DNA of 64,000 nt from Capnocytophaga sp. oral taxon 338 str. F0234 (GTDB taxonomy: Bacteria; Bacteroidota; Bacteroidia; Flavobacteriales; Flavobacteriaceae). Shown in pieces: positions 1 through 64,000 of this stretch (positions are counted from its first letter, which is position 1; each line of letters opens with the position of its first letter). The notes beneath the pieces were generated by a model. The model made no database searches. It was not told the DNA's origin and saw nothing but the letters and a program-made list of their open reading frames with translations. The DNA lies in NCBI RefSeq assembly GCF_000192225.1, contig NZ_GL872413.1, positions 615,751 to 679,750 of the forward strand, in the 5' to 3' direction. The position numbers and the translations under genes were made by a program.

Positions 1-112
1 ATATTTATATTGACATAATCATTGATATTGTCATTATTATTTTCATTTACGTTATCATTATTATTCTCATTTACATCATCATTGGCATTTACATTAAGCG
101 AGGAATTTTTAG
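1..112. repeat. Tandem ATT/ATC-rich repeats coding an Asn-rich linker
   Basis: Units ending in ATTTAC recur at about 27-base spacing (around 24-50, 51-74 and 75-92). On the reverse strand they encode VNANDD, VNENNNDN and VNENNNDN segments of the DUF6291 protein. Such low-complexity linkers are prone to slippage. Confidence 0.7.
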
Positions 113-479
113 CAGAGCGATTTGTTTCATCGCTGGGCGATTTTTTTTGTTCTTGAGCGATATTTTCCGCTTCTTCTAAGGAGAGCTTTCCTGAGAGTAC
201 CTCTTGGTAGAGTTCTTTATGCCATCTCTTTAGGTTGCCCATACGACCTTTTTCTTGGTTGGTTATTTTTGCCTGCTGGTATTTTTTCATATCTCTATCC
301 AGCGCCTGCCTGATGAATCCGAAAGCAATGTTAGCCATGGGAGAGAGCGAATGTACCTCGCCCTTAATGGCGTATCGGGTGATGGCTTGGTAGATTTCCA
401 ATTGGATTTCCTGAGGGAGCTCATCAATGACATTGAGCCAGTCCACATAAAAAATGAAAGAATCTCTTTTCATCTGCAT
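1..479 (-). CDS. DUF6291-type phage/mobile-element protein, 3' end outside window
   Basis: The reverse strand reads openly from ATG at 479 (MQMKRDSF...) or 473 (MKRDSF...) to base 1, so the C-terminus is missing. The first 90 or so residues (FIFYVDWLNVIDELP, then YQAITRYAIKGE, then a K-rich segment with KGRMGNLKRWH) match the pattern of DUF6291 proteins, which are common next to replication genes in Bacteroidetes phages and integrative elements; their function is unknown. The tail becomes an Asn-rich repeat (VNENNNDN units) encoded by imperfect tandem repeats of about 27 bases at 1-110. Apparent forward-strand frames here are shadows. The family call is from remembered family features, not a search. 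Confidence 0.7.
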   Translation of the reverse strand, partial: MQMKRDSFIFYVDWLNVIDELPQEIQLEIYQAITRYAIKGEVHSLSPMANIAFGFIRQALDRDMKKYQQAKITNQEKGRMGNLKRWHKELYQEVLSGKLSLEEAENIAQEQKKSPSDETNRSAKNSSLNVNANDDVNENNNDNVNENNNDNINDYVNIN

Positions 480-611
480 ACGATTTAATTATCAATAAGA
501 AACATTTTACAATATATTTGTATTATTTGACTACAAAAATACATCTTTTTTGCAGTAATGTCAAGTCTAATTACTACTAAATTATTGTTAAAAATAAAAG
601 GTAAAAAACAA

Positions 612-787
612 ATTAAATGAAAAACGAAAAGTGAAAAACGAAAAATTCTTCACTATTCACTTTTCACCCACATACTCGCTCCCGCGACTTTACTGTTCAC
701 TTTTCACTATTCACTATTCACTATTCACTATTCACTATTCACTATTCACTATTCACTTTTCACTATTCACTGTTCACTATTCATAAC
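612..787. repeat. Composite intergenic repeat (arms + A module + heptamer tract)
   Basis: Left arm GTGAAAAACGAAAA-like (617-651), then ATTCTTCAC and heptamers, an A module at 665-695 (CACCCACATAC, then TCGC-TCCC-GCGA, then CTTTACT), then about a dozen heptamers of the form TATTCAC/TTTTCAC to 785. It occupies the gap between the DUF6291 gene and the LRR lipoprotein gene. The rest of 480-996 is AT-rich and holds no visible gene. Confidence 0.85.
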
Positions 788-996
788 TGCTTGGTATTTT
801 GTGTTTAACAAATAAGGAGTCTTAAGTCAGAATATATTTTTGTGGAACAACTAATTTCTTGAAAAGAATTTATATAAAAGTAATGATTAAGCTAAAAAAA
901 TATTTTTTTGATACTAAAAATATTAAATATTTATTAAAGTACTGCGAATTATTAAAAATAAGTTGTTATTTTGCACTCGGAACAAATTAAATAAAT

Positions 997-2280
997 ATGA
1001 GAAAAAGAACGATCACTTTTGTAGCTTTCACAATAATTACTTCTCTGGTAGGATGTAATACTCAAAGCGATGATGGTGTGGGTGAAAAACCAAGACCCAG
1101 CACTGAGAGTAGTATCTATTTTCGTGAAGGTGCTGCACATACTATACACATGGTAGAGAAAGAAGAACGCACCGTCCTTATTGATGGTGCTACAGATGCT
1201 TTTACTTTTACCGAAACTTCAGGAGAAGGAATCACTGTGAGTAAGCTCACCGCCCCTGCACGCTTGAAAATAAAGGCTAAATCTGTTGGAACATATCCGA
1301 TACTTCTTGCCGAAGGATCTAAAAAAGCTACTCTAAATGTAGTGGTAAACGAGCGTGATACAGGTTGGAAAAACGGAATCTTCACAATAGAAGATATTGA
1401 TGGAGATAAAACCGAAGAGAAATCCACAGGATATGTGGAAATTGAACTTCCTGCAGGTACTTACACTTATGATAGTAACTCTCTATTGCCAGAGAATGCA
1501 CGTGACCGCGTACAAGTACAAGTAATAGGAGAGAAAATAAGAGTAACGGCACTGAATCATTATGATGAAAATACGCCCATTACTTTTAAGGTTAAGAACC
1601 AAAAAAATCAGGAACGCACGGTAGTGATTAAAAGAGTTACTAAATTCTGGAGAACTGAAAGTAACGGTTATTTTCTTGTAGCCCTCTCCAATCCTATTTA
1701 TGTAACTAAGCGTAGCTTTGATGAACGTAGGACCCCTCCTAAAGTGCCTTATACAGTCAAGAGTGTTTATAATGGTGGAGGTAGTAGTTCTGTACAACAA
1801 GAGTTTTTGTGGAATAATCCTAAAATTACGAAGATAGACTTGAATAACATGGAAACAATCCAATCTTCATCTTTCATGAATTCTTCTAACCTGGAAACAA
1901 TCATAGCGGGTAAGGTAACTACAATAGAACATGATGCTCTTAAAGGAACAAAAATAAAAAAACTTGTTCTTCCTGAGATAACAAAAATACATGGAACTCT
2001 TCCCTCTACACTACAATATCTTACTTTAGGTAAAAAATTTACCTACATGTGGGACAACACTCTTAGAGGTACAGAGAATTCACTAATGGAACTTCGTATT
2101 GAGGTAACTACACCGGGACAAATAACATATTTTCCTCCCTATGGAGATCCTAACTATAAAATTATAGGAGAAAATAATACAGCAAAATTGCTGGTGCCCA
2201 AGCAAGCCCTTGAGGATTATAAAATACGTTTCCCTTGGATTACAACCCTTTTCAAAGGAGGTGTGGAGGGCTATGAATAA
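997..2280 (+). CDS. BspA-like leucine-rich repeat lipoprotein
   Basis: A 427-residue predicted surface or periplasmic lipoprotein. Residues 1-20 form a signal peptide ending in the lipobox LVGC, with the acylated Cys at 20. The middle is beta-rich without a family I recognise. Residues about 285-400 carry LRR_5/BspA-type units (ETIQSSSFMNSSNLETI, TTIEHDALKGTKIKKLVLP), and the C-terminus has the LLVPKQALEDYK segment typical of BspA-like lipoproteins in this phylum. Such proteins are usually implicated in adhesion or glycan contact; the specific role here is unknown. A weak TATTTTG promoter element lies near 966-972. The stop codon overlaps the first possible start of the next gene, suggesting one operon with the OmpA-like protein. 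Confidence 0.8.
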   Translation: MRKRTITFVAFTIITSLVGCNTQSDDGVGEKPRPSTESSIYFREGAAHTIHMVEKEERTVLIDGATDAFTFTETSGEGITVSKLTAPARLKIKAKSVGTYPILLAEGSKKATLNVVVNERDTGWKNGIFTIEDIDGDKTEEKSTGYVEIELPAGTYTYDSNSLLPENARDRVQVQVIGEKIRVTALNHYDENTPITFKVKNQKNQERTVVIKRVTKFWRTESNGYFLVALSNPIYVTKRSFDERRTPPKVPYTVKSVYNGGGSSSVQQEFLWNNPKITKIDLNNMETIQSSSFMNSSNLETIIAGKVTTIEHDALKGTKIKKLVLPEITKIHGTLPSTLQYLTLGKKFTYMWDNTLRGTENSLMELRIEVTTPGQITYFPPYGDPNYKIIGENNTAKLLVPKQALEDYKIRFPWITTLFKGGVEGYE

Positions 2281-2306
2281 TGTTGTTTAATAATAAAAAG
2301 ACTGAA

Positions 2307-3410
2307 ATGTACAAGATAAAATATATCCTTATTGCCCTTGTGGTGATACTTAGTAGCAGAATATTATCTGCACAAGATAATTATCGTCCTTGGCTTATTG
2401 GCGCAGGTGTCAGTACGGTTGATATGCGTGTACCTACCGATTTCACAGGTATGGTAAAGGATTGGTTTGGTTACCCAGATATGAATGTAGGCTTCCGTTT
2501 GGCAGCATCCCGATACCTAAGAAAAGGGATTACTACAGAGGTAGGATTTGCTTATGCCTCTATTACTCGCGATGAAAATTACTTTCGTGGAGAGGCAAGT
2601 ACTAAAGTGACTGGAAAATCATTTTTTGGAGCGGATGTGCGTGCTCGCTATCATCTGAATCGCCTCTGGGAAGGACTCCCTTGGCTTGATCCTTATCCAC
2701 AATTGGGACTGGGCATCTCCTCTATAGAAGGTAAAACCAAAGTAAACTTTATTGCAGGAGTGGGAGCGAATTTCTGGTTCACGGATGTGATAGGAGCAAA
2801 TGTACAAACCAGCTATCATCCTTCTCTCAAAGGTGGAATAGGAAGTGATTATTTTCAGTTGGGAGTAGGTGTGGTAGTTAAATTCCCTTTCAAAGCCCTT
2901 GAAGAACCCATTGTAGACCATGTAGAGCGTGAGAGATTACCCAAAATAAAGAAAGAACGAAAGCGTATTACAAAGGCACGTCCGATTACCCGTGTGGAAA
3001 CTCCCGAAGAACGTGAGGCTCGTACCATACGTGTAACTAAGGAAATTAATCTCTATGCGAAAACTATTCTTTTTGACCTTGATAAGGCTATTGTGAAAAC
3101 CCAAGCAGAATTTATTCTGGATAATATTGCCAAAATTATGCAAGAGAATGAGGATTTTAATTTCGTCATAGAAGGACATACGGATAATACAGGAACACCA
3201 GAGCATAACTTGCAACTCTCTCAAGAACGTGCCGATGCCATTAGAGCCTATCTTGTTAATAAAGGAATCAATAAGAAACGCTTGGAAGCGAAAGGCTACG
3301 GACTCTCTCGCCCATTGGAAAGCAACGATACCGAACGCGGACGTGAAATAAATCGCCGTGTGGAAATAAATGTTATTCCTGATGAGCAACACGTAGAAAA
3401 AACATTATAA
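2307..3410 (+). CDS. OmpA-family outer membrane protein
   Basis: A 367-residue protein in two parts. A signal peptide (MYKIKYILIALVVILS, cleavage near LSAQ) precedes a small beta-barrel of about 190 residues that alternates aromatic and polar residues. A charged linker (KIKKERKRITKAR) leads to a C-terminal OmpA peptidoglycan-binding domain with FDLDKAIVK, the conserved IEGHTDNTG, LSQERADAIRAYL and GREINRRVEI. It should anchor the outer membrane to peptidoglycan. I chose ATG 2307 because a frame-consistent start at 2280 would put a polar segment before the signal peptide. It directly follows the LRR lipoprotein and ends at a strong terminator. Confidence 0.88.
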   Translation: MYKIKYILIALVVILSSRILSAQDNYRPWLIGAGVSTVDMRVPTDFTGMVKDWFGYPDMNVGFRLAASRYLRKGITTEVGFAYASITRDENYFRGEASTKVTGKSFFGADVRARYHLNRLWEGLPWLDPYPQLGLGISSIEGKTKVNFIAGVGANFWFTDVIGANVQTSYHPSLKGGIGSDYFQLGVGVVVKFPFKALEEPIVDHVERERLPKIKKERKRITKARPITRVETPEEREARTIRVTKEINLYAKTILFDLDKAIVKTQAEFILDNIAKIMQENEDFNFVIEGHTDNTGTPEHNLQLSQERADAIRAYLVNKGINKKRLEAKGYGLSRPLESNDTERGREINRRVEINVIPDEQHVEKTL

Positions 3411-3465
3411 GATAAAATCTTTTCATAACATTATTGATTTTTTTGTTTAATGTGTTTGATTTCTG

Positions 3466-3497
3466 AAGCCCTTGAGGGATACTTCGGGGGCTTTTTT
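3466..3497 (+). terminator. Rho-independent terminator after the OmpA-like gene
   Basis: AAGCCC pairs with GGGCTT across an imperfect hairpin and is followed by a run of T. Confidence 0.8.
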
Positions 3498-3635
3498 ATA
3501 AAAATACAAGAGATCAACTTACAGAATCTCGCTTAATAAAAAAATGTTTTTTCGTAGAAAATAGAGTTTTTTTCATAATATTTTTTTTAATTGCTTTTTA
3601 ATTGAGGAGTTTCAATTAAGTTAATTGTTAAACAA

Positions 3636-3666
3636 ACAACTCCCAAAAACTTTTGGGAGTTGTTTT
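3636..3666. terminator. Second strong hairpin, terminator-like
   Basis: A perfect 13-base inverted repeat (ACAACTCCCAAAA, two-base loop, TTTTGGGAGTTGT) runs into TTTTATTA. It could terminate transcription on either strand. No gene ends here, so an unannotated short transcript may end at this site. Confidence 0.65.
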
Positions 3667-3755
3667 ATTAAGATGAAAAGGAAGTGAATATTTTGATATA
3701 ATTAAGTGTTTTTTCATAAATAAAGTGTTTTTATTGTTTTATTGTTTTATTGTAA

Positions 3756-3784
3756 GAGGCTCCTTTGAATAGGAGTCTTTTACT
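3756..3784 (+). terminator. Third terminator-like hairpin upstream of a lipoprotein gene
   Basis: AGGCTCCT pairs with AGGAGTCT, followed by TTTTAC. It lies about 60 bases before the lipoprotein ATG at 3843. The stretch 3411-3842 holds only this series of hairpins in AT-rich DNA. Confidence 0.6.
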
Positions 3785-3842
3785 ATCTAATCATTGGAAA
3801 AAAAACAAATCATTAATATATAATAACTTAAAAAGAAAAAAA

Positions 3843-4277
3843 ATGAAACATTATTTTATTTTAGTGCTAGTTGTATTAGCGGGAATTTTCACAGGTTGTT
3901 CTAAAAGCGACAGTGATAGTTCAAAAGGAGGGGTACTTACACCAGGTACGTATACCATAAAGGCAGTTATTACAGGAGGAGGTGTACTAAAGGATGGTAA
4001 AATGACCATTGATGTTGAATTAGGAAAAAAAGTAAGGGATTTGGATATTACTAATGATCCTGCACTGGCAAAAATGAATGGAAAAACAGAGTGGGAAGGA
4101 GATTATAAGATTGAAAGCTCTGTCCAAGTAACCATTCGTGCCATAAAACCTACGGAGAACTCTGTATTAACCCTTTATATTCTTAAAGGGAAAGATGTGG
4201 TCAGAAAGGATGAGTACAAAGGTAAAGGTAATCATGATGGACTGATAGGACATATCAGTATCAGATTACAAAATTAA
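3843..4277 (+). CDS. Small lipoprotein, unknown function
   Basis: A 144-residue predicted lipoprotein. The signal peptide MKHYFILVLVVLAGIFTGC has the lipobox FTGC (Cys 19), followed by a Ser/Asp-rich linker. The rest is a compact, probably beta-rich domain (PGTYTIKAVITGGG, TEWEGDYKIESSVQVTI, VLTLYILKGKDVV) that I cannot assign to a family. ATG 3843 is chosen because it starts the signal peptide; earlier in-frame starts fall in or just after a terminator hairpin. A composite repeat follows directly. Confidence 0.72.
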   Translation: MKHYFILVLVVLAGIFTGCSKSDSDSSKGGVLTPGTYTIKAVITGGGVLKDGKMTIDVELGKKVRDLDITNDPALAKMNGKTEWEGDYKIESSVQVTIRAIKPTENSVLTLYILKGKDVVRKDEYKGKGNHDGLIGHISIRLQN

Positions 4278-4295
4278 AAAGTAAAGAACATAGTT

Positions 4296-4391
4296 AAGTG
4301 AAAAACGAAAAGTGAAAAATGAAAAATTCTTAACTTTTAACTATTCACCCACATACTCGCTCACGCGACTTTACTGTTCACTATTCACTTT
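4296..4391. repeat. Composite intergenic repeat with A module
   Basis: Left arms GTGAAAAACGAAAA and GTGAAAAATG (4299-4325), then ATTCTTAAC and heptamers, then an A module at 4346-4376 (TCGC-TCAC-GCGA stem) and two more heptamers. Confidence 0.85.
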
Positions 4392-4482
4392 TTTGGTATG
4401 ATTTTTGTGATTTGTATAGTGAATTAATAAATCAATTAAGAATAATGAGTTATTAATCATTAATCATTAATTATTGATCACT

Positions 4483-5502
4483 ATGAATAGATTTTTTATA
4501 ATAGGGTGGGGACTTCTTTTGGGAGCCTGCCAGCAGGCTCCTAAAGAGAAAGTTGCTTCGCTCCCTGAAGGAGAACAAGTCTCCTTGAGCGACCATTATG
4601 TCATTGAAGGAAAAGCACCCGTAAGGGAAGGAGCGAGGGTTTTCCTATATGAATATAAGAACAGATCTTACCTGCCGGTGGACTCCACGGCACTTGATGA
4701 GCAAGGATACTTCCGCTTTGAAGGTAAGGCAGAAACGCCCTATATCTATGCCCTACGTCTCAATGGTACCGGAGGGCGGGCACATCTCTACTTAGAGAAT
4801 ACTCATATCTCCTTAGAACTCAATCCAGATTGGAACTTTAACTATCTCCATGCCAGCGAACAAGGACAGCTCTTTGAACGCTATAACCGTATGGCAGCTC
4901 ACGATATGCTGGACTTACCTAAGGAAATTAAGGAGGCACCTGACTCTCCTGCACTGGCTTATTTCCTTGCCCGACGTGCTTCCCTTTATGAATATCCTGA
5001 ACTTTTGCAGATGCGAAAAGCTCTTGACCCCTCTTTAAACACGAATCCCTATATACAGGAACTCGATGCCTTCATTGACCACCTGAGCAAGATACAACCG
5101 GGTATGGAGGCGCCTCAGGTAGACCTTCAGGATGCACAAGGCAGAAAGATTTCCCTGAGAGACTTCCGAGGAAAGAAGCTTCTGATTGACTTTTGGGCAT
5201 CATGGTGCCCTGACTGCCGACAGGCAAGCCCTAAACTTGTACAACTCTACAAAACCTATAAAAACAAAGGAGTGGAATTCCTTAGTATCTCCTTAGATGA
5301 CAACCTTGACCAGTGGCAAAAAGCTATCAAAAAAGATCAGCTGACTTGGTCTCAGGCATTAGCCAAAGGTGCTTGGAAGTCCGATGCTGCCACCACTTAT
5401 GCCCTTCGTTGGATTCCTACCTCCTTCCTCTTGGATGAGAGAGGGTTCATTATAGCACGCTCCATACACGTGGAAGATTTGGAAAAAGAAATGAAAAAAT
5501 AA
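4483..5502 (+). CDS. TlpA-like thioredoxin-fold lipoprotein (DUF4369 + thioredoxin)
   Basis: A 339-residue envelope thiol-disulfide protein. A lipoprotein signal (FIIGWGLLLGAC) is followed by a DUF4369-like N-terminal domain (about 35-180; YVIEGKAPV..., YIYALRLNG). The C-terminal AhpC/TSA-thioredoxin domain (about 200-335) has the redox motif WCPDC at 244-248 and the cis-Pro segment RWIPTSF. Family members reduce or shuffle disulfides in exported proteins. The lipobox Cys suggests anchoring in a membrane. Start ATG 4483 is preferred over an upstream in-frame TTG. The 70 bases upstream closely resemble those before the porin gene at 5695. Confidence 0.85.
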   Translation: MNRFFIIGWGLLLGACQQAPKEKVASLPEGEQVSLSDHYVIEGKAPVREGARVFLYEYKNRSYLPVDSTALDEQGYFRFEGKAETPYIYALRLNGTGGRAHLYLENTHISLELNPDWNFNYLHASEQGQLFERYNRMAAHDMLDLPKEIKEAPDSPALAYFLARRASLYEYPELLQMRKALDPSLNTNPYIQELDAFIDHLSKIQPGMEAPQVDLQDAQGRKISLRDFRGKKLLIDFWASWCPDCRQASPKLVQLYKTYKNKGVEFLSISLDDNLDQWQKAIKKDQLTWSQALAKGAWKSDAATTYALRWIPTSFLLDERGFIIARSIHVEDLEKEMKK

Positions 5503-5529
5503 TGATTAATGGTTAGTGATTAATGATTA

Positions 5530-5592
5530 TTTTTCACCCACATACTCGCTCATGCGACTTTACTATTCACTTTTCATTTTTCATTGTTCACT
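5530..5592. repeat. Composite intergenic repeat with A module
   Basis: An A module at 5535-5565 (TCGC-TCAT-GCGA) is followed by TATTCAC/TTTTCAT heptamers to about 5592. Confidence 0.85.
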
Positions 5593-5694
5593 TTTTTGGC
5601 ACGGTTTTTGTACTTTACATAGTGAATTAACAAATCAATTGAGAATAATTAATCGTTGGTTATTAATTATTGTTGATTACTAAAACGCAAAAAG

Positions 5695-6324
5695 ATGAAA
5701 AAATTCGCATTAATGATAGTGGTTGCTATCGCAGGAATCACCCAAGGAGTCGCACAGAGTTTAGGGGCAAAGGCTGGGTATAATTATGCTTCCTTGAGTG
5801 GAAAAACTGTACAGGAATCGGATGTAAAAGCACTTAGTGGTTTCTATGGAGGACTCTTTCTAACCCTACCCTTAGGGGATGTACTCTCTATTCAGCCTGA
5901 ACTGCTCTATTCACGTGAAGGAGCCAAATGGAAATATACCGCTGCAGGAGTAAGCTCCGAAAAACAGTTTAAGTTTGACTACCTTAATGTCCCCGTCATG
6001 GCACAGGTGAATCTCGGTCGCTTGACTCTTGAGGCAGGTCCTCAGTTTGGATTCCTAGTGGGTAAGCCGGAAGTGTCCTATGTAATAGGAAACCAGACTA
6101 GCTCCACCAAGGTGGAAAAGGATGCTTATGCTTCCTTTGACTTTGCAGTAGGCGCAGGACTCGCCTTGCATCTGACGGATCATCTGTTCCTCAATGCACG
6201 TTACACCCATTCCCTTACCAACGCCTTTGATAAGAACAATACCTCTTTGAGAAATGCCAACATCAGTCGGGATAATGATTTTAAGAACAGTGTACTCTCC
6301 TTCGGATTGGGAGTTAAGTTCTAA
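5695..6324 (+). CDS. Porin-family outer membrane beta-barrel protein
   Basis: A 209-residue protein with a signal peptide (MKKFALMIVVAIAGITQGVAQ) and the features of the PorT/OMP_b-brl family: GAKAGYNYASLSG at the start, LSIQPELLYSREGAK, FDYLNVPVMAQVNLG, a FAVGAGLALHL strand, and a terminal LSFGLGVKF ending in Phe, the usual BAM recognition end. This is a small outer membrane barrel with no substrate inferred. It is separated from the TlpA-like gene by a composite repeat and followed by a good terminator, so it is probably its own unit. Confidence 0.85.
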   Translation: MKKFALMIVVAIAGITQGVAQSLGAKAGYNYASLSGKTVQESDVKALSGFYGGLFLTLPLGDVLSIQPELLYSREGAKWKYTAAGVSSEKQFKFDYLNVPVMAQVNLGRLTLEAGPQFGFLVGKPEVSYVIGNQTSSTKVEKDAYASFDFAVGAGLALHLTDHLFLNARYTHSLTNAFDKNNTSLRNANISRDNDFKNSVLSFGLGVKF

Positions 6325-6370
6325 GGAGCAATCATTTCTATTGTAATTCATAGTGTTTTAATATTTGAAA

Positions 6371-6410
6371 AAGAAGTTACCTTATGTTTAAGGTAGCTTC
6401 TTCATTTTTT
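6371..6410 (+). terminator. Terminator after the porin gene
   Basis: AAGAAGTTACCTTA pairs with TAAGGTAGCTTCTT around a four-base loop, then CATTTTTTTT. Confidence 0.85.
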
Positions 6411-6464
6411 TTGAATTGTTGATAACTTTTTATTTTTCCTCTCTTTATCTTTTTCTTATTTTTG

Positions 6465-6612
6465 TACCTTTGCCTACAGTTATTAAGGCACTGATGTGGA
6501 GGTACCTAAAGAATAATTATTATATTTTATTGGATTTTTTTCTTTATTTTTTTAATTATAAATTAAAAGTAAGGCTGCCTAATCTCACGAGGGATTGGGC
6601 AATCCTTTTTTA
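6465..6612 (+). ncRNA. Candidate small RNA (promoter to terminator)
   Basis: A TACCTTTG promoter element at 6465-6472 and a nested hairpin with T-run at 6571-6612 (AAGG/CCTT, GCC/GGC, AATC/GATT) bracket about 135 bases of AT-rich DNA. A 39-codon frame starting MWRYLKNN runs through the hairpin and ends in it, which argues against it being protein. No identity recognised. Confidence 0.4.
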
Positions 6613-6748
6613 AGTGAAAAACAAATTAAATGAAAAACGAAAAGTGAAAAATTCTTCACTTTTAACTGTTCACTGTTTACCCACATACTCGCTCACGCGA
6701 CTTTACTGTTTATTATTCACTATTCACTGTTCATTTTTCACTGTTTTT
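6613..6748. repeat. Composite intergenic repeat with A module
   Basis: Left arms (6614-6652), ATTCTTCAC, heptamers, A module at about 6680-6708 (TCGC-TCAC-GCGA), then heptamers almost to the flippase start at 6760. Confidence 0.85.
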
Positions 6749-6759
6749 TCCTTGAATGG

Positions 6760-8184
6760 ATGAATCGTCTTTTTAAGCATACTATCATATATGGCTTAGC
6801 CACGGTGATGCCGCGGGTGTTGAACTTGGTGTTAACTCCCCTGCATACCAGTGCCCGCACCCTTACTCAGGCACAGTATGGGGTGTATCAGGGGCTTTTT
6901 GCCTATATGATTCTGGGCAATGTGCTGCTTACCTATGGCATGGAAACGGCTTTCTTCCGCTTTATGCACACTAACCAAGCTCCTGCCCGTGTATCGGCTA
7001 CCTGCCTTACTTCCCTTACCTTAACTTCGGTAACTTTTTTGGTGTTGGGACTCCTTATCTCACCCTCCCTTGCCATTTGGTTAGACTATCCTCCTGCTTA
7101 TATTCGTTATGCCGTGTGGATCCTTGCCTTAGATGCCCTGGTGGCGATCCCCTTCGCTTGGTACCGTAATGAGGGTAAGTCCCTTCATTACTCCCTTATC
7201 AAGGTGGGCAATGTTACGATTAATCTGGGACTGAATCTTCTATTTCTCCTTTATTTTCCCTTCTTGGAGAGTAGAGGCTATAGGCTGCCTCAAGGAGCTT
7301 TTATTCAGGATAAAACACAATATATTTTTATAGCCAACCTTATTGCCAGTTTGCTTACCTTTCTCTATATGCTTCCTCTCTACCGGAAGATAGGTTTTCT
7401 CTGGGATGTGGGGCTGTGGAAGCGCCTGTTCCGTTATGCCTTTCCGGTACTGATAGCCGGGATAGCCTTCTCCATTAATGAGGCTTTTGACCGTATTTTT
7501 ATCCGTATGCTATATCCAGAGAATGAGGCAGATAGTGTGGTAGGGCTCTATGCAGGTTGTTATAAAATGGGCGTATTCATGACCCTTTTCATCACGGCTT
7601 ATAAGCTGGGGGTGGAGCCCTTTTTCTTCTCTAAAGCAGGGGATAAGAATGCACCTGCCACCTACGCTAAAATTACCGAATATTTTGCCCTCTTTGCCGG
7701 TGGTATTCTCCTGTTCGTTTGTGTATATATTGACCAACTCAAGTGGTTGCTGATTCCTAATCGTGCCTATTGGGAAGGGCTCAAGATAGTGCCTTTCGTG
7801 CTCTTGGCAAATCTCTGTTTGGGACTCTATCACAGCATTTCGGTATGGTATAAGGTTACCGACCGCACGGCATGGGGTGCTTTCATCTCAGTCCTTGGAG
7901 GAGGAATTACGGTGGTAGCCAATCTCACGCTGATTCCCTTGTGGGGCTATATGGGAGCTGCTGTGGCTACTTTCCTTGCTTACGGAGGTATGATGGTCAT
8001 CTCTTGGAGGATAGGACAAAAAAAATACCCAGTACCCTATCGCCTTAAGCGTATTCTGGGATTCTTAGGCTTGGCTACCCTCCTCTCCTTACTTTACTTC
8101 TATGTCTTTGATAGAAATGTGCTGCTGGGAACGACCTTCTTCTTTATCTATATCAGTCTGGCAGTAAGGAAAGTGAAAAATTAA
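6760..8184 (+). CDS. Polysaccharide flippase (MATE/PST-type membrane protein)
   Basis: A 474-residue polytopic protein with 12 to 14 predicted membrane segments and the signatures of oligosaccharide flippases: NRLFKHTIIYGLATVMPRVL at the N-terminus, an amphipathic FAYMILGNVLLTYGMETAFFRF, and FSINEAFDRIFIRMLYP in the middle. It would move lipid-linked saccharides across the inner membrane, but no glycosyltransferase genes are adjacent to define the substrate. Its final codons (RKVKN, from GTGAAAAATTAA) come from repeat-like sequence. In many flavobacteria this gene precedes dut, as here. Confidence 0.82.
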   Translation: MNRLFKHTIIYGLATVMPRVLNLVLTPLHTSARTLTQAQYGVYQGLFAYMILGNVLLTYGMETAFFRFMHTNQAPARVSATCLTSLTLTSVTFLVLGLLISPSLAIWLDYPPAYIRYAVWILALDALVAIPFAWYRNEGKSLHYSLIKVGNVTINLGLNLLFLLYFPFLESRGYRLPQGAFIQDKTQYIFIANLIASLLTFLYMLPLYRKIGFLWDVGLWKRLFRYAFPVLIAGIAFSINEAFDRIFIRMLYPENEADSVVGLYAGCYKMGVFMTLFITAYKLGVEPFFFSKAGDKNAPATYAKITEYFALFAGGILLFVCVYIDQLKWLLIPNRAYWEGLKIVPFVLLANLCLGLYHSISVWYKVTDRTAWGAFISVLGGGITVVANLTLIPLWGYMGAAVATFLAYGGMMVISWRIGQKKYPVPYRLKRILGFLGLATLLSLLYFYVFDRNVLLGTTFFFIYISLAVRKVKN

Positions 8185-8217
8185 TCATTAAAAATTAATC
8201 ATTCATCATTATTTTTG

Positions 8218-8225
8218 TATCTTTG
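8218..8225 (+). promoter_or_regulatory. TATCTTTG promoter element of dut
   Basis: A Bacteroidetes -7 element, 190 bases before the dut ATG. The implied 5' leader consists almost wholly of composite repeat. Confidence 0.6.
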
Positions 8226-8239
8226 CCAAAGTTTTTTAA

Positions 8240-8414
8240 AACGAAAAACGTAGTTAAGTGAAAAACGAAAAGTGAAAAACGTAGTTAAGTGAAAAACGAA
8301 AAACGAAAAGTGAAAAATTCTTCACTTTTAACTGTTCATTATTCACTATTCATTATTCACTATTCACTATTCACTATTCACTGTTCACTTTTAACTTTTA
8401 ACTATTCATTATTT
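8240..8414. repeat. Composite repeat forming the dut leader
   Basis: Several left arms (GTGAAAAACGAAAA; AACGTAGTTAAGTG twice), then ATTCTTCAC and about a dozen heptamers (TATTCAC, TATTCAT, TGTTCAC), ending 1-4 bases before the dut ATG. The arms are inverse complements of the heptamers, so the leader can fold back on itself. Confidence 0.85.
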
Positions 8415-8846
8415 ATGAACGTTTTTATCATCAATCGCTCTGGGCATCCACTGCCCGCTTACCAAACCCCTCAATCGGCAGGGATGGACTTATGTGCTTT
8501 TCTCTCTGAGCCTATTACCCTTCATCCTATGGAGCGTAAGCTAATTCCCACAGGGCTCTATATGGAGCTCCCTGCTGGCTATGAGGCGCAAGTACGCCCA
8601 CGTAGTGGCTTGGCGCTTAAGTATGGCATTACGGTGCTCAATACCCCTGGTACCATTGATGCCGACTATCGTGGGGAGATTCGTGTATTACTTATTAACC
8701 TCTCCCAAGAGGACTTCGTTATTCACGATGGCGATCGTATTGCGCAAATGGTCATCGCCAGTCACCAAACGGTAACCTTCACCCTTACTGAAGAGCTTTC
8801 ACAAACCCAACGCGGTACAGGAGGCTACGGAAGCACCGGAAAATAA
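8415..8846 (+). CDS. dut: dUTP diphosphatase
   Basis: A 143-residue trimeric dUTPase that hydrolyses dUTP to dUMP and pyrophosphate, keeping uracil out of DNA. All five motifs are present: SAGMDLCA near the N-terminus, [26 protein letters not shown] with the catalytic Asp, DRIAQMVIA, and the C-terminal lid [13 protein letters not shown] 8415 ([10 protein letters not shown]) is chosen; an upstream in-frame extension would be encoded by the heptamer repeat and is artefactual. Confidence 0.95.
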
Positions 8847-8886
8847 TGTTTAATCGTTTCCTCGTGCAAAGGAGGATTTTCATAAC

Positions 8887-9831
8887 ATGAAAGTATATTC
8901 TCTTATAACCTTTTTTTTGCTCTTTGGTATGGCTTTGGCACAGGAGGAAGTCATTAAGGATACCCTTACAGGAGTTCCCTTGGAGCGTATGAGTCCTACG
9001 GATTTCCATAGTCGTAATGCCGATGTGGAGCGGGCTTTGGCAAGAATGTGGGAACTGGAACCACAAGACCAGCGCGGTACCTTCCACTTTGTGGATTACC
9101 TGCCTATGTATGTGATGCCCTTTCGCTATAATACCCGTCCTATTGAACAACCCATCAGCCTGAACCCTGACCGCCCCATCCCAGAAAGCCGCAATTACCA
9201 AAATGTAGAAGCCAAGTTTCAGGTGAGTCTTAAGGCAAAAATCCTACAGGATGCTTTTGGAAAAGGCGATGTATGGGTCGCCTTCACCGAACAAGCTTAT
9301 TGGCAGATGTACAATGGTAAGCTCTCTCGCCCCTTCCGCGAACTCAACTATGAGCCTGAGCTTATCTTCACCTACCCCATGAACCTCTCGGCAGGTAATT
9401 TTAAGGTCAAAATGGCAGGACTCTCCATCAATCATCAGTCTAATGGTAAGGAGGCTGCCCTCTCCCGTAGCTGGAACCGCTTTATCCTCATGGGAGTATT
9501 CCAGTGGAATAGCGCCCTGATGAATGTCCGCCTGTGGAAGCGCTTCACTGAAAGAGCTAAAGAAGATGATAACCCAGAGATAGAAAACTATATAGGACGT
9601 ATGGAGCTAGGGATCATATACCCCTTCCGAAAAAATGTATTCTCTCTGCGACTACGTAATAACTTGAACTTCAAAAATAATCGTGGATATCTGGAACTCG
9701 GTTGGATATATCCGCTGAGTCATGACCTGCGCATTCTCTTGCAGGCATCCCATGGATATGGAGACTCCCTCATTGACTATAATTATAAGCAGACCCTATT
9801 CGGCATAGGCTTTACCTTCTTAAGCCTCTAA
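8887..9831 (+). CDS. Outer membrane phospholipase A
   Basis: A 314-residue outer membrane phospholipase (OMPLA/PldA family) that removes acyl chains from phospholipids that leak into the outer leaflet. The signal peptide MKVYSLITFFLLFGMALAQ is followed by about 80 residues and then the barrel. The catalytic signature NHQSNG then SRSWNR is intact, giving His183, Ser185 and Asn197 with the spacing of the E. coli triad. The protein ends in the barrel-type strand FGIGFTFLSL. It lies 40 bases after dut and may be co-transcribed with it. Confidence 0.88.
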   Translation: MKVYSLITFFLLFGMALAQEEVIKDTLTGVPLERMSPTDFHSRNADVERALARMWELEPQDQRGTFHFVDYLPMYVMPFRYNTRPIEQPISLNPDRPIPESRNYQNVEAKFQVSLKAKILQDAFGKGDVWVAFTEQAYWQMYNGKLSRPFRELNYEPELIFTYPMNLSAGNFKVKMAGLSINHQSNGKEAALSRSWNRFILMGVFQWNSALMNVRLWKRFTERAKEDDNPEIENYIGRMELGIIYPFRKNVFSLRLRNNLNFKNNRGYLELGWIYPLSHDLRILLQASHGYGDSLIDYNYKQTLFGIGFTFLSL

Positions 9832-9873
9832 GAATAATGATTAATGGTTAATGATTAATAACTTTTTTTATTT

Positions 9874-9930
9874 TTCACCCACATACTCGCTCACGCGACT
9901 TTACTTTTCACTTAACTACGTTTTTCACTG
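9874..9930. repeat. Composite intergenic repeat with A module
   Basis: An A module at 9876-9905 (TCGC-TCAC-GCGA) followed by TTTTCAC and CTTAACTACGTTTTTCAC. Confidence 0.8.
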
Positions 9931-10001
9931 TTAAAAACAATTCTATTCCTACCGTTCGTGTAAAAATAAACACACTTCATGCCTGAAAAGCCACAAAACC
10001 C

Positions 10002-10031
10002 TTGACAATAGCGAAAAAAGCTATATCTTTG
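10002..10031 (+). promoter_or_regulatory. Promoter of the long noncoding transcript
   Basis: TTGACA at 10002-10007 and TATCTTTG at 10024-10031, 16 bases apart. No open frame longer than about 16 codons starts within the next 600 bases. Confidence 0.7.
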
Positions 10032-10035
10032 CACC

Positions 10036-10645
10036 AGAAATGAAAGAGATACAAAAGTTTATGATTGATTGAAAAATCAAAAAAAGTATTAGTTCTTTTT
10101 CACTCTGATAGATTTTTAATATAAGTGTTTAGATTTTTTTGCGTTTTTTATTTTGTACAGTAGGGACTAAGCACTTTGTCCATAGAAAAGGTGCTTAGTG
10201 CTTACTTGAAAAAAATAAGCCTACTCAGGGAAGTTTATCGCACTTTTTGATGTTTGAGAGAAGTATTTTTCATCATCTCTTATATAGTAATTAGATTTTT
10301 TGTGTTTTTATTTTAGAGCTGAGGATCTAAGCCTTTAGGCTTAGGCTTCACTCTCTGAAACAACAGGCAATCCTTGATTTAACCAAAAACCAATAATACC
10401 GACAGGCAGTAGGCACTTATGCTGCCCCTTTATGTTCTTAAATTTTGTTCTTTTGTGTATTGTAATAACAGGTCTTTCGTGATTTGAGACAGAAAAAAAC
10501 TAAACAGACAAATCAATTATACAGATTATTTATAAAAGACTATTATCCTTAGAACTAAACTACTATATCTTTCACAAAAGAGAATCTTTAATAACTATTA
10601 AGTGCATTTTTTCATCTAAAGGAGCTTTATAGCTCCTTTTTCTTT
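10036..10645 (+). ncRNA. Candidate long structured noncoding RNA
   Basis: Between a consensus promoter and a terminator (10618-10645) lie about 600 bases with no credible gene. Hairpins stand out: CTAAGCAC with GTGCTTAG (about 10168-10200) inside an outer GTAGG/CCTAC pairing; CTAAGCC-TTTA-GGCTTAG (about 10329-10346); and GGCAG with CTGCC (about 10405-10424). The first two hairpins are each preceded by a similar T-rich tract (TTAGATTTTTTTG then TTTTTATTTT), so the region contains an internal repeat. It is not RNase P RNA or tmRNA by the conserved segments I know. The next gene is the TetR regulator at 10804. Confidence 0.45.
10618..10645 (+). terminator. Terminator of the candidate long RNA
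   Basis: AAAGGAGCT-TTAT-AGCTCCTTT, a perfect nine-base stem, followed by TTCTTTTT. Confidence 0.85.
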
Positions 10646-10721
10646 TTCCGAGCGGAACCCTCCCTAATTAAAAAATAAATAAAAAGTTGGAAACTTTTTT
10701 TGTTTATTAAGTTTTTTACCT

Positions 10722-10729
10722 TATCTTTG
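10722..10729 (+). promoter_or_regulatory. TATCTTTG promoter of the TetR/TolC pair
   Basis: TATCTTTGCACCC lies 75 bases before the TetR ATG. A short composite repeat sits between. Confidence 0.6.
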
Positions 10730-10741
10730 CACCCGCTAATA

Positions 10742-10793
10742 AGCGAAAAACGAAAAGTGAAAAACGAAAAATTTTTAACTATTCACTGTTCAA
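10742..10793. repeat. Short composite repeat (arms plus heptamers)
   Basis: GCGAAAAACGAAAAGTG, then AAAAACG and AAAAATTTTTAAC, then TATTCACTGTTCA, in the leader of the TetR gene. There is no A module. Confidence 0.8.
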
Positions 10794-10803
10794 TGGTTTT
10801 TAT

Positions 10804-11415
10804 ATGAAAGAAGAAATTATCCCTAGAGCCTTAAAGTATTTTACGCAATATGGCTTCAAAACCTTTACCATGGATGACCTCTCTCATAACTTGGGGATCT
10901 CCAAGAAAACCCTTTATGAGCATTTCTCCTCCAAAAATGAATTGGTAGAAGCTTGCTTGGACTATGTCATTGAGGGTCCTTTCCAAGGAGTAGAGTCCTT
11001 CGTAGAAGGGGAGGGGTCTGTTATTGAGAACGTATTTCATAACCAAAAGCAAGTACAGAACTTCTTTAATATCAACTCTGCACGACCTATCTGGGAACTA
11101 CAGAGGTACTTCCCAAAAGCTTATGAACGACTCAATAGTGAATCCATTAAATGTGACGAGCGCTTCTTGGATTTACTCTTAAAAAAAGGTTGGCAGGAAG
11201 GACTCTTCAGAGAGGAGATTAATGTCCCCTTCTTTAAGACCTTTTACATCGGTGTTCAGCACTTACGAAACCTTCTGGATACTTTTCCTGAACGTGATTT
11301 TGCCTTCTGGGAGACGATCTATACCCTCCTGGAGTATTTCTTTAGAATTGTCGTTAACGAAAAAGGACTTAAGGAACTCGAAAGAGTTCTTCAGAAAATA
11401 AAAAATAACCAATGA
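10804..11415 (+). CDS. TetR/AcrR-family transcriptional regulator
   Basis: A 203-residue regulator with an N-terminal helix-turn-helix (residues about 8-55; ALKYFTQYGFKTFTMDDLSHNLGISKKTLYEHFSSKNELVE in form, quoted here as separate motifs GISKKTLYEHF and SSKNELV). The C-terminal ligand domain is diverged, as usual. It lies 57 bases upstream of a TolC-type efflux outer membrane gene, an arrangement in which TetR proteins usually repress the adjacent efflux operon. The inner membrane partners are not in the window. Confidence 0.85.
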   Translation: MKEEIIPRALKYFTQYGFKTFTMDDLSHNLGISKKTLYEHFSSKNELVEACLDYVIEGPFQGVESFVEGEGSVIENVFHNQKQVQNFFNINSARPIWELQRYFPKAYERLNSESIKCDERFLDLLLKKGWQEGLFREEINVPFFKTFYIGVQHLRNLLDTFPERDFAFWETIYTLLEYFFRIVVNEKGLKELERVLQKIKNNQ

Positions 11416-11472
11416 TGAAGGATTAATAAATAACCTTCATTACTCATGATAATATATTTAAATTAAAAACAA

Positions 11473-12825
11473 ATGAATAGATTCTTTATTGTCATAGTGA
11501 CCATTTTCACCTGTGTAGCTTCCCTCTGGGGTCAACAGAGGGAGCTTACCCTCTCTCAAGCTATACAGTATGCCTTGCAGCACAAAGCCGATGCTCAGAA
11601 AGCACGTCTTGAGATTAAGAAGAGTGAATACAAAATCCAAGAGGTACGTGCTCATGCACTGCCCAACCTCTCCGCTACGGGCTCCCTTACCTATAATCCT
11701 AAGTTGCAGGCTACCTATATAGATGCCTCCACCTTTGCGATCCCTGGTATGCCTCCTCGTGAAGGTGTCCTTAAAATGGAGTTGGGACAGAAATGGTCTT
11801 CCTCAGCCGAACTTAAGCTCACCCAAATGCTCTTTAACCAAAGTGTGTTCATGGGACTTAAGGCAGCTCGTACTACCCGTGAGTTCTATATCCTTAACGA
11901 ACAACTTACGCAGAACGATGTTATTGAGAAGGTGGCACAAGCCTATTGGCAGGTGTATCAGGCTCGCCAAGTGCTGGAGAACGTGCAGAGTAACCTATCC
12001 CTTACCGAGCAAACTGCTGAGGTGGTTAGGGGCTCCTTTGAGGCAGGACTGGCAAGGAAGATTGACTTAGACCGTGTAACCGTTACCCTCAATAACCTTA
12101 AATCTGCCCAACAGCAAGCCCTTAGCGGGGTGCAGCTCTCCGAACATGCCCTTAAGTACATGATTGGGATGCCCATCACTGAGCCTATAAACCTTCCTAA
12201 GGATGCCTTCAAGGCAACCTACCAGCTCGCTTTTGAAAAAGGAGATGCCTCAAAGCGTATCGAACTTCAGGTACTTGAAAAGCAAAAAGAACTCTTATCC
12301 CTCAATACCCGAGCCGAACAAGCAGGACTCTTTCCTACCCTCGCCCTAATGGGATCCTATGGATATCTAGGAATGGGACCTAAAATGCCCCTAATCTATG
12401 GAGAAAAAAATAAGGTATATTGGGCGGATTATTCCGCAATCTCTTTGGGACTAAGTATCCCTATCTTCTCAGGATTCGGAACCAAAGCTAAGATACACCA
12501 GGCGCTAATAGAAGTAGATGCCCTTAATGAAACTCTTAAGGATACACGCTTGGCTATGGATTTAGCTTATGAGAACGCACAAACACAGCTTACCAATAAC
12601 CTCTTGACCATTGATACCCAAAAGGAAAATGTTAAGCTCGCTCAAGAGGTACTTACCAATACCCAGAATAACTATCACCAAGGATTGGCTTCCCTTAATG
12701 ACTTGCTCGAGTCCGAACGTGCCCTCTCCGATGCTAAGAATAGCTATACCAATGCATTGCTCTCCTTCAAACTCGCCGAGATAGAACTGCTTAAAGCCAA
12801 AGGAGAACTAAGCACCCTCAAATAG
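11473..12825 (+). CDS. TolC-family outer membrane efflux protein
   Basis: A 450-residue outer membrane channel component. A signal peptide (MNRFFIVIVTIFTCVASLWGQ) precedes two OEP repeats with long coiled-coil helices: LTLSQAIQYALQHKADAQKARLEI is the first canonical segment (residues about 24-47), then VIEKVAQAYWQVYQA, and in the second half LDLAYENAQTQLTNN-type helices and NYHQGLASLNDLLESE. It should form trimeric tunnels for export. A membrane-fusion protein and RND pump would normally follow; instead gpsA follows in the opposite direction, so TetR-TolC is an orphan pair or uses a pump encoded elsewhere. Confidence 0.88.
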   Translation: MNRFFIVIVTIFTCVASLWGQQRELTLSQAIQYALQHKADAQKARLEIKKSEYKIQEVRAHALPNLSATGSLTYNPKLQATYIDASTFAIPGMPPREGVLKMELGQKWSSSAELKLTQMLFNQSVFMGLKAARTTREFYILNEQLTQNDVIEKVAQAYWQVYQARQVLENVQSNLSLTEQTAEVVRGSFEAGLARKIDLDRVTVTLNNLKSAQQQALSGVQLSEHALKYMIGMPITEPINLPKDAFKATYQLAFEKGDASKRIELQVLEKQKELLSLNTRAEQAGLFPTLALMGSYGYLGMGPKMPLIYGEKNKVYWADYSAISLGLSIPIFSGFGTKAKIHQALIEVDALNETLKDTRLAMDLAYENAQTQLTNNLLTIDTQKENVKLAQEVLTNTQNNYHQGLASLNDLLESERALSDAKNSYTNALLSFKLAEIELLKAKGELSTLK

Positions 12826-12841
12826 TCATTCATCATTAATA

Positions 12842-13834
12842 TTAGTCTATCTTTTCCGTGAGGAGTCTGAAGGTTTCCCGTGTGTTCTTGTGCTGATAAA
12901 GCACCTGGTACACGGCATCAAGGATAGGGGTATAGGCGGGTAGGGCTTGGCGTTGGTTAATCTTATAAGCATTCTCTACCGCATAGTACCCCTCGGCAAC
13001 CATACTCATCTCCATAAAAGCGCTCTTGACCGAATAGCCCTTACCTATCATGTTGCCGAACATACGGTTACGGCTGAATGCCGAGTAGCCTGTAACCAGT
13101 AAGTCGCCTAAGTAAGCCGATTGGTTCACATCACGGGTGATGGGGTGTATAGCATCCACATAACGCTCCATCTCCCGTATGGCGTTGCTCATCAGTACAC
13201 TCTGGAAGTTATCCCCATAGCCAAGTCCATGAGCAATCCCTGCAGCGATCGCATAGATATTCTTGAGCATTGCCCCATATTCTACCCCAATGATGTCCTC
13301 GCTGATTTTGGTACGTATGAAGGAACATCGCAGGGCAGAAGCCATTTCCTCCGCTTTTGTAAGGTCTTCACAGGCAACGGTAAGGTAGGAAAGCCGCTCT
13401 AAGGCAACTTCTTCCGCGTGGCAAGGTCCGGTGATAACCCCAATGTTCATCGGGTTCAGTCCATATTTCTCAATCAGATGCTCTCCCACCACCAAGCCCG
13501 TTTGAGGAACGATCCCCTTGATCGCCGAGAAGATAACCTTGTCCTTGAGCGATACCTCAAGGGCTTCCAGCTCCCCTACCAAGAAGGCGGAGGGAATTAC
13601 CAGAATCACATAGTCCGCCTCATCCACCGCTTCATTAATCTGGTGTGTTAAATGAAGCTTATCGGTATGGAGCTCCACTGAGGAAAGGTAGTTAGGATTG
13701 TGCTTATATTGCTTAATGTGCTCTATGGCACGCTCATTGCGCATGTACCAAGTAACCTGTGGTAGGCTCTCGGTGAGGATTTTTACGATAGCCGTCGCCC
13801 AACTACCTCCCCCTAATACTGCATATTTTTTCAT
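12842..13834 (-). CDS. gpsA: Glycerol-3-phosphate dehydrogenase [NAD(P)+]
   Basis: A 330-residue cytoplasmic enzyme that reduces dihydroxyacetone phosphate to glycerol 3-phosphate for phospholipid synthesis. The N-terminal Rossmann motif is AVLGGGSWATAI; further signatures are FSAIKGIVPQTG, the substrate segment GPCHAEEVA, the catalytic Lys region GAMLKNIYAIAAGIAHG, and GLGYGDNFQSVLM. Length is normal for the family. It converges on the TolC gene with only 16 bases between stops and is followed upstream by hemJ, which reads in the same direction with a 16-base gap. Confidence 0.95.
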   Translation of the reverse strand: MKKYAVLGGGSWATAIVKILTESLPQVTWYMRNERAIEHIKQYKHNPNYLSSVELHTDKLHLTHQINEAVDEADYVILVIPSAFLVGELEALEVSLKDKVIFSAIKGIVPQTGLVVGEHLIEKYGLNPMNIGVITGPCHAEEVALERLSYLTVACEDLTKAEEMASALRCSFIRTKISEDIIGVEYGAMLKNIYAIAAGIAHGLGYGDNFQSVLMSNAIREMERYVDAIHPITRDVNQSAYLGDLLVTGYSAFSRNRMFGNMIGKGYSVKSAFMEMSMVAEGYYAVENAYKINQRQALPAYTPILDAVYQVLYQHKNTRETFRLLTEKID

Positions 13835-13850
13835 AAGTAAATAGCAATCA

Positions 13851-14396
13851 TTAATATTGTTTCTTATTTCTATTCACCACTTTTACCACCCCCATAATCA
13901 GCACTCCCATTGCCACAAAGCTCAAGAGGGTTGCCCACCAATATCTGAGGAAAAGATCCTTGAGCACCACCGCAAAGACAATGCCAAAGAGCAGCAGCGT
14001 AGCCACCTCATTTGTCATACGTAGGCTTACCGAACGGTAGCGAACCTCTCCTTGCTGTAACTCCTTGAGGGTGCGCCATGTCCAGTAATGATAGAGAAGG
14101 AGCACTCCTACACCAAAGAGCTTAATGTGCATCCAGCCTTGAAATAAAAACATCCATTGCATCTCCCATAACAGGTATATTCCTGTGATGATCACAATCA
14201 CTAAGGCGGGTATCGTGATGATGTTCCATAGGCGCTCCTCCATAAAACAATATTGGCGATGCAGCACCGCTCGCTCTGTCCCCTCCTTGCCCTTTAAGGC
14301 TTCTGTGTGGTAGATGAGCAACCTCACTATGTAGAACAATCCCGCAAAATAACTCACCACAAAGATGATATGTAATGACTTGATAATAAAATACAT
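13851..14396 (-). CDS. hemJ: Protoporphyrinogen oxidase HemJ (CopD-like membrane protein)
   Basis: A 181-residue inner membrane protein with about five membrane segments. The N-terminal signature YFIIKSLHIIFVVSYFAGLFYIVR carries the conserved His of helix 1 (SLHIIF), and the second conserved region is WMHIKLFGVGVLLLYHYW. HemJ oxidises protoporphyrinogen IX in heme synthesis, which fits with hemH later in the window. Start ATG 14396 (MYFIIKS) is preferred over ATG 14414 because family members begin there. The C-terminal NRNKKQY tail is charged. Confidence 0.82.
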   Translation of the reverse strand: MYFIIKSLHIIFVVSYFAGLFYIVRLLIYHTEALKGKEGTERAVLHRQYCFMEERLWNIITIPALVIVIITGIYLLWEMQWMFLFQGWMHIKLFGVGVLLLYHYWTWRTLKELQQGEVRYRSVSLRMTNEVATLLLFGIVFAVVLKDLFLRYWWATLLSFVAMGVLIMGVVKVVNRNKKQY

Positions 14397-14767
14397 CTCT
14401 CTAATAATTAACAAATTAGTTCTTCTCTCTCACCTTTCTTTATAAGGATAAAGGATACTTTAGCATCCCTCCCCTCTTGGAGAGAGAAGCAAAATGCAAA
14501 TATACAAAATATTTCTCACTTTCTTGCTGTTTTGCCTACAGAACGAACCCCTGATAAAAATAGTGATTAAAAAGGATTTCTATTTGCAAAAAAAACGTAT
14601 ATTTGTACCTATAAATCGCTGAAATGTTGTTCTTTACATATACTTTCACAGAATAAGAATAGTGAAATTGCCTCTATAAGCGGAATGATATACTAATATT
14701 TTAAAATTCTGTAGCAGAGACGTCCATATTTCATACAAATCGGGCTTTAATTATTAATTATATATAT
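14397..14767. other. Divergent intergenic region hemJ / prolyl oligopeptidase
   Basis: It contains a TATATTTG promoter element near 14599-14606 for the oligopeptidase, implying a leader of about 160 bases. Nothing else is recognisable; AT-rich. Confidence 0.5.
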
Positions 14768-16915
14768 ATGAGAAGAATGAATATTGCATTGCCTTTGGTA
14801 GCTATAGCCATCGCAATCACTTCCTGTCACACTACGAAGGAGGAAAAAACAACCCCTTTCAATCAAGACCAATTTCCTCCTGCTCCCGTAGCTGAGCAAA
14901 TCCCTGAAACCTTTGAGAATTTCGGGGAAAAGCGCACCGACCCTTATTACTGGCTTAAGGACAAAACCAATCCTAAAGTCATAGAATACCTTAAAGCAGA
15001 AAATGCTTATACTGATACAGTAATGGCTTCTACCAAAAAACTGCAAGAGACCATCTATAATGAGATTCTCGGACGCATTAAGGAAGATGACCAAACTTAT
15101 CCTACCTTTGACAATGGTTACTACTACTACAACCGTAGCGAAAAAGGAAAACAGTATCTTACCTATTGCCGCCGAAAAGGATCCATGGAAGCCCCTGAAG
15201 AAGTCTTCTTTGATGTGAACCAGATGGCTGAAGGAAAAAATGCCTTCATCTTTGAAGGGTATTTCATTAGTCCAGATAATCAAAAAGCCGCTTATCTGTA
15301 TAATGAAACAGGCTCCTATGCGGAATATACCTTGAAAGTCAGAGACCTTTCCACCGGTAGCGATATCAACTTCCGTGTGGAGGGAGTTGCTTCCGTTGCT
15401 TGGGCAAATGATAGCAAGACCCTCTTCTATAGTACTATTGATAAGTCCTTACGCTCCCACCAGATTCATCGTCAAGCATTGGATGCCCCTAACTCCGTGC
15501 TTCTTTACCAAGAGGATGATGCTCGTTTCTCTACTTATGTCTCTGCCGATAAGCTCAAAAGGCATATATGGGTGTTCAATGGAAGTTCCTCTACCTCTGA
15601 AACACGTTATCTCTCTGCAGATAACCCTACCCAGCCGCTGAAAGTCTTCTTGCCGCGTACCCAAGGAGTGGAATATGCCGTATACCCACATAAGGATTAT
15701 TTCTTCCTTCGTTATAAGGATGATAAGCATCTCAATGGAGAAATGTACAAACTACCTTTGGTAGGATATACTGACCGTACTCTTTGGAAAGAGTTCCTTG
15801 CTCATGATCCCAACACACGTATTGAGGGAATTGATGTACTGAAGGATTATGTAGTGGTGTCCTTGCGCAAAAATGGGCTTACTCAGTTAGAAGCACTCCC
15901 TGTGGCAGAAGGGGAAAAACGCGTAGTCTCCTTCCCTGAACCTGTATACTCTGTCTCTTTGAAAGAAAATCCTATGTATGACTCCCCTTCTTTCCGCTAT
16001 TCATACACTTCATTGAACCGTCCTACTACCCTTTATGAATATGAAATAGCTGAAGGAAAAAGCAACAAACTCAAAGAACAAGAGGTGCCCTCAGGATTCA
16101 ATCCTGACGATTATACCGTGGAACGACTATGGGCTACCGCCCCTGATGGCGTGAAAGTCCCTATGGCAGTGGTGTACAAAAAAGGTCTTAAGCGAGACGG
16201 ATCCGCCCCTGCACTCTTGTATTCTTATGGAAGCTATGGTAGTAACTCCAGAGTGTATTTCAGCACTTCCTATTATAGCCTTATTGACAGAGGCTTTGTC
16301 TTTGCTATCGCTCAAATACGTGGAGGGAGTGACTTAGGGGAACAATGGTACGAAGATGGAAAGCTCCTCCATAAGAAAAATACCTTTACCGACTTTATTG
16401 CCTGCAGTGAGTTGCTTATCAATGACAAGTATACTTCTTCCGACAAGTTAGCTATCGCAGGAGGATCTGCAGGAGGCTTGCTCATGGGAGCCGTAACCAA
16501 TATGCGCCCTGACCTATACCATACCGTGGTGGCACATGTGCCTTTCGTGGATGTGGTAACTACCATGCTGGATGATACGCTCCCCCTTACCACCGGTGAA
16601 TATGAGGAATGGGGAAATCCCAATGAGGAAGAATATTTCCGCTATATGCTTTCCTACTCCCCTTATGATAACATTAAAGCACAAAACTACCCTAATATGC
16701 TCGTAACAGGCGGGCTTAATGACTCTCAAGTACTCTTCCATGAACCTGCTAAGTATGTAGCCAAGCTTCGCTCCCTTAAAACCGATAAGAATCTCTTGAT
16801 CCTACACATGGACATGGATTCCGGACACGGAGGTGCCACAGGTCGCTACGGTAGAATTAAGGATACAGCCTTTGAATTCGCCTTTATCCTCAAATGTATA
16901 GGAATAGACAAATAA
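14768..16915 (+). CDS. Prolyl oligopeptidase family serine peptidase (S9)
   Basis: A 715-residue exported peptidase. A lipoprotein signal ends in ITSC (Cys 20), placing it in the envelope. An N-terminal seven-bladed propeller of about 400 residues starts with the family opening RTDPYYWLKD. The C-terminal alpha/beta hydrolase domain has the nucleophile motif GGSAGG (Ser567), Asp652 in GLNDSQV, and His687 in SGHGG. GYEEWGNPN-like and YGSYGSN signatures match S9A/oligopeptidase B relatives. It probably trims peptides in the periplasm. A strong terminator follows. Confidence 0.92.
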   Translation: MRRMNIALPLVAIAIAITSCHTTKEEKTTPFNQDQFPPAPVAEQIPETFENFGEKRTDPYYWLKDKTNPKVIEYLKAENAYTDTVMASTKKLQETIYNEILGRIKEDDQTYPTFDNGYYYYNRSEKGKQYLTYCRRKGSMEAPEEVFFDVNQMAEGKNAFIFEGYFISPDNQKAAYLYNETGSYAEYTLKVRDLSTGSDINFRVEGVASVAWANDSKTLFYSTIDKSLRSHQIHRQALDAPNSVLLYQEDDARFSTYVSADKLKRHIWVFNGSSSTSETRYLSADNPTQPLKVFLPRTQGVEYAVYPHKDYFFLRYKDDKHLNGEMYKLPLVGYTDRTLWKEFLAHDPNTRIEGIDVLKDYVVVSLRKNGLTQLEALPVAEGEKRVVSFPEPVYSVSLKENPMYDSPSFRYSYTSLNRPTTLYEYEIAEGKSNKLKEQEVPSGFNPDDYTVERLWATAPDGVKVPMAVVYKKGLKRDGSAPALLYSYGSYGSNSRVYFSTSYYSLIDRGFVFAIAQIRGGSDLGEQWYEDGKLLHKKNTFTDFIACSELLINDKYTSSDKLAIAGGSAGGLLMGAVTNMRPDLYHTVVAHVPFVDVVTTMLDDTLPLTTGEYEEWGNPNEEEYFRYMLSYSPYDNIKAQNYPNMLVTGGLNDSQVLFHEPAKYVAKLRSLKTDKNLLILHMDMDSGHGGATGRYGRIKDTAFEFAFILKCIGIDK

Positions 16916-16944
16916 AAAACAAGTATCCAAAAACCAATAATGAT

Positions 16945-16979
16945 AAAGGGTTTTAGCTGGCAAAGCTAAGACCCTTTTT
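16945..16979 (+). terminator. Terminator after the oligopeptidase gene
   Basis: AAAGGGTTTTAGCT pairs with AGCTAAGACCCTTT around GGCAA, followed by TTT. Confidence 0.85.
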
Positions 16980-17077
16980 AACTCATCCCTAATGGGATGC
17001 ACCTTGTGTTTTTTAATCCGCTTAACAACTCCCCATGCAGAACTACCGCACAGGGATTTTTACTATTGTGCGACAAC

Positions 17078-17533
17078 CTAATTGCCAATGGATAATCTTA
17101 TTAACTGTTGCATGGTGGTGTCTATTTTTTCAGCAATACCCTTACTCTTTTCTAAATGGTATTCCTTCACGATAGGAGCAATGGGCTTATAACCTACCCA
17201 TACTTTTTTATCTTGCTCATAAACAACGATTTTCAAGGGTAGCTCAATTCCCATAAAAGGTTCTTCCTGCATCAGAGCAGTCCCTACTTTAGGGTTCCCT
17301 ACGATAAGCAACGTTATAGGCGACAATTCTTCCCCTACCGCTTTAGCGGCTGCTTGGTGATCAATGGTAGCAAAAACAGTAATTCCCTTTTGTTCTAAGG
17401 TCTTCTTAAGCGTAGCTATTGTCTGCTCGGACGAATAGGAACTGAGAAAAGCAATATGCGTTATAGGACCTCCATATTTAGGCTGCGCCACCGCTAAGAG
17501 CGGAAATAATAATAAGCTAAATAAAAACTTCAT
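17078..17533 (-). CDS. DUF302-domain secreted protein
   Basis: A 151-residue protein with signal peptide MKFLFSLLLFPLLAVAQ. The DUF302 fold is visible in TIATLKKTLEQKGITVFATIDHQAAA, LLIVGNPKVGTALMQEEPFMGIELPLKIVVYE and WVGYKPIAPI. DUF302 proteins have no settled function. ATG 17533 begins the signal peptide; ATG 17542 adds three residues. It lies 24 bases downstream of the lipoprotein gene transcribed in the same direction, so it may be the last gene of that group. Confidence 0.8.
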   Translation of the reverse strand: MKFLFSLLLFPLLAVAQPKYGGPITHIAFLSSYSSEQTIATLKKTLEQKGITVFATIDHQAAAKAVGEELSPITLLIVGNPKVGTALMQEEPFMGIELPLKIVVYEQDKKVWVGYKPIAPIVKEYHLEKSKGIAEKIDTTMQQLIRLSIGN

Positions 17534-17565
17534 ATGACTCAATTATAAAATGAATGTTATCTCTA

Positions 17566-18381
17566 TCAGGGTTTAGGGTAAATCTTGCTGGCAAAGAGGC
17601 TCCAAAAAGGGGCTTGCTTGTACTTCTCTACCGAAGCCTTAGGGACATAAATCTTCTCTAAAGGGACTGCTATAAACGGGTTGTTTACTAAGGTAGGCGG
17701 GTTTGCAGCATGGATAGTTACCGTTTTTAGCTTTTTACAATACCAAAAAGCATCGTACCCTATAGCCGTGAGTGTTGCAGGCAGGATAACACTTTCCATC
17801 TCTAAAGAACCCGAAATACCCACGGTCTCTATCTCTGTAAGTCCCGTATCTTCTAAGTGAAGGGTCTTTATATAATTCCAACTAATAGCTCCGAAGCCCA
17901 ATTTGCTTATTTTATTAAAATGAATCTCTTCCAGATTATTGGAGGAAGAAAAAGCACGATCAGGCAGTACACGTATATTAGGAAGGGTTATTTTCTTAAG
18001 GTGAGTGTTGAAGAAAGCCTTTTCTCCAAAATCAACCATGGCTGCGGTGTTGAAGAGAACCTCACCACTAAGGTTAGCTTCTTCAAAGGCATTAGCTCCA
18101 ATCTCTTTTAGGTTCTTAGGGAAAGTGATGGATTGTAAGTTCTTATGCTCCTTGAAAGCCCCCTGAGCAATCGTATTGACCTCCCGAAGCTCACTATCGG
18201 CTTGCATATCAAGCACTGTAGTATTGGGGTTCTTCCATTGGATGAGCGTACGCCCATCGCCACTAAGCTCATAATCCGCCGTGGAGCGATTAGGTTTCGC
18301 AGGGTTGGGGTGGTCGCTATTGCTTTTGGAACAACTTATAAGGGCGACTGCTATTGAGGTGAATAATAAAACTTTTCTCAT
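17566..18381 (-). CDS. BspA-like LRR lipoprotein (paralogue 1)
   Basis: A 271-residue lipoprotein: signal MRKVLLFTSIAVALISC, a short Asn/Pro linker, then a conserved opening (LSGDGRTLIQWKNPNT) and LRR_5 repeats such as INTIAQGAFKEHKNLQSITFPKN-type units, EIGANAFEEANL and TAIGYDAFWYCKKLKTV. The C-terminus (IYVPKASVEKYKQAPFWSLFA) is the standard BspA-type end also seen in the 997 gene. Probably surface-exposed. Its neighbour at 18400-19227 is a clear tandem paralogue sharing the opening and the repeat phrase EVNTI-GEGAFK/AQGAFK. Confidence 0.82.
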   Translation of the reverse strand: MRKVLLFTSIAVALISCSKSNSDHPNPAKPNRSTADYELSGDGRTLIQWKNPNTTVLDMQADSELREVNTIAQGAFKEHKNLQSITFPKNLKEIGANAFEEANLSGEVLFNTAAMVDFGEKAFFNTHLKKITLPNIRVLPDRAFSSSNNLEEIHFNKISKLGFGAISWNYIKTLHLEDTGLTEIETVGISGSLEMESVILPATLTAIGYDAFWYCKKLKTVTIHAANPPTLVNNPFIAVPLEKIYVPKASVEKYKQAPFWSLFASKIYPKP

Positions 18382-18399
18382 TTTACAAAGAGGCTATTG

Positions 18400-19227
18400 C
18401 TATGGAATAACTTGAATATAATCGGCTAATGCCCTCCAGTAAGGATCTCTTTTATAAGTATCAATGAGATCCTCTGGCTTACTTGGTACATATATTTTAG
18501 GAAAGGTAGCTTTGGGAATACCTAAGAAAGGGTCTCCTTCAAAATAGGGAGGATAAAGAGCGAGAATGGTGAGGTGCTTTAAGGAAGTACAATGGGCAAA
18601 GGCTTTATCTCCTATAGGCTTTAAGTTCATCGTTACCGAGAGAAGCACCTTTTTTAAGCGTTGGCAATTAGCAAAAGCTTCTTTCCCTATTCCTTTTACA
18701 CCTGCCTGAGTGAGATCCACTTGTTCAAGGGCTTCACAAGCGTAAAAAGCACCCTCCCCTATAAGCCCTGTCTCCTTAAAGGTAACTTCTTTCAAGTGCT
18801 TACAATTGGCGAAAATGTGATTAGGTAATGCTTTTGTCTTGGGAAGTACCACCTCTCTAATCTTGGAATGATAAAAGGCCTTCTCCCCTAACACTACATT
18901 TGAATAAGAATTGAACAGGAGCGCTTCACTTAGGTCAGTCTCGGCAAAGGCTTCCGCTCCTATCTCTTTTAAATTGTCAGAGAAGGTTACCGCTCTAAGA
19001 TGCTCACAGCCTTTGAAGGCACCTTCGCCAATGGTATTTACCTCTCGCAGTTTGCTATCGGCTTGCATATCTATGCGGGGGGTATTGCGGTTATTCCATC
19101 GGATGAGTGTAAGTCCATCGTCACTTAGCCGGTAGTCGCTTGCGGGAATATCACTATGGCTATCTTCCTTTCGGCAACTTGCCAATACCATAGCGATAAG
19201 GAGAAAGAAGAAGACTTTTTTCATCAT
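18400..19227 (-). CDS. BspA-like LRR lipoprotein (paralogue 2)
   Basis: A 275-residue lipoprotein with signal MMKKVFFFLLIAMVLASC and at least six LRR_5 units (EGAFKGCEHLRAVTF, EIGAEAFAETDL, EGAFYACEALEQVDL, GKEAFANCQRLKKV, GDKAFAHCTSLKHLTI) before the end segment IYVPSKPEDLIDTYKRDPYWRAL. It is 18 bases from paralogue 1 on the same strand, so they are likely one transcript that arose by tandem duplication. Function is probably adhesion or host-glycan contact by analogy to BspA; this is inference. Confidence 0.83.
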   Translation of the reverse strand: MMKKVFFFLLIAMVLASCRKEDSHSDIPASDYRLSDDGLTLIRWNNRNTPRIDMQADSKLREVNTIGEGAFKGCEHLRAVTFSDNLKEIGAEAFAETDLSEALLFNSYSNVVLGEKAFYHSKIREVVLPKTKALPNHIFANCKHLKEVTFKETGLIGEGAFYACEALEQVDLTQAGVKGIGKEAFANCQRLKKVLLSVTMNLKPIGDKAFAHCTSLKHLTILALYPPYFEGDPFLGIPKATFPKIYVPSKPEDLIDTYKRDPYWRALADYIQVIP

Positions 19228-19286
19228 AGTTGCATTTTAAGGATTCATAATACTACACTTTAACTTACCTAATTTGCCTGTCCTGT

Positions 19287-20879
19287 CTAATTCTTTTTCT
19301 TCAATGAAAAGGTTACTTGGTATTCCCTGCCATTTTCCTCTATGAGCACATAGCCTTCAGGCAAATGATTGGCTAAATATTCGTAATCATTCCCCTGTAA
19401 GGCAGAGGAACTTACGGCAATAGGGTAATATAACAAATTCTCTATTCTTAGCTGGGGGAATACAAGGGCTTTCACCTGAGCATCCTTTATTTCTTCGGTG
19501 AAAGTAACGAATACTTGTCTGGCAAGCCAGCTGGCATTCTTATCATAAAGCACAGCCTCTCTAACTTTTAGCCGTGAGGTGGGCGCAGTCGCTTTTTTCT
19601 CTATGGTAATCTCTTGCGAAAAAGGATCGGATTTTAGCCGAATCTGTGAGGAGAATACTACCTTATAAGTACCTGAAGGGACACTATCATCAATGGTAAA
19701 GGTGGCGGTGGTGCCTCTGTGATTGTAAGTCTCCAAGGTCGCTTTTACGGCTCCGTCCTTCATCAGGAGCAAACTACAATGTCGGTAATCCCCATTAGTA
19801 CGACCAACACTCATATAAGTAAAGTTCTCTCCGGTAACCGTTAGCTCATCCCCCGTTTTTAGGGTAGTTGAGGAAAGTGTACGAATCACAGGAGCATGGG
19901 CTACGACTACTTCTATGCGTTCTTTTTCGCTATTTACAAAGGGAAGCACATATTCTTTCCCTTGACCTTTGATAACAAAATCAAAGTCCTTGCCCCCATT
20001 CAGTGGAGTGGAAGGGGTATCAAACATTAAGAAATGAACATTATAAGAGGAAGCAGAAGTAACCACAAGGGGATAGTCCTGCCCATTCTTTCTTAGGTAA
20101 TACGTATATTTTGCTAGGGATTCTTCTTTGGCGTAGATCAAAGCGTTAAACTTCTGTAGAGAAGTAGTTGCTAATACGGTAACAGGTCCTTCAAAAAGAT
20201 TAATATCTAAGACTCTCAAAGCAGGAATGCTACTATCCAAGACAAAGGATCCACTTGTAACTTCTTCTTTATCAAAAGTGGCTTCAAGGCGGTATTCTCC
20301 ATTCTTGTAAGTAGCGGGTAAGGCTACATCTATACGTCTTTCTTTTTTGTCTATCTTTTGTACTTTTAGCGAGTAAGTAATGGTACGGTCATTGCGGTTG
20401 ACCAATTTCACTTTGATTTGTTCTTTCTTAACCGGCAGGGTATTAGTATTGAAAGAAATTATCTCACCACCTGCTTTGCCTTTGGTGGCCTCTTGTGGGA
20501 TAGGCTCTATCTCTATAGGTACCTGTGGTTGCTCGGTTTTCTCTACCGTTACCATTACTTTATAGGTTTTGGTACTCTTATCTTCGGCGGTTACCGTGTA
20601 GCGGACTTCCTTAGAGAAATTCTGTGCTACTCCTGTATTGGGGTTTATTGTGGCACCTTTGGAAAGGGTAATAGTGGGGATGAGGGCGGTAACGTCCGTG
20701 TCCTCAGGAAGTTCAGTGGTGATAGTCGTACCGCTGATTTTAGCGGTATAGGGCTTGTCCGCTACAGTGATGACAAACGAAAGAATGTCTTTCTCACTGC
20801 TTTTGGGGAGCACCTCGGGGTCATCTTTCTTGCATGCCATAGCAAGGAATAAGAAGCATAAAGCATAAATTTTTTTCAT
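19287..20879 (-). CDS. DUF5018/IPT-TIG domain lipoprotein
   Basis: A 530-residue lipoprotein: signal MKKIYALCFLFLAMAC (lipobox Cys 16), then a cadherin-like/DUF5018-type repeat (residues about 30-112: ILSFVITVADKPYTAKI, LIPTITLSKGATINP, YTVTAEDKSTKTYKVMV), a middle beta-rich section, and an IPT/TIG domain (about 350-430: TLKTGDELTVTGENF, SGTYKVVFSS). This is a modular surface lipoprotein with glycan-binding or scaffold-like architecture. It precedes the two LRR lipoprotein genes on the same strand, giving a three- or four-gene surface operon reading leftward. Confidence 0.8.
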   Translation of the reverse strand: MKKIYALCFLFLAMACKKDDPEVLPKSSEKDILSFVITVADKPYTAKISGTTITTELPEDTDVTALIPTITLSKGATINPNTGVAQNFSKEVRYTVTAEDKSTKTYKVMVTVEKTEQPQVPIEIEPIPQEATKGKAGGEIISFNTNTLPVKKEQIKVKLVNRNDRTITYSLKVQKIDKKERRIDVALPATYKNGEYRLEATFDKEEVTSGSFVLDSSIPALRVLDINLFEGPVTVLATTSLQKFNALIYAKEESLAKYTYYLRKNGQDYPLVVTSASSYNVHFLMFDTPSTPLNGGKDFDFVIKGQGKEYVLPFVNSEKERIEVVVAHAPVIRTLSSTTLKTGDELTVTGENFTYMSVGRTNGDYRHCSLLLMKDGAVKATLETYNHRGTTATFTIDDSVPSGTYKVVFSSQIRLKSDPFSQEITIEKKATAPTSRLKVREAVLYDKNASWLARQVFVTFTEEIKDAQVKALVFPQLRIENLLYYPIAVSSSALQGNDYEYLANHLPEGYVLIEENGREYQVTFSLKKKN

Positions 20880-20986
20880 TACAAGTGAATTTTTAGAATG
20901 TTTTTGTTTGAAAGTGCAAAAATAGTAAATAATTACGAATGTTGGATAATGAATGATAAGATTAACAAACCTCTTTCAGCCATTAA

Positions 20987-21147
20987 TCACTTTTCACTTT
21001 TCACCCACATACCCAGCTGTGGGCACTCGCTGGCTATACTATTCATTTTTCATTTTTCACTATTCATTTTTCACTTTCCACCCACATACCCAGCTGTGAG
21101 CACTCGCTGGCTATACTATTCATTTTTCATTTTTCATTTTTCACTTA
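20987..21147. repeat. Composite intergenic repeat with two B modules
   Basis: Heptamers, B module at 21003-21040 (CCAGC, 11-base loop, GCTGG, then CTATACT), heptamers, second B module at 21080-21117, heptamers. An apparent forward frame across it is repeat translation only. Confidence 0.85.
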
Positions 21148-21181
21148 TTAGGGGGGTGGACACTTCTCCATCCTTTTTTTC

Positions 21182-21212
21182 TTGACATAGCTACAAGAAA
21201 GTTGTATCTTTG
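21182..21212 (+). promoter_or_regulatory. Promoter of the terminase gene
   Basis: TTGACA (21182-21187) and TATCTTTG (21205-21212), 17 bases apart. The resulting leader of about 140 bases is composite repeat. Confidence 0.7.
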
Positions 21213-21240
21213 CATCGTCATTAGAACAAAGTGTAAGTTT

Positions 21241-21354
21241 TTCATTAATCACTTTTCATTTTTCATTAATCACTTTTCATTTTTCACTTTCCACCCACAT
21301 ACCCAGCTGTGAGCACTCGCTGGCTATACTATTCATTTTTCATTTTTCACTTTT
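21241..21354. repeat. Composite repeat with B module, reaching the terminase ATG
   Basis: Heptamer variants (ATCACTTTTCATTTTTC twice), B module at 21293-21330, then CATTTTTC units running into the start codon at 21355. Confidence 0.85.
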
Positions 21355-22977
21355 ATGAACGCTCTTGCTTTAGACCTCCTTTGGGAAATTGCGCGGGGTG
21401 AGCCCAAGCAACAGGACAACAAAATTGTATACCCTTCACCACGTGAACAAATCGCCGCACTTTCGTTCCTTGCCAAGATAGAAGGCTGGGATGTCCCCGA
21501 AAAAAAGACTCCTGAACCCATAATCCCCGACTTTTCCGCTCTTAGTGAAGAGAAATGGGAGGCACTATTCTCTGCCTATCAAGCGCGTAAGCACTTGCTC
21601 TCCTTTACCGCTTTTACCTTCCCTTCTTTTTCGCCAGCTCCCTTTCATGAACGTTATTACCAGCTCCTGACGGATTTTGCCTTTGGAAAAGTTAAGAAAC
21701 TCATGATTTTTATGCCCCCTCAGCATGGCAAAAGTGAAGGAGCTACACGCCGACTGCCACCCTTCTTGCTCGGACGTAATCCTGAACTGAAAATTGCCAT
21801 TACCTCCTATAATACTACCAAAGCACGTAAGTTCAACCGAGAAATACAGCGTATTATGGATGACCCTACCTATCATCAACTCTTCCCAAAAACCATCCTT
21901 GCCTCCCGTAATATGTCCACTACCTACCTGCGCAATGCCGATGAGTGTGAGATTGTCTCCCACCAAGGAGGCTTCAAAACACTCGGGGTAGGTGGAGCTC
22001 TCACAGGGGAACCCGTGGATGTGCTTATCTTAGACGACCTCTATAAGGATGCCCTCTCCGCCTGGTCTCCTATTGTCAGGGAACATGTTGCCGACTGGTA
22101 CGATACGGTTGCCTCCACCCGACTGCACAATAACAGTCAACAACTTATCGTATTCACACGTTGGCATCCCGATGACCTCGCCGGAAGACTCCTCTCCCAC
22201 GAAGGTACCTACCACCCAAAGGATAATCCGCAAGGTTGGCAGGTAGTACTATATCCCGCTATTAAGGTGGGGGCTCCTTCTCCCTTTGACCCACGTACAG
22301 AAGGAGAACCGCTATGGGCGCAGCGCCATTCCTTGAATAAACTCCTCGCTACACGAGTTCGAAACCCACAGGTTTTTGAAAGCCTTTACCAGCAAAACCC
22401 ACAACCTCAAGAAGGGCTTATGTATGAGCCCTTTAACGAATATACGGACCTGCCCAATGATCCCTTGGCAATCACCAAGGCTTATGTGGATACTGCCGAT
22501 ACCGGTAGCGACTACCTCTGTGCTATTATCTATAAGGAAACTCCTCAAGCGAACTATCTCTTGGATATTCTCTATACGCAGGAACCTATGGAGTATACCG
22601 AACAAGCACTTGCCTCCCTGCTTACCCGCTATCAAGTGCAGGAGTGTATCATTGAAAGTAATAATGGCGGACGTGTCTTCGCCCGCAATGTGCAGGCACG
22701 TGCACTTAAGCAGGGAAATGACCTTACCCACTTCCGTACCTGTTACCAAACACAGAACAAGGCTACTCGTATCTTTACCTATTCCGCCGCAGTACAGCAC
22801 CTAACCCTTATGCCTCAAGGATGGAGAGAACGCTTCCCTGCCTTTGCCAAAGCCATCACCTCCTACCTCAAAGCCGATACGAACCCCCATGATGATGCCC
22901 CAGATGCGCTTACTGGAACCATAGAACATCGTAAAACCTTTAAGAAAAATAACCTCGCCGCACTCTTCAATAGATAA
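21355..22977 (+). CDS. Phage terminase large subunit
   Basis: A 540-residue DNA-packaging motor. The ATPase domain has Walker A PPQHGKSE (Lys126, Ser127) and Walker B LILDD (Asp227-Asp228). The C-terminal RNase H-like nuclease keeps its acidic residues: Asp379 in YVDTADTGSDY, Glu434 in IIESNNGG and Asp513/Asp514 in HDDAPDAL. All catalytic positions are intact, so it is not visibly decayed. However, no small subunit, capsid or tail gene accompanies it; the portal gene follows after a 175-base repeat tract. Its start is directly abutted by the repeat. Confidence 0.92.
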   Translation: MNALALDLLWEIARGEPKQQDNKIVYPSPREQIAALSFLAKIEGWDVPEKKTPEPIIPDFSALSEEKWEALFSAYQARKHLLSFTAFTFPSFSPAPFHERYYQLLTDFAFGKVKKLMIFMPPQHGKSEGATRRLPPFLLGRNPELKIAITSYNTTKARKFNREIQRIMDDPTYHQLFPKTILASRNMSTTYLRNADECEIVSHQGGFKTLGVGGALTGEPVDVLILDDLYKDALSAWSPIVREHVADWYDTVASTRLHNNSQQLIVFTRWHPDDLAGRLLSHEGTYHPKDNPQGWQVVLYPAIKVGAPSPFDPRTEGEPLWAQRHSLNKLLATRVRNPQVFESLYQQNPQPQEGLMYEPFNEYTDLPNDPLAITKAYVDTADTGSDYLCAIIYKETPQANYLLDILYTQEPMEYTEQALASLLTRYQVQECIIESNNGGRVFARNVQARALKQGNDLTHFRTCYQTQNKATRIFTYSAAVQHLTLMPQGWRERFPAFAKAITSYLKADTNPHDDAPDALTGTIEHRKTFKKNNLAALFNR

Positions 22978-23013
22978 AAAGTAAAGGATTAATTTTTAAT
23001 GATTAATAACTGT

Positions 23014-23152
23014 TTTTCACCCACATACCCAGCTGTGAGCACTCGCTGGCTATACTTTTCATTTTTCACTTAATTCCTGCTCACTCACACAACTTCCCAA
23101 GCTCCAAGTATTCGCTTGACTACATTTTTCACTTTTCATTTTTCACTTAACT
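23014..23152. repeat. Composite repeat with B and C modules before the portal gene
   Basis: B module at 23019-23056, heptamers, C module at about 23073-23124 (CAAGC, 11-base loop, GCTTG, then ACTACATT), then TTTTCAC units to the portal start. Confidence 0.85.
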
Positions 23153-24400
23153 ATGTTTTCATTTCTTCTTTCTCTTCCTGCCAATCAGGCAATAAAGATA
23201 TTACAGCGAGGGCGCATCACTCCTTTACCGGACACTAAAAAGGCACAGAAGGCTCTTAACCCTGCTCTCCATGCCGTTAACAATCCTGCCCTACGTCGGG
23301 ATAAGCTTGTCCATACCGATTCAGGCGAACACTTAGAGAAGGTTGCCCGTATTGCCCTGCCCCTGCAGGAGCTCATCATCAAGCGAGCAGTAGCTTTTCT
23401 CTTTGGTGAACCTGTAACTTACCTCGCCTCCCCACAGGATGATACTCAAAAGCAGATGCTCTCTACCATTGAGCATATCCTTACCCAAGCAAAGGAAAAT
23501 AGTCTGAACCGCAGGATTGCCCGTGCAGTCTTCTCCTTTGGGGAATGTGCAGAACTGTGGTATCCTGAACCGCTGAAGGAACCTTCTTCTGCCTACGGAT
23601 TCCCCTGCGCCTTCAAGCTCCGTTGTGCCCTCTTCTCGCCTGCCTTTGGGGATACTCTTTATCCTTATTTTAATCAGGTGGGTGATATGGTTGCCTTCTC
23701 TCGTGCCTATCGGGGTGAAAGGCTTCTCCCAGATCCTAATCTGCCTGCTGCCTTAGTGGATTACTTTGAAACTTATACCGCTGAAAATCACTACCTGTGG
23801 ATGCGTGAAAGCGATACTTATCACCTGGTGGAAGGATATCCAAAACCCATCTCTATTGGAAAAATCCCCGTAGTGTACGCCGCCCAAGAACATCTGGAAA
23901 CCGAACAAGTAGATCCGCTTATTGACCGACTTGAGCACCTGCTTTCTAACTTTGCCGAAACCAATGATTACCATGCCTCCCCTAAAATATTTGTTACAGG
24001 AACCATTAACGGATGGAGCCAAAAAGGGGAAGCCGGTGCGGTGATTGAAGGAGATAAGGATGCCTCCATGCAGTATATTTCTTGGCATAACGCTCCTGAA
24101 TCTGTCAAACTGGAGATGGATACCCTCCTTAGAATGATATACACTCTCACCCAAACTCCCGATATCTCCTTTGACAATATGCGAGGAATGGGAAACCTCT
24201 CTGGAGTTGCCCTAAAGCTCCTCTTCCTTGACGCTCAGCTTAAGGTACAGGACAAAAGAGAAATCTTTGACCAATATCTCCTCAGGCGCATAAGCATCCT
24301 CAAAGCCTATCTTGCTCAGATGCATACCCCTTGGCGAAAGGCTCTTGCTTCCTTAGAGGTCATCCCTCAAATACATAACCTCCTAAACGAAAATAAATAA
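23153..24400 (+). CDS. Phage portal protein
   Basis: A 415-residue portal-type protein resembling the SPP1 gp6 class: an N-terminal region with VHTDSGEHLEKVARIALPLQELIIKRAVAFLFGEPV, here noted as LQELIIKRAV and FLFGEPVTY; a core with KIPVVYAAQ and a C-terminal MRGMGNLSGVALKLLFLDA, which matches the portal clip/crown helix pattern. The portal forms the dodecameric ring through which the terminase pumps DNA. Together with the upstream terminase this is half a packaging module. The C-terminus is shorter than in many phage portals. Confidence 0.82.
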   Translation: MFSFLLSLPANQAIKILQRGRITPLPDTKKAQKALNPALHAVNNPALRRDKLVHTDSGEHLEKVARIALPLQELIIKRAVAFLFGEPVTYLASPQDDTQKQMLSTIEHILTQAKENSLNRRIARAVFSFGECAELWYPEPLKEPSSAYGFPCAFKLRCALFSPAFGDTLYPYFNQVGDMVAFSRAYRGERLLPDPNLPAALVDYFETYTAENHYLWMRESDTYHLVEGYPKPISIGKIPVVYAAQEHLETEQVDPLIDRLEHLLSNFAETNDYHASPKIFVTGTINGWSQKGEAGAVIEGDKDASMQYISWHNAPESVKLEMDTLLRMIYTLTQTPDISFDNMRGMGNLSGVALKLLFLDAQLKVQDKREIFDQYLLRRISILKAYLAQMHTPWRKALASLEVIPQIHNLLNENK

Positions 24401-24407
24401 ATCCTAT

Positions 24408-24531
24408 TTTTCACTATTCATCCACATACTCGCTCATGCGACTTTACTTTTCACCCACATACCCAGCTGTGGGCACTCGCTGGCTATACTTTTCATTTTT
24501 CATTTTTCACTTTTCATTTTTCACTTATTCT
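24408..24531. repeat. Composite repeat with A and B modules
   Basis: A module at about 24420-24447 (TCGC-TCAT-GCGA) directly followed by TTTTCAC and a B module at 24452-24490, then heptamers to the holin start. It is the only place where A and B lie side by side. Confidence 0.85.
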
Positions 24532-25065
24532 ATGTTTTTCTTCGTTTCTTTAATTCTCCTTTTCTATTCTGGAGAAAAAATTGCCTTGCGTGATAGGCTG
24601 TATTATTTAGTAATCACCTTGGTACATAGTACACCTCTGGTATTTGTAGGTTCTTATTTCTCTGCATGGTTACAGCTACATGAACCTTTTCTGTTGGGAA
24701 TAGGGGTTGCCTTGTTTTTGAATATGGCAGTAGGGGCGCTCTATCATCTGCACCAACATTCCTTTAACCTCTGGCAGTTTCTCTATAAGAATGCTAAGAT
24801 GATGGCAGTTATCTCTGTGGTTTATATCCTTTTGGCTTTGCTTAATGTCCCTTTAGCGAAAACAGCTAGTGGGGAACTCTTTGAAAGCACTATTGAACTG
24901 ATGACCCTCCTCTATCCTGTGAGCAAGGCGATTAAGCATATTTTCATCCTCACTCATGGAAAGTATCCTCCTCAATGGATTATCAAGGCGCTCTATAACT
25001 ACGAAAAAGAAGGCAAACTCAAGGAGTTCTTTAATATGAATAACGAAAAAATGAAAAGCGAATAG
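24532..25065 (+). CDS. Phage holin-like membrane protein
   Basis: A 177-residue protein with about three to four hydrophobic segments (MFFFVSLILLFYSG; YLVITLVHSTPLVFVGSYF; FLLGIGVALFLNMAVGALY; MMAVISVVYILLALLNVPL) and the cytoplasmic tail HGKYPPQWIIKALYNYEKEGKL that I associate with holin-type proteins in Bacteroidetes phages. The role would be membrane permeabilisation for lysis; no endolysin gene is adjacent. The last codons (NNEKMKSE) are translated from repeat arm sequence. ATG 24532 is preferred; earlier in-frame starts are in the repeat. Confidence 0.6.
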   Translation: MFFFVSLILLFYSGEKIALRDRLYYLVITLVHSTPLVFVGSYFSAWLQLHEPFLLGIGVALFLNMAVGALYHLHQHSFNLWQFLYKNAKMMAVISVVYILLALLNVPLAKTASGELFESTIELMTLLYPVSKAIKHIFILTHGKYPPQWIIKALYNYEKEGKLKEFFNMNNEKMKSE

Positions 25066-25238
25066 CTATTCACTTTTCATTTTTCACTCACTCACTCACA
25101 TACCCAGCTGTGGGCACTCGCTGGCTATACTCTTCGTTTTTCACTATTCACTTAATTCCTGCTCGCTTACACAACTTCCCAAGCTCCAAGTATTCGCTTG
25201 GCTACATTTTTCACTATTCACTATTCATTTTTCATTAT
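25066..25238. repeat. Composite repeat with B and C modules
   Basis: B module at about 25097-25131, heptamers, C module at about 25151-25205 (CCAAGC, 11-base loop, GCTTGG), then TATTCAC units. Confidence 0.85.
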
Positions 25239-25244
25239 TATTTG

Positions 25245-25252
25245 TATCTTTG
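25245..25252 (+). promoter_or_regulatory. TATCTTTG promoter of the WG-repeat gene
   Basis: TATCTTTG at 25245-25252, 22 bases before ATG 25275. Confidence 0.65.
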
Positions 25253-25274
25253 TTCTTTCAAAATATTTATAAAA

Positions 25275-26525
25275 ATGAAACAGTACATAATATATGTTGC
25301 AATACTGATAAGTAATATTATGATGGGACAAGATTATTTGGGAAGAAATAATTATAATTGCAGGGGTTGGCTGTATATACATAGCAGTGCAAACATTGCT
25401 GCAATGGAAATAGCAGAACTTCAGTGGAGAGAAAAATACAAGTCGGTAGATGTAAGTTTTTTAGAAGGGATTTATATTGTACAAAGTATTAAGACTTCTA
25501 AATACGGTTTGGTAGACCGTAATAACAAGGTTGTTGTTCCTCTGAGATATGAAGACTTAAGCACATTTGAATGTCCTTCGAATATTGCTTGGGCAAAGGA
25601 AAATGGCAAATGGGGGGCTATTAATTCTAAAGGAAAAATAGCAGTTCCTTTCGTGTATGATAATTTTAAAATTAGTTATGCCGATGGAAATCCTTTCTGT
25701 GTGCAACAAAACAATAAGTGGGGACGTGTAAATGAAAAAGGTGAAATCGTTACTCCTTTTCAGTATGATGAGGTAATCCTTACAGGATATACGACTACTT
25801 TCCTAAAAAAAGACCATAAATGGGGAGGTATTAATGACAAAAGTGAAATGATACTCCCATTTGTTTATGACCAAGTAGAGGTAGCTGGACTTAGCGGTGT
25901 GTTTTTAAACAAAGATAATAAATGGGGAATGATGGATAGGAATAACCAATTTATTATTCCTGTTATGTATGACAGCATCAAACTACTCAGTGAATACTGG
26001 CAAGGTTCTATTTACTGTTTGGTTACCAAAGAAGGCAAAAAAGGTGTAGTAGATGATAATCATAAAGTAATTGTCCCTTTTGATACTTATGATAGTGTTT
26101 ATGGTCCTTCTTATGATACTTTTATAGTAAGTCTACACAATAAAAAAGGTTTTTTTGATCACGAAGGGAAAGTTATTACGCCTGCCATATACGAAGAAGC
26201 TAAAGATTTTGATAGATCTCTTGCACAAGTAAAACGCAATGGCAAATGGGGCTGTATCAACAAAGAAGGAAAAGAAGTAACTCCTTGTAAATATGATGCC
26301 ATAAGTACTTGTTATGACCTTATAGCTGTACGTCTTAATGGCTATTGGGGATTTCTCAACCTGCAAGGGAAATTAATCGTACCTTGCCAATATGAACAGA
26401 TAGATAAGTTTAATAGCGATCAAATAGGAGTAAAACGCAACGGCAAATGGGGAATGATAAACAAGCAAGGAGTATTAGTAACTCCTCACAAATATGATGA
26501 CTCTATTTCAATTTTCAAAAAATGA
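25275..26525 (+). CDS. WG-repeat protein
   Basis: A 416-residue exported protein. Signal peptide MKQYIIYVAILISNIMMG is followed by about ten WG repeats of roughly 35 residues: each has a WG-x-[IV]-[ND] start and an [IV]-[VT]-P-x-x-YD end (for example KWGAINSKGKIAVPFVYDNF split as KWGAINSKG and IAVPFVYD; KWGMINKQGVLVTPHKYD as the last). WG repeats form beta-propeller-like or solenoid structures; molecular function is unknown. It is placed in the phage-remnant/repeat region but has its own promoter and no terminase-like partner. Confidence 0.88.
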   Translation: MKQYIIYVAILISNIMMGQDYLGRNNYNCRGWLYIHSSANIAAMEIAELQWREKYKSVDVSFLEGIYIVQSIKTSKYGLVDRNNKVVVPLRYEDLSTFECPSNIAWAKENGKWGAINSKGKIAVPFVYDNFKISYADGNPFCVQQNNKWGRVNEKGEIVTPFQYDEVILTGYTTTFLKKDHKWGGINDKSEMILPFVYDQVEVAGLSGVFLNKDNKWGMMDRNNQFIIPVMYDSIKLLSEYWQGSIYCLVTKEGKKGVVDDNHKVIVPFDTYDSVYGPSYDTFIVSLHNKKGFFDHEGKVITPAIYEEAKDFDRSLAQVKRNGKWGCINKEGKEVTPCKYDAISTCYDLIAVRLNGYWGFLNLQGKLIVPCQYEQIDKFNSDQIGVKRNGKWGMINKQGVLVTPHKYDDSISIFKK

Positions 26526-26609
26526 AAAAATTTTTCCAAAAACAAGGTTCTATAAAGACAAAATGAAGGGGTGTTTAACTCAAGTAAAATAGGGCAGGTT
26601 ATTTAGGAT

Positions 26610-27551
26610 TTAAAAATGAATCGTCAAAGAGAGCCCCACGCTTTTCTCTTTATAATCGTAAGTGGGCAATAGCAGGCTTTGCCACTGTGGAAGGTCTTTT
26701 TCAGACTGTTTTTCTCTCTTTATAATCTTGGAAGTGTAAGGCAGTAGCAAGTAGGCTAGCTTAGCACTGAGGATTCCTATTCCTGCCCCTGCTACCACAT
26801 CCGATGCCCAATGCCGGTTATTATAGATTCGCAACAGTCCCACCGAGGTTGCCACTATATACCCACTAATCCCTATCCAAGGGTCATAGTGTTTGTACTC
26901 CTGGTAGAGGATCTCCACCCCTGTGAAAACGGTCGCCGTATGTCCGGAAGGAAACGAGTTGTGGGTACTACGGTCTGGACGTAGTTGTCTGACAGAATAC
27001 TTCAAGGAATTGACAAATATCGCCGTTAATGCGTAGGCGGTAGACCCTACTAACAAACGTGCTTTCAGATTATGATAAGGGCGCATCCCAAGGTTCGGAA
27101 AGGCAAATACACTTGCAATAGGCAGGTATTGCAAGTGATCATCTATACGGAGCTTACCCTTGATGTTATTGGTTACGTAGTGTTGGAGCTTGTGGTCAAA
27201 ACGCGAATCTATGGAAAAAATACCCCGACCTATCAGTGCCATAGGAATGACTAATGACCAAGGATTTACATAAGGACGTCTCCTCAAAGGAGTCCCACAT
27301 AGCCTTGCAGAGGAGGGCTTACTTGCCAAGGTAAGACTATCCGCAAAAGAATTCACTAAGGTATCCTGTTCCCTCAAGAACACCTTATCAGCCTCCTTGT
27401 TGCTTTGTACGAGGGATAGCGTATCCTTCTCTTGGGTAAGAAGAGTATCTTGTGGGATAGGGTAGGGAAGGGGCTGTTGTGACCAGCAAGGAAAAAAGGA
27501 TAACAAAGTCAAGAGCGGAAGCCTAGGAATAAAGAAAAGAAAAATACGCAT
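26610..27551 (-). CDS. PAP2-family membrane phosphatase
   Basis: A 313-residue PAP2/phosphatidic acid phosphatase-type protein. A signal segment (MRIFLFFIPRLPLLTLLSFF) is followed by a Ser/Thr-rich stretch and the catalytic domain: KYSVRQLRP (motif C1, Lys and Arg-Pro), FPSGHTATVF (C2, PSGH) and RIYNNRHWASDV (C3, catalytic His and Asp). Such enzymes dephosphorylate lipid phosphates or undecaprenyl pyrophosphate. ATG 27551 is chosen for the signal peptide; an upstream start at 27584 is possible. Confidence 0.87.
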   Translation of the reverse strand: MRIFLFFIPRLPLLTLLSFFPCWSQQPLPYPIPQDTLLTQEKDTLSLVQSNKEADKVFLREQDTLVNSFADSLTLASKPSSARLCGTPLRRRPYVNPWSLVIPMALIGRGIFSIDSRFDHKLQHYVTNNIKGKLRIDDHLQYLPIASVFAFPNLGMRPYHNLKARLLVGSTAYALTAIFVNSLKYSVRQLRPDRSTHNSFPSGHTATVFTGVEILYQEYKHYDPWIGISGYIVATSVGLLRIYNNRHWASDVVAGAGIGILSAKLAYLLLPYTSKIIKREKQSEKDLPQWQSLLLPTYDYKEKSVGLSLTIHF

Positions 27552-27660
27552 GGATAGTCTATAAGGAAGCCATAATAGGGACATATTCTGAAAACTACTA
27601 AGGTTAAGCGTGCAAATTTACAAAAAAAATAGGAATCTTAAATCGTTCATCTTTATTTTG

Positions 27661-27668
27661 TATCTTTG
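27661..27668 (+). promoter_or_regulatory. TATCTTTG promoter of rlmN
   Basis: TATCTTTG at 27661-27668, 55 bases before ATG 27724. The leader holds a repeat arm pair. Confidence 0.65.
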
Positions 27669-27682
27669 CAGCCCCAATAGTA

Positions 27683-27723
27683 AGTGAAAAATGAAAAATT
27701 TTTCACTTTTCACTTTTCATTTT
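27683..27723. repeat. Minimal repeat arm pair in the rlmN leader
   Basis: AAGTGAAAAATGAAAAATT followed by TTTCACTTTTCACTTTTCAT, self-complementary arms ending just before the rlmN ATG. If transcribed it could base-pair over the ribosome entry region. Confidence 0.75.
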
Positions 27724-28755
27724 ATGAAGGATATCCGTGCTTTAAAGAAAGAAGAACTCCAAGCCTTTTTCCTCGCCCATGGAGAAAAAGCTTTCCGTGC
27801 TAGCCAAGTATATGAATGGCTCTGGACAAAAGGTGCCCACTCCTTTGACCAGATGACTAACCTCTCCAAAGAAACACGAACGCTGCTTGGGGAGCACTTT
27901 GTCATCAATCATATTAAGGTGGATACCATGCAGCGCAGTGAGGATGGCACCATTAAGAACGCTGTACGCCTCCATGACGGTCTCTATGTGGAATCCGTGC
28001 TTATCCCTACCGATACACGGATTACTGCCTGTATCTCCAGCCAAGTAGGTTGTAGCCTCAACTGTACTTTCTGTGCTACGGCACGGCTCAAGCGCATGCG
28101 TAACCTCTCTCCTGATGAGATTTTTGACCAAGTTCTCACCATTGATCAGCAAAGCCGCCTTTACTATGCACGTCCCTTGCGCAATATCGTATTTATGGGC
28201 ATGGGGGAACCCCTGATGAACTATCCCAATGTGATCAAGGCTATCGAACGCATTACCTCTGAAAAAGAAGGTCTTGGTTTCTCCCCAAAGCGCATCACCG
28301 TCTCCACCTCTGGTATCTCCAAGCTCATCCGTAAAATGGCGGATGACAGGGTCAAGTTCAAGCTCGCTGTATCCCTACACTCCGCTATAGAACAAACACG
28401 CAACTGCATTATGCCCTGGACGGTTAATTTCCCCCTTACAGAACTCCGAGAGGCACTCCAGTACTGGTACCAGCATACCAAAAGCCGGATCACTTATGAG
28501 TATGTGGTCTGGAAAGGAGTTAATGATACCCTCAAGGACATAGAAGCCCTGGTCGCCTTCTGCCGCTTTGCTCCTTGTAAGGTGAACCTCATTGAGTATA
28601 ACCCTATTGACGATGGAGCTTTCCTCCAAGCCGATGAAAAAATCCTATTATTATATAAAAAGAAATTAGAAGAAGCAGGAATCACTACCACTATCCGCTA
28701 TTCACGGGGTAAGGACATCGATGCCGCCTGTGGACAGCTCGCTAATAAACAGTGA
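27724..28755 (+). CDS. rlmN: 23S rRNA (A2503-C2)/tRNA methyltransferase
   Basis: A 343-residue radical SAM enzyme that methylates C2 of A2503 in 23S rRNA and A37 in some tRNAs. The SAM cluster motif C-x3-C-x2-C is at Cys110, Cys114 and Cys117; the methyl-carrier Cys336 lies in DIDAACGQL. Further signatures are FMGMGEPLMN and RITVSTSGI. ATG 27724 (MKDIRALKKEEL) fits the family; a longer reading frame would start in the repeat arms. Its last 69 bases, 28689-28757, are duplicated exactly at 30043-30111. Confidence 0.95.
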   Translation: MKDIRALKKEELQAFFLAHGEKAFRASQVYEWLWTKGAHSFDQMTNLSKETRTLLGEHFVINHIKVDTMQRSEDGTIKNAVRLHDGLYVESVLIPTDTRITACISSQVGCSLNCTFCATARLKRMRNLSPDEIFDQVLTIDQQSRLYYARPLRNIVFMGMGEPLMNYPNVIKAIERITSEKEGLGFSPKRITVSTSGISKLIRKMADDRVKFKLAVSLHSAIEQTRNCIMPWTVNFPLTELREALQYWYQHTKSRITYEYVVWKGVNDTLKDIEALVAFCRFAPCKVNLIEYNPIDDGAFLQADEKILLLYKKKLEEAGITTTIRYSRGKDIDAACGQLANKQ

Positions 28756-28757
28756 AA
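28689..28757 (+). repeat. 69-base direct repeat, copy 1 (rlmN 3' end)
   Basis: It starts CACTATCCGCTATTCACGGG, ends at GTGAAA, and includes the rlmN stop. It is identical to 30043-30111; the intervening and second-copy unit is 1354 bases. Confidence 0.95.
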
Positions 28758-28847
28758 TAAGAGAGTAGAGCAAATAGAAATAAGAAAACTAAAAATGTTA
28801 GTAGACTCCTTTCTGAATTCTTAAAATTCTAACTAAAACAAAAGAAG

Positions 28848-29975
28848 ATGATTAATAAAACTACCATTGAAACTATTAAAACTGCCATCTTAGAAAGTCA
28901 ATATAAAGCGGCTAAAGAGGTCAATGCTATACAATTATCATTATATTTTTCCATAGGAAAATACGTTTCAGAGAATACCCGTAAAGGTTTTTGGGGAACA
29001 GGTGCTTTAGAGTATATTAGTGAACAATTGCAATGTGAACTACCAGGACTTCGTGGATTCTCAGCAACAAATCTAAAGATGATGCGTATTTTTTATGAAG
29101 AATGGGCAAATAATTTATTATCAGATAATTATAATTCGTCACCCAAGAGTGACGAATTAACTTCTATTTCTCAAAATATATATACAGCAGATGCTATTGT
29201 CAGATTTTCACAGATATCAAACTATGGTGAGGTTATTGCTAACTATTTTTTGAACATTAGTTTCACTCATCATAAATATATTATAACGATGGTAAAAGGG
29301 ATAGAAGAACGCTTGTTTTATATTGAACTAGCAGCAAAAGAATCTCTTTCCGTACGTGCTTTGCAACAAGCTATTCGTTCCAATGAATACCACCATAAGG
29401 GAACTATGCCTAATAATTTTATACAAGCTTTGTCTGCATCCCAGCAAGCACTTAAAGCTATAAGGATGTTCAAGGATGAATATTTACTTGACTTCATTAA
29501 TATAGAAGCACTTGGAGCACGTGATATAGAGGAAATAGATGAACGTGTAGTAGAGCAGCAGATAGTTCAAAATATCAAACATTTTATCATGACTTTTGGT
29601 CGTGATTTCGCTTTCTTAGGAAATCAATACCCAATAGAGGCTTTAGGACATTTGCATTTCATAGATCTCCTATTTTACAATAGAGAACTTTCCTGCTTGG
29701 TAGCTATAGAACTTAAAACGGGTACTTTCAAAAATGCCTATTTAGGACAATTAAATGCTTACTTAAATATATTAGATGATTTTATCCGAAAACCCAATGA
29801 AAATCCTAGTATAGGGATCATTCTCTGCAAAGATGCTGATAAAACTTATGCAGAATATATGATACGTAGTTATAATAAACCTATGGGAATAGCTACTTTT
29901 AAAACTGCTGATGAGATGCCTGAACCACTGCGTAAGGCACTACCTAATATAGAGGAACTTAAAAAATTATTGTAA
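28848..29975 (+). CDS. DUF1016 PDDEXK nuclease-domain protein (YhcG-type)
   Basis: A 375-residue protein with the DUF1016 N-terminal domain (YFSIGKYVSENTRKGFWGTGALEYI seen as SIGKYVSEN and WGTGALEYI; LRGFSATNLKMMRIF) and a C-terminal PDDEXK nuclease core: FAFLGNQYPI, HFIDLLFYNR (Asp), CLVAIELKTG (Glu-x-Lys), LGQLNAYLN. YhcG-type genes are frequent in mobile and defence contexts and often travel near restriction systems. The gene is AT-richer than its rlmN neighbour, is bounded on the right by an exact copy of the rlmN end, and stands alone, which suggests acquisition. Confidence 0.87.
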   Translation: MINKTTIETIKTAILESQYKAAKEVNAIQLSLYFSIGKYVSENTRKGFWGTGALEYISEQLQCELPGLRGFSATNLKMMRIFYEEWANNLLSDNYNSSPKSDELTSISQNIYTADAIVRFSQISNYGEVIANYFLNISFTHHKYIITMVKGIEERLFYIELAAKESLSVRALQQAIRSNEYHHKGTMPNNFIQALSASQQALKAIRMFKDEYLLDFINIEALGARDIEEIDERVVEQQIVQNIKHFIMTFGRDFAFLGNQYPIEALGHLHFIDLLFYNRELSCLVAIELKTGTFKNAYLGQLNAYLNILDDFIRKPNENPSIGIILCKDADKTYAEYMIRSYNKPMGIATFKTADEMPEPLRKALPNIEELKKLL

Positions 29976-30017
29976 AGTCATAAAATAAATCATTAGCAAC
30001 AATTTAATGACATAAAA

Positions 30018-30047
30018 AATTGTAGTTACAAGAAGGTAACCTCACTA
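30018..30047 (+). pseudogene. Fragment of an LRR gene at the duplication junction
   Basis: The bases AATTGTAGTTACAA, then GAAGGTAACCTCA, would read NCSYKKVTSL; the intact LRR lipoprotein gene has NCSYNEVTSL at 30551-30580, sharing 14 identical bases at the start. The fragment runs into the second rlmN end copy within a shared TCAC-ATCCGCT-like stretch. Confidence 0.55.
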
Positions 30048-30111
30048 TCCGCTATTCACGGGGTAAGGACATCGATGCCGCCTGTGGACAGCTCGCTAAT
30101 AAACAGTGAAA
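30043..30111 (+). repeat. 69-base direct repeat, copy 2 (rlmN 3' end)
   Basis: It is identical to 28689-28757 over 69 bases, including the rlmN codons for RYSRGKDIDAACGQLANKQ and its stop, but lacks the rest of the gene. It marks the right boundary of the DUF1016 insertion. Confidence 0.95.
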
Positions 30112-30138
30112 AATATTCAAAAATACAAAAAAATTACC

Positions 30139-30146
30139 TAACTTTG
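30139..30146 (+). promoter_or_regulatory. TAACTTTG promoter of the LRR lipoprotein gene
   Basis: TAACTTTG at 30139-30146, shortly before the lipoprotein start. Confidence 0.55.
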
Positions 30147-30211
30147 CATCGGTAAATTACATAATTAGGTAATCCATACAACAACGAATGGACAATATTA
30201 AAAAAGTAATC

Positions 30212-30910
30212 ATGAATAAAATAGCAATCTTTAAAAAAGGAGTGCGAGAACTCCTTGTAGCAACTATAGCACTGGTAGGATGCTCTAAAAATGATAACAC
30301 TACTCCTAACCCTGTCCCTGATTCTCCTAAGGAAACAGCCCCCTATATCCAGTTGACTACTGCTCGAGAGAAAGGAAGCCAGATACAACTAACCATAGAG
30401 GCTCCCAAAGCCGATAAAAAAGATATTTGGATAGACCTTAATAATAATGGAGTGTATGACAATGGCATTGATGTACGCTTGAGTGCTGCTACAGCAAAAT
30501 ATACTCTTAAGGGAAGTACTCTGAGAGTCTATGGAAAACTAACCCTTTTCAATTGTAGTTACAATGAGGTTACCTCCTTGGAGGTAACTCACCATCCGCT
30601 TCTCGAAAGGTTAGATATGAGTCATAATAAAATCAAAGAGATAGACTTAAGCAAAAATACCGCCCTTACTTACTTGAAAGTTTCTGATTTACCTCTAACG
30701 GGTTTAGACCTTAGGGCTAATAAAAAACTAAAAGAGCTACGCTTTAACCGCACTCTCTCTGGAGAAAAACTAAAAAGATGTGTGAATACACTACACGAAA
30801 ATGGAGGGGGAACCATTTATATGCACAAATCTATTACCGATAGCGAAAAAGAGCGTGCAACCATGCAAATCTTGAAGAAAAAGAAGTGGAGCATAGGCAA
30901 TTGTGAATAA
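30212..30910 (+). CDS. Leucine-rich repeat lipoprotein
   Basis: A 232-residue lipoprotein with signal MNKIAIFKKGVRELLVATIALVGC (lipobox LVGC) and a linker of Asn/Pro. The body starts with PYIQLTTAREKGSQIQLTI, then a KKDIWIDLNNNGVYDNG segment, and Bacteroidetes-type LRRs: LTLFNCSYNEVTSLEVTHHP, LERLDMSHNKIKEIDLSKNT, YLKVSDLPLTGLDLRANKK. An upstream ATG at 30188 adds eight residues; ATG 30212 better fits the signal peptide. Fragmentary homology to it occurs at 30018-30047. Confidence 0.8.
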   Translation: MNKIAIFKKGVRELLVATIALVGCSKNDNTTPNPVPDSPKETAPYIQLTTAREKGSQIQLTIEAPKADKKDIWIDLNNNGVYDNGIDVRLSAATAKYTLKGSTLRVYGKLTLFNCSYNEVTSLEVTHHPLLERLDMSHNKIKEIDLSKNTALTYLKVSDLPLTGLDLRANKKLKELRFNRTLSGEKLKRCVNTLHENGGGTIYMHKSITDSEKERATMQILKKKKWSIGNCE

Positions 30911-30942
30911 CTTGATAAACTCGTATAAGGATGAATAATTAA

Positions 30943-31028
30943 TTTTTCACTTTTCACTATTCACCCACATACCCAGCTGTGGGCACTCGCTGGCTATACT
31001 TTTCATTTTTCACTATTCACTTTTCATT
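30943..31028. repeat. Composite repeat with B module overlapping the lpxH 3' end
   Basis: Heptamers, B module at 30963-31000, then TTTTCATTTTTCAC/TATTCAC heptamers. The lpxH stop and its last codons (KNEK) lie within the repeat. Confidence 0.85.
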
Positions 31029-31784
31029 TTTTACTAGTTCCAGCTTTTTTCCATCGAATACAGCGTAGGTGTAGTAGTGTATCCAGTCTCCTGTGTTGAT
31101 GTAAGTGGCTCCTCCACCCAGGTCTATGGTCATGGGTAAGTGCCGATGTCCAAAGAGAAAATAGTCATAATGCTTCGTCTCAAGCTTGCGTTTGCAGTAT
31201 TGTACCAGCCATTCTTTGTCCGCTCCTAAGAAGTGTATATCCTCAACCCCTGAGATAAGCTTATTCTCCACCGACAGGTATTGTCCCAATCGCACCCCTA
31301 TATCGGGATGTAACCACCGAAAAAGCCACTTACAAAAAGGATTGGTAAATACTTTTTTCATTCGTTTGTACCCTTTATCGCCAGGACCTAGCCCATCACC
31401 ATGTCCTATGAGGAAAAGCTTGTCATGACAGCTTACCTCTATCGGATGCCGATATACAGGAATATCCAGTTCCTGCTCAAAATAATGATCCATCCATAAG
31501 TCATGGTTCCCTACAAAGAAATAGATGGGGATTCCACTATCCCTTAGCTGAGCTAGCTTGCCTAAAGTACGCACAAAACCTTTAGGGACAACGGTTTTAT
31601 ACTCAAACCAAAAGTCAAACAAATCCCCCAATAGGAAGATTGCCCCTGCATCTGTCTTGATCCTATCGAGCCATGCCACGAACTTTGCCTCTCGTGGACG
31701 ACTCTCTTGGTAGGTAGGAGCTCCCAAATGATTATCGGAAGCAAAATAGATTTTCTTATCTTCAGCAAGAGGTAGGTGTAACAT
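31017..31784 (-). CDS. lpxH: UDP-2,3-diacylglucosamine diphosphatase
   Basis: A 255-residue calcineurin-type phosphoesterase of the lipid A pathway (LpxH), which hydrolyses UDP-2,3-diacylglucosamine to lipid X. Metal-site motifs in order: FASDNHLG (D-x-H), LLGDLFDFWFEY (GD), VGNHDLWMDHYF (GNHD), LIGHGDGLG (GH) and FGHRHLP (GHxH). The C-terminal residues are encoded by repeat sequence. It is preceded on this strand by tRNA-Phe about 215 bases away. Confidence 0.92.
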   Translation of the reverse strand: MLHLPLAEDKKIYFASDNHLGAPTYQESRPREAKFVAWLDRIKTDAGAIFLLGDLFDFWFEYKTVVPKGFVRTLGKLAQLRDSGIPIYFFVGNHDLWMDHYFEQELDIPVYRHPIEVSCHDKLFLIGHGDGLGPGDKGYKRMKKVFTNPFCKWLFRWLHPDIGVRLGQYLSVENKLISGVEDIHFLGADKEWLVQYCKRKLETKHYDYFLFGHRHLPMTIDLGGGATYINTGDWIHYYTYAVFDGKKLELVKNEK

Positions 31785-31935
31785 TTGATTTAATAATTTA
31801 ATTAAGGTAAAAGTTAAGAAAAAAACGCTTCTCGAGGGATCTCCCAGTTTTTCTTGGAAGGAGAAAGTAATAGGCGTTTAGGTGAATTCATAAAAAATAG
31901 AATAGGTTGGTTTTTATGAAGGATGGGGTATCTAT

Positions 31936-31968
31936 GAAAAAAGAACTACCTTTCACAAAGTAGTCCTT
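31936..31968 (-). terminator. Terminator of the tRNA-Phe transcript
   Basis: On the reverse strand GGACTAC-TTT pairs with AAA-GGTAGTTC (one bulge), followed by TTTTTTC. Confidence 0.75.
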
Positions 31969-31998
31969 TCCTAATTCATCAAACTCTAAATCTAATAG

Positions 31999-32071
31999 TG
32001 GTGCCTCCAGGAATCGAACCAGGGACACAAGGATTTTCAGTCCTTTGCTCTACCAACTGAGCTAAGGCACC
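31999..32071 (-). tRNA. tRNA-Phe (GAA)
   Basis: A 73-base cloverleaf on the reverse strand. Acceptor GGTGCCT/AGGCACC, D-arm GCTC-AGTTGGTA-GAGC, anticodon stem AAGGA/TCCTT around CTGAAAA (anticodon GAA), T-loop TTCGATT. CCA is not encoded. Confidence 0.97.
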
Positions 32072-32090
32072 ATTGGTTTTAATTCGGGTG

Positions 32091-32098
32091 CAAAGGTA
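32091..32098 (-). promoter_or_regulatory. tRNA-Phe promoter (TACCTTTG)
   Basis: Reverse-strand TACCTTTG followed by GCACCCGAA, the same GC-rich post-promoter sequence seen before tRNA-His. A shared discriminator fits stable-RNA promoters under growth-rate control. Confidence 0.65.
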
Positions 32099-32295
32099 AA
32101 ACTTTTTTTCTGCTCCCACAAGTGTTTTTTTAAAAAAATAAAAATATTTTCTCTTGAAAACTTACTACTTTGTAAACCAATATCTTATAAAAGTATTTTT
32201 TGTAATAAACAAAAATTTAACACCCTTAACATCCTTTTTCCTTGTATAACTCCTAAAAAAGTTAGATATTTGCAAGCCGTAATTTAGGTGGATAG

Positions 32296-32351
32296 TGAGT
32301 AGTGAATAGTCAAAGGTCACTTTTCACTTTTCATGATTTCATTTTTCACTT
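32296..32351. repeat. Short composite repeat before the outer membrane gene
   Basis: GTGAGTAGTGAATAGTC followed by TTTTCACTTTTCATG and TTTTTCACTTACAG; heptamers run to the start of the gene at 32357. Confidence 0.6.
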
Positions 32352-32356
32352 ACAGA

Positions 32357-33604
32357 ATGAGAATATACGTTGTTATTGCTTTATTTTTAACCTCTTTTGT
32401 CTATGCACAGAAGGGTACCAATTCCCCCTATTCTTATTATGGATTAGGAGTAAAACGATTTGATGGAAATACAGAAAATGCTCTTATGGGCGGAGTGGAC
32501 GCCTATGTGGATAGTACACGTGTGGATGTCCGTAATCCAGCTTCTTTAGGAAAGCTTGCTCGTACTACCTTTGCCTTGGCAACTTCCTATGACTTCAGAT
32601 CCATGAAAACAAGTACCTCCTCCTATAGTGAACGCACTTTCTTGTTGGATTACCTTAATCTTTCTTTCCCTATATATAAGCATTTAGGAGCTTCCATAGG
32701 TTTGCAGCCTTATACCTCAGTGGGCTATAGGGTTATCACCAATGAAGTAGTGGCAGGACAATCCCATTACTACGCCTTGGAAGGAAGTGGTGGGGTGAAT
32801 CGTGCTTACTTAGCGGTAGGGTATCAGCCCATTAAAGGACTTCGTTTGGGAGTGAGCGGACATTTTAATTTCGGAAAGGCTACCTTAGAGAATCTCTACA
32901 GTTCCCCTGTACTATTGTATGTTACGCGTGAGGAAAGCCAATCTCTCTATCGGGGAGGAAGCCTTTCTCTGGGAGCTCAGTATGAGTACCCTCTCTCTAA
33001 GGAGTTTACACTCTTTGCAGGAGTACAATATATTCCCAAAGCCTCCTTACGCTCCATCAATACGCGTACCCTTACCTCCTTGCAGCCTACAGGCGGAAAC
33101 TTTGTTATTAAGGATAGCCGAACAATGGATTTAGGGGATATGGCACGTACTTTCCTTACCCTCCCTTCTGAACTCTCTCTCTCTGCGGGAGTAGGCAAGG
33201 AAAGCCAATGGTTCATAGGAGCAAGCACTTCTTTTGTTGCCAGAAGCCAATATGCCAACCCCTTCGTTACTTCTTCTTTTGTTTCCTACAAGGATGGTTA
33301 CCGTATAGGGGTGGGCGGATATTACTTGCCTAACAATAGTGCTTATACAAAATATTGGAAAAGAGTTACTTATCGTGCAGGATTTTATTATGAAAATACA
33401 GGAATCTCTCTAAGAGGGAAGGTAGTGAATGACTTTGGCATTACTTTTGGAGCAAGTCTCCCTATACAAGGATTCTCTAACATAACAGTAGGAGGTGTAT
33501 GGGGTAGCAAAGGTGAAAAGTCCTTTCTTAAGGAAAACTATTTCATGTTGAAGGTTGCCCTTACCCTTAATGATAAATGGTTCCAAAAGTCCAGATATAA
33601 CTAA
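32357..33604 (+). CDS. Putative outer membrane beta-barrel protein
   Basis: A 415-residue protein with signal peptide MRIYVVIALFLTSFVYAQ and FadL/type IX-associated-like barrel character: NSPYSYYGLGVK opening, ENALMGGVDAYVDSTRVDVRNPASLGKL seen as MGGVDAYVD and NPASLGKL, and a series of amphipathic strands ending ENYFMLKVALTLNDKWFQ. The neighbours (TPR protein, lptC, CorC-like, ppiD) are an arrangement I know from flavobacteria, where this position holds a hypothetical outer membrane protein. ATG 32357 begins the signal peptide. Confidence 0.72.
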   Translation: MRIYVVIALFLTSFVYAQKGTNSPYSYYGLGVKRFDGNTENALMGGVDAYVDSTRVDVRNPASLGKLARTTFALATSYDFRSMKTSTSSYSERTFLLDYLNLSFPIYKHLGASIGLQPYTSVGYRVITNEVVAGQSHYYALEGSGGVNRAYLAVGYQPIKGLRLGVSGHFNFGKATLENLYSSPVLLYVTREESQSLYRGGSLSLGAQYEYPLSKEFTLFAGVQYIPKASLRSINTRTLTSLQPTGGNFVIKDSRTMDLGDMARTFLTLPSELSLSAGVGKESQWFIGASTSFVARSQYANPFVTSSFVSYKDGYRIGVGGYYLPNNSAYTKYWKRVTYRAGFYYENTGISLRGKVVNDFGITFGASLPIQGFSNITVGGVWGSKGEKSFLKENYFMLKVALTLNDKWFQKSRYN

Positions 33605-33669
33605 ATAGCATTACAATATAGAGAATGTGGTTTTTCTCTATAAATCCATGAAAGAATCATTATTTTTTA

Positions 33670-33677
33670 TAACTTTG
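33670..33677 (+). promoter_or_regulatory. TAACTTTG promoter of the TPR protein gene
   Basis: TAACTTTGTCGCACC lies 38 bases before ATG 33716. Confidence 0.55.
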
Positions 33678-33715
33678 TCGCACCAAAGGATTACTTAATT
33701 ATTAAAATTAAACGA

Positions 33716-35038
33716 ATGAAAAAGATATTATTACTCTCAACCTTATCATTAGCAGTCTCCTCAGCCACCTATGCGCAAAAGGAGGATTGCCAGCTTAAAG
33801 CCTCTGTTTTCGTGGAAGCAGCTAAGGTCAAGAACTATAATGAAGCTTACCAGCCTTGGAAATTCGTCTATGAAACATGCCCTGAACTCTACCAATCTAC
33901 CTTCCTCTATGGGGAGCGTATTCTTAAGGATAGAATTGCCAAAGGAACGGATAAGGCTAAGTATGTGAAGGATTTGCAGGAACTCTATCACAAGTTTCAT
34001 CAGTATTTCCCTCAAAAATTCTCTGAGGCAGAGATGAACTCCCGATTAGCTTCTTTACTCATAGAACAGAACATGGGAACTAAGGAAGAACTCTTCTCCC
34101 TGTTGGACAAAACCTATAAGCTCAATAAGGATAGTTTTACCGATGATATGGCTATCTATCAGTACTTTGCTACAGTCCTTGACCTTAAGAACGAAGGAAA
34201 GAAAACCATGCAGGACGTTTTTGATGTCTATGATAATGTGTCTGAAATTATTGAAAATGAGAATGATAAGCTCTCTGTGGCCATGAACCAACTCCTTCCT
34301 AAGGAGGAGGCAAATACCCTTTCTGACAAGGAGAAAAAACAATTACAGGTAGCGCGTATTCGTATAGAGAACCTAAAGAGTATTTCTGAAAATGTGGATG
34401 CTAAGATTGGTCAACTTGCCGATTGCAAGAATCTTATTCCTCTTTATCAAAAGAACTATGAGGCTAATAAGAATGATACAGAATGGCTCCGCCGCGCTGC
34501 AGGGAGAATGTCCGATAAAGAATGTACTGCGGATCCACTCTTTGCCAAACTCGTTGAACGCCTTTATCAGCTGGCTCCTTCGGCTTCCTCTGCCTTATAT
34601 TTGGGAATTATGAAGGAAAAACAAAAAAATACCTCCGAAGCGGTTAAGTACTTTAACCAAGCGGTGGATTTGGAAAAAGACCCTCTTAAGAAAGCTAATT
34701 ATTTGGTTAAGATAGCCACTAAGTATTCGGGGAGTACTGCAGTAGGATATGCACAGAAGGCACTCTCTTTCAATCCTTCCAATGCCTCTGCTTACCAAGT
34801 GATTGCAAAGGCTTATGCATCTTCGGCGAACGAATGTGGAACCACCTCTTTTGAAAAAAGAGCCGTCTATTGGCTCGCTGCCAATACAGCCCGAAAGGGC
34901 GGACTTGAAAAACTCGCCGCTCATTATGAGAAACTGGCTCCTTCCCGTGCCGATATCTTTAAATCAGGATTGGCAGGCAAAACCATTACCTTTAAGTGCT
35001 GGATAGGACAGTCCGTTAAAGTCCCTCAACTTCAATGA
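33716..35038 (+). CDS. TPR-containing periplasmic protein
   Basis: A 440-residue protein: signal MKKILLLSTLSLAVSSATYAQ, then helical tetratricopeptide-like repeats (NYNEAYQPWKFVYETCPEL, SALYLGIMKEKQKNTSEAVKYFNQAVDLEKDPLKKANYLVKIA in parts: SEAVKYFNQAV and AVGYAQKALSFNPSNASAY). The last TPR unit and a Cys-containing C-terminal segment (FKCWIGQSV) are distinctive. Probably a periplasmic scaffold. It overlaps lptC by 4 bases (ATGA), indicating translational coupling. Confidence 0.8.
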   Translation: MKKILLLSTLSLAVSSATYAQKEDCQLKASVFVEAAKVKNYNEAYQPWKFVYETCPELYQSTFLYGERILKDRIAKGTDKAKYVKDLQELYHKFHQYFPQKFSEAEMNSRLASLLIEQNMGTKEELFSLLDKTYKLNKDSFTDDMAIYQYFATVLDLKNEGKKTMQDVFDVYDNVSEIIENENDKLSVAMNQLLPKEEANTLSDKEKKQLQVARIRIENLKSISENVDAKIGQLADCKNLIPLYQKNYEANKNDTEWLRRAAGRMSDKECTADPLFAKLVERLYQLAPSASSALYLGIMKEKQKNTSEAVKYFNQAVDLEKDPLKKANYLVKIATKYSGSTAVGYAQKALSFNPSNASAYQVIAKAYASSANECGTTSFEKRAVYWLAANTARKGGLEKLAAHYEKLAPSRADIFKSGLAGKTITFKCWIGQSVKVPQLQ

Positions 35039-35592
35039 ATGATTGTGTTACTAAATTGATAATTGAGAACATTGTAAGGCTTTTTGTCCTTACAATGTTT
35101 TTCGCTTGTGAGGAGGACAAGCAGGTAACGCTACAGGGAATAGATAAAATTCCCAACGCTGAAACCCAAAACTTCCGACTCATTTATACCGATTCCACTA
35201 AGGTGAAGACAATCTTGGAAAGCTCTCTAAATAGAGATTTCTCCAATCAGAAATTCCCCTATACCGAATTCCCTCATGGACTTGTGCTTACCCTATTTGA
35301 TGACCAACGGCATGAGAATATCATACAAGCTAAGTATGCTATCTATTACCTACCTACTCAGCTGGTGGAACTCCGCGATAGTGTGCAACTGAATACTTAT
35401 GATGGTAAGATCCTCAAAACCTCTCAACTCTTTTGGCAAGCCGAAAGCGAGTGGGTATTTACCGAAAAACCTTTTACTTATATTGATTCCCTACAGGGAA
35501 GTATCACCAAGGGAATCGGTATGGACTTTGACAAAAAGTTTTCACACCTGAAAGCTCACAAAATCACCGGTGTTATTCCTATCAAAGAATAA
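35035..35592 (+). CDS. lptC: LPS export protein LptC
   Basis: A 185-residue LptC-domain protein, periplasmic and anchored by one N-terminal hydrophobic segment (IVRLFVLTMFFAC, possible lipobox). The beta-jellyroll signature DFSNQKFPYTEFPHGL, YLPTQLVELRDSVQLNTYDGKIL and AYIDSLQGSITKGIGMDFDKKF-type end are typical. LptC receives LPS from LptBFG and hands it to the periplasmic bridge. It starts inside the end of the TPR gene and precedes the CorC-like gene by 60 bases. Confidence 0.85.
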   Translation: MNDCVTKLIIENIVRLFVLTMFFACEEDKQVTLQGIDKIPNAETQNFRLIYTDSTKVKTILESSLNRDFSNQKFPYTEFPHGLVLTLFDDQRHENIIQAKYAIYYLPTQLVELRDSVQLNTYDGKILKTSQLFWQAESEWVFTEKPFTYIDSLQGSITKGIGMDFDKKFSHLKAHKITGVIPIKE

Positions 35593-35652
35593 AAATCGGT
35601 TGCTTTTTATCCATATAATCGCCTGTGAAACATTATTTTTTATCTAAATACA

Positions 35653-36894
35653 ATGTATTTCTCAATAATTGTTATACTCATTACCCTTTTACTCTCAGCC
35701 TTCTTCTCTGGCATGGAAATCGCTTATGTATCCTCTAACAAGGTGCAGCTGGAAATTGAAAAAAAAGAAGGAGGAATGATAGGAAATATCTTAGAGAAAC
35801 TTACCCGTAAGCCCTCTAAGTTCATTGCCACCATGCTCGTGGGCAATAATATCACCTTGGTTATTTATGGGATTGAAATGGGAAAGGTCATTATCGGTTA
35901 TCTACCTGAGAATTTCCATAATATCTTCTGGCAAACGGTACTCTCCACCCTGGTGATTGTTATCACAGGCGAATTCCTCCCAAAGGTCTTTTTCCAAATC
36001 TATACCAATACACTCTTGAAGGCATTAAGCCCAGTGGCTTACTTTTTCTATGTGATTTTCTCTCCTATATCGGATTTTGTCACCTGGATTTCTGATAATA
36101 TCCTACGGGTCTTCTTCGGGACACAAGGGGATGTTACTCGCCTTACTTTCTCCAAAGAGGAACTGGAGAACTATATCTCAGAACAAATAGAAAATATGCC
36201 CGAGAATAAAGAAATGGATACCGAAGTGCAAATCTTCCAAAATGCCTTAGGATTCTCTCAGGTGAAAGCACGTGAGATTATGATCCCTCGTACGGAAATT
36301 GTCGCCGTGGATATTAACCAAAGTGTGGAGGAACTTAGGGACTTATTTGTCTCCTCTAATTATTCTAAGGTGCTTGTTTATCAGGAAAATATAGATGAAA
36401 TCCTTGGGTATGTACATGCTTTTGACCTCTTTAAGAAGCCTAAGCAAATCCGCGATTTCCTTCGTCCCATTACCTTTGTCCCTGAAACTATTTATATCTC
36501 CAAAGTGCTGGATATGCTCACAAAAAAGCACCAGAGTATGGCGGTTATCTTTGATGAATACGGAGGAACCTCGGGGCTGATTACCCTTGAGGATATTGTG
36601 GAAGAACTCTTCGGGGAAATTGAAGATGAACATGACCAAAACCTACGAAAGGAAATTAAAATCTCTGATAAAGAATATGTATTCTCCGCACGCTTGGAGG
36701 TGGAATACCTTAATGAAAAATATAAGCTCTCTCTCCCTGAAAGTGAGAATTATGAAACCCTAGGAGGATTAGTGGTGGATATCTATGAGTCCATCCCTAA
36801 AAAGGATGAAGAAGTCTCCACCGAAAATTATCGCTTCTTAGTGGAGGAAGTGGCTGATAATAGGGTGATTACTGTAAGACTTTTTGTCCTATAA
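35653..36894 (+). CDS. Hemolysin/CorC-type membrane protein (CNNM + CBS)
   Basis: A 413-residue inner membrane protein. DUF21/CNNM membrane domain (residues 1-130; LLSAFFSGMEIAYVSSNK, MLVGNNITLVIYG), tandem CBS domains (about 195-325; MIPRTEIVAVD, MAVIFDEYGGTSGLITLEDIVEELFGEI as the end) and a CorC_HlyC C-terminal domain (about 330-410; YETLGGLVVDIYESIP). Members are implicated in Mg/Co transport or as the gliding protein GldE; I cannot choose between these. Confidence 0.88.
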   Translation: MYFSIIVILITLLLSAFFSGMEIAYVSSNKVQLEIEKKEGGMIGNILEKLTRKPSKFIATMLVGNNITLVIYGIEMGKVIIGYLPENFHNIFWQTVLSTLVIVITGEFLPKVFFQIYTNTLLKALSPVAYFFYVIFSPISDFVTWISDNILRVFFGTQGDVTRLTFSKEELENYISEQIENMPENKEMDTEVQIFQNALGFSQVKAREIMIPRTEIVAVDINQSVEELRDLFVSSNYSKVLVYQENIDEILGYVHAFDLFKKPKQIRDFLRPITFVPETIYISKVLDMLTKKHQSMAVIFDEYGGTSGLITLEDIVEELFGEIEDEHDQNLRKEIKISDKEYVFSARLEVEYLNEKYKLSLPESENYETLGGLVVDIYESIPKKDEEVSTENYRFLVEEVADNRVITVRLFVL

Positions 36895-37076
36895 CCACCA
36901 TAGGGAAGGAGATGAAAAATATTTAAAGCAATCTTTTCTATTTTCCTAAAAAATTCGTAATTTCGCACCCCAAAATGTATCTAAGTGAAGCCGCATAAAG
37001 AGGGTAAGTGGAGTGAAAAATGAAGCGTAAATCCTTGAGCGGATCGCGATATTAACTATTAACTATTAACTTAATT

Positions 37077-39200
37077 ATGGCCGTTCTTGAAAAAATCAGA
37101 AAACGAACCGTATTCCTAATCCTTGTTATCGGGTTAGCACTCTTTGCCTTTGTAATCTCAGGCATCTTTAGCCGAACTAAAACTCCTGATCAGTTGGTCA
37201 TCGGAGAGGTTAATGGCGATAAAATATCCTATCTGGAATTCTCCTCTCAGGTGGAAAACACCCTCCGTAATATGGGAGGAAGCATCGGACAGGCTTATGT
37301 GGTCAATGCCCTCTGGCAACAAACCATACAAAGTAAAATCCTTGACCAACAGTTTGAAAAATTAGGAATCTCTGTCGGAAAGGACCAAATCCTATCTATT
37401 ATCTCCAAAGTGCCTCAATATGCACAGAACCCCCAGTTTTTGGATGATAAAGGAGTATTCTCCCCAGCTAAGTTCGGACAAGTAATCGCTCAAATTAAGC
37501 AATCCAACCCTACGGTATACAAACAATGGCAACAAGAAGAAAAAAGCTACTTTGATACTGCCAAACGCGAAATATATCTTAGCCTTATCCGAGCAGGACT
37601 CGGTGTTACCCTAAAGGATGGAGAAGATGCCTATCACCAAGAAAATGATAAGGTAACTATTAAGTATGTAACACTCCCTTATAGCAGTATCCCTGATGAG
37701 CAAATTAAAATCTCTGATAACGAAATCCAAGACTATGTAAAGGCTCATAAGAAACAATATCAACAAAAGGATATGCGTAACCTGCAGTTCGTATTGGCTT
37801 CAGAGGTAGCCTCCCCAGAGGATAAAAAAGCTATTGAACAAGACCTCAAAGCTCTTAATAACCCACGTATCCTCTATAATAACCAAACTCAAAAAAGCGA
37901 TACCCTTCCAGGGTTCTCTCAGGTACCCCTAAAGGATATTGCTGAGTTCGTTAATGAAAATTCCGATACCCCCTTCGATAGCCTATATGTGAGTAAGGAC
38001 AAGCTCCCTGTGAACTTTGCCGATACCCTTTATAACCTTTCCATAGGGGAACTCTATGGACCTTATCAAGATGGAAATGCATATAAGTATACACGTATGC
38101 TCTCCAAAATCCCTAATGGAGAAGTTCGCGCTAGTCATATCCTAATCGCTTACCAAGGTTCTCTTCCTGGTAATGATGCCATTACCCGTACCAAAGAGGA
38201 AGCTAAGGCTAAAGCGGAAGGAATCCTCGCTCAAATTAAAGCAGGAGGGGACTATACTGCCCTCGCTCAAGCCAATTCCGATGATGCTTCCAATGCTCAG
38301 AATGGAGGAGACTTGGATTTCTTCTCTCGAGGAATGATGGTACAGCCTTTTAATGATTATGTATTCCATGCCAAAGTAGGGGATATAGGGCTAGTGGAAA
38401 CTAACTTCGGATTTCATATTATTAAGATTACTGACCTTCGTGAAGGTGTGAAATTAGCTACCATTACACGTAATATAGAGCCTTCTGCAGCTACTCGTGA
38501 TGCTGTATATACAAAGATTACCGAATTTGATGCACAAGCAATCAAAAACCCTAAGGAATTTGCTGCCCTCGCTCAAAAGGCAGGATATGATGTACTTCCT
38601 GCTAATAATCTCGAAGCCCTCGCTGAGGATATACCAGGATTGGGAGATAACCGCCCCTTGGTAAAATGGGCTTTTGAAAAAGATACCAAAGTGGGGGATG
38701 TACGACGCTTTGATATTAAGGATGGCTATATAGTAGCACAACTTACTAAAAAAATAGAAGCAGGATTAGCTTCCCCCTCCGAGGCACGTGCCCAAGTCGC
38801 TCCTATTCTCATCAAAGAGAAAAAGGCAAAACAACTTATAGAAAAAATGAAGGGATCTTCTTTAGAACAAGTAGCGCAAGCTGCAGGAGAAGCTAATAAT
38901 ATTCAGCAAGCAGAAGGAGTGTCCATTAAGAACCCTATTCTCCCTGGACAGGGTGCCGAAGGAAGTGTAGCAGGAGCAGCTCTCGTATTGCCTCCTAATA
39001 AGGTATCCAAACCTATTGTAGGAGACAATGGCGTATATGTGATTCAGGTAATCCAAAAGGATGTAGCTCCCGCACTCCCTAACTATAGTTCTTATATGGG
39101 AATATTAAGAAATCAAAAGCTTAACCGAGCTTCTCAAGACCTCTTCTCTGCTCTTGAGCAGACCGCTGAGATTAAGGATGATAGAGCAATGTATTATTGA
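37077..39200 (+). CDS. ppiD: Peptidylprolyl isomerase with SurA N-domain (PpiD-like)
   Basis: A 707-residue periplasmic chaperone anchored by one N-terminal helix (residues about 12-30: RTVFLILVIGLALFAFVISG). A SurA-like chaperone region (about 40-330) is followed by a rotamase (parvulin) domain at about 345-450 (GEVRASHILIAYQG, GGDLDFFSRGMMVQPFNDYVFH, GLVETNFGFHIIKI) and a degenerate second parvulin-like region. It folds outer membrane proteins. Gene order lptC - CorC-like - ppiD is normal for flavobacteria. A terminator at 39221 follows. Confidence 0.9.
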   Translation: MAVLEKIRKRTVFLILVIGLALFAFVISGIFSRTKTPDQLVIGEVNGDKISYLEFSSQVENTLRNMGGSIGQAYVVNALWQQTIQSKILDQQFEKLGISVGKDQILSIISKVPQYAQNPQFLDDKGVFSPAKFGQVIAQIKQSNPTVYKQWQQEEKSYFDTAKREIYLSLIRAGLGVTLKDGEDAYHQENDKVTIKYVTLPYSSIPDEQIKISDNEIQDYVKAHKKQYQQKDMRNLQFVLASEVASPEDKKAIEQDLKALNNPRILYNNQTQKSDTLPGFSQVPLKDIAEFVNENSDTPFDSLYVSKDKLPVNFADTLYNLSIGELYGPYQDGNAYKYTRMLSKIPNGEVRASHILIAYQGSLPGNDAITRTKEEAKAKAEGILAQIKAGGDYTALAQANSDDASNAQNGGDLDFFSRGMMVQPFNDYVFHAKVGDIGLVETNFGFHIIKITDLREGVKLATITRNIEPSAATRDAVYTKITEFDAQAIKNPKEFAALAQKAGYDVLPANNLEALAEDIPGLGDNRPLVKWAFEKDTKVGDVRRFDIKDGYIVAQLTKKIEAGLASPSEARAQVAPILIKEKKAKQLIEKMKGSSLEQVAQAAGEANNIQQAEGVSIKNPILPGQGAEGSVAGAALVLPPNKVSKPIVGDNGVYVIQVIQKDVAPALPNYSSYMGILRNQKLNRASQDLFSALEQTAEIKDDRAMYY

Positions 39201-39220
39201 TAAAAATTCAAAGGTTAGAA

Positions 39221-39256
39221 ATGAGGCTGTCCGAAAGGGTAGCCTCATATTTTTTA
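39221..39256 (+). terminator. Terminator after ppiD
   Basis: ATGAGGCTGTCC-GAAA-GGGTAGCCTCAT then TTTTTT. The same core (AGGCTG-CC-GAAA-GGGTAGCCT) recurs after the BatE-like gene at 60549. Confidence 0.88.
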
Positions 39257-39405
39257 CAAATGAAATAACTCCTTTCACTCTTTATGACACCGCTAATGAC
39301 TCTCCTTAATACCACTATGGGTTAGACAAAGAAATTAACCATAGTATCTTCTCTCTTACTTCAATACATAATAATCTTAAATCAATTCTCCTGTTGATAA
39401 AAAAA

Positions 39406-39448
39406 GTGGGAAAAAGTGGAGGAAAGTGGGAAAAAGTTTGTACCTTTG
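39406..39448 (+). promoter_or_regulatory. MraZ operator and mraZ/dcw promoter
   Basis: Three direct 10-base repeats: GTGGGAAAAA (39406), GTGGAGGAAA (39416), GTGGGAAAAA (39426). They carry TGGGA/TGGAG cores at 10-base spacing, the known MraZ box pattern. They overlap the upstream element of the promoter whose TACCTTTG is at 39441-39448. This is the expected autorepression site of mraZ and thus control of the whole cluster. Confidence 0.88.
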
Positions 39449-39466
39449 GCGCAAAATATAAGTGCC

Positions 39467-39931
39467 ATGATTCATTCTTTTGTAACATACCAATGCAAGG
39501 CAGATTCCAAGGGACGGGTAACTATCCCTGTGGGACTTAAAGCCGTATTGGACAAAGCATTACAAGAGAATCTAATCCTTAAGCCTTCTATCTTTAAGCC
39601 CTGTATTGAGCTTTATCCACAAGGAGAATGGCAAGAGATTATGGAGAAAATGCGCACCAAGCTGAACCTTTTCTCCAAGCAACATCTGGACTATTTACGT
39701 AAATATACCGCAGGCGTGAAGGAAGCAGAAGTGGATGCAACAGGTCGCTTCCTTATCCCCAAACCCCTATGTGAGTTCGCCAAAATAGATAAAGAGGTGG
39801 TATTGGCACCGGCACTTAATTTTATTGAAATATGGGATAAAGAGCTATATGAACAGGAAATTAATAGTATAAGTGAGGAGGATTTCATGGCTCTTACCGA
39901 AAAAATTATGGGAGACGATGCAGGACAATAG
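39467..39931 (+). CDS. mraZ: Division/cell wall cluster transcriptional regulator MraZ
   Basis: A 154-residue regulator of two AbrB-like half-domains: CKADSKGRVTIPVGL and VDATGRFLIPKPL. MraZ forms a ring that binds direct repeats upstream of the dcw cluster and represses it; those repeats are present 19-61 bases upstream. ATG 39467 (MIHSFVTYQCKADS) is chosen because an upstream in-frame GTG at 39416 lies in the operator itself. It overlaps rsmH by 14 bases. Confidence 0.95.
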   Translation: MIHSFVTYQCKADSKGRVTIPVGLKAVLDKALQENLILKPSIFKPCIELYPQGEWQEIMEKMRTKLNLFSKQHLDYLRKYTAGVKEAEVDATGRFLIPKPLCEFAKIDKEVVLAPALNFIEIWDKELYEQEINSISEEDFMALTEKIMGDDAGQ

Positions 39932-40862
39932 CTATCATATACCAGTACTCCTCTCCCAGACTATAGAAGGACTTGCACTGAACCCTGAAGGTACCTACGT
40001 GGATGCTACCTTTGGAGGAGGCGGACATTCTCGGGCTATATTAGCACAACTATCACATAACGGGCGCCTTATAGCTTTTGACCAAGACCCTCAAGCACAG
40101 GGTAATATAATAGAGGATGAACGCTTTATGCTTATTCCTCAGAATTTCAGATATATAAAGCGTTTTTTGCGCTTCTATGGAGTAAGGCAAGTGGAGGGAG
40201 TATTAGCGGATTTTGGCGTGTCCTCCTATCAGTTTGATACTGCCCAGCGAGGCTTTTCCACTCGCTTTGAGGCTCCTTTGGATATGCGAATGAACCAGGA
40301 GCAACCCCTCTCAGCCTTTGAGGTAGTCAATACCTATACAGAGAGTGAGCTAAGTGAACTCCTCTATCGCTATGGAGAACTTAGAAATGCTAAACAAATA
40401 GCTAGAACCTTAATCGCTCAGCGACAAATAAGTCCCATAAGGACAACGATGGACTTGCGCAATGCAGTACAGGCTTTCCTCCCTAAAGGAAAGGAAAACA
40501 AGGTATTAGCACCACTGTACCAAGCCATCCGTATTGAAGTGAATCAGGAACTTGCCGCACTGGAGGAATTCCTCCTACAGTTGCCAGAGGTGGTCAAGCA
40601 AGGCGGACGTATCGCTCTTATCAGCTACCATTCTTTGGAAGATAGGCTCGTAAAACGCTTTATCCGTGATGGACAATGCTCAGGAGAACCACAGAAGGAC
40701 TTCTATGGAAATACTTTTCCTCCTTTTGTGAAAATAGGAAAACCTATTGTACCTTCCCCCGAGGAGATTGCCCTAAATAACCGTGCACGTAGCGCTAAGT
40801 TACGTATCGCAGAAAGAACGGAAAACGTAAGTTCAGTAGCTAAGAATGAATCTCATGGATAA
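39918..40862 (+). CDS. rsmH: 16S rRNA (cytosine(1402)-N4)-methyltransferase
   Basis: A 314-residue SAM-dependent methyltransferase acting on C1402 in 16S rRNA. N-terminal HIPVLLSQTIEGL, SAM motif DATFGGGGHSRAI, GVLADFGVSSYQFD, RGFSTR, PLDMRMNQ and C-terminal ISYHSLEDRLVKRFI are all family signatures. ATG 39918 (MQDNSYHIPVLL) is family-like and overlaps mraZ by 14 bases, indicating coupled translation. Confidence 0.96.
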   Translation: MQDNSYHIPVLLSQTIEGLALNPEGTYVDATFGGGGHSRAILAQLSHNGRLIAFDQDPQAQGNIIEDERFMLIPQNFRYIKRFLRFYGVRQVEGVLADFGVSSYQFDTAQRGFSTRFEAPLDMRMNQEQPLSAFEVVNTYTESELSELLYRYGELRNAKQIARTLIAQRQISPIRTTMDLRNAVQAFLPKGKENKVLAPLYQAIRIEVNQELAALEEFLLQLPEVVKQGGRIALISYHSLEDRLVKRFIRDGQCSGEPQKDFYGNTFPPFVKIGKPIVPSPEEIALNNRARSAKLRIAERTENVSSVAKNESHG

Positions 40863-40903
40863 CTGAGAGTTTTCTTTAGACAATAGAATTTGTAACTATA
40901 TAA

Positions 40904-41230
40904 ATGAATAAGGTAAAAGAAAAATTTGTTAAGATATTCAAGGCTGATTTCTTGGTAGGGGAGAACTCTCTAAGGAACTGGATAGCTATTATCTTTACAA
41001 TCTTTCTTTGTATTGTAATGATTTATAGTGGGCATCTGATTGATCAAAAAGTACATACCATTGCCAAACTGGGGGAGGAGGTCAAGGAGTTGCGCAGCGA
41101 ATTTGTGGATGTACGCTCCCGACTGCAGCGCATCAAGTTGGAATCAACCGTACTGAGTACCTTAAAGGATACTGGACTGAAGCAATCGCAAACCCCCCCT
41201 AATAAAATAAAGGTAATCATCAAGGAATGA
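40904..41230 (+). CDS. ftsL: FtsL-like septal protein
   Basis: A 108-residue bitopic membrane protein: charged N-terminus, one transmembrane helix (residues about 27-46; WIAIIFTIFLCIVMIYSGHL), then a periplasmic coiled-coil region (EEVKELRSEFVDVRSRLQRIKLES). Position between rsmH and ftsI and its size define FtsL, which connects FtsB/FtsQ to FtsWI. It overlaps ftsI by 4 bases (ATGA). Confidence 0.88.
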   Translation: MNKVKEKFVKIFKADFLVGENSLRNWIAIIFTIFLCIVMIYSGHLIDQKVHTIAKLGEEVKELRSEFVDVRSRLQRIKLESTVLSTLKDTGLKQSQTPPNKIKVIIKE

Positions 41231-43233
41231 ATAAGGAAGCACAAGTACAGAAAGATAAAATGATGAACCTACGTACCATCTTGGTGGCGATAGGAATCAC
41301 TATCTTTGCCTTAGCAATCCTTTACAAGCTGGTGAACCTCTATTTTAATGGAAAAAAATATGCCGACCTTATCGCTCAGAATACCATTAAAGAGTTTATC
41401 ATAGAACCCAGTCGTGGCAATCTCTATTCCGATGATGGAAGCCTTCTGGCAACTTCGGTAACACGCTATGATATCCATTTTGATGCCGTGGCGCCAAGTA
41501 AGAATAATTTTGATAAGTATCTCAATCCCCTGTGCGATTCCTTATCGCATGCTTTCTCTCATTCAGCTTCTTATTATAAGGAAGCCTTTAAGAATGCTCG
41601 CAGGCTTAAGAATAAATATTTGCTTATCGCCAAAGGATTAGGATATGACCAATGCAGAAGAATTAAGAACTTTCCGCTCTTTAATAAGGGTGCCTATAAG
41701 GGCGGACTCATCGTGGAGGCACGTACCTCCCGAGAATATCCCTTAGGGGCAATTGCTCACCGTATTGTGGGCTATGACCGTAAGGATGACCAAGGAAATG
41801 TATTTAGAGTAGGACTGGAAGGCGCTTTCAGCAAATACCTCGCTGGAATTGAAGGACGACACCTTAAACAAAAAATAGCGCAAGGACAGTGGAAACCTAT
41901 TGAGGATAGTGATGAAATAGAACCTAAGGATGGTTATGATGTCATCTCCACTATCAATATCAATATTCAGGATATTGCTCACCACGCTCTTTTAGCACAA
42001 TTGGAAAAATATCAAGCCGACCATGGATGTGCCATCGTTATGGAAGTTGCCACAGGAGAAATCAAGGCTATATCCAACCTTGGTCGTAATCAGCAAGGAA
42101 AATATGCCGAACGCTTTAACTATGCCTTAGGTGAAATCTACGAACCAGGTTCCCTCTTTAAGACCATGTCCTTAGTAACCGCTATGGAAGAAGCTCATAT
42201 TGATACTACCTATACTGTGGATACTCAAAAAGGGGTAATCTCTTTCTATGGAAAGGAAGTATGGGATTCCAACCGAAGAGGCTATGGAGTGATTAACCTC
42301 TCTAAAGCGATGCAGGTCTCCTCCAATACGGCAATTGTACAAATGGTACATGACCTCTTTGCTAAAGACCCTAAGAAATTCGTCGGTAGGCTGAACAAAA
42401 TGCATCTGAACAGAAAGTTAGGATTACCCATCGTAGGAGAAGGTACCCCTTATCTGCCTCAGCCTAACCAAAAAGGATGGAGTGGAATCGCCCTTGAGTG
42501 GATGGCTTTTGGCTATGGGGTGGAAATGACCCCCTTACAAGTGCTTACTTTCTATAATGCTATTGCCAATGATGGAGTGATGCTTAAGCCTCGCATGATT
42601 CGTGAGGTGAAACAGTGGAACAAATCTGTAGAAAAATTTGACCTCGAAGTGCTCAATAGCAGTGTTTGCTCCCCACAAACAGCCTCCGTGGTCAAAAAAG
42701 TATTGGAAAATACCGTTAAGTATGGAACTGGAAAAAGCCTCTATTCGGAACATTTCTCTATGGCTGGAAAAACAGGTACCGCTCAAAAGGACTATAGTGA
42801 TAAGTCAAAGCTCGCTTATGTCTCTTCCTTTGCCGGTTTCTTCCCTGCAGAGAATCCTAAGTATTCCTGTATTGTAGTCATCCATAACCCTGATAAAAGT
42901 ATTGGGTACTATGGGGCAGATGTCTCCGGACCTGTATTCAAGAGTATTGCTCAAAAAATATATACAAGCTCCTTACTTATTGATACTATTGATGATATAG
43001 AACACCCTTCACCACAAGTGGAAAAAAGCTATCAACGCTATAACCAGATTATGGAAAAGTACAAAACAATTGCCCCCAATGTGGTAGGTATGGATGCAAT
43101 GGATGCCATTGCTATCATGGAGAATTTAGGACTGAATGTAACCATCACAGGCAGAGGAAAGGTTAAGGGACAATCCATACCCGCAGGAGAACGCATCGGA
43201 GGACGTAAGTCTATTCACTTAACACTGTTGTAA
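41227..43233 (+). CDS. ftsI: Septal peptidoglycan transpeptidase FtsI/PBP3 with PASTA domain
   Basis: A 668-residue class B penicillin-binding protein that cross-links septal peptidoglycan. One N-terminal membrane helix (residues about 18-38), pedestal (about 58-230), transpeptidase domain with SxxK S309-L-F-K312, SxN S365-S-N367 and KTGT K515-T-G-T518, and a single C-terminal PASTA domain (about 615-668; APNVVGMDAMDAIAIME). The PASTA domain is typical of Bacteroidetes and Gram-positive homologues. All catalytic residues are intact. Confidence 0.95.
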   Translation: MNKEAQVQKDKMMNLRTILVAIGITIFALAILYKLVNLYFNGKKYADLIAQNTIKEFIIEPSRGNLYSDDGSLLATSVTRYDIHFDAVAPSKNNFDKYLNPLCDSLSHAFSHSASYYKEAFKNARRLKNKYLLIAKGLGYDQCRRIKNFPLFNKGAYKGGLIVEARTSREYPLGAIAHRIVGYDRKDDQGNVFRVGLEGAFSKYLAGIEGRHLKQKIAQGQWKPIEDSDEIEPKDGYDVISTININIQDIAHHALLAQLEKYQADHGCAIVMEVATGEIKAISNLGRNQQGKYAERFNYALGEIYEPGSLFKTMSLVTAMEEAHIDTTYTVDTQKGVISFYGKEVWDSNRRGYGVINLSKAMQVSSNTAIVQMVHDLFAKDPKKFVGRLNKMHLNRKLGLPIVGEGTPYLPQPNQKGWSGIALEWMAFGYGVEMTPLQVLTFYNAIANDGVMLKPRMIREVKQWNKSVEKFDLEVLNSSVCSPQTASVVKKVLENTVKYGTGKSLYSEHFSMAGKTGTAQKDYSDKSKLAYVSSFAGFFPAENPKYSCIVVIHNPDKSIGYYGADVSGPVFKSIAQKIYTSSLLIDTIDDIEHPSPQVEKSYQRYNQIMEKYKTIAPNVVGMDAMDAIAIMENLGLNVTITGRGKVKGQSIPAGERIGGRKSIHLTLL

Positions 43234-43282
43234 CGGAAGGATATAGGTAGCAGATGGGTAACATGATAATAAATGAGTAACT

Positions 43283-44740
43283 TTGAAAACAATAAAACAA
43301 TTATGTAAGGGAGTTAAGATACTCCAAATAGTAGGAAATGAAGAGGTAAATATTGAGAATATCACCCAAAATTCTCAAGAAATTACCACAGGAACACTCT
43401 TTTTTGCGATCAAAGGAGCGAATAGGGACGGACATACATTTATTTCAGAGGCAATTGAGAAGAAGGCGCGGGTAATTGTCTGTCAACAGCTCCCAGAAAT
43501 ATTGCCCAAAGAGGTTACTTTCCTAAAGGTAGCCGATAGTACCATAGCAATGGCTCAAATAGCAGCTAACTATTTTGACCATCCTTCCCAAAAGCTTAAG
43601 TTAGTAGGGGTAACAGGAACTAATGGAAAAACAACCATTGCCACCTTGTTATACCATCTCTTTAGGAATACAAAGCATAAAGTAGGACTCATTTCCACCA
43701 TTGCTATTTACATCAATGAGCAGAAAATAGATACAAAAAATACCACCCCTGATGTGATTACCCTCAACAGAAGGATGCACCAAATGGTGGAGGAAGGAGT
43801 AACACATTGTTTTATGGAAGTAAGCTCACATGGTATCGCCATGCATCGCATTGAAGGGCTAAGCTTCGCAGGAGGAATCTTTACCAACTTAACCCAAGAC
43901 CATTTGGACTTCCATAAGACTTTCGCCGAGTATCGCAATACGAAAAAAAAGTTCTTTGATACACTGAAAAAAGATGCCTTCGCTCTTACCAATATAGATG
44001 ATAAGAACGGAAACTTTATGCTGCAGAACACCCAGGCACATAAGTATAATTATGCGCTTAGAACCTATGCTGATTTCAAAGCTAATATCTTGGAAAATGC
44101 GTTCTCAGGCTTGGTCTTACGCATAGGACAACAGGAGATATGGACACACCTTATTGGGCAGTTCAATGCCTATAACCTCTTGGCAATCTATGCCACAGCG
44201 GTACTCCTTGGAATGGATAAGGAAGAGGTAGCAAAACAAATAAGTGAGCTAAAACCTGTCAGCGGGCGTTTCCAGTACTTTATATCGGCAGGTAACATCA
44301 CAGTTATTGTGGATTATGCGCATACTCCTGATGCCCTACAGAATGTATTGGAAACTATAAAAAGCATCAAAGCCCCTTCCCAACACCTCCTGACCTTAGT
44401 AGGTTGCGGGGGCAATCGCGATAAGGGAAAGCGCCCTATAATGGCAAATATCGCCACCACGATGAGCGATAAGGTGATCTTCACCTCCGATAATCCTCGC
44501 GAGGAAGATCCTCAGACAATTCTTAAGGAAATGGAAATAGGGGTGAATCCTGACCACCAGAGCAAGTATATGACCATTACCGATAGGCGACAGGCAATTA
44601 AGGTGGCTTGTAATCTTGCTCATGCAGGGGATATCATACTCTTGGCGGGTAAGGGACATGAAACCTACCAAGAGGTCAAAGGACATCGTTCTCACTTTGA
44701 TGACTTAGAAGAAGCCAAATTAATAATGAAAAGTGAGTAA
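43283..44740 (+). CDS. murE: UDP-N-acetylmuramoyl-L-alanyl-D-glutamate ligase MurE
   Basis: A 485-residue cytoplasmic ligase adding the third residue to the peptidoglycan stem peptide. ATP loop GTNGKTT (residues 112-118), TTPDVITLNRRM and the motif DNPR (residues 403-406), which in MurE indicates meso-diaminopimelate specificity. The best-fitting start is the TTG at 43283 (K-T-I-K-Q-L follows): no in-frame ATG precedes the conserved N-terminus. The last codons (IMKSE) come from repeat sequence. The cluster is interrupted after this gene by a non-cluster gene. Confidence 0.93.
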   Translation: MKTIKQLCKGVKILQIVGNEEVNIENITQNSQEITTGTLFFAIKGANRDGHTFISEAIEKKARVIVCQQLPEILPKEVTFLKVADSTIAMAQIAANYFDHPSQKLKLVGVTGTNGKTTIATLLYHLFRNTKHKVGLISTIAIYINEQKIDTKNTTPDVITLNRRMHQMVEEGVTHCFMEVSSHGIAMHRIEGLSFAGGIFTNLTQDHLDFHKTFAEYRNTKKKFFDTLKKDAFALTNIDDKNGNFMLQNTQAHKYNYALRTYADFKANILENAFSGLVLRIGQQEIWTHLIGQFNAYNLLAIYATAVLLGMDKEEVAKQISELKPVSGRFQYFISAGNITVIVDYAHTPDALQNVLETIKSIKAPSQHLLTLVGCGGNRDKGKRPIMANIATTMSDKVIFTSDNPREEDPQTILKEMEIGVNPDHQSKYMTITDRRQAIKVACNLAHAGDIILLAGKGHETYQEVKGHRSHFDDLEEAKLIMKSE

Positions 44741-44783
44741 TGATTAGTGAAAAATGAATAATGAAAAATGAATAATGAAAAAA
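44737..44783. repeat. Repeat arms between murE and the four-helix-bundle gene
   Basis: Successive GTGAAAAATGAATAATG-like arms. They encode the murE end and the first codons (MNNEK) of the next gene. Confidence 0.7.
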
Positions 44784-45142
44784 GAGGGATATTATTAGAT
44801 AAAAGTTATGCTTTTGCTGTTAGGATAGCAAAACTTGCAAAGTTTTTAAGGGAGAATAATGAATATGTATTGAATAGACAACTTTTAAGAAGTGGAACAT
44901 CTATAGGTGCTTTAATAAGAGAGGCAGAATATGCACAGAGTCTTTCTGATTTTATTTCTAAACTCTCTATAGCTTTGAAAGAAGCTAATGAAACGAACTA
45001 TTGGATTTCTCTTTTGTATGATACAGATTATTTGGATAAAAAGATGAAAGATAGTTTTGAGAAAGATTGTAATGAGATTATTGCTATATTGATTACATCT
45101 ATAAAAACAAGTAAAACCAAAGTAAAAGGTAAAGCCTCATAA
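44768..45142 (+). CDS. Four-helix-bundle (23S rRNA intervening-sequence-type) protein
   Basis: A 124-residue all-helical protein of the four helix bundle/IVP family: SYAFAVRIAKLAKFL, LNRQLLRSGTSIGALIREAEYAQSLSDFISK and LKEANETNYWISLLYDTDYL segments. Homologues lie in 23S rRNA intervening sequences or as free genes; the function is unknown. It is AT-richer than its neighbours and lies within the dcw cluster, where it is not usual. Its 3' end is included in a tandem duplication (45100-45385). Confidence 0.85.
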   Translation: MNNEKRGILLDKSYAFAVRIAKLAKFLRENNEYVLNRQLLRSGTSIGALIREAEYAQSLSDFISKLSIALKEANETNYWISLLYDTDYLDKKMKDSFEKDCNEIIAILITSIKTSKTKVKGKAS

Positions 45143-45234
45143 GCGAATGTGTGAGGAACTTTTCACTTTTCATTTTTCACTTGGATTATGCTTTATTATT
45201 TATTTGATTATTTACATAAGGTCTAACCTACTGG
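45100..45234 (+). repeat. 135-base tandem duplication, copy 1
   Basis: It covers the last 14 codons of the four-helix-bundle gene, a heptamer tract and the first 12 codons of mraY, ending TACTGG before the next copy. Confidence 0.92.
45188..45226 (+). pseudogene. Truncated duplicate of the mraY 5' end
   Basis: It reads [12 protein letters not shown] then TAA, identical to the mraY N-terminus; after the shared stretch the sequence changes by a two-base deletion (CTA-ACC instead of CTATAACC), producing the stop. Nonfunctional fragment. Confidence 0.85.
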
Positions 45235-45385
45235 TATAAAAACAAGTAAAACCAAAGTAAAAGGTAAAGCCTCATAAGCGAATGTGTGAGGAACTTTTCA
45301 CTTTTCACTTTTCATTTTTCACTTTTCACTTGGATTATGCTTTATTATTTATTTGATTATTTACATAAGGTCTATAACCTACCGG
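45235..45385 (+). repeat. Tandem duplication, copy 2
   Basis: It is the same as copy 1 but with two more TTTTCAC units (14 bases) in the heptamer tract, and the correct mraY start. Confidence 0.92.
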
Positions 45386-46560
45386 GAGCAGGAATGTTCC
45401 AGTACATCTCTTTCAGGGCTGGGCTGGCAGCCATTCTTTCTTTACTGATTGCTACCATCACCGGTAAGCGTATCATTAACCGATTGTATAACTTACAAGT
45501 GGGCGAAACGGTACGTGACTTAGGGCTTGAAGGACAGAAGGAAAAAACAGGAACCCCTACCATGGGAGGGATTATCATTATCATCTCCTTGCTAATTCCT
45601 ACGTTGCTCCTGGCGAAATTGGATAATGTATATGTAATATTGCTTATTGTCACTACGCTGTGGATGGGTACTATAGGCTTTATTGATGATTATATTAAAG
45701 TATTTAGGAAAAACAAAGAAGGACTTAAGGGACGCTTTAAAGTATTAGGACAAATTTCCTTAGGAATCATCGTGGGGGCTACCCTGTATTTTCATCCTAG
45801 TGTTACCGTCAAGAATGAGAATGCACAAGCCTCTCGAATGACACAGATCAACCATTCTATTAAGGAGATGGAGGAGGTCAAATCCACCAAAACAACCATC
45901 CCTTTTATGAAAAATAATGAATTTGACTATGCCTCTCTGATTAAGTGGACAGGTAAGAACTATAAGAAATGGGTATGGGTGATCTTTATTCCTATTGTGA
46001 TCTTTATCATTACTGCGGTCTCCAATGGAGCTAACCTTACTGATGGAATTGATGGTTTAGCAGCAGGCACCTCAGCAATTATTGTCTTTACTTTAGGAAT
46101 ATTCACTTGGATTTCAGGGAATATCATCTTCTCTGAATATCTTAACATTATGTATATCCCTCATATAGGGGAAACCACCATTTTCATTGCTGCTTTCACA
46201 GGGGCGCTTATTGGTTTTTTGTGGTATAATACATTCCCCGCTCAGGTGTTCATGGGGGATACAGGAAGCCTTACTATAGGAGGAATTATTGCTGTGATTG
46301 CTATTATGGTGCGTAAGGAATTGCTCATACCAGTACTCTGTGGGATCTTCCTTATAGAGAACCTCTCGGTAATTTTGCAGGTGGCTTATTTCAAATATAC
46401 CAAAAAGAAGCACGGCGAAGGACATAGGATTTTCCTTATGGCGCCTGTGCATCACCATTATCAAAAGAAGGGCTACCATGAGAGTAAGATAGTCATGCGA
46501 TTCCTTATTGTAGGAATCATTTTAGCTTTGATTTCATTCATTACCTTAAAAATACGATAA
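45337..46560 (+). CDS. mraY: Phospho-N-acetylmuramoyl-pentapeptide transferase MraY
   Basis: A 407-residue polytopic membrane enzyme that makes lipid I from UDP-MurNAc-pentapeptide and undecaprenyl phosphate. About ten membrane segments; catalytic/ligand motifs [46 protein letters not shown] 45337 ([12 protein letters not shown]) is the true start; an upstream in-frame ATG lies within the repeat. A cytoplasmic insert of about 70 residues ([15 protein letters not shown]...) is typical of Bacteroidetes MraY. Confidence 0.95.
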
Positions 46561-46605
46561 TAAAAATAATGGACAAGAAAGCAGGATGCTGTGAAGAATA
46601 TTTGT

Positions 46606-46613
46606 TATCTTTG
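46606..46613 (+). promoter_or_regulatory. TATCTTTG promoter before murD
   Basis: An internal cluster promoter 54 bases before ATG 46668. Confidence 0.6.
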
Positions 46614-46667
46614 CCTCTTATTTTCGGTTATATATTCGCTATTGCGATTTTACTTTTTACTTAGATT

Positions 46668-48005
46668 ATGAAGTTAGTTATTCTTGGAGGAGGCGAAAGT
46701 GGGATAGGAGCTGCTATCCTCGGTCTCAAGCAAGGTTGGGAAGTATTCCTATCGGATAGGGCTCCCTTAAAGGAAAAATACAAACAGGAACTTGCCTCCC
46801 TGCCTATTTGCTGGGAGGAAGGACAACATTCTGAGCAGGAAATCCTTTCAGCGGATTGCATTATTAAGAGTCCAGGAATTCCTCAAAAGGCGCCTATCAT
46901 TGAAAAAGCACGAAAAAAAGGAATTGAAATTATCTCGGAAATAGAATTTGCCTCTCGGTATACCCAAGCGAAAATTATCGCTGTAACCGGAAGCAATGGC
47001 AAAACTACGACCACCAGCTTACTCTATCATTTGCTTGAGCAGGCAGGTCTCTCCATAGGGGTAGGAGGAAATATAGGTAATAGCTTCGCCCGTATGGTGG
47101 CTCAGGAACCTAAGGAATATTATGTGTTGGAAATTAGTAGCTTCCAGTTGGATGACATCTCCTCTTTCCGCCCGCATATTGCTTTGTTGCTCAATATCAC
47201 GCCTGATCACTTAGATAGGTATAACTATCAGTTTCAGAACTATATAGATGCCAAGTTCCGCATCACTGAATTCCAGTCACAGGCGGATTTCCTTATCTAT
47301 GATGCAGATGATCCTGTCCTTCAAGAGGAATTAGCTAAAAGAAAGGATATTAAAGCGCAATGTATTCCTTTCTCTTTAGAAAAAAGCAATGAACAAGGGG
47401 CTTATTGCTTGGATGATAAATTGTTTCACATAACTATTAACCAAAATAAATTTGAAATGTCTATAAGAGAATTGACAATTAAAGGAAAGCACAATCTCAA
47501 AAATGTGATGGGTGCTTCTGTAGCTGCTAAATTATTGAATATTCGCAACGAGAACATCCGTAAGAGCCTAATGACTTTCCAAGGAGTACCACATCGTTTG
47601 GAATTTGTTAAGGAAGTAGGCGAAGTACGTTATATCAATGATTCTAAGGCTACCAATGTAAATTCTGTGTACTATGCTTTGGACTCTATGCCTGACGGTC
47701 TCATTTGGATTGTAGGTGGGCAAGATAAGGGAAATGATTATAACCCTTTAATTCCTTACGTGAGCCAAAAGGTGAAGGCAATTGTGTGCTTAGGATTGGA
47801 TAACCAAAAGATTATTCAAACCTTTCAAAGCATTGTTCCCACCATTATTGAAACACACTCTATGGAGGATGCCGTGCAGGTAAGTCGTGGACTCTCTGAA
47901 GAAGGAGATACCGTATTACTTTCTCCAGCTTGTGCCAGCTTTGACCTTTTCCAAAGCTATGAGGACCGTGGCAATCAGTTTAAGCATTATGTGAATATGC
48001 TCTAA
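46668..48005 (+). CDS. murD: UDP-N-acetylmuramoyl-L-alanine-D-glutamate ligase MurD
   Basis: A 445-residue cytoplasmic ligase adding D-glutamate to UDP-MurNAc-L-Ala. Rossmann N-domain (VILGGGESGIGAA), ATP loop GSNGKTTTT at about 109-117, LNITPDHLDRY and C-terminal SPACASFDLFQSYEDRG. It is preceded by its own promoter and followed by ftsW after 11 bases. Confidence 0.95.
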   Translation: MKLVILGGGESGIGAAILGLKQGWEVFLSDRAPLKEKYKQELASLPICWEEGQHSEQEILSADCIIKSPGIPQKAPIIEKARKKGIEIISEIEFASRYTQAKIIAVTGSNGKTTTTSLLYHLLEQAGLSIGVGGNIGNSFARMVAQEPKEYYVLEISSFQLDDISSFRPHIALLLNITPDHLDRYNYQFQNYIDAKFRITEFQSQADFLIYDADDPVLQEELAKRKDIKAQCIPFSLEKSNEQGAYCLDDKLFHITINQNKFEMSIRELTIKGKHNLKNVMGASVAAKLLNIRNENIRKSLMTFQGVPHRLEFVKEVGEVRYINDSKATNVNSVYYALDSMPDGLIWIVGGQDKGNDYNPLIPYVSQKVKAIVCLGLDNQKIIQTFQSIVPTIIETHSMEDAVQVSRGLSEEGDTVLLSPACASFDLFQSYEDRGNQFKHYVNML

Positions 48006-48016
48006 TAGCACCTTTT

Positions 48017-49246
48017 ATGGAACGTCTTACGCGATATCTCAAAGGAGACCTCGCCCTCTGGGGGGTGGTGCTCTTCTTTGCCGCACTCTCTTTTCTCCCT
48101 GTCTATAGTGCCAGCAGTAACTTAGTGTATCTGGAGAAAACGGGAATTACTACTTATGGATATTTCGCAAGGCATGCTATGCTGATTTCCGTAGGACTCC
48201 TTATCATTTTCTTGGTACATCGCTTCCCATATCGCTTCTTTCGCCCGCTCTCGCGGCTGGGACTCTTGGTCTCTTGGATTCTGCTCTTCTTCGTACTGCT
48301 TAAGGGCAATACTATTGAGGGTGCCAATGCGAACCGATGGATATATATCTTTGGAGTCTCCTTCCAACCCTCTGCCCTTGCCATGATTATCTTACTTATG
48401 TACGTGGCTTCTTATCTGGCAGATACTTATGGGGAAAAGATTAACTTTAACGAAAGCCTTTTCGCCCTATGGATTCCCGTAGGGATTACCGTAGCCATGG
48501 TAACCGTTCCAAACTTCTCCACAGGAGCCATTATGTTCTTCATGGTGCTTTTACTCCTTTATATTGGCAGATATCCACTAAAGTATATCTTCTCTATCTT
48601 GGTGATGAGTATACTGCTCTTTGGAGTTTTCCTCCTCTTCATACGGGCGTATCCGGACGCTTTCTCTCACCGTGCCGATACTTGGAAAAGCCGTATAGAA
48701 ACTTTCTTGGATAAGGACAAAGAAGAAAATTATCAGTCCCAACGCGCTAAAATGGCTATTGTCTCTGGTGGATTCTGGGGACAAGGGGCAGGTAAAAGTG
48801 TAATGAAAAACTTACTCCCACAAGGCTCTTCCGATTTTATTTTTGCCATTGTTGTGGAGGAATATGGACTCTGGGGCGGAGCAGGACTTATATTCCTATT
48901 TATCATTATGTTAGTGAGATTTGTGGTGATCTCCCTGAAGGCTACCACTATCTTTGGAAAGCTCTTAGTCTTAGGGGTGGGAATCCCTATTGTCTTCCAA
49001 GGATTTGTCAATATGGGGGTTTCCGTAGGCTTACTCCCTGTAACAGGACAAAACCTCCCTTTCTTCACCAGTGGAGGAACTTCCATCTGGATGACTTGCC
49101 TTGCCTTAGGCATTATTCTATCGGTCAGTGCTAAGCAGGATAAAAATAGTGAAAAATTAAAAATGAAAGAACAAGCACAAACTATTGAAGATTCATCGCC
49201 CGATGAGGAACCCTCTCAAGAAGAACCCTCCCAAGAACAAGAATAA
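48017..49246 (+). CDS. ftsW: FtsW septal peptidoglycan glycosyltransferase
   Basis: A 409-residue SEDS-family membrane protein with about ten helices: LALWGVVLFFAALSFLPVYSAS; GANRWI-like ANANRWIYIFG; VPNFSTGAIMF with the conserved Asp-equivalent region; GVVEEYGLWG-type FAIVVEEYGLWG; and the C-terminal LPFFTSGGTS. It polymerises septal glycan with FtsI. The C-terminal tail is Glu/Ser-rich (EEPSQEEPSQ). Normally murG, murC, ftsQ, ftsA and ftsZ follow; here the cluster ends. Confidence 0.94.
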   Translation: MERLTRYLKGDLALWGVVLFFAALSFLPVYSASSNLVYLEKTGITTYGYFARHAMLISVGLLIIFLVHRFPYRFFRPLSRLGLLVSWILLFFVLLKGNTIEGANANRWIYIFGVSFQPSALAMIILLMYVASYLADTYGEKINFNESLFALWIPVGITVAMVTVPNFSTGAIMFFMVLLLLYIGRYPLKYIFSILVMSILLFGVFLLFIRAYPDAFSHRADTWKSRIETFLDKDKEENYQSQRAKMAIVSGGFWGQGAGKSVMKNLLPQGSSDFIFAIVVEEYGLWGGAGLIFLFIIMLVRFVVISLKATTIFGKLLVLGVGIPIVFQGFVNMGVSVGLLPVTGQNLPFFTSGGTSIWMTCLALGIILSVSAKQDKNSEKLKMKEQAQTIEDSSPDEEPSQEEPSQEQE

Positions 49247-49426
49247 AAGATAATCTACAACAATAATCGTCTGTATAGTTAAAGGAAAATGTGTGAGAAT
49301 AGCTCTCTTATAGCGAACACTCCCTTTAAAACAGGACAAAACAAGTCGCTCTTCTACCAGCTTTCTAAATAAGATAGGGAATAAAATGTAATTAACAATT
49401 ATTGGTTAATAATTAACAAATAATAA
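49247..49426. other. Junction between ftsW and rpoB unit
   Basis: About 180 bases with no recognisable feature: no clear terminator after ftsW and no rplL or murG remnant. This is a probable rearrangement junction. Confidence 0.4.
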
Positions 49427-49459
49427 TTGACAAATAATAATTAAATTTTGTAAATTTGC
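49427..49459 (+). promoter_or_regulatory. rpoB promoter
   Basis: TTGAC at 49427-49431 and TAAATTTG at 49452-49459, 20 bases apart, then a GC-rich CCCCC start region. The leader to ATG 49640 is about 175 bases. Confidence 0.7.
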
Positions 49460-49505
49460 CCCCTTGAAAGAAGTGTATTGTCCATAACAAAATAACCCTT
49501 TGATA

Positions 49506-49541
49506 ACCAGTTTCTAAAATGATTTTTGTAGAAACTGGGTC
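49506..49541 (+). promoter_or_regulatory. Hairpin in the rpoB leader (possible attenuator)
   Basis: CCAGTTTCTA pairs exactly with TAGAAACTGG across a 12-base loop, followed by GTCTTGTTGTG, a weak T tract. It is terminator-like and lies between the rpoB promoter and start codon. Confidence 0.6.
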
Positions 49542-49639
49542 TTGTTGTGCACCATACTTAACAATCTATAGTAATGTCATAAATGCTTTAGTCATTAGAG
49601 CATAAGTCATTACCTTTAACCATTTATTAATAAATATAG

Positions 49640-52600
49640 ATGCTTACGAACCAACCTGCCAGAATCAATTTTGCTTCAACAAAGCATGTGCCTGATTATC
49701 CGGACTTCTTGGATATTCAAGTGAAATCGTTTCAGGATTTCTTCCAGATGGAAACCAAGTCCGATGAACGACGTAATGAAGGTCTTTACAGCACCTTTAA
49801 GGAAAATTTCCCAATTACCGATACAAGAAACCAGTTCGTACTTGAGTTCCTTGACTATTTTGTGGATCCTCCTCGTTATTCCGTAGAAGAGTGTATTGAG
49901 CGAGGACTTACCTATAGTGTGCCTTTGAAAGCAAGGTTGAAGCTATTCTGTACGGATCCAGAGCATGAGGATTTTGAAACTATTGTACAGGATGTGTACT
50001 TGGGAACGATCCCTTATATGACCGGTAGCGGTACCTTTATTATCAATGGAGCAGAACGAGTGATTGTCTCTCAGCTCCACCGCTCTCCTGGAGTGTTCTT
50101 CGGACAGTCCTATCATGCCAATGGAACGAAGCTCTATTCAGCACGTATTATCCCCTTTAAGGGATCTTGGATTGAGTTCACTACGGACATCAATAACGTC
50201 ATGTACGCCTACATTGACCGTAAGAAAAAACTCCCTGTAACAACCCTCTTCCGCGCCATTGGCTTTGAACGAGATAAGGATATTCTGGAAATCTTTGACC
50301 TTGCTGAAGAAGTGAAAGTCTCCAAAACAGGACTTAAGAAATACTTAGGACGTCGCTTGGCTGCCCGAGTGCTTAACACTTGGCATGAGGATTTCGTAGA
50401 TGAGGATACCGGTGAGGTAGTCTCTATTGAGCGTAATGAGATTATCCTTGACCGTGATACTGTACTGGAAAAAGAACATATTGATGAGATTATCAATGCC
50501 AATGTAAAAACAATTCTCCTGCATAAGGAAGATGAACGAGCAATAGATTATAACATCATTCATAATACCCTCCAAAAGGATCCTACCAACTCCGAAAAAG
50601 AAGCGGTAGAACATATCTATCGCCAGTTACGTAATGCTGAACCACCCGATGAGGAAACTGCACGTGACATCATTGATAAGCTCTTCTTCTCCGACCAACG
50701 TTATAACTTGGGGGATGTAGGGCGCTATCGTATGAATAAAAAGTTAGGCTTGGATATCCCTATGGAAAAACAAGTCCTTACCAAGGAAGATATTATTACT
50801 ATTGTAAAATACTTGATTGAGCTTATTAACTCCAAAGCAGAGGTGGATGATATTGACCACCTTTCTAACCGGCGTGTACGTACCGTAGGGGAACAGTTAG
50901 CTGCTCAGTTCGGAGTAGGGCTCTCTCGTATGGCACGCACCATACGCGAACGTATGAATGTACGTGATAATGAGGTGTTTACCCCTTTGGATTTGATTAA
51001 TGCCAAAACACTTTCTTCAGTAATTAATTCCTTCTTTGGTACCAGCCAGCTCTCTCAGTTCATGGACCAAACTAATCCCTTGGCGGAAATCACACACAAG
51101 CGACGTCTTTCAGCCCTAGGTCCTGGTGGGCTCTCTCGTGAACGAGCAGGATTTGAAGTGCGTGACGTACACTATACACATTACGGACGCCTTTGCCCTA
51201 TTGAAACCCCTGAAGGTCCTAATATCGGGCTAATTTCCTCTTTGGCGGTATATGCTAAGGTGAATTCTATGGGATTCATTGAAACTCCTTATCGTAAAGT
51301 GGAAAATGGAAAAATAAAACTTGATGAACTCGTCTACATGAGTGCTGAGGAAGAAGAAGGTCTTAAGATTCCGCAAGCGAATATTCAGGTGGATGACCAG
51401 GGAAATATCTTAGAAGAACGACTCGTAGTGAAGGAAGACGGGGACTTCCCTATAGTCCCTCGCGAGGAAGTGAATTATATAGATGTGGCGCCTAACCAAA
51501 TCGCCTCTATCTCAGCTTCTCTAATCCCTTTCTTGGAACATGATGATGCAAACCGTGCACTGATGGGATCCAACATGATGCGACAAGCGGTGCCCCTTTT
51601 GCGCCCCGAAGCACCTATCGTGGGAACAGGACTCGAACAACGAGTAGCTACAGACTCCCGTGTACTGATGAATGCCGAAAGAGAAGGAACTGTCGAATAT
51701 GTGGATGCTAAAAAGATTGTTATCAAGTACGACAGAACAGAGGACGAAATCTTAGTCTCCTTTGATAGTGAACTAACCACTTATGACCTTATCAAATTCC
51801 GCCGTACCAACCAAGGTACTTGTATTAACTTAAAACCTATTGTTCGCAAGGGCGATAGAGTGAAAAAAGGTCAAGTACTCTGCGAAGGATATGCTACCCA
51901 AAACGGTGAATTAGCCTTAGGACGCAACATGAAAGTGGCTTTTATGCCTTGGAAAGGATATAACTTTGAGGATGCAATTGTGATTTCCGAACGCGTAATC
52001 CGTGAGGATATCTTTACCTCTATTCATATTGATGAATATACTTTGGATGTTCGCGATACCAAGCTCGGTGTGGAGGAACTTACCAATGATATCCCTAACG
52101 TCTCTGAGGACGCTACTAAGGACTTGGACGAAAACGGTATTGTACGTATCGGTGCCAATATCAAGCCCGGTGATATCTTAATAGGAAAGGTAACCCCTAA
52201 GGGAGAAAGTGATCCTACTCCAGAGGAAAAACTCCTTCGGGCTATCTTTGGGGACAAAGCAGGGGATGTTAAGGATGCCTCCTTGAAGGCTTCCCCTTCT
52301 TTGGAAGGAGTCGTTATCGGTAAAAAACTCTTCTCCCGTGCAGTGAAAACAAAACAAAAACGCAGCAAAGAAAAAGATGAAATCGCTGCCTTGGATGCTG
52401 CCTTCAATGCCAAAGCAGGAGAGCTCAGAGACCGACTCTTAGAAAAACTATTCTCCTTAGTGAATGGAAAAACCTCCCAAGGAGTCTTCAATGACCTAGG
52501 AGAAGAAATTATCCCTAAAGGAAGAAAACATACACAAAAAGGATTGCGCGAAATTGAGGATTATACCCATCTCCTCTCTGGTGGATGGACAACCGATGAC

Positions 52601-53449
52601 CATACAAACCAACTCATCAATGACCTTATCCACAATTATAAGATTAAGCTCAATGACCTACAAGGAATGCTCCGCCGTGATAAGTTTACCCTTTCTGTAG
52701 GGGATGAGCTCCCTGCAGGAATCATGAAATTGGCTAAGATATATATCGCCAAGAAGCGTAAGCTTAAGGTGGGGGATAAAATGGCAGGTCGCCACGGAAA
52801 CAAAGGGATTGTAGCACGGATTGTCCGTGATGAGGATATGCCTTTCCTTGCCGATGGTACCCCCGTGGATATAGTACTTAACCCTCTTGGGGTGCCTTCG
52901 CGTATGAATATTGGTCAGATATATGAAACAGTACTTGGATGGGCAGGACAAAAACTTGGCTTAAAGTTCGCTACCCCTATCTTCGATGGGGCTTCCCTGG
53001 AGCAAATCACCGAATATACAGAAAAGGCTGGGGTACCTGCTTTCGGACATACCTACCTCTATGATGGAGGTACCGGAGAACGTTTTGACCAAAAGGCAAC
53101 TGTTGGAGTCATTTATATGATTAAGCTCGGTCACATGATTGATGATAAAATGCATGCACGTTCCATCGGTCCTTACTCTCTTATTACCCAACAACCTCTC
53201 GGAGGTAAGGCTCAGTTCGGAGGACAACGTTTCGGTGAAATGGAGGTATGGGCATTGGAAGCTTATGGAGCATCCAGTACCTTGCGTGAAATCTTAACTG
53301 TGAAGTCCGACGATGTCATCGGAAGAGCTCGTACTTATGAGGCAATCGTACATGGGGATACCATGCCTGAACCAGGATTACCTGAGTCCTTTAATGTACT
53401 CATGCACGAACTCAAAGGACTCGGATTGGATATTCGCCTTGAGGAATAG
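49640..53449 (+). CDS. rpoB: DNA-directed RNA polymerase subunit beta
   Basis: A 1269-residue beta subunit, full length for Bacteroidetes, from [13 protein letters not shown] to the end [15 protein letters not shown]. Conserved regions include [41 protein letters not shown] and [24 protein letters not shown]. The rifampicin region (465-493: [26 protein letters not shown]) carries the sensitive residues Asp476, His486 and Ser491. rpoC does not follow; a terminator does, and rplJ/rplL do not precede. The gene is a single transcription unit. Confidence 0.97.
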
Positions 53450-53473
53450 AAATAAGTAGATAGTTATAAATAG

Positions 53474-53510
53474 CAAATTCCAGACACTTCAGTTTGGAAT
53501 TTGTTTTTTT
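53474..53510 (+). terminator. Terminator after rpoB
   Basis: CAAATTCCAGAC pairs with GTTTGGAATTTG around ACTTCA, then seven T. It closes the rpoB unit 25 bases after the stop. Confidence 0.9.
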
Positions 53511-53540
53511 ATGCCTAGAAGCAAAGGAGAAAAGTATCCG

Positions 53541-54455
53541 CTAATCTGCCTTCTTGAGCTTTAGCAAGGAGGCATTCAGCTCAAAGCCTAAAAGCAGAAT
53601 GGTGGAGTTTAGCCAAATGTATAGTAAGAAGATGAGTAATGCCCCAATAGAGCCATAAAGCTGGTTATATTGAGCAAAATTTTCTATATAAATACCAAAG
53701 CCATAAGTGGTCAGAATAAAGAGCACTAAGGTAAGAAGGGAACCTGCCGAGAAGAAACGAATACCTCTCTCAGCAGAACCAAAATGGAACAGAATGGAGA
53801 TAGAAAGATAAGTAACGAAAATAAAGAAAATCTTCTTCGCCAAAAGGAAGAGATATCTGTTGGCTTCTAAAGTCTCAAAGAACCCCATGCGGCTGATGTA
53901 CTCAAAGGATAGCCATAGAATGACCGAGAAGAGAATCAAAAAAACCAGCAGCATCGCCACCCCCATGGAAATGAAATACTGCTTGACCACTCCTCGCGTA
54001 TTATGTACATGATACGAGGTGTCAAAACCTCCAAATACAGCATTAATCCCATTGGTCGTAAGGAATATGGAAAGGACAAATACAGTGGAGAGAAGCCCTG
54101 CTCGCTTCTTACTAGCAATATCTAAGAAAATATCTTTGAAGAAGTCATGCGTCCCTGGAGGAAGTAGGTTATCTATAAAAACCCAAAAATCATCTTGGAA
54201 ATCCGCAATGGGAATATAAGGAATAAGGTTCAGTACCACCAGCAGAAAAGGGAAAATAGCCACAAAAAAGCTATAGGAAATAGCACTGGCACGATAGGTG
54301 AGGGCGCCACGAATAATCCCAATGGTGTAGAGCTGTAGAAGATCATAAAGAGAAAATGCCCGCCCCTTCCCCAGAGGAACTCGCTTAAGAAAATAAACCA
54401 ACTTGTTCACAATAGGGAGTTTATCTACCTCCTTCTCTTCTATGTCTTTATGCAT
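53541..54455 (-). CDS. YihY/BrkB-family inner membrane protein
   Basis: A 304-residue protein with six membrane helices and YihY signatures: RGALTYRASAISYSFFVAIFPFLLVVLNLIPYIP (in parts GALTYRASAIS and FPFLLVVLNLIPYIPI), TNGINAVFGGFDTSYHV, and YNQLYGSIGALLIFLLYIWLNSTILLLGFELNA end. Often misannotated as RNase BN; function unclear. It is followed on this strand by nothing; upstream lies a small membrane protein gene 2 bases away. Confidence 0.88.
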   Translation of the reverse strand: MHKDIEEKEVDKLPIVNKLVYFLKRVPLGKGRAFSLYDLLQLYTIGIIRGALTYRASAISYSFFVAIFPFLLVVLNLIPYIPIADFQDDFWVFIDNLLPPGTHDFFKDIFLDIASKKRAGLLSTVFVLSIFLTTNGINAVFGGFDTSYHVHNTRGVVKQYFISMGVAMLLVFLILFSVILWLSFEYISRMGFFETLEANRYLFLLAKKIFFIFVTYLSISILFHFGSAERGIRFFSAGSLLTLVLFILTTYGFGIYIENFAQYNQLYGSIGALLIFLLYIWLNSTILLLGFELNASLLKLKKAD

Positions 54456-54457
54456 AT

Positions 54458-54649
54458 TTAACCTGCTTGCTCTTGTTTGCGTAGCTTCTTGGCAGCTCGC
54501 CTTTCCTTAAAGCGCTCTATAGCAGCCCCAAATACCCAGTATGGAACTACGTAAGTAAGTAAGAATATCATAAGCCAAAAACCCATAGTGGCAATCCCTA
54601 AGAAGGCTAAAAATCCTAAATATTCTTGAAATGAAAAATCTACTTGCAT
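54458..54649 (-). CDS. Small one- or two-helix membrane protein
   Basis: A 63-residue protein: one long or two short hydrophobic segments (YLGFLAFLGIATMGFWLM, IFLLTYVVPYWVFGAAIE), then a basic tail (RFKERRAAKKLRKQE). No family recognised. It lies two bases before the YihY gene on the same strand, so they are very probably co-transcribed. Confidence 0.68.
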   Translation of the reverse strand: MQVDFSFQEYLGFLAFLGIATMGFWLMIFLLTYVVPYWVFGAAIERFKERRAAKKLRKQEQAG

Positions 54650-54826
54650 GTTATTATCTTTTGCTGTGGCAAAGATACAATCTTTTTTTGAAATACTTGT
54701 TTTTTAACTGAAAATATATCTTAAATAAATAATTTATAATCTTTCTAATTAATAAAAAATCAAGGACAAATAATTAAACTATAGAAAAAAACAATAATAG
54801 TTTATGGATATCTACAAAAAAGTACG

Positions 54827-54834
54827 TACTTTTG
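54827..54834 (+). promoter_or_regulatory. TACTTTTG promoter of hemH
   Basis: It lies inside a longer reading frame, 17 bases before ATG 54852, which decides the shorter start of hemH. Confidence 0.6.
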
Positions 54835-54851
54835 TAGCAAAATTTTTTAAA

Positions 54852-55865
54852 ATGTCAAAGGGTGTTTTACTCGTCAATCTGGGTTCTCCTGATTCTACTT
54901 CAGAAGGTGATGTGCGGAAGTATTTGGGGGAGTTTCTTATGGATCCACGTGTGATTGATTTGCCTTACCTGAGCCGTGCGTTTCTGGTCAAAGGAATTAT
55001 TTTGCGTACCCGTCCCAAGCGTTCTGCACAGGCTTATCGGAAAATATGGACGAAGGAGGGCTCTCCCTTGATTGTTCACACCCGTAACCTTACCGATAAG
55101 GTACAGGCACAGGTGGATATTCCCGTGCTTATGGCGATGCGTTATGGAAAGCCTTCCATTGCCTCAGCCATAGAAGCCCTTGATAGGCAACGAGTAACAG
55201 AATTATTACTGATTCCCCTATATCCGCAGTATGCCATGTCCACCATTGAGACTATTTCGGTGCTGGTTCATAGGATTTTGCGTAAAAAGTACCCGCATAT
55301 TTCCCTCACGGAAGTACCTGCTTTTTATCATCGTCCTGAATATGTTAAGGTATTGGCAACCTCCATCAAGGAGTACTATAAGGAAGGAGAATACTTGCTT
55401 TTCTCTTATCATGGAGTACCTCAGAGGCATATCTATAAGTCCGATGTAACTAAGGAACATTGTCAGTTGAATGACATTTGCTGTAATACCCTCTCTCCTG
55501 CTCATCAGTACTGTTACCGCCACCAATGTCATGCCCTTTCCAAAGCGGTTGCCCAAGAACTGAACCTTACCTCCGATCACTATAGCACCTCTTTCCAATC
55601 GCGCTTGGGACGAGACCCTTGGCTTACTCCCTATACCGATGCTACCTTAGGGCAATTGGCAGAACAAGGAATCAAGCACCTGGCGATCGTTACCCCTGCC
55701 TTCGTAGCGGACTGTCTGGAGACCTTGGAAGAAATCGCCATCGAAGGCAAAGAACAATTCCTCTCTCATGGTGGAAATACTTATAACTACATTCCTTGCC
55801 TAAATGACCGCCAAGATTGGGTACATGTAATTGCACAATGGATAGAAAAATGGCAAAAATTTTAG
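54852..55865 (+). CDS. hemH: Ferrochelatase
   Basis: A 337-residue enzyme inserting Fe2+ into protoporphyrin IX. N-terminal GVLLVNLGSPDS, YGKPSIASAIEAL, IPLYPQYAMSTIET, the catalytic His in FSYHGVPQRH and Glu in CLETLEEI. A Cys-rich insertion (EHCQLNDICCNTLS, then YCYRHQC) resembles that of other Bacteroidetes ferrochelatases and may bind an iron-sulfur cluster. ATG 54852 (MSKGVLLVNLG) is chosen since an upstream start overlaps the promoter. hemJ, the preceding pathway step, is 40 kb away in the window. Confidence 0.93.
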   Translation: MSKGVLLVNLGSPDSTSEGDVRKYLGEFLMDPRVIDLPYLSRAFLVKGIILRTRPKRSAQAYRKIWTKEGSPLIVHTRNLTDKVQAQVDIPVLMAMRYGKPSIASAIEALDRQRVTELLLIPLYPQYAMSTIETISVLVHRILRKKYPHISLTEVPAFYHRPEYVKVLATSIKEYYKEGEYLLFSYHGVPQRHIYKSDVTKEHCQLNDICCNTLSPAHQYCYRHQCHALSKAVAQELNLTSDHYSTSFQSRLGRDPWLTPYTDATLGQLAEQGIKHLAIVTPAFVADCLETLEEIAIEGKEQFLSHGGNTYNYIPCLNDRQDWVHVIAQWIEKWQKF

Positions 55866-56079
55866 CTTATTAACAAAGAATCACGAAATGTGTATAATTA
55901 TTTTTGGAAGGGAAAATCTCCCCTTTTTTGTTAATAAAAAGCTTGTTATGTAATACATAATAAATTACTTATGTTAATTAAATATTAATTTCTATTTTCT
56001 CCGTTGTTGATAAGTCAGTTCATAATTGCTTTTTTAAGGGTAAGAATATAAAAAAGTTTGCTATTCATACAGAATTCAT

Positions 56080-56087
56080 TACCTTTG
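56080..56087 (+). promoter_or_regulatory. TACCTTTG promoter of the large LRR lipoprotein
   Basis: TACCTTTG at 56080-56087, 69 bases before ATG 56156. The rest of the gap after hemH is AT-rich without features. Confidence 0.6.
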
Positions 56088-56155
56088 TGCTCAGTTAAAA
56101 CCTAATTAAAACTAAAAAATGAATATTGTAATGTTAAACCAAAACTAAGCAAATT

Positions 56156-58228
56156 ATGAGACGATTTTTACACACTTTTGTAACCATGTTCTGCCTCTCA
56201 TTTGTCTTTGTCGCCATTAGTTGTAATAAGGACAATAAAGACCCTGAGAGAAGAGATCCTCAACAGCTCTCCACCGTATCGGAAGGGACTGAGGCACCAG
56301 GACCCAATGCAGGAAATTATTATTTTAACAAAATCTCTCGTACACTCTACAGACGAGTATCGGGAAATCAGTGGGCACCTTTGGCTTCCTTACCTAACTA
56401 TAAGGAAGGAGCAAAAGTATACACAGATAATAAAATGGCGAATAACGCTACTGGTAAGGACGGGGACTATTTCGTTCGTAGGTTATCCCTCACCAAAAAC
56501 ATCGTTTATAAAAAGAAAAATGGAGCATGGGTGGAGGATGAAGGAGATGAAATATACATCCCTGACCAAAACTTCAAAAATGCACTGCTTAACGGAACGA
56601 GTGGTATGCCTAAGGCAGATACCAATGGCAATGGAAAAATTAGCCGTGTAGAAGCCCAATCCGTAGAGGTAATCCGTGTACCAGGGAAGAATATTAGCTC
56701 ACTAGATGGGATTGAGAACTTTACCAACCTTAAAGTATTGGAAGCAAGTAACAATAACCTTACCCATGTGAGTCTCAATAGCCTTACTTCCCTTACCAAT
56801 ATTGTCCTTATAGGAAACCAACTGAGGGATACCTTGAATCTCTCCGCTCTTTCCGCTCTTAAAGCAGGGACAGAAGTGCAGATAGTACGTGATGGGAATA
56901 ATCCTAATATAAAACTGATTCGTGTCTCTACGCCTGCAAAGGCAGTAAGCCTTAACTTAGCTGAACATACTCAAAAGTATAGTGCTACCAATGAGACAGA
57001 TAGAAATCTTGACCTTGATCCTATCCTAAAAGCTGCTATCTTGCGTAGTGCCAATGGTTCTATTGACCTTAATGGAGATGGGGAAATCTCTGTCCTTGAA
57101 GCAAAAATGTATCAAGGAGTTATCAAAGCGGAAGAATCAGGGATACAATCCTTCAAAGGCTTGGAATATTTTGAAAAAGTAACCACGGTACAGATAGAAC
57201 CTTCTTCTGGACAAAATACCCTTAGCACAGGGAATGAAAAACTTTCCCTAAGAGGGCTCAGTGGACTTAAGAATTTGGTAATTGCCAATGCAACCTTGAA
57301 GGAAATAGAACTTAAAGACCTTCCCCAATTGGAAAAATTGAGTATTATCAATAACAACCTCAGAAGTATCTCCGTGGTAGGAACACCTAAGGTAACTGAG
57401 CTCGCTTTGGACAGGAATAACCTCTCTGAGGTAGGTACACTCTTTACCCAAATGACAAAGCTTACCAGTGTAAACCTTATGGGGAACCGCCTTACAGGAA
57501 ATTTAGACCTTACCTCCTTAGTCGCTGACCTCTCCCGTTCAGAAATCGCCGGGCGATTCCAAATCGTAAGAAACTGTCCCGCTTGTGCACAACAGAATAA
57601 TATAACTTCTATTAGAGTAAAATCTGCTGCGGAAGCAAATGCTTTAAATGCTGCTGAAGGTACAGGGGTTTATGAAGCAGGAGGCGGAGGAGGAAATAAC
57701 TCGGAAGTAGTCATCCCTGACCAAAGACTCAAGAGTATTGTAATAGAAAAACTCAAGGGAATAGATAGAGGAACATATTTCAGCTATACCCCAGCGAGCA
57801 AGTTATATCAAACAGATGTAGATAAAATAGTGGACTTATTAACGGTAGATAATTTGGTAACAAACCTTGCAGGATTACAACGGTTTACCCAATTGAAGAA
57901 GTTAATTCTTAATCCAACTGGAGTTGCAGATATTAATATAACAGGGATGTTACATTTGGAGGAAATTAGTCTTGGAGGCTCCTTAGCTACTGTTTCAGGA
58001 AATGCAGTTAACCTTAAGAAAATTGAACTCCCTAACAATCATAATGTAAGAAAGCTGAACTTACTTGGCTTCCCTTATATAGAGCAAATATTGATTACAG
58101 AGGATAGTAATGATAAACTTCCTATAGAGTGTATAGCAGTACCGCCTTCCCAAGAGGCTGCTGTAAAAACAAGTCTTGCAAGGCATCCTCATCATCAAAG
58201 TAAAGTACGAACAACGGCTTGTAATTAG
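56156..58228 (+). CDS. Large LRR / EF-hand lipoprotein
   Basis: A 690-residue lipoprotein: signal with lipobox VAISC (Cys 23), a Thr/Pro linker, then two EF-hand/dockerin-like calcium motifs (DTNGNGKISRVEAQ near residue 163, DLNGDGEISVLEAK near 305), each opening a leucine-rich block (NFTNLKVLEASNNNLTHVSL; LSGLKNLVIANATLKEIEL; KLTSVNLMGNRLTGNLDL). A third block (IPDQRLKSIVIEKL...) lacks the calcium motif. The C-terminus is Cys-containing (TACN). The PDQxxKxAL phrase starts each block, so the protein is built from three homologous units. Surface role probable; unproven. Confidence 0.85.
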   Translation: MRRFLHTFVTMFCLSFVFVAISCNKDNKDPERRDPQQLSTVSEGTEAPGPNAGNYYFNKISRTLYRRVSGNQWAPLASLPNYKEGAKVYTDNKMANNATGKDGDYFVRRLSLTKNIVYKKKNGAWVEDEGDEIYIPDQNFKNALLNGTSGMPKADTNGNGKISRVEAQSVEVIRVPGKNISSLDGIENFTNLKVLEASNNNLTHVSLNSLTSLTNIVLIGNQLRDTLNLSALSALKAGTEVQIVRDGNNPNIKLIRVSTPAKAVSLNLAEHTQKYSATNETDRNLDLDPILKAAILRSANGSIDLNGDGEISVLEAKMYQGVIKAEESGIQSFKGLEYFEKVTTVQIEPSSGQNTLSTGNEKLSLRGLSGLKNLVIANATLKEIELKDLPQLEKLSIINNNLRSISVVGTPKVTELALDRNNLSEVGTLFTQMTKLTSVNLMGNRLTGNLDLTSLVADLSRSEIAGRFQIVRNCPACAQQNNITSIRVKSAAEANALNAAEGTGVYEAGGGGGNNSEVVIPDQRLKSIVIEKLKGIDRGTYFSYTPASKLYQTDVDKIVDLLTVDNLVTNLAGLQRFTQLKKLILNPTGVADINITGMLHLEEISLGGSLATVSGNAVNLKKIELPNNHNVRKLNLLGFPYIEQILITEDSNDKLPIECIAVPPSQEAAVKTSLARHPHHQSKVRTTACN

Positions 58229-58252
58229 GTTTTTGACATTACATATTTCTGA

Positions 58253-58284
58253 AAGGCTCTCCCCTAAAGGGAGGGCTTTTCTTT
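58253..58284 (+). terminator. Terminator after the LRR/EF-hand gene
   Basis: AAGGCTCTCCC pairs with GGGAGGGCTT around CTAAA, then TTCTTTT. Confidence 0.85.
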
Positions 58285-58430
58285 TGAATTGGCGATATTC
58301 CCACGTAAGATTATTTTTTGGAGAACTGCCTATCACTTTCACTGCTTTTATCTTTCTGAAAATCAAATACTAATAAAACATTTTTACTTTTTTTCAGAAA
58401 ATGATTGCGGGTTCTTTGGTATAATTTTTG

Positions 58431-58438
58431 TACCTTTG
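58431..58438 (+). promoter_or_regulatory. TACCTTTG promoter of the toxin-antitoxin pair
   Basis: It lies 20 bases before ATG 58459. Confidence 0.6.
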
Positions 58439-58458
58439 TACTCAAAATTAAAAATCTT

Positions 58459-58749
58459 ATGGCTTATACTTTTACTATTGAGAACAGTAGCAAACAAGCA
58501 TTAGCTATTGTTGAATATCTAAAAACACTTAGTTTTGTAAAATTTACAGAGACAAAAACCAAGGAAAAAGCCCCCTCTAAAGCGAAAGCAAAGTCTGGGC
58601 TTGCAAAGCCTGTCCCTGAGTTATTGGAGGAAGATAAAAACGGAGTTCCTCTTAAATACAAAGAAGAAATAATAGCTCTTTCCAAGAAAACAAAAAAAGC
58701 AGCAGCAAAGCGTTTTTATGAGAAAGTAACTGAAAAAGCTGCATTATGA
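58459..58749 (+). CDS. Putative antitoxin upstream of a PIN toxin
   Basis: A 96-residue protein with an N-terminal YTFTIENSSKQALAIVEYLKTLSFV (beta-alpha start), a Lys/Ala/Pro-rich linker (KEKAPSKAKAKSGLAK) and a charged helical C-terminus (SKKTKKAAAKRFYEKVTEKA). No known antitoxin domain recognised; role inferred from the 4-base overlap (ATGA) with the PIN-domain gene. A longer start at 58405 would span the promoter. Confidence 0.65.
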   Translation: MAYTFTIENSSKQALAIVEYLKTLSFVKFTETKTKEKAPSKAKAKSGLAKPVPELLEEDKNGVPLKYKEEIIALSKKTKKAAAKRFYEKVTEKAAL

Positions 58750-59192
58750 TAGTTATCATAGATACAAATATTTTTTATAGTGCCTTGGCGGCTCCTCTCG
58801 GTGAAATATCTAAAATACTAACTGAAAGTAAAAATATACAATTCTTAGTTCCTGATTATCTGTTAGAAGAAATAGAAGAACATTTACCAGACCTTGCAAA
58901 GATTACTAAGAAGACTCAAAGGCAGATAAAGAAAAATTTTTATAGTATATTGGAGAAATTTGTTATTCTTGCTTCTGAGAATATAACAAAAGAAAACCTA
59001 TTAAAAGCAGAGAAAATCACAAAAAACATAGATGTAGATGATATTCCTTTCATTGCTTTTCATTTACAATATAAACATAAAATTTGGTCATTAGACAAAA
59101 AACTTATTTCAGGACTTACTGAAAAAGGCTATGGATATTTCTTTATCTCTACAGACGAAATAAGAAACTATCTCTACAAAAGGAAAAAATAA
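58746..59192 (+). CDS. PIN-domain ribonuclease toxin
   Basis: A 148-residue PIN-fold protein: VIIDTNIFYSAL (first acidic, Asp6), YLLEEIEEHL (Glu), DVDDIPFIAFHLQYK (Asp cluster) and WSLDKKLISGL (last Asp). These four acidic positions match the PIN active site for Mg-dependent RNA cleavage. The pair with the upstream gene forms a likely type II toxin-antitoxin locus. Confidence 0.82.
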   Translation: MIVIIDTNIFYSALAAPLGEISKILTESKNIQFLVPDYLLEEIEEHLPDLAKITKKTQRQIKKNFYSILEKFVILASENITKENLLKAEKITKNIDVDDIPFIAFHLQYKHKIWSLDKKLISGLTEKGYGYFFISTDEIRNYLYKRKK

Positions 59193-59483
59193 CCTTCTGT
59201 GAGAGTAGATAGATTATTTTTTTGAGAATTTACTTTTAACCGCTGGTTGAATTGATAGTTAAAAGCTATTGGAAAAGGTAAAAGAAAGAAATTTTGTATC
59301 TCATGAAAATGATGCAAAGAGCTAAGGCTATATTATAAAAACAGATTAACTGTTAAAAATGAGGGAAAATTTTTAATATCTTATGGAATAATGGAGTCCC
59401 TTGATGAAGTTCAGATAACTGCGTGTAGATAATAGAAATGATCCTGAAAAATAAGATTACAAACAATTTCTTAAAATACGATT
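59193..59483. other. Gap with no visible feature
   Basis: 291 bases, AT-rich, no consensus promoter, hairpin terminator or frame. Short leftovers such as GATAGTTAAAAGCTATTGG show weak symmetry only. Confidence 0.4.
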
Positions 59484-59783
59484 ATGCAAGAAAACATAAC
59501 ATCTCATGACTTTGATGCCTTCTATGCAAAGCTAAAGTCAGAATTGGAACAAACTACCGTATTCCCAAGTGAATACTTATATAAGTTTATCCTCCCTGCC
59601 ACCCAAGACAAACGGGAACAAATACAAGCCGTATTCAAGAATACAGCAGCCATTACTGAGGAAAAACCCTCTTCAAATGGTAAGTATATCAGTTATTCTA
59701 TACGTCTTATGATGGATAGTCCCGACCAGGTAATCCATTATTATAAGGAAGCAGGAAAGATAGAAGGAATAATCTCTTTATAG
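59484..59783 (+). CDS. DUF493-family protein (YbeD-like)
   Basis: A 99-residue protein matching the DUF493/YbeD pattern: FPSEYLYKFILPATQDKREQI, then a beta-rich end (NGKYISYSIRLMMDSPDQVIHYYKEAGKIEGIISL). These small ferredoxin-like regulators are often near lipoate or cell-envelope genes; precise role unknown. It is 8 bases before the BatE-like gene, so the two are probably co-translated. Confidence 0.75.
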   Translation: MQENITSHDFDAFYAKLKSELEQTTVFPSEYLYKFILPATQDKREQIQAVFKNTAAITEEKPSSNGKYISYSIRLMMDSPDQVIHYYKEAGKIEGIISL

Positions 59784-59791
59784 AACGAAAA

Positions 59792-60544
59792 ATGAAAAAT
59801 GGTCTCATTTGCCTTTTACTTTTTACCTTTTTCTCCTTAAAGGCTCAAACATTGGAGGAGCTTTTTGCACAAGCAGGAAGTGCTTATAATAGGGAAGATT
59901 GGCAAACAGCAATAGATAATTATCAAAAAATACTCTCCCAAGGACAAGCTTCTGAGGCATTGTATTATAATCTGGCTAATGCACATTACAAAAAGGGAGA
60001 TATAGCCCCTAGTATCTACTATTATGAGAAGGCTTTGCAGTTAGCCCCTGATAACCCACAAGTACAAGCTAACCTAAAATATGCACAACAAATGGCTTTG
60101 GACAAAATAGCGCCCTTACCTAAAATGTGGTCACAGCGCCTTGTGGAAACCCTAAGCCGATGGAATTCCCCTAATGGATGGGGTGTGTGGGCAGTGGTCA
60201 GTATGTGCTTATTTGTGATTTTTTTCCTTTGGTATTACTTCTCTCAAAAAGTATTGCTTAAGCGTATCTTCTTTACCCTAATGCTGGGCTTCCTATTCCT
60301 TTCTGTGGGAAGTTATTTTCTGGGAAATACGGTCAATCGCTATGTGCATAGGAACCTCTATGGAGTCCTTTTTGATAAAGAAGTGCGTTTCTTTGAAGAA
60401 CCTAATACCTATAGCAAGGAGGCTTTTCTGCTTCATGAAGGAGCAAAGGTAGAAATATTGGATGAAGTAGGGGATTGGTATAAACTTAAGATTGCCGATG
60501 GACGTACCGGATGGGTAAAAAAACATACCCTTAAGACCCTTTAG
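59792..60544 (+). CDS. BatE-like TPR/SH3 membrane protein
   Basis: A 250-residue protein: signal MKNGLICLLLFTFFSLKAQ, TPR repeats (about 30-105; GSAYNREDWQTAIDNYQKIL, NLANAHYKKGDIAPSIYYYEKALQLAPDNP), two membrane helices (about 130-185) and a C-terminal bacterial SH3 domain (about 190-250; LHEGAKVEILDEVGDWYKLKIADGRTGWV). This is the architecture of BatE of the Bacteroides aerotolerance operon. batA-D are not adjacent, so the operon membership is unclear. Confidence 0.75.
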   Translation: MKNGLICLLLFTFFSLKAQTLEELFAQAGSAYNREDWQTAIDNYQKILSQGQASEALYYNLANAHYKKGDIAPSIYYYEKALQLAPDNPQVQANLKYAQQMALDKIAPLPKMWSQRLVETLSRWNSPNGWGVWAVVSMCLFVIFFLWYYFSQKVLLKRIFFTLMLGFLFLSVGSYFLGNTVNRYVHRNLYGVLFDKEVRFFEEPNTYSKEAFLLHEGAKVEILDEVGDWYKLKIADGRTGWVKKHTLKTL

Positions 60545-60545
60545 A

Positions 60546-60580
60546 AAAAGAGGCTGACCGAAAAGGGTAGCCTCTTTTTA
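60546..60580. terminator. Bidirectional terminator between batE-like gene and lpdA
   Basis: AAAGAGGCTGACC-GAAAA-GGGTAGCCTCTTT with A and T runs on both sides, so it can serve both convergent genes. Same core as the ppiD terminator. Confidence 0.85.
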
Positions 60581-60588
60581 AGATTTAC

Positions 60589-61986
60589 TTACATGTGTAT
60601 GGCTCTTTTTGCAGTAGCGTCTAAGCAAGCCTCTTTCACCGCTTCACTATAAGTGGGGTGTGCGTGGCAGATACGGGCAATATCCTCAGCACTCGCACAG
60701 TATTCCATTGCCACTACCGATTGTGCAATAAGGTCGGAAGCTCGTGCTCCAAGAATGTGTACCCCAAGGATTTCATCCGTAGTAGCGTCGGCTAATACTT
60801 TTACAAAGCCATCCGTCTCTTGACTGGCACGGGCACGACCCAAAGCGCGCATAGGAAACTGACCTACTTTATAAGGGCGCCCTTCCGCTTGTAGCTGTTG
60901 TTCTGTTTTTCCTACAGCAGCTACTTCAGGAGTCGTATAAACAGCTCCAGGAATAAGGTTATAGTCTATATGAGGCTTCTCTCCTGCCAAGAGCTCAGCT
61001 ACATATACCCCCTCTTCTTCTGCTTTGTGGGCAAGCATAGCCCCACGTACGACATCTCCTATGGCATAGATGTGAGAGACATTCGTTTGCAGATGTTCAT
61101 TAACGGCTATTTGTCCACGCTCATTAAGTTGTACTCCAGCCTTCTCCAAGCCCAAACCTTCTGTATAAGGACGGCGACCGGTAGCCACTAAGCAGTAGTC
61201 CCCTTCAAGGACAATCTCCCCTTTAGGACTGTCGGCTTTCACCATGACCGTATCTCCCTTTCGGCTTACCTCTTTTACTTTACTATCTGTATAGAATTCA
61301 AAACCTTGTTTTTTAAGTACTTTACTTAATTCTTTTCCTATAGAGATATCCATAGTAGGAAGGATGCTGGGAGCATATTCCACTACAGAAACCTGAGCTC
61401 CTAAGCGTAAGTATACTTGTCCAAGTTCCAGTCCAATGACGCCCCCTCCAATAACTATCAGATGTTTAGGCACCTCATGAAGGCTTAAGGCTTCTGTGGA
61501 GGTGATAACTCGCTCTTTGTCAAGGGTAATAAAGGGTAAGGTAGAGGGCTTGGAACCAGTGGCAATGATAAAGTGAGTAGCTGAAAGTGTTTCATTCTCT
61601 GCTGCTTGTACCTGAATCTCACAAGGAGAGGTAAAAGAAGCTTTTCCGTGGAATACCTCTATATTGTTTTTCTTCATGAGAAAGTTAATCCCTTGAGTAT
61701 TCTGATCCACTACGGCTTGCTTGCGTTCTACCATTTTGGCAAAATCCACCATAATGTTTCCATTAATTTCTATACCATGAGAGGAAGCATGCTTATGGGC
61801 ATCTTCAAGCAAATGAGTGGAGTCCAATAAGGCTTTGGAGGGGATGCACCCTACATTGAGGCAAGTACCTCCCAGAGTATTATACTTCTCCACAATGGCT
61901 GTTTTCTTCCCAAGTTGTGCACAGCGGATAGCAGCTACATAACCGCCAGGACCTGCTCCTATAACAATCACATCGTAATTCTTCAT
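60589..61986 (-). CDS. lpdA: Dihydrolipoyl dehydrogenase
   Basis: A 465-residue FAD enzyme (E3) that reoxidises dihydrolipoyl groups of 2-oxoacid dehydrogenases and the glycine cleavage system. FAD site VIVIGAGPGGYVAA, redox Cys42/Cys47 in GGTCLNVGCIPSK, NAD site LIVIGGGVIGLELGQVY, FAD second motif HIYAIGDVVRG and the catalytic His443 in HAHPTYSEA (with Glu448). No other complex gene is adjacent. Confidence 0.95.
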   Translation of the reverse strand: MKNYDVIVIGAGPGGYVAAIRCAQLGKKTAIVEKYNTLGGTCLNVGCIPSKALLDSTHLLEDAHKHASSHGIEINGNIMVDFAKMVERKQAVVDQNTQGINFLMKKNNIEVFHGKASFTSPCEIQVQAAENETLSATHFIIATGSKPSTLPFITLDKERVITSTEALSLHEVPKHLIVIGGGVIGLELGQVYLRLGAQVSVVEYAPSILPTMDISIGKELSKVLKKQGFEFYTDSKVKEVSRKGDTVMVKADSPKGEIVLEGDYCLVATGRRPYTEGLGLEKAGVQLNERGQIAVNEHLQTNVSHIYAIGDVVRGAMLAHKAEEEGVYVAELLAGEKPHIDYNLIPGAVYTTPEVAAVGKTEQQLQAEGRPYKVGQFPMRALGRARASQETDGFVKVLADATTDEILGVHILGARASDLIAQSVVAMEYCASAEDIARICHAHPTYSEAVKEACLDATAKRAIHM

Positions 61987-62157
61987 TATTGTAATTTTAA
62001 AATATTTGTTCTACAGTAAGTAAGAGAGCCTTACTAAGTTGGGGATAGTTAGTAAGCACTCATTAAGCTACAAAGGTAGTGATTCTTTTTGAAAAGACCA
62101 AATAAAATACGTCCCTTTTTATAGAAGATTTTAGGAGTGTTTTTTGTAAAGTTGCAG

Positions 62158-62265
62158 TATCTTTGAGAATCATAGATGCCGACATCCAGGACGACTGAGT
62201 CCCTTGAAAGGGAACTACCACTACGTTGGTAGTACTAGAGGTTACTGCTCTTAGGGATTATTCTC
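62158..62265 (+). ncRNA. Candidate structured RNA
   Basis: After TATCTTTG (62158-62165) comes a region with three hairpins: CCCT-TGAA-AGGG (about 62201-62212), CTACCA with TGGTAG (about 62215-62232) and AGAG with CTCT (about 62235-62250); GAGAAT at the start can pair with ATTCTC near 62260. No open frame fits. Identity unknown; not RNase P RNA or tmRNA by the motifs I know. Confidence 0.4.
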
Positions 62266-62300
62266 TGAAGGTACTAAGGTAAAAATAGGAGATAAAGAGA

Positions 62301-62330
62301 ACTCCTAATAAGGGGCAACTTATTAGGAGT
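62301..62330 (-). terminator. Terminator of the tRNA-His transcript
   Basis: A perfect 12-base inverted repeat, ACTCCTAATAAG around a six-base loop, then on the reverse strand TCTCTTTATC and a T run. Confidence 0.8.
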
Positions 62331-62335
62331 GTAAG

Positions 62336-62410
<75 letters not shown>

Positions 62411-62425
62411 ATTTATTTTCGGGTG

Positions 62426-62433
62426 CAAAAGTA
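62426..62433 (-). promoter_or_regulatory. tRNA-His promoter (TACTTTTG)
   Basis: Reverse-strand TACTTTTG followed by GCACCCGAAAAT, sharing GCACCCGAA with the tRNA-Phe promoter. Confidence 0.65.
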
Positions 62434-62496
62434 ATACTTTTTTTCTAAACAGAAAAATTTTTAACCCTAAAAAAATATAATATTAATGATTTCACC

Positions 62497-62621
62497 TGCC
62501 AACCTTTAGTGCTTAGTATATCCATTTTGAAGCAGTCCGCCACTAAGGCACGGCAGCAAGGAGTGCTATACAAGGATAATGGCTTGGGAAACGACAAATT
62601 ATTAATAACCCTACAAAGATA
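62497..62621. ncRNA. Candidate hairpin RNA, strand uncertain
   Basis: The 100 bases 62497-62590 can form a long interrupted hairpin (CCAA/TTGG ends, GTATA/TATAC, TCC/GGA, apex CCG-CC around ACTAA). A TATCTTTG promoter on the reverse strand (62614-62621) would transcribe it leftward. The plus strand shows CAGTCC...GGCAGCA near the apex, which recalls, but does not match, the symmetric loop of bacterial SRP RNA. Identity unresolved. Confidence 0.35.
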
Positions 62622-62818
62622 CGATTTTTATAAAGAAAAAATCAAATAATTTTACTTAAATTTTTTTACTTTTTATTTTTATACCCTCTTTTTTATTAAC
62701 TTTCTAAAACATAACAAATTGTATCTCTACAGGAGGCTATACTAATCATTAATCATTATAAATTGCCTTATTGACAAATAATTAATCATTAATCCCTAAC
62801 CATTAATCATTAATTTTG

Positions 62819-62826
62819 TATCTTTG
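62819..62826 (+). promoter_or_regulatory. TATCTTTG promoter of ychF
   Basis: It lies 20 bases before ATG 62846 and within a longer reading frame, which favours the shorter ychF start. Confidence 0.65.
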
Positions 62827-62845
62827 CTCCTTAAAATTTCAAAGA

Positions 62846-63937
62846 ATGAAAGCAGGTATTGTAGGGCTTCCCAATGTGGGAAAATCAACCTTATTTAATT
62901 GTCTATCAAATGCTAAAGCACAGAGTGCTAATTTCCCTTTTTGTACTATAGAACCTAACTTAGGGGTGGTAAATGTGCCAGATGCACGACTTGAAAAGCT
63001 TGAAGAATTAGTTTCTCCTGAACGGGTACAGCCCGCTACGGTGGAGATTGTGGATATAGCGGGCTTAGTTAAAGGAGCAAGCGAGGGAGAGGGACTTGGG
63101 AATCAATTTCTTGGAAATATCCGTGAGTGTCATGCTATTATTCATGTACTACGTTGTTTTGATAATGATAATATTGTCCATGTGGAGGGGAGTGTCAATC
63201 CTATCCGTGATAAGGAAACCATTGATATGGAACTCCAACTCAAGGATTTGGAAACAGTAGAGAAGCGTCTGGAAAAAGTCACTCGCGCGGCTAAGGCAGG
63301 AGATAAGTTGGCTCAGAAGGAACTTAACCTACTTACTCGTTATAGAGAAGCTCTTTTGCAAGGTATTTCCGTACGCACGCTTCCTCTTACAGAAGAAGAG
63401 GCCGAGCTAAGCCGAAGTTACCAGTTGCTTACAGCTAAGCCTGTCCTATATGTTTGCAATGTAGAGGAGGCTTCTGCAGTGAAAGGAAATCAATATGTAG
63501 AACAGGTCAGGCAAGTTGTTAAAGGAGAAAATGCGGAGGTCATTGTCCTTGCTGTAGCCACTGAAGCCGATATAGCAGAGCTTGAAACTTATGAAGAACG
63601 TCAAATGTTTCTACAGGATATGGGACTCTCAGAACCAGGAGCCTCTGTGCTTATCCGTGCTGCATATAAGCTCCTAAATCTGCAGACTTACTTTACTGCG
63701 GGCGTTAAAGAGGTACGTGCCTGGACAATCCCTATAGGAGCTACTGCACCCGAGGCGGCTGGGGTCATTCATACCGACTTTGAAAGAGGCTTTATTCGCG
63801 CAGAGGTAATTGCCTATCAGGACTTTATTACTTATGGAAGTGAGAGCAAAGTTAAGGAAGCCGGAAAAATGCGTGTAGAAGGTAAGGAATATATAGTTAA
63901 GGACGGTGATATCATGCACTTCCGTTTTAACGTATAA
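62846..63937 (+). CDS. ychF: Redox-regulated ATPase YchF (OBG family)
   Basis: A 363-residue P-loop protein associated with ribosomes. G1 GLPNVGKST (residues 8-16), switch [20 protein letters not shown] seen as [10 protein letters not shown] and GEGLGNQFL, coiled-coil region (about 130-200) and C-terminal TGS domain (about 280-363; [41 protein letters not shown]). ATG 62846 ([12 protein letters not shown]) is the start; the upstream in-frame ATG contains the promoter. Confidence 0.95.
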
Positions 63938-63951
63938 AATGAAGATTGATG

Positions 63952-63982
63952 GGTGAAAAAATTCATTTTTCACTTTTCACTT
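63952..63982. repeat. Short repeat arm pair before the last gene
   Basis: GGTGAAAAAATTCATTTTTCAC then TTTTCAC, reaching the next ATG. Confidence 0.7.
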
Positions 63983-64000
63983 ATGAGACTCTCCAAACTG
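63983..64000 (+). CDS. First codons of a gene cut by the window end
   Basis: ATG AGA CTC TCC AAA CTG (MRLSKL) follows a repeat arm in the manner of dut, rlmN and the terminase gene. Too short to identify. Confidence 0.4.

Follow-up and report, generated by a model that had tools for sequence, protein, structure and literature searches.

The window analysed here, a 64-kb stretch of Capnocytophaga sp. oral taxon 338 str. F0234 (contig NZ_GL872413.1), harbours intergenic arrays of tandem TNTTCAY heptamers. Tandem heptamer pairs occur 75 times, compared with 0.04 expected by chance, and merging pairs less than 100 bases apart gives 17 tracts, in line with the at least fifteen of the preliminary description. 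An inverse arm, GTGAAAAACGAAAA, is found at 631, 4298, 8258, 8289 and 10757. In the window, short hairpin modules of three types, A, B and C, lie inside or adjoin the arrays. Arrays on the plus strand contain an A module (647..784), two B modules (20991..21144), a B module 5' of the terminase gene (21253..21350), an A and a B module 5' of a holin-like gene (24408..24524), a B and a C module (25067..25235) and a B module (30944..31027), and another surrounds a C module 5' of the portal gene (23056..23146). Arrays without modules are present 5' of dut (8333..8388, plus strand) and at the start of rlmN (27684..27720, strand not assigned).

All 15 modules (six A, seven B and two C) were recovered where the preliminary description had placed them, all on the plus strand. 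The A module at 669..693 reads CACATAC-TCGC-TCCC-GCGA-CTTTAC; the other copies have TCAC (4350..4374, 6682..6706 and 9880..9904) or TCAT loops (5539..5563, and 24423..24447 immediately 5' of a B module), i.e. the three loops described earlier. The TCGC/GCGA stem, said never to change, is kept in all six window copies, but A stems vary elsewhere (TCGT, ACGA, TCAC). B module cores (CACATAC-CCAGC-11 nt-GCTGG-CTATAC) are located at 21006..21039, 21083..21116, 21296..21329, 23022..23055, 24456..24489, 25097..25130 and, flanked by converging genes, 30966..30999. As described, all seven share this stem and loop length, and their core CACATACYCNGCT is observed seven times for 0.01 expected. The two C modules, ACACAACTTC-CCAAGC-11 nt-GCTTGA-CTACAT (23087..23125) and ACACAACTTC-CCAAGC-11 nt-GCTTGG-CTACAT (25169..25207), do have 11-nt loops, but the view that they differ from B by a single C-G to A-T exchange within the same flanks had to be revised. 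The C stem (CCAAGC/GCTTGG) contains an additional A-T pair, the loop is also different, and the flanks are ACACAACTTC...CTACAT for C and CACATAC...CTATAC for B. The outermost pair is lost in the copy at 23087 (GCTTGA), that at 25169 having GCTTGG.

The reported segregation of A modules to 0.6-10 kb and of B and C modules to 21-31 kb holds within the window, except for the A module at 24423, but not genome-wide, where A and B are intermixed; at 1,409 kb of the F0234 genome they occur in tandem. Both C copies belong to B-C composites, which can be aligned for the most part and are distinguished by one heptamer and scattered substitutions; the B modules at 21083 and 21296 have long flanks in common. 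Duplication thus accounts for some of the local copies.

When 20 Capnocytophaga genomes and 20 others were searched with a covariance model of the core (R2), matches came from 16 of the former and none of the latter. Nine Capnocytophaga genomes have at least 19-88 matches each, these counts being lower bounds with 150 candidates scored per genome, seven have 2-6 and four have none. The hairpin is therefore found genus-wide and is not restricted to this locus, yet in the F0234 genome 19 of the 26 matches to one pattern fall within ~61 kb, near a local GC-skew change and raised GC. Among the matches listed, modules are distributed along the single-contig genome G010 and the large contig of G013. 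One module lies on a plasmid, the single match among plasmid records, and one on a viral contig; searches of phage records returned no match. The pattern used across genomes also covers the CCACATAC form. The 42-row module catalogue includes three false matches (G000 578417, G012 L077 43892 and G012 L080 13141), and of five contig matches one (L061) arose by chance in other sequence. As a possible source of the region we considered oral taxon 863, but it is not an evident donor: its modules have other loops and it yields only 11 pattern matches.

The usual B-type core comprises ~32-34 nt: CACATAC, a stem of 5-6 bp, an 11-nt loop, the second arm and CTWT(AC). Short forms have a 4-bp stem with a 4-nt loop (A, 25 nt) or a 6-nt loop (G007). 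Across forms, the unit is a single hairpin of 25-39 nt. The tandem arrays near modules are made of 7-mers or 11-mers, which differ between species groups, and an identical core occurs within unrelated flanking repeats.

For covariation analyses, 106 cores with 21-nt spacing were retained, 65 of them distinct, with A modules, 6-bp stems, short loops and partial matches excluded; removing two mis-spaced rows and, inadvertently, three fully paired CCAGC rows left 60. In these 60 distinct cores, which are copies related to each other, we counted 37 two-sided stem changes, compared with 11.1 in shuffles (0/500 reach the observed number) and at most five when the stem was slid. Two-sided changes affect four of the five stem pairs, which 20 of 500 shuffles attain. 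Paired bases occupy 93.3% of stem cells, a percentage biased upwards because the search model includes the stem. The preliminary description had claimed stem conservation and named a lack of covariation as the result that would count against it; the genus-wide set bears the claim out, with the first 19 sequences alone giving weak covariation near that of shuffles (score reached by 35/500). Stem types are CCAGC, TCAGC, TCGGC, TCCGC, TTAGC, TCTGC, TAAGC and CCAAGC, with TCAAGC in a weak match of G008. In G001 alone there are three stem types, all paired (25 of 25). Stems are intact in 9/9 cores seen repeatedly vs 37/54 seen once, a weak difference (one-sided Fisher p 0.047; 63 distinct cores, the same two mis-spaced rows removed).

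The two strands are not equivalent. G-T pairs are rare (3/280), and 57 of the 60 cores have a loop that, read on the reverse strand, opens with G and closes with A. The reverse strand also folds better than the forward strand, with RNA as well as with DNA parameters; RNAalifold predicted zero pairs on the forward strand.

Matching sites with and without a module were found in three settings. A 33-bp segment with an A module is present in one of three 1.3-kb repeats that are 94-98% identical. In G011 and G018, a dispersed repeat of ~170 bp carries a module, which is missing from three further copies in the G018 stretches compared. Lastly, two neighbouring repeat copies in the viral contig show the module in one or the other state. 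Gain or loss of modules is evident from these pairs, the direction of each event being either way. Some copies travel within larger repeats.

Mapping relative to genes and strand placed 20 of 23 modules of the F0234 genome outside ORFs, at 86% coding density. This count covers 23 of the 28 matches in a 155-kb stretch; the other five (L012 18589, L013 5944 and three in L015) comprise two A matches and three that are partial or chimeric. The preliminary description had suggested RNA leaders, and structured RNA leaders or terminators acting on the adjacent gene would fit with covarying stems and with the several arrays that extend near the starts of the dut, rlmN, terminase, portal and holin-like genes, a siting similar to that of TAACTGA heptamers proposed as translational control in Beggiatoaceae (available part of PMC4679880). 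We nevertheless regard this as improbable. Orientation is mixed (13 modules in the same direction as the neighbouring genes, 5 opposite, 4 divergent and 1 convergent), G-T pairs are scarce, and at the gathering score Rfam matched only two tRNAs in the window. Eight module loci of other species yielded three weak Rfam matches, none of which reached gathering, and thus no known RNA family fits in either set. Among 13 terminator-like sites at 20.9-31.1 kb (8.2 expected), one is a C hairpin in a scan that permits loops of 3-8 nt only, so a role as intrinsic terminators is unsupported. Finally, in ~170 nt 3' of an lpxH-like gene in each of 20 genomes, a module is present in G000 and G013 only. That a host chromosome protein binds the modules, with selection on their position, appears very improbable: the ~61-kb cluster and its compositional setting would suit such a site, but no clustering is apparent among the matches listed for G010 or the large contig of G013, and eleven Capnocytophaga genomes have few core-model matches or none. 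Module orientation seems to switch near 610 kb, where GC skew also changes. These changes suggested a replication-strand or terminus signal, an idea dropped because modules face both ways at 600-610 kb, dnaA is ~0.9 Mb distant and the matches listed for G010 and G013 show no apparent clustering.

It is also conceivable that neither mobility nor selection is involved, heptamer slippage, local duplication and quasi-palindrome correction by template switching yielding both copies and paired changes. The duplicated B-C composites, which differ by an indel of one heptamer, are what this would produce, and template switching can create two-sided changes in one step without selection (according to the available part of PMC8794818). 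Nevertheless, dispersal beyond local slippage is needed because copies are spread over many contigs of many species, with one each in a plasmid and a viral contig, and because the identical core is embedded in unrelated flanking repeats, which makes this explanation unlikely. The suggestion of REP-like mobile DNA divides in two: the filled and empty sites support the way of working, and membership of REP/RAYT is unsupported. Like GTAG REPs and REPINs with RAYTs, the modules are short intergenic hairpins with alternative complementary stems, as found in REP subfamilies (available part of PMC3733652). They are hairpin-capable palindromes, intergenic in the F0234 genome, flanked on one side by an unpaired tetranucleotide. 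However, this tetranucleotide is mainly AAAG (36/60 distinct cores) or ATAG (17/60), with GTAG in 4/60 rather than in most copies, and adjacent pairs among 132 matches are direct in 13 cases and inverted in 2, unlike inverted doublets. The proposed search for a REP-associated transposase found Y1_Tnp (PF01797) in 0/9 module-rich genomes, an absence that is not absolute for the F0234 genome with its N stretches, and in 2/20 overall, both module-poor. For these reasons the modules are not typical REP/RAYT elements, and we consider it quite unlikely that they are REPs or REPINs moved by a REP-associated tyrosine (Y1) transposase. Reverse transcriptases do not track copy number either (3/9 rich and 4/11 poor genomes), and were rejected as partners; no candidate enzyme for module movement emerged from these searches.

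We therefore favour, with a probability of about 60%, the reading that the modules belong to a family of very small hairpin repeats, non-autonomous and mobile or selfish DNA, that works like the small dispersed repeats (SDRs) of cyanobacteria and REPs. Among the 20 Capnocytophaga and 20 other genomes, the family was found in Capnocytophaga only. It is dispersed over loci and species, sits between genes in the F0234 genome, covaries on both sides of its stem and is present or absent at matching repeat copies. The hairpin probably acts as single-stranded DNA, on the strand AAAG/ATAG-stem-G...A-stem-GTATGTG, and would fold once that strand is exposed in replication or repair. Copying into a new site could proceed by strand (template) switching or by some enzyme in trans. 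Tandem 7-mer and 11-mer arrays would offer short homology as landing sites, and may themselves expand and contract by slippage. Such a scheme would require no cis function for the host.

SDRs of Nostoc and its relatives, reportedly described by Elhai and colleagues in 2008, are said to be very short hairpins that show compensatory changes and evidence of recent mobility, and that lie in tandem heptamers or small transposon-like repeats. They are reported to be 21-27 nt long, and we know of no enzyme for them. On this description, the modules resemble SDRs in their covarying hairpin, in their siting in tandem heptamers or small transposon-like repeats and in their presence or absence at matching sites, and non-autonomous small hairpin DNA of this kind is probably the best reading. 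They differ in belonging to another phylum, in a B-type core of ~32-34 nt and in arrays of both 7-mers and 11-mers. The modules are non-autonomous and dispersed like MITEs, but are single hairpins rather than elements of ~100-400 bp with terminal inverted repeats (as given in the available part of PMC3116915). TAACTGA direct repeats occur in Beggiatoaceae, Cyanobacteria and some Bacteroidetes, and the Capnocytophaga arrays are similarly intergenic tandem heptamers, often at start codons and sporadic across phyla; their heptamer is different, and the available part of that account contains no hairpin modules (PMC4679880). A search of the window for tandem TAACTGA, with one mismatch allowed, gave no match. 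No title on Capnocytophaga hairpin or heptamer repeats was found in the open-licence literature, a weak test that does not show absence from print.

A bolder version of the reading, which we put forward tentatively, is that the modules are still-active mobile DNA of 25-39 nt that mainly needs to form a hairpin in DNA, its loop reading G...A on one strand. Replication strand switching into the arrays, or a novel non-Y1 enzyme, would spread it, and elements of this kind would have arisen in both Cyanobacteria and Bacteroidota. If so, few general classes of mobile DNA would be smaller. With the non-autonomous hairpin family, there would be two phyla whose tandem heptamers harbour very short hairpins spreading without a known transposase. 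Its many copies, several species and filled and empty pairs provide material to work with. Because G-T pairs are scarce and the loop is asymmetric between strands, whether the hairpin acts as DNA or RNA, and whether an enzyme or a polymerase moves it, become testable questions. Lying close to where genes such as dut and rlmN begin, the arrays and modules may also feed expression and indel variation in oral bacteria.

The A cores of the window start at 669, 4350, 5539, 6682, 9880 and 24423, the B cores at 21006, 21083, 21296, 23022, 24456, 25097 and 30966, and the C cores at 23087 and 25169. Every one lies on the plus strand, and the preliminary description had placed all of them correctly. Its statement that C and B differ by a compensating pair exchange within the same flanks was wrong: C has one extra A-T pair and different flanks. 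The separation of A from B and C that it reported holds locally and breaks down beyond. TNTTCAY heptamers form 75 tandem pairs in the window, against 0.04 in shuffled sequences, and their arrays make up 17 tracts, with the modules inside or adjoining them.

The hairpin repeats are genuine, and they make up a family of very small elements that spans the genus. A covariance model (R1) built from 19 sequences out of three genomes gave, at E up to 0.5, at least 62 matches in G001, 45 in the own genome (G000; 2.55 Mb, 29 contigs), 36 in G007, 32 in G013, 28 in G010, 27 in G011, 26 in G009, 15 in G012 and 10 in G018; G016 had at least 10, weak ones, and the other genomes 0-6 among the candidates scored. 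With the core model (R2, E up to 0.01), nine module-rich genomes emerged, having at least 88 (G001), 44 (G011), 40 (G010), 39 (G009), 24 (G013), 22 (G007), 21 (G000 and G018 each) and 19 (G012) matches; both series are lower bounds, as no more than 150 candidates were scored per genome. Among the candidates scored in the remaining eleven Capnocytophaga genomes (module-poor, G016 included), R2 found none in four and 2-6 in seven, and none of 20 genomes of other genera or families had a match. A family-wide R1 survey at E up to 0.001, with stricter filters and just 19 candidates scored per genome, detected the repeat in two of 299 genomes, G000 and G010, both Capnocytophaga.

By eye, the core is constant and the tandem unit flanking it differs by species: TTTTCAC-like 7-mers in G000, G007 and G012, a TTTTACC-like unit in G010, a TGTTACC-like one in G011 and G018, and 11-mers such as TCCTTCGCTCA or TCCTTCGTTTA in G001, G009 and G013. 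A few copies in G007, G009, G011 and module-poor species are embedded in other sequence; in module-poor G019 and G006 (stretches L138 and L139) the hairpin lies within CTCAGCCTGACA-type sequence rather than a heptamer array. A second dispersed hairpin, GTGCGGCTCGCAC with near variants, occurs alongside modules in several species and a viral contig (stretches L171, L173, L205, L221 and L305); a search of the window at up to one mismatch gave none. Another hairpin, CCTCA-12-TGAGG, adjoins heptamer arrays at 45135-45156 and 45270-45291 of the window, in a locally duplicated segment where a small ORF ends; it is absent from the R1 matches and from the preliminary description.

Stem covariation, on which that description had made its hairpins depend, was weak on the first 19 sequences (35 of 500 shuffles reach the score) and is borne out on 60 distinct cores. 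In these, 93.3% of stem cells are paired (0/500 shuffles as high), and two-sided changes occupy 37 cells; shuffles give 11.1, none of 500 reaching the observed number, and slid versions no more than five. Such changes are present at four of the five stem pairs (20/500 shuffles), with nine further pair types (12/500), and G-T pairs account for only 3 of 280 paired cells. The stems CCAGC, TCAGC, TCGGC, TCCGC, TTAGC, TCTGC and TAAGC all occur with their complements, as does the six-pair stem CCAAGC; TCAAGC was seen in a weak match. All 25 G001 copies are fully paired and spread over three stem types. Of 13 copies in G010, only four have an intact stem with the usual spacing and one more has it with a 10-nt loop, a state to be expected if copies age.

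The loop on the reverse strand begins with G in 58 and ends with A in 59 of the 60 cores (both in 57). This strand also folds better than the forward one, with mean energies of -8.94 versus -6.73 kcal/mol under RNA parameters and -4.85 versus -3.52 under DNA parameters, and the helix appears in 49 of 60 best folds versus 39 and 41. Judging by the covariation, the hairpin does form and plays a part in how the repeat is copied or kept. Selection for an RNA does not follow from the covariation alone, because a single template-switching event can also create two-sided changes (PMC8794818), the candidates were found with a stem-containing model, the copies are mutually related and RNAalifold predicted no pairs on the forward strand. 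We take the hairpin to be real, and it has the look of a DNA hairpin.

Comparisons of filled and empty sites provide evidence of module gain or loss; each time, the module either adds a few bases at a repeat-unit edge or takes the place of a few there. The own genome carries three copies of a 1.3-kb repeat (1,338, 1,409 and 1,710 kb; stretches L063, L022 and L064), 94-98% identical, each with a gene for a DUF6291/DUF7833 protein and with an array that contains modules, a B module among them. The 1,409-kb copy has 33 additional bp, an A module and one heptamer, between TTTTCAC and TTTC. By eye, window positions ~21140-21215 resemble the promoter-side end of this repeat. In a ~170-bp dispersed repeat of G011 and G018, the module occupies the place of six other bases between two CAC of the empty copies, three of these in the G018 stretches examined. 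Two neighbouring repeat copies on the viral contig differ by a module versus four bases. G018 and G011 also have two modules in common at apparently orthologous places, one drifted in sequence.

Local duplication explains part of the copy number: the two B-C composites align along most of their length, differing by one heptamer and scattered substitutions, and B 21083 and B 21296 have common flanks. It does not explain the family as a whole, since pattern matches also lie at distant places of the own genome and in G012. One pattern (up to one mismatch) occurs at 26 places in G000, at 11 in G012 and at 0-2 in each of the other 18 genomes of the genus. Of the 26, 19 fall within 586-647 kb, while the remaining seven are found at 1.34, 1.41, 1.71, 2.17 and 2.18 Mb. 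With the reversed pattern as control, G000 and G012 had no match and no other genome more than two. Confinement to the window locus, an outcome considered in the preliminary description, is therefore not what we found, with matches elsewhere in G000 and the genus. Heptamers and modules are concentrated at ~570-680 kb of the own genome's contig C1, a region that takes in the window at positions 615751-679750. GC there is 0.39-0.45, versus 0.33-0.39 in other sampled stretches (one N-rich stretch set aside), and close to 615 kb the local GC skew switches from plus to minus; a large import would be one possible cause, a mutational peculiarity another.

Within and around the window (155 kb, 86% coding), 20 of the 23 modules examined lie outside ORFs, and we judged the ORFs at the other three, which start in or cross arrays, to be spurious. 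Relative to the neighbouring genes, 13 modules point the same way and 5 the opposite way, 4 lie between divergent genes and 1 between convergent ones. Within the first ~170 nt downstream of an lpxH-like gene, only G000 and G013 of the 20 genomes have a module, of differing types, which argues against a fixed role tied to a given gene. Arrays extend near the start of dut, rlmN, terminase, portal and holin-like genes, where they may affect expression. At 21355-25065, genes for a terminase large subunit, a portal protein and a holin-like protein come one after another among host-type genes, and every leader contains modules or heptamers; the three may be a phage remnant. The final ~67 bases of rlmN (from 28691) are repeated from 30045 to 30111, after a DUF1016/YhcG-type nuclease gene (28848-29975), as though insertion of the nuclease gene had duplicated the end of rlmN.

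REPs resemble these repeats in design, and inverted REP doublets have been linked to RAYTs (PMC3116915). The Capnocytophaga repeats fail three tested REP features, and we rejected REP/RAYT membership on these counts. The REP-associated transposase for which the preliminary description proposed a search (Y1_Tnp, PF01797) was found in none of the nine module-rich genomes and in two module-poor ones only. A transposase gene may be hidden in the own genome, given its N stretches. Reverse transcriptases are present in three of nine rich versus four of eleven poor genomes. The closest likeness is with the small dispersed repeats of Nostoc, reportedly 21-27-nt hairpins with compensatory changes within tandem heptamers (Elhai et al. 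2008). A different heptamer family is known from Cyanobacteria, Beggiatoaceae and five Bacteroidetes (PMC4679880); the abstract and sections 3 and 10 of that paper do not name Capnocytophaga.

Capnocytophaga sp. oral taxon 864 has a 28-kb plasmid (NZ_CP027233, L306), typed mobilizable, on which one module lies with type VI secretion genes to one side and Clp genes to the other; this plasmid is a possible vehicle between species. Spread would proceed by strand switching or by an enzyme, and our results favour neither route over the other. On balance, we regard the repeats as probably mobile and hairpin-dependent, with a probability of roughly 0.6.
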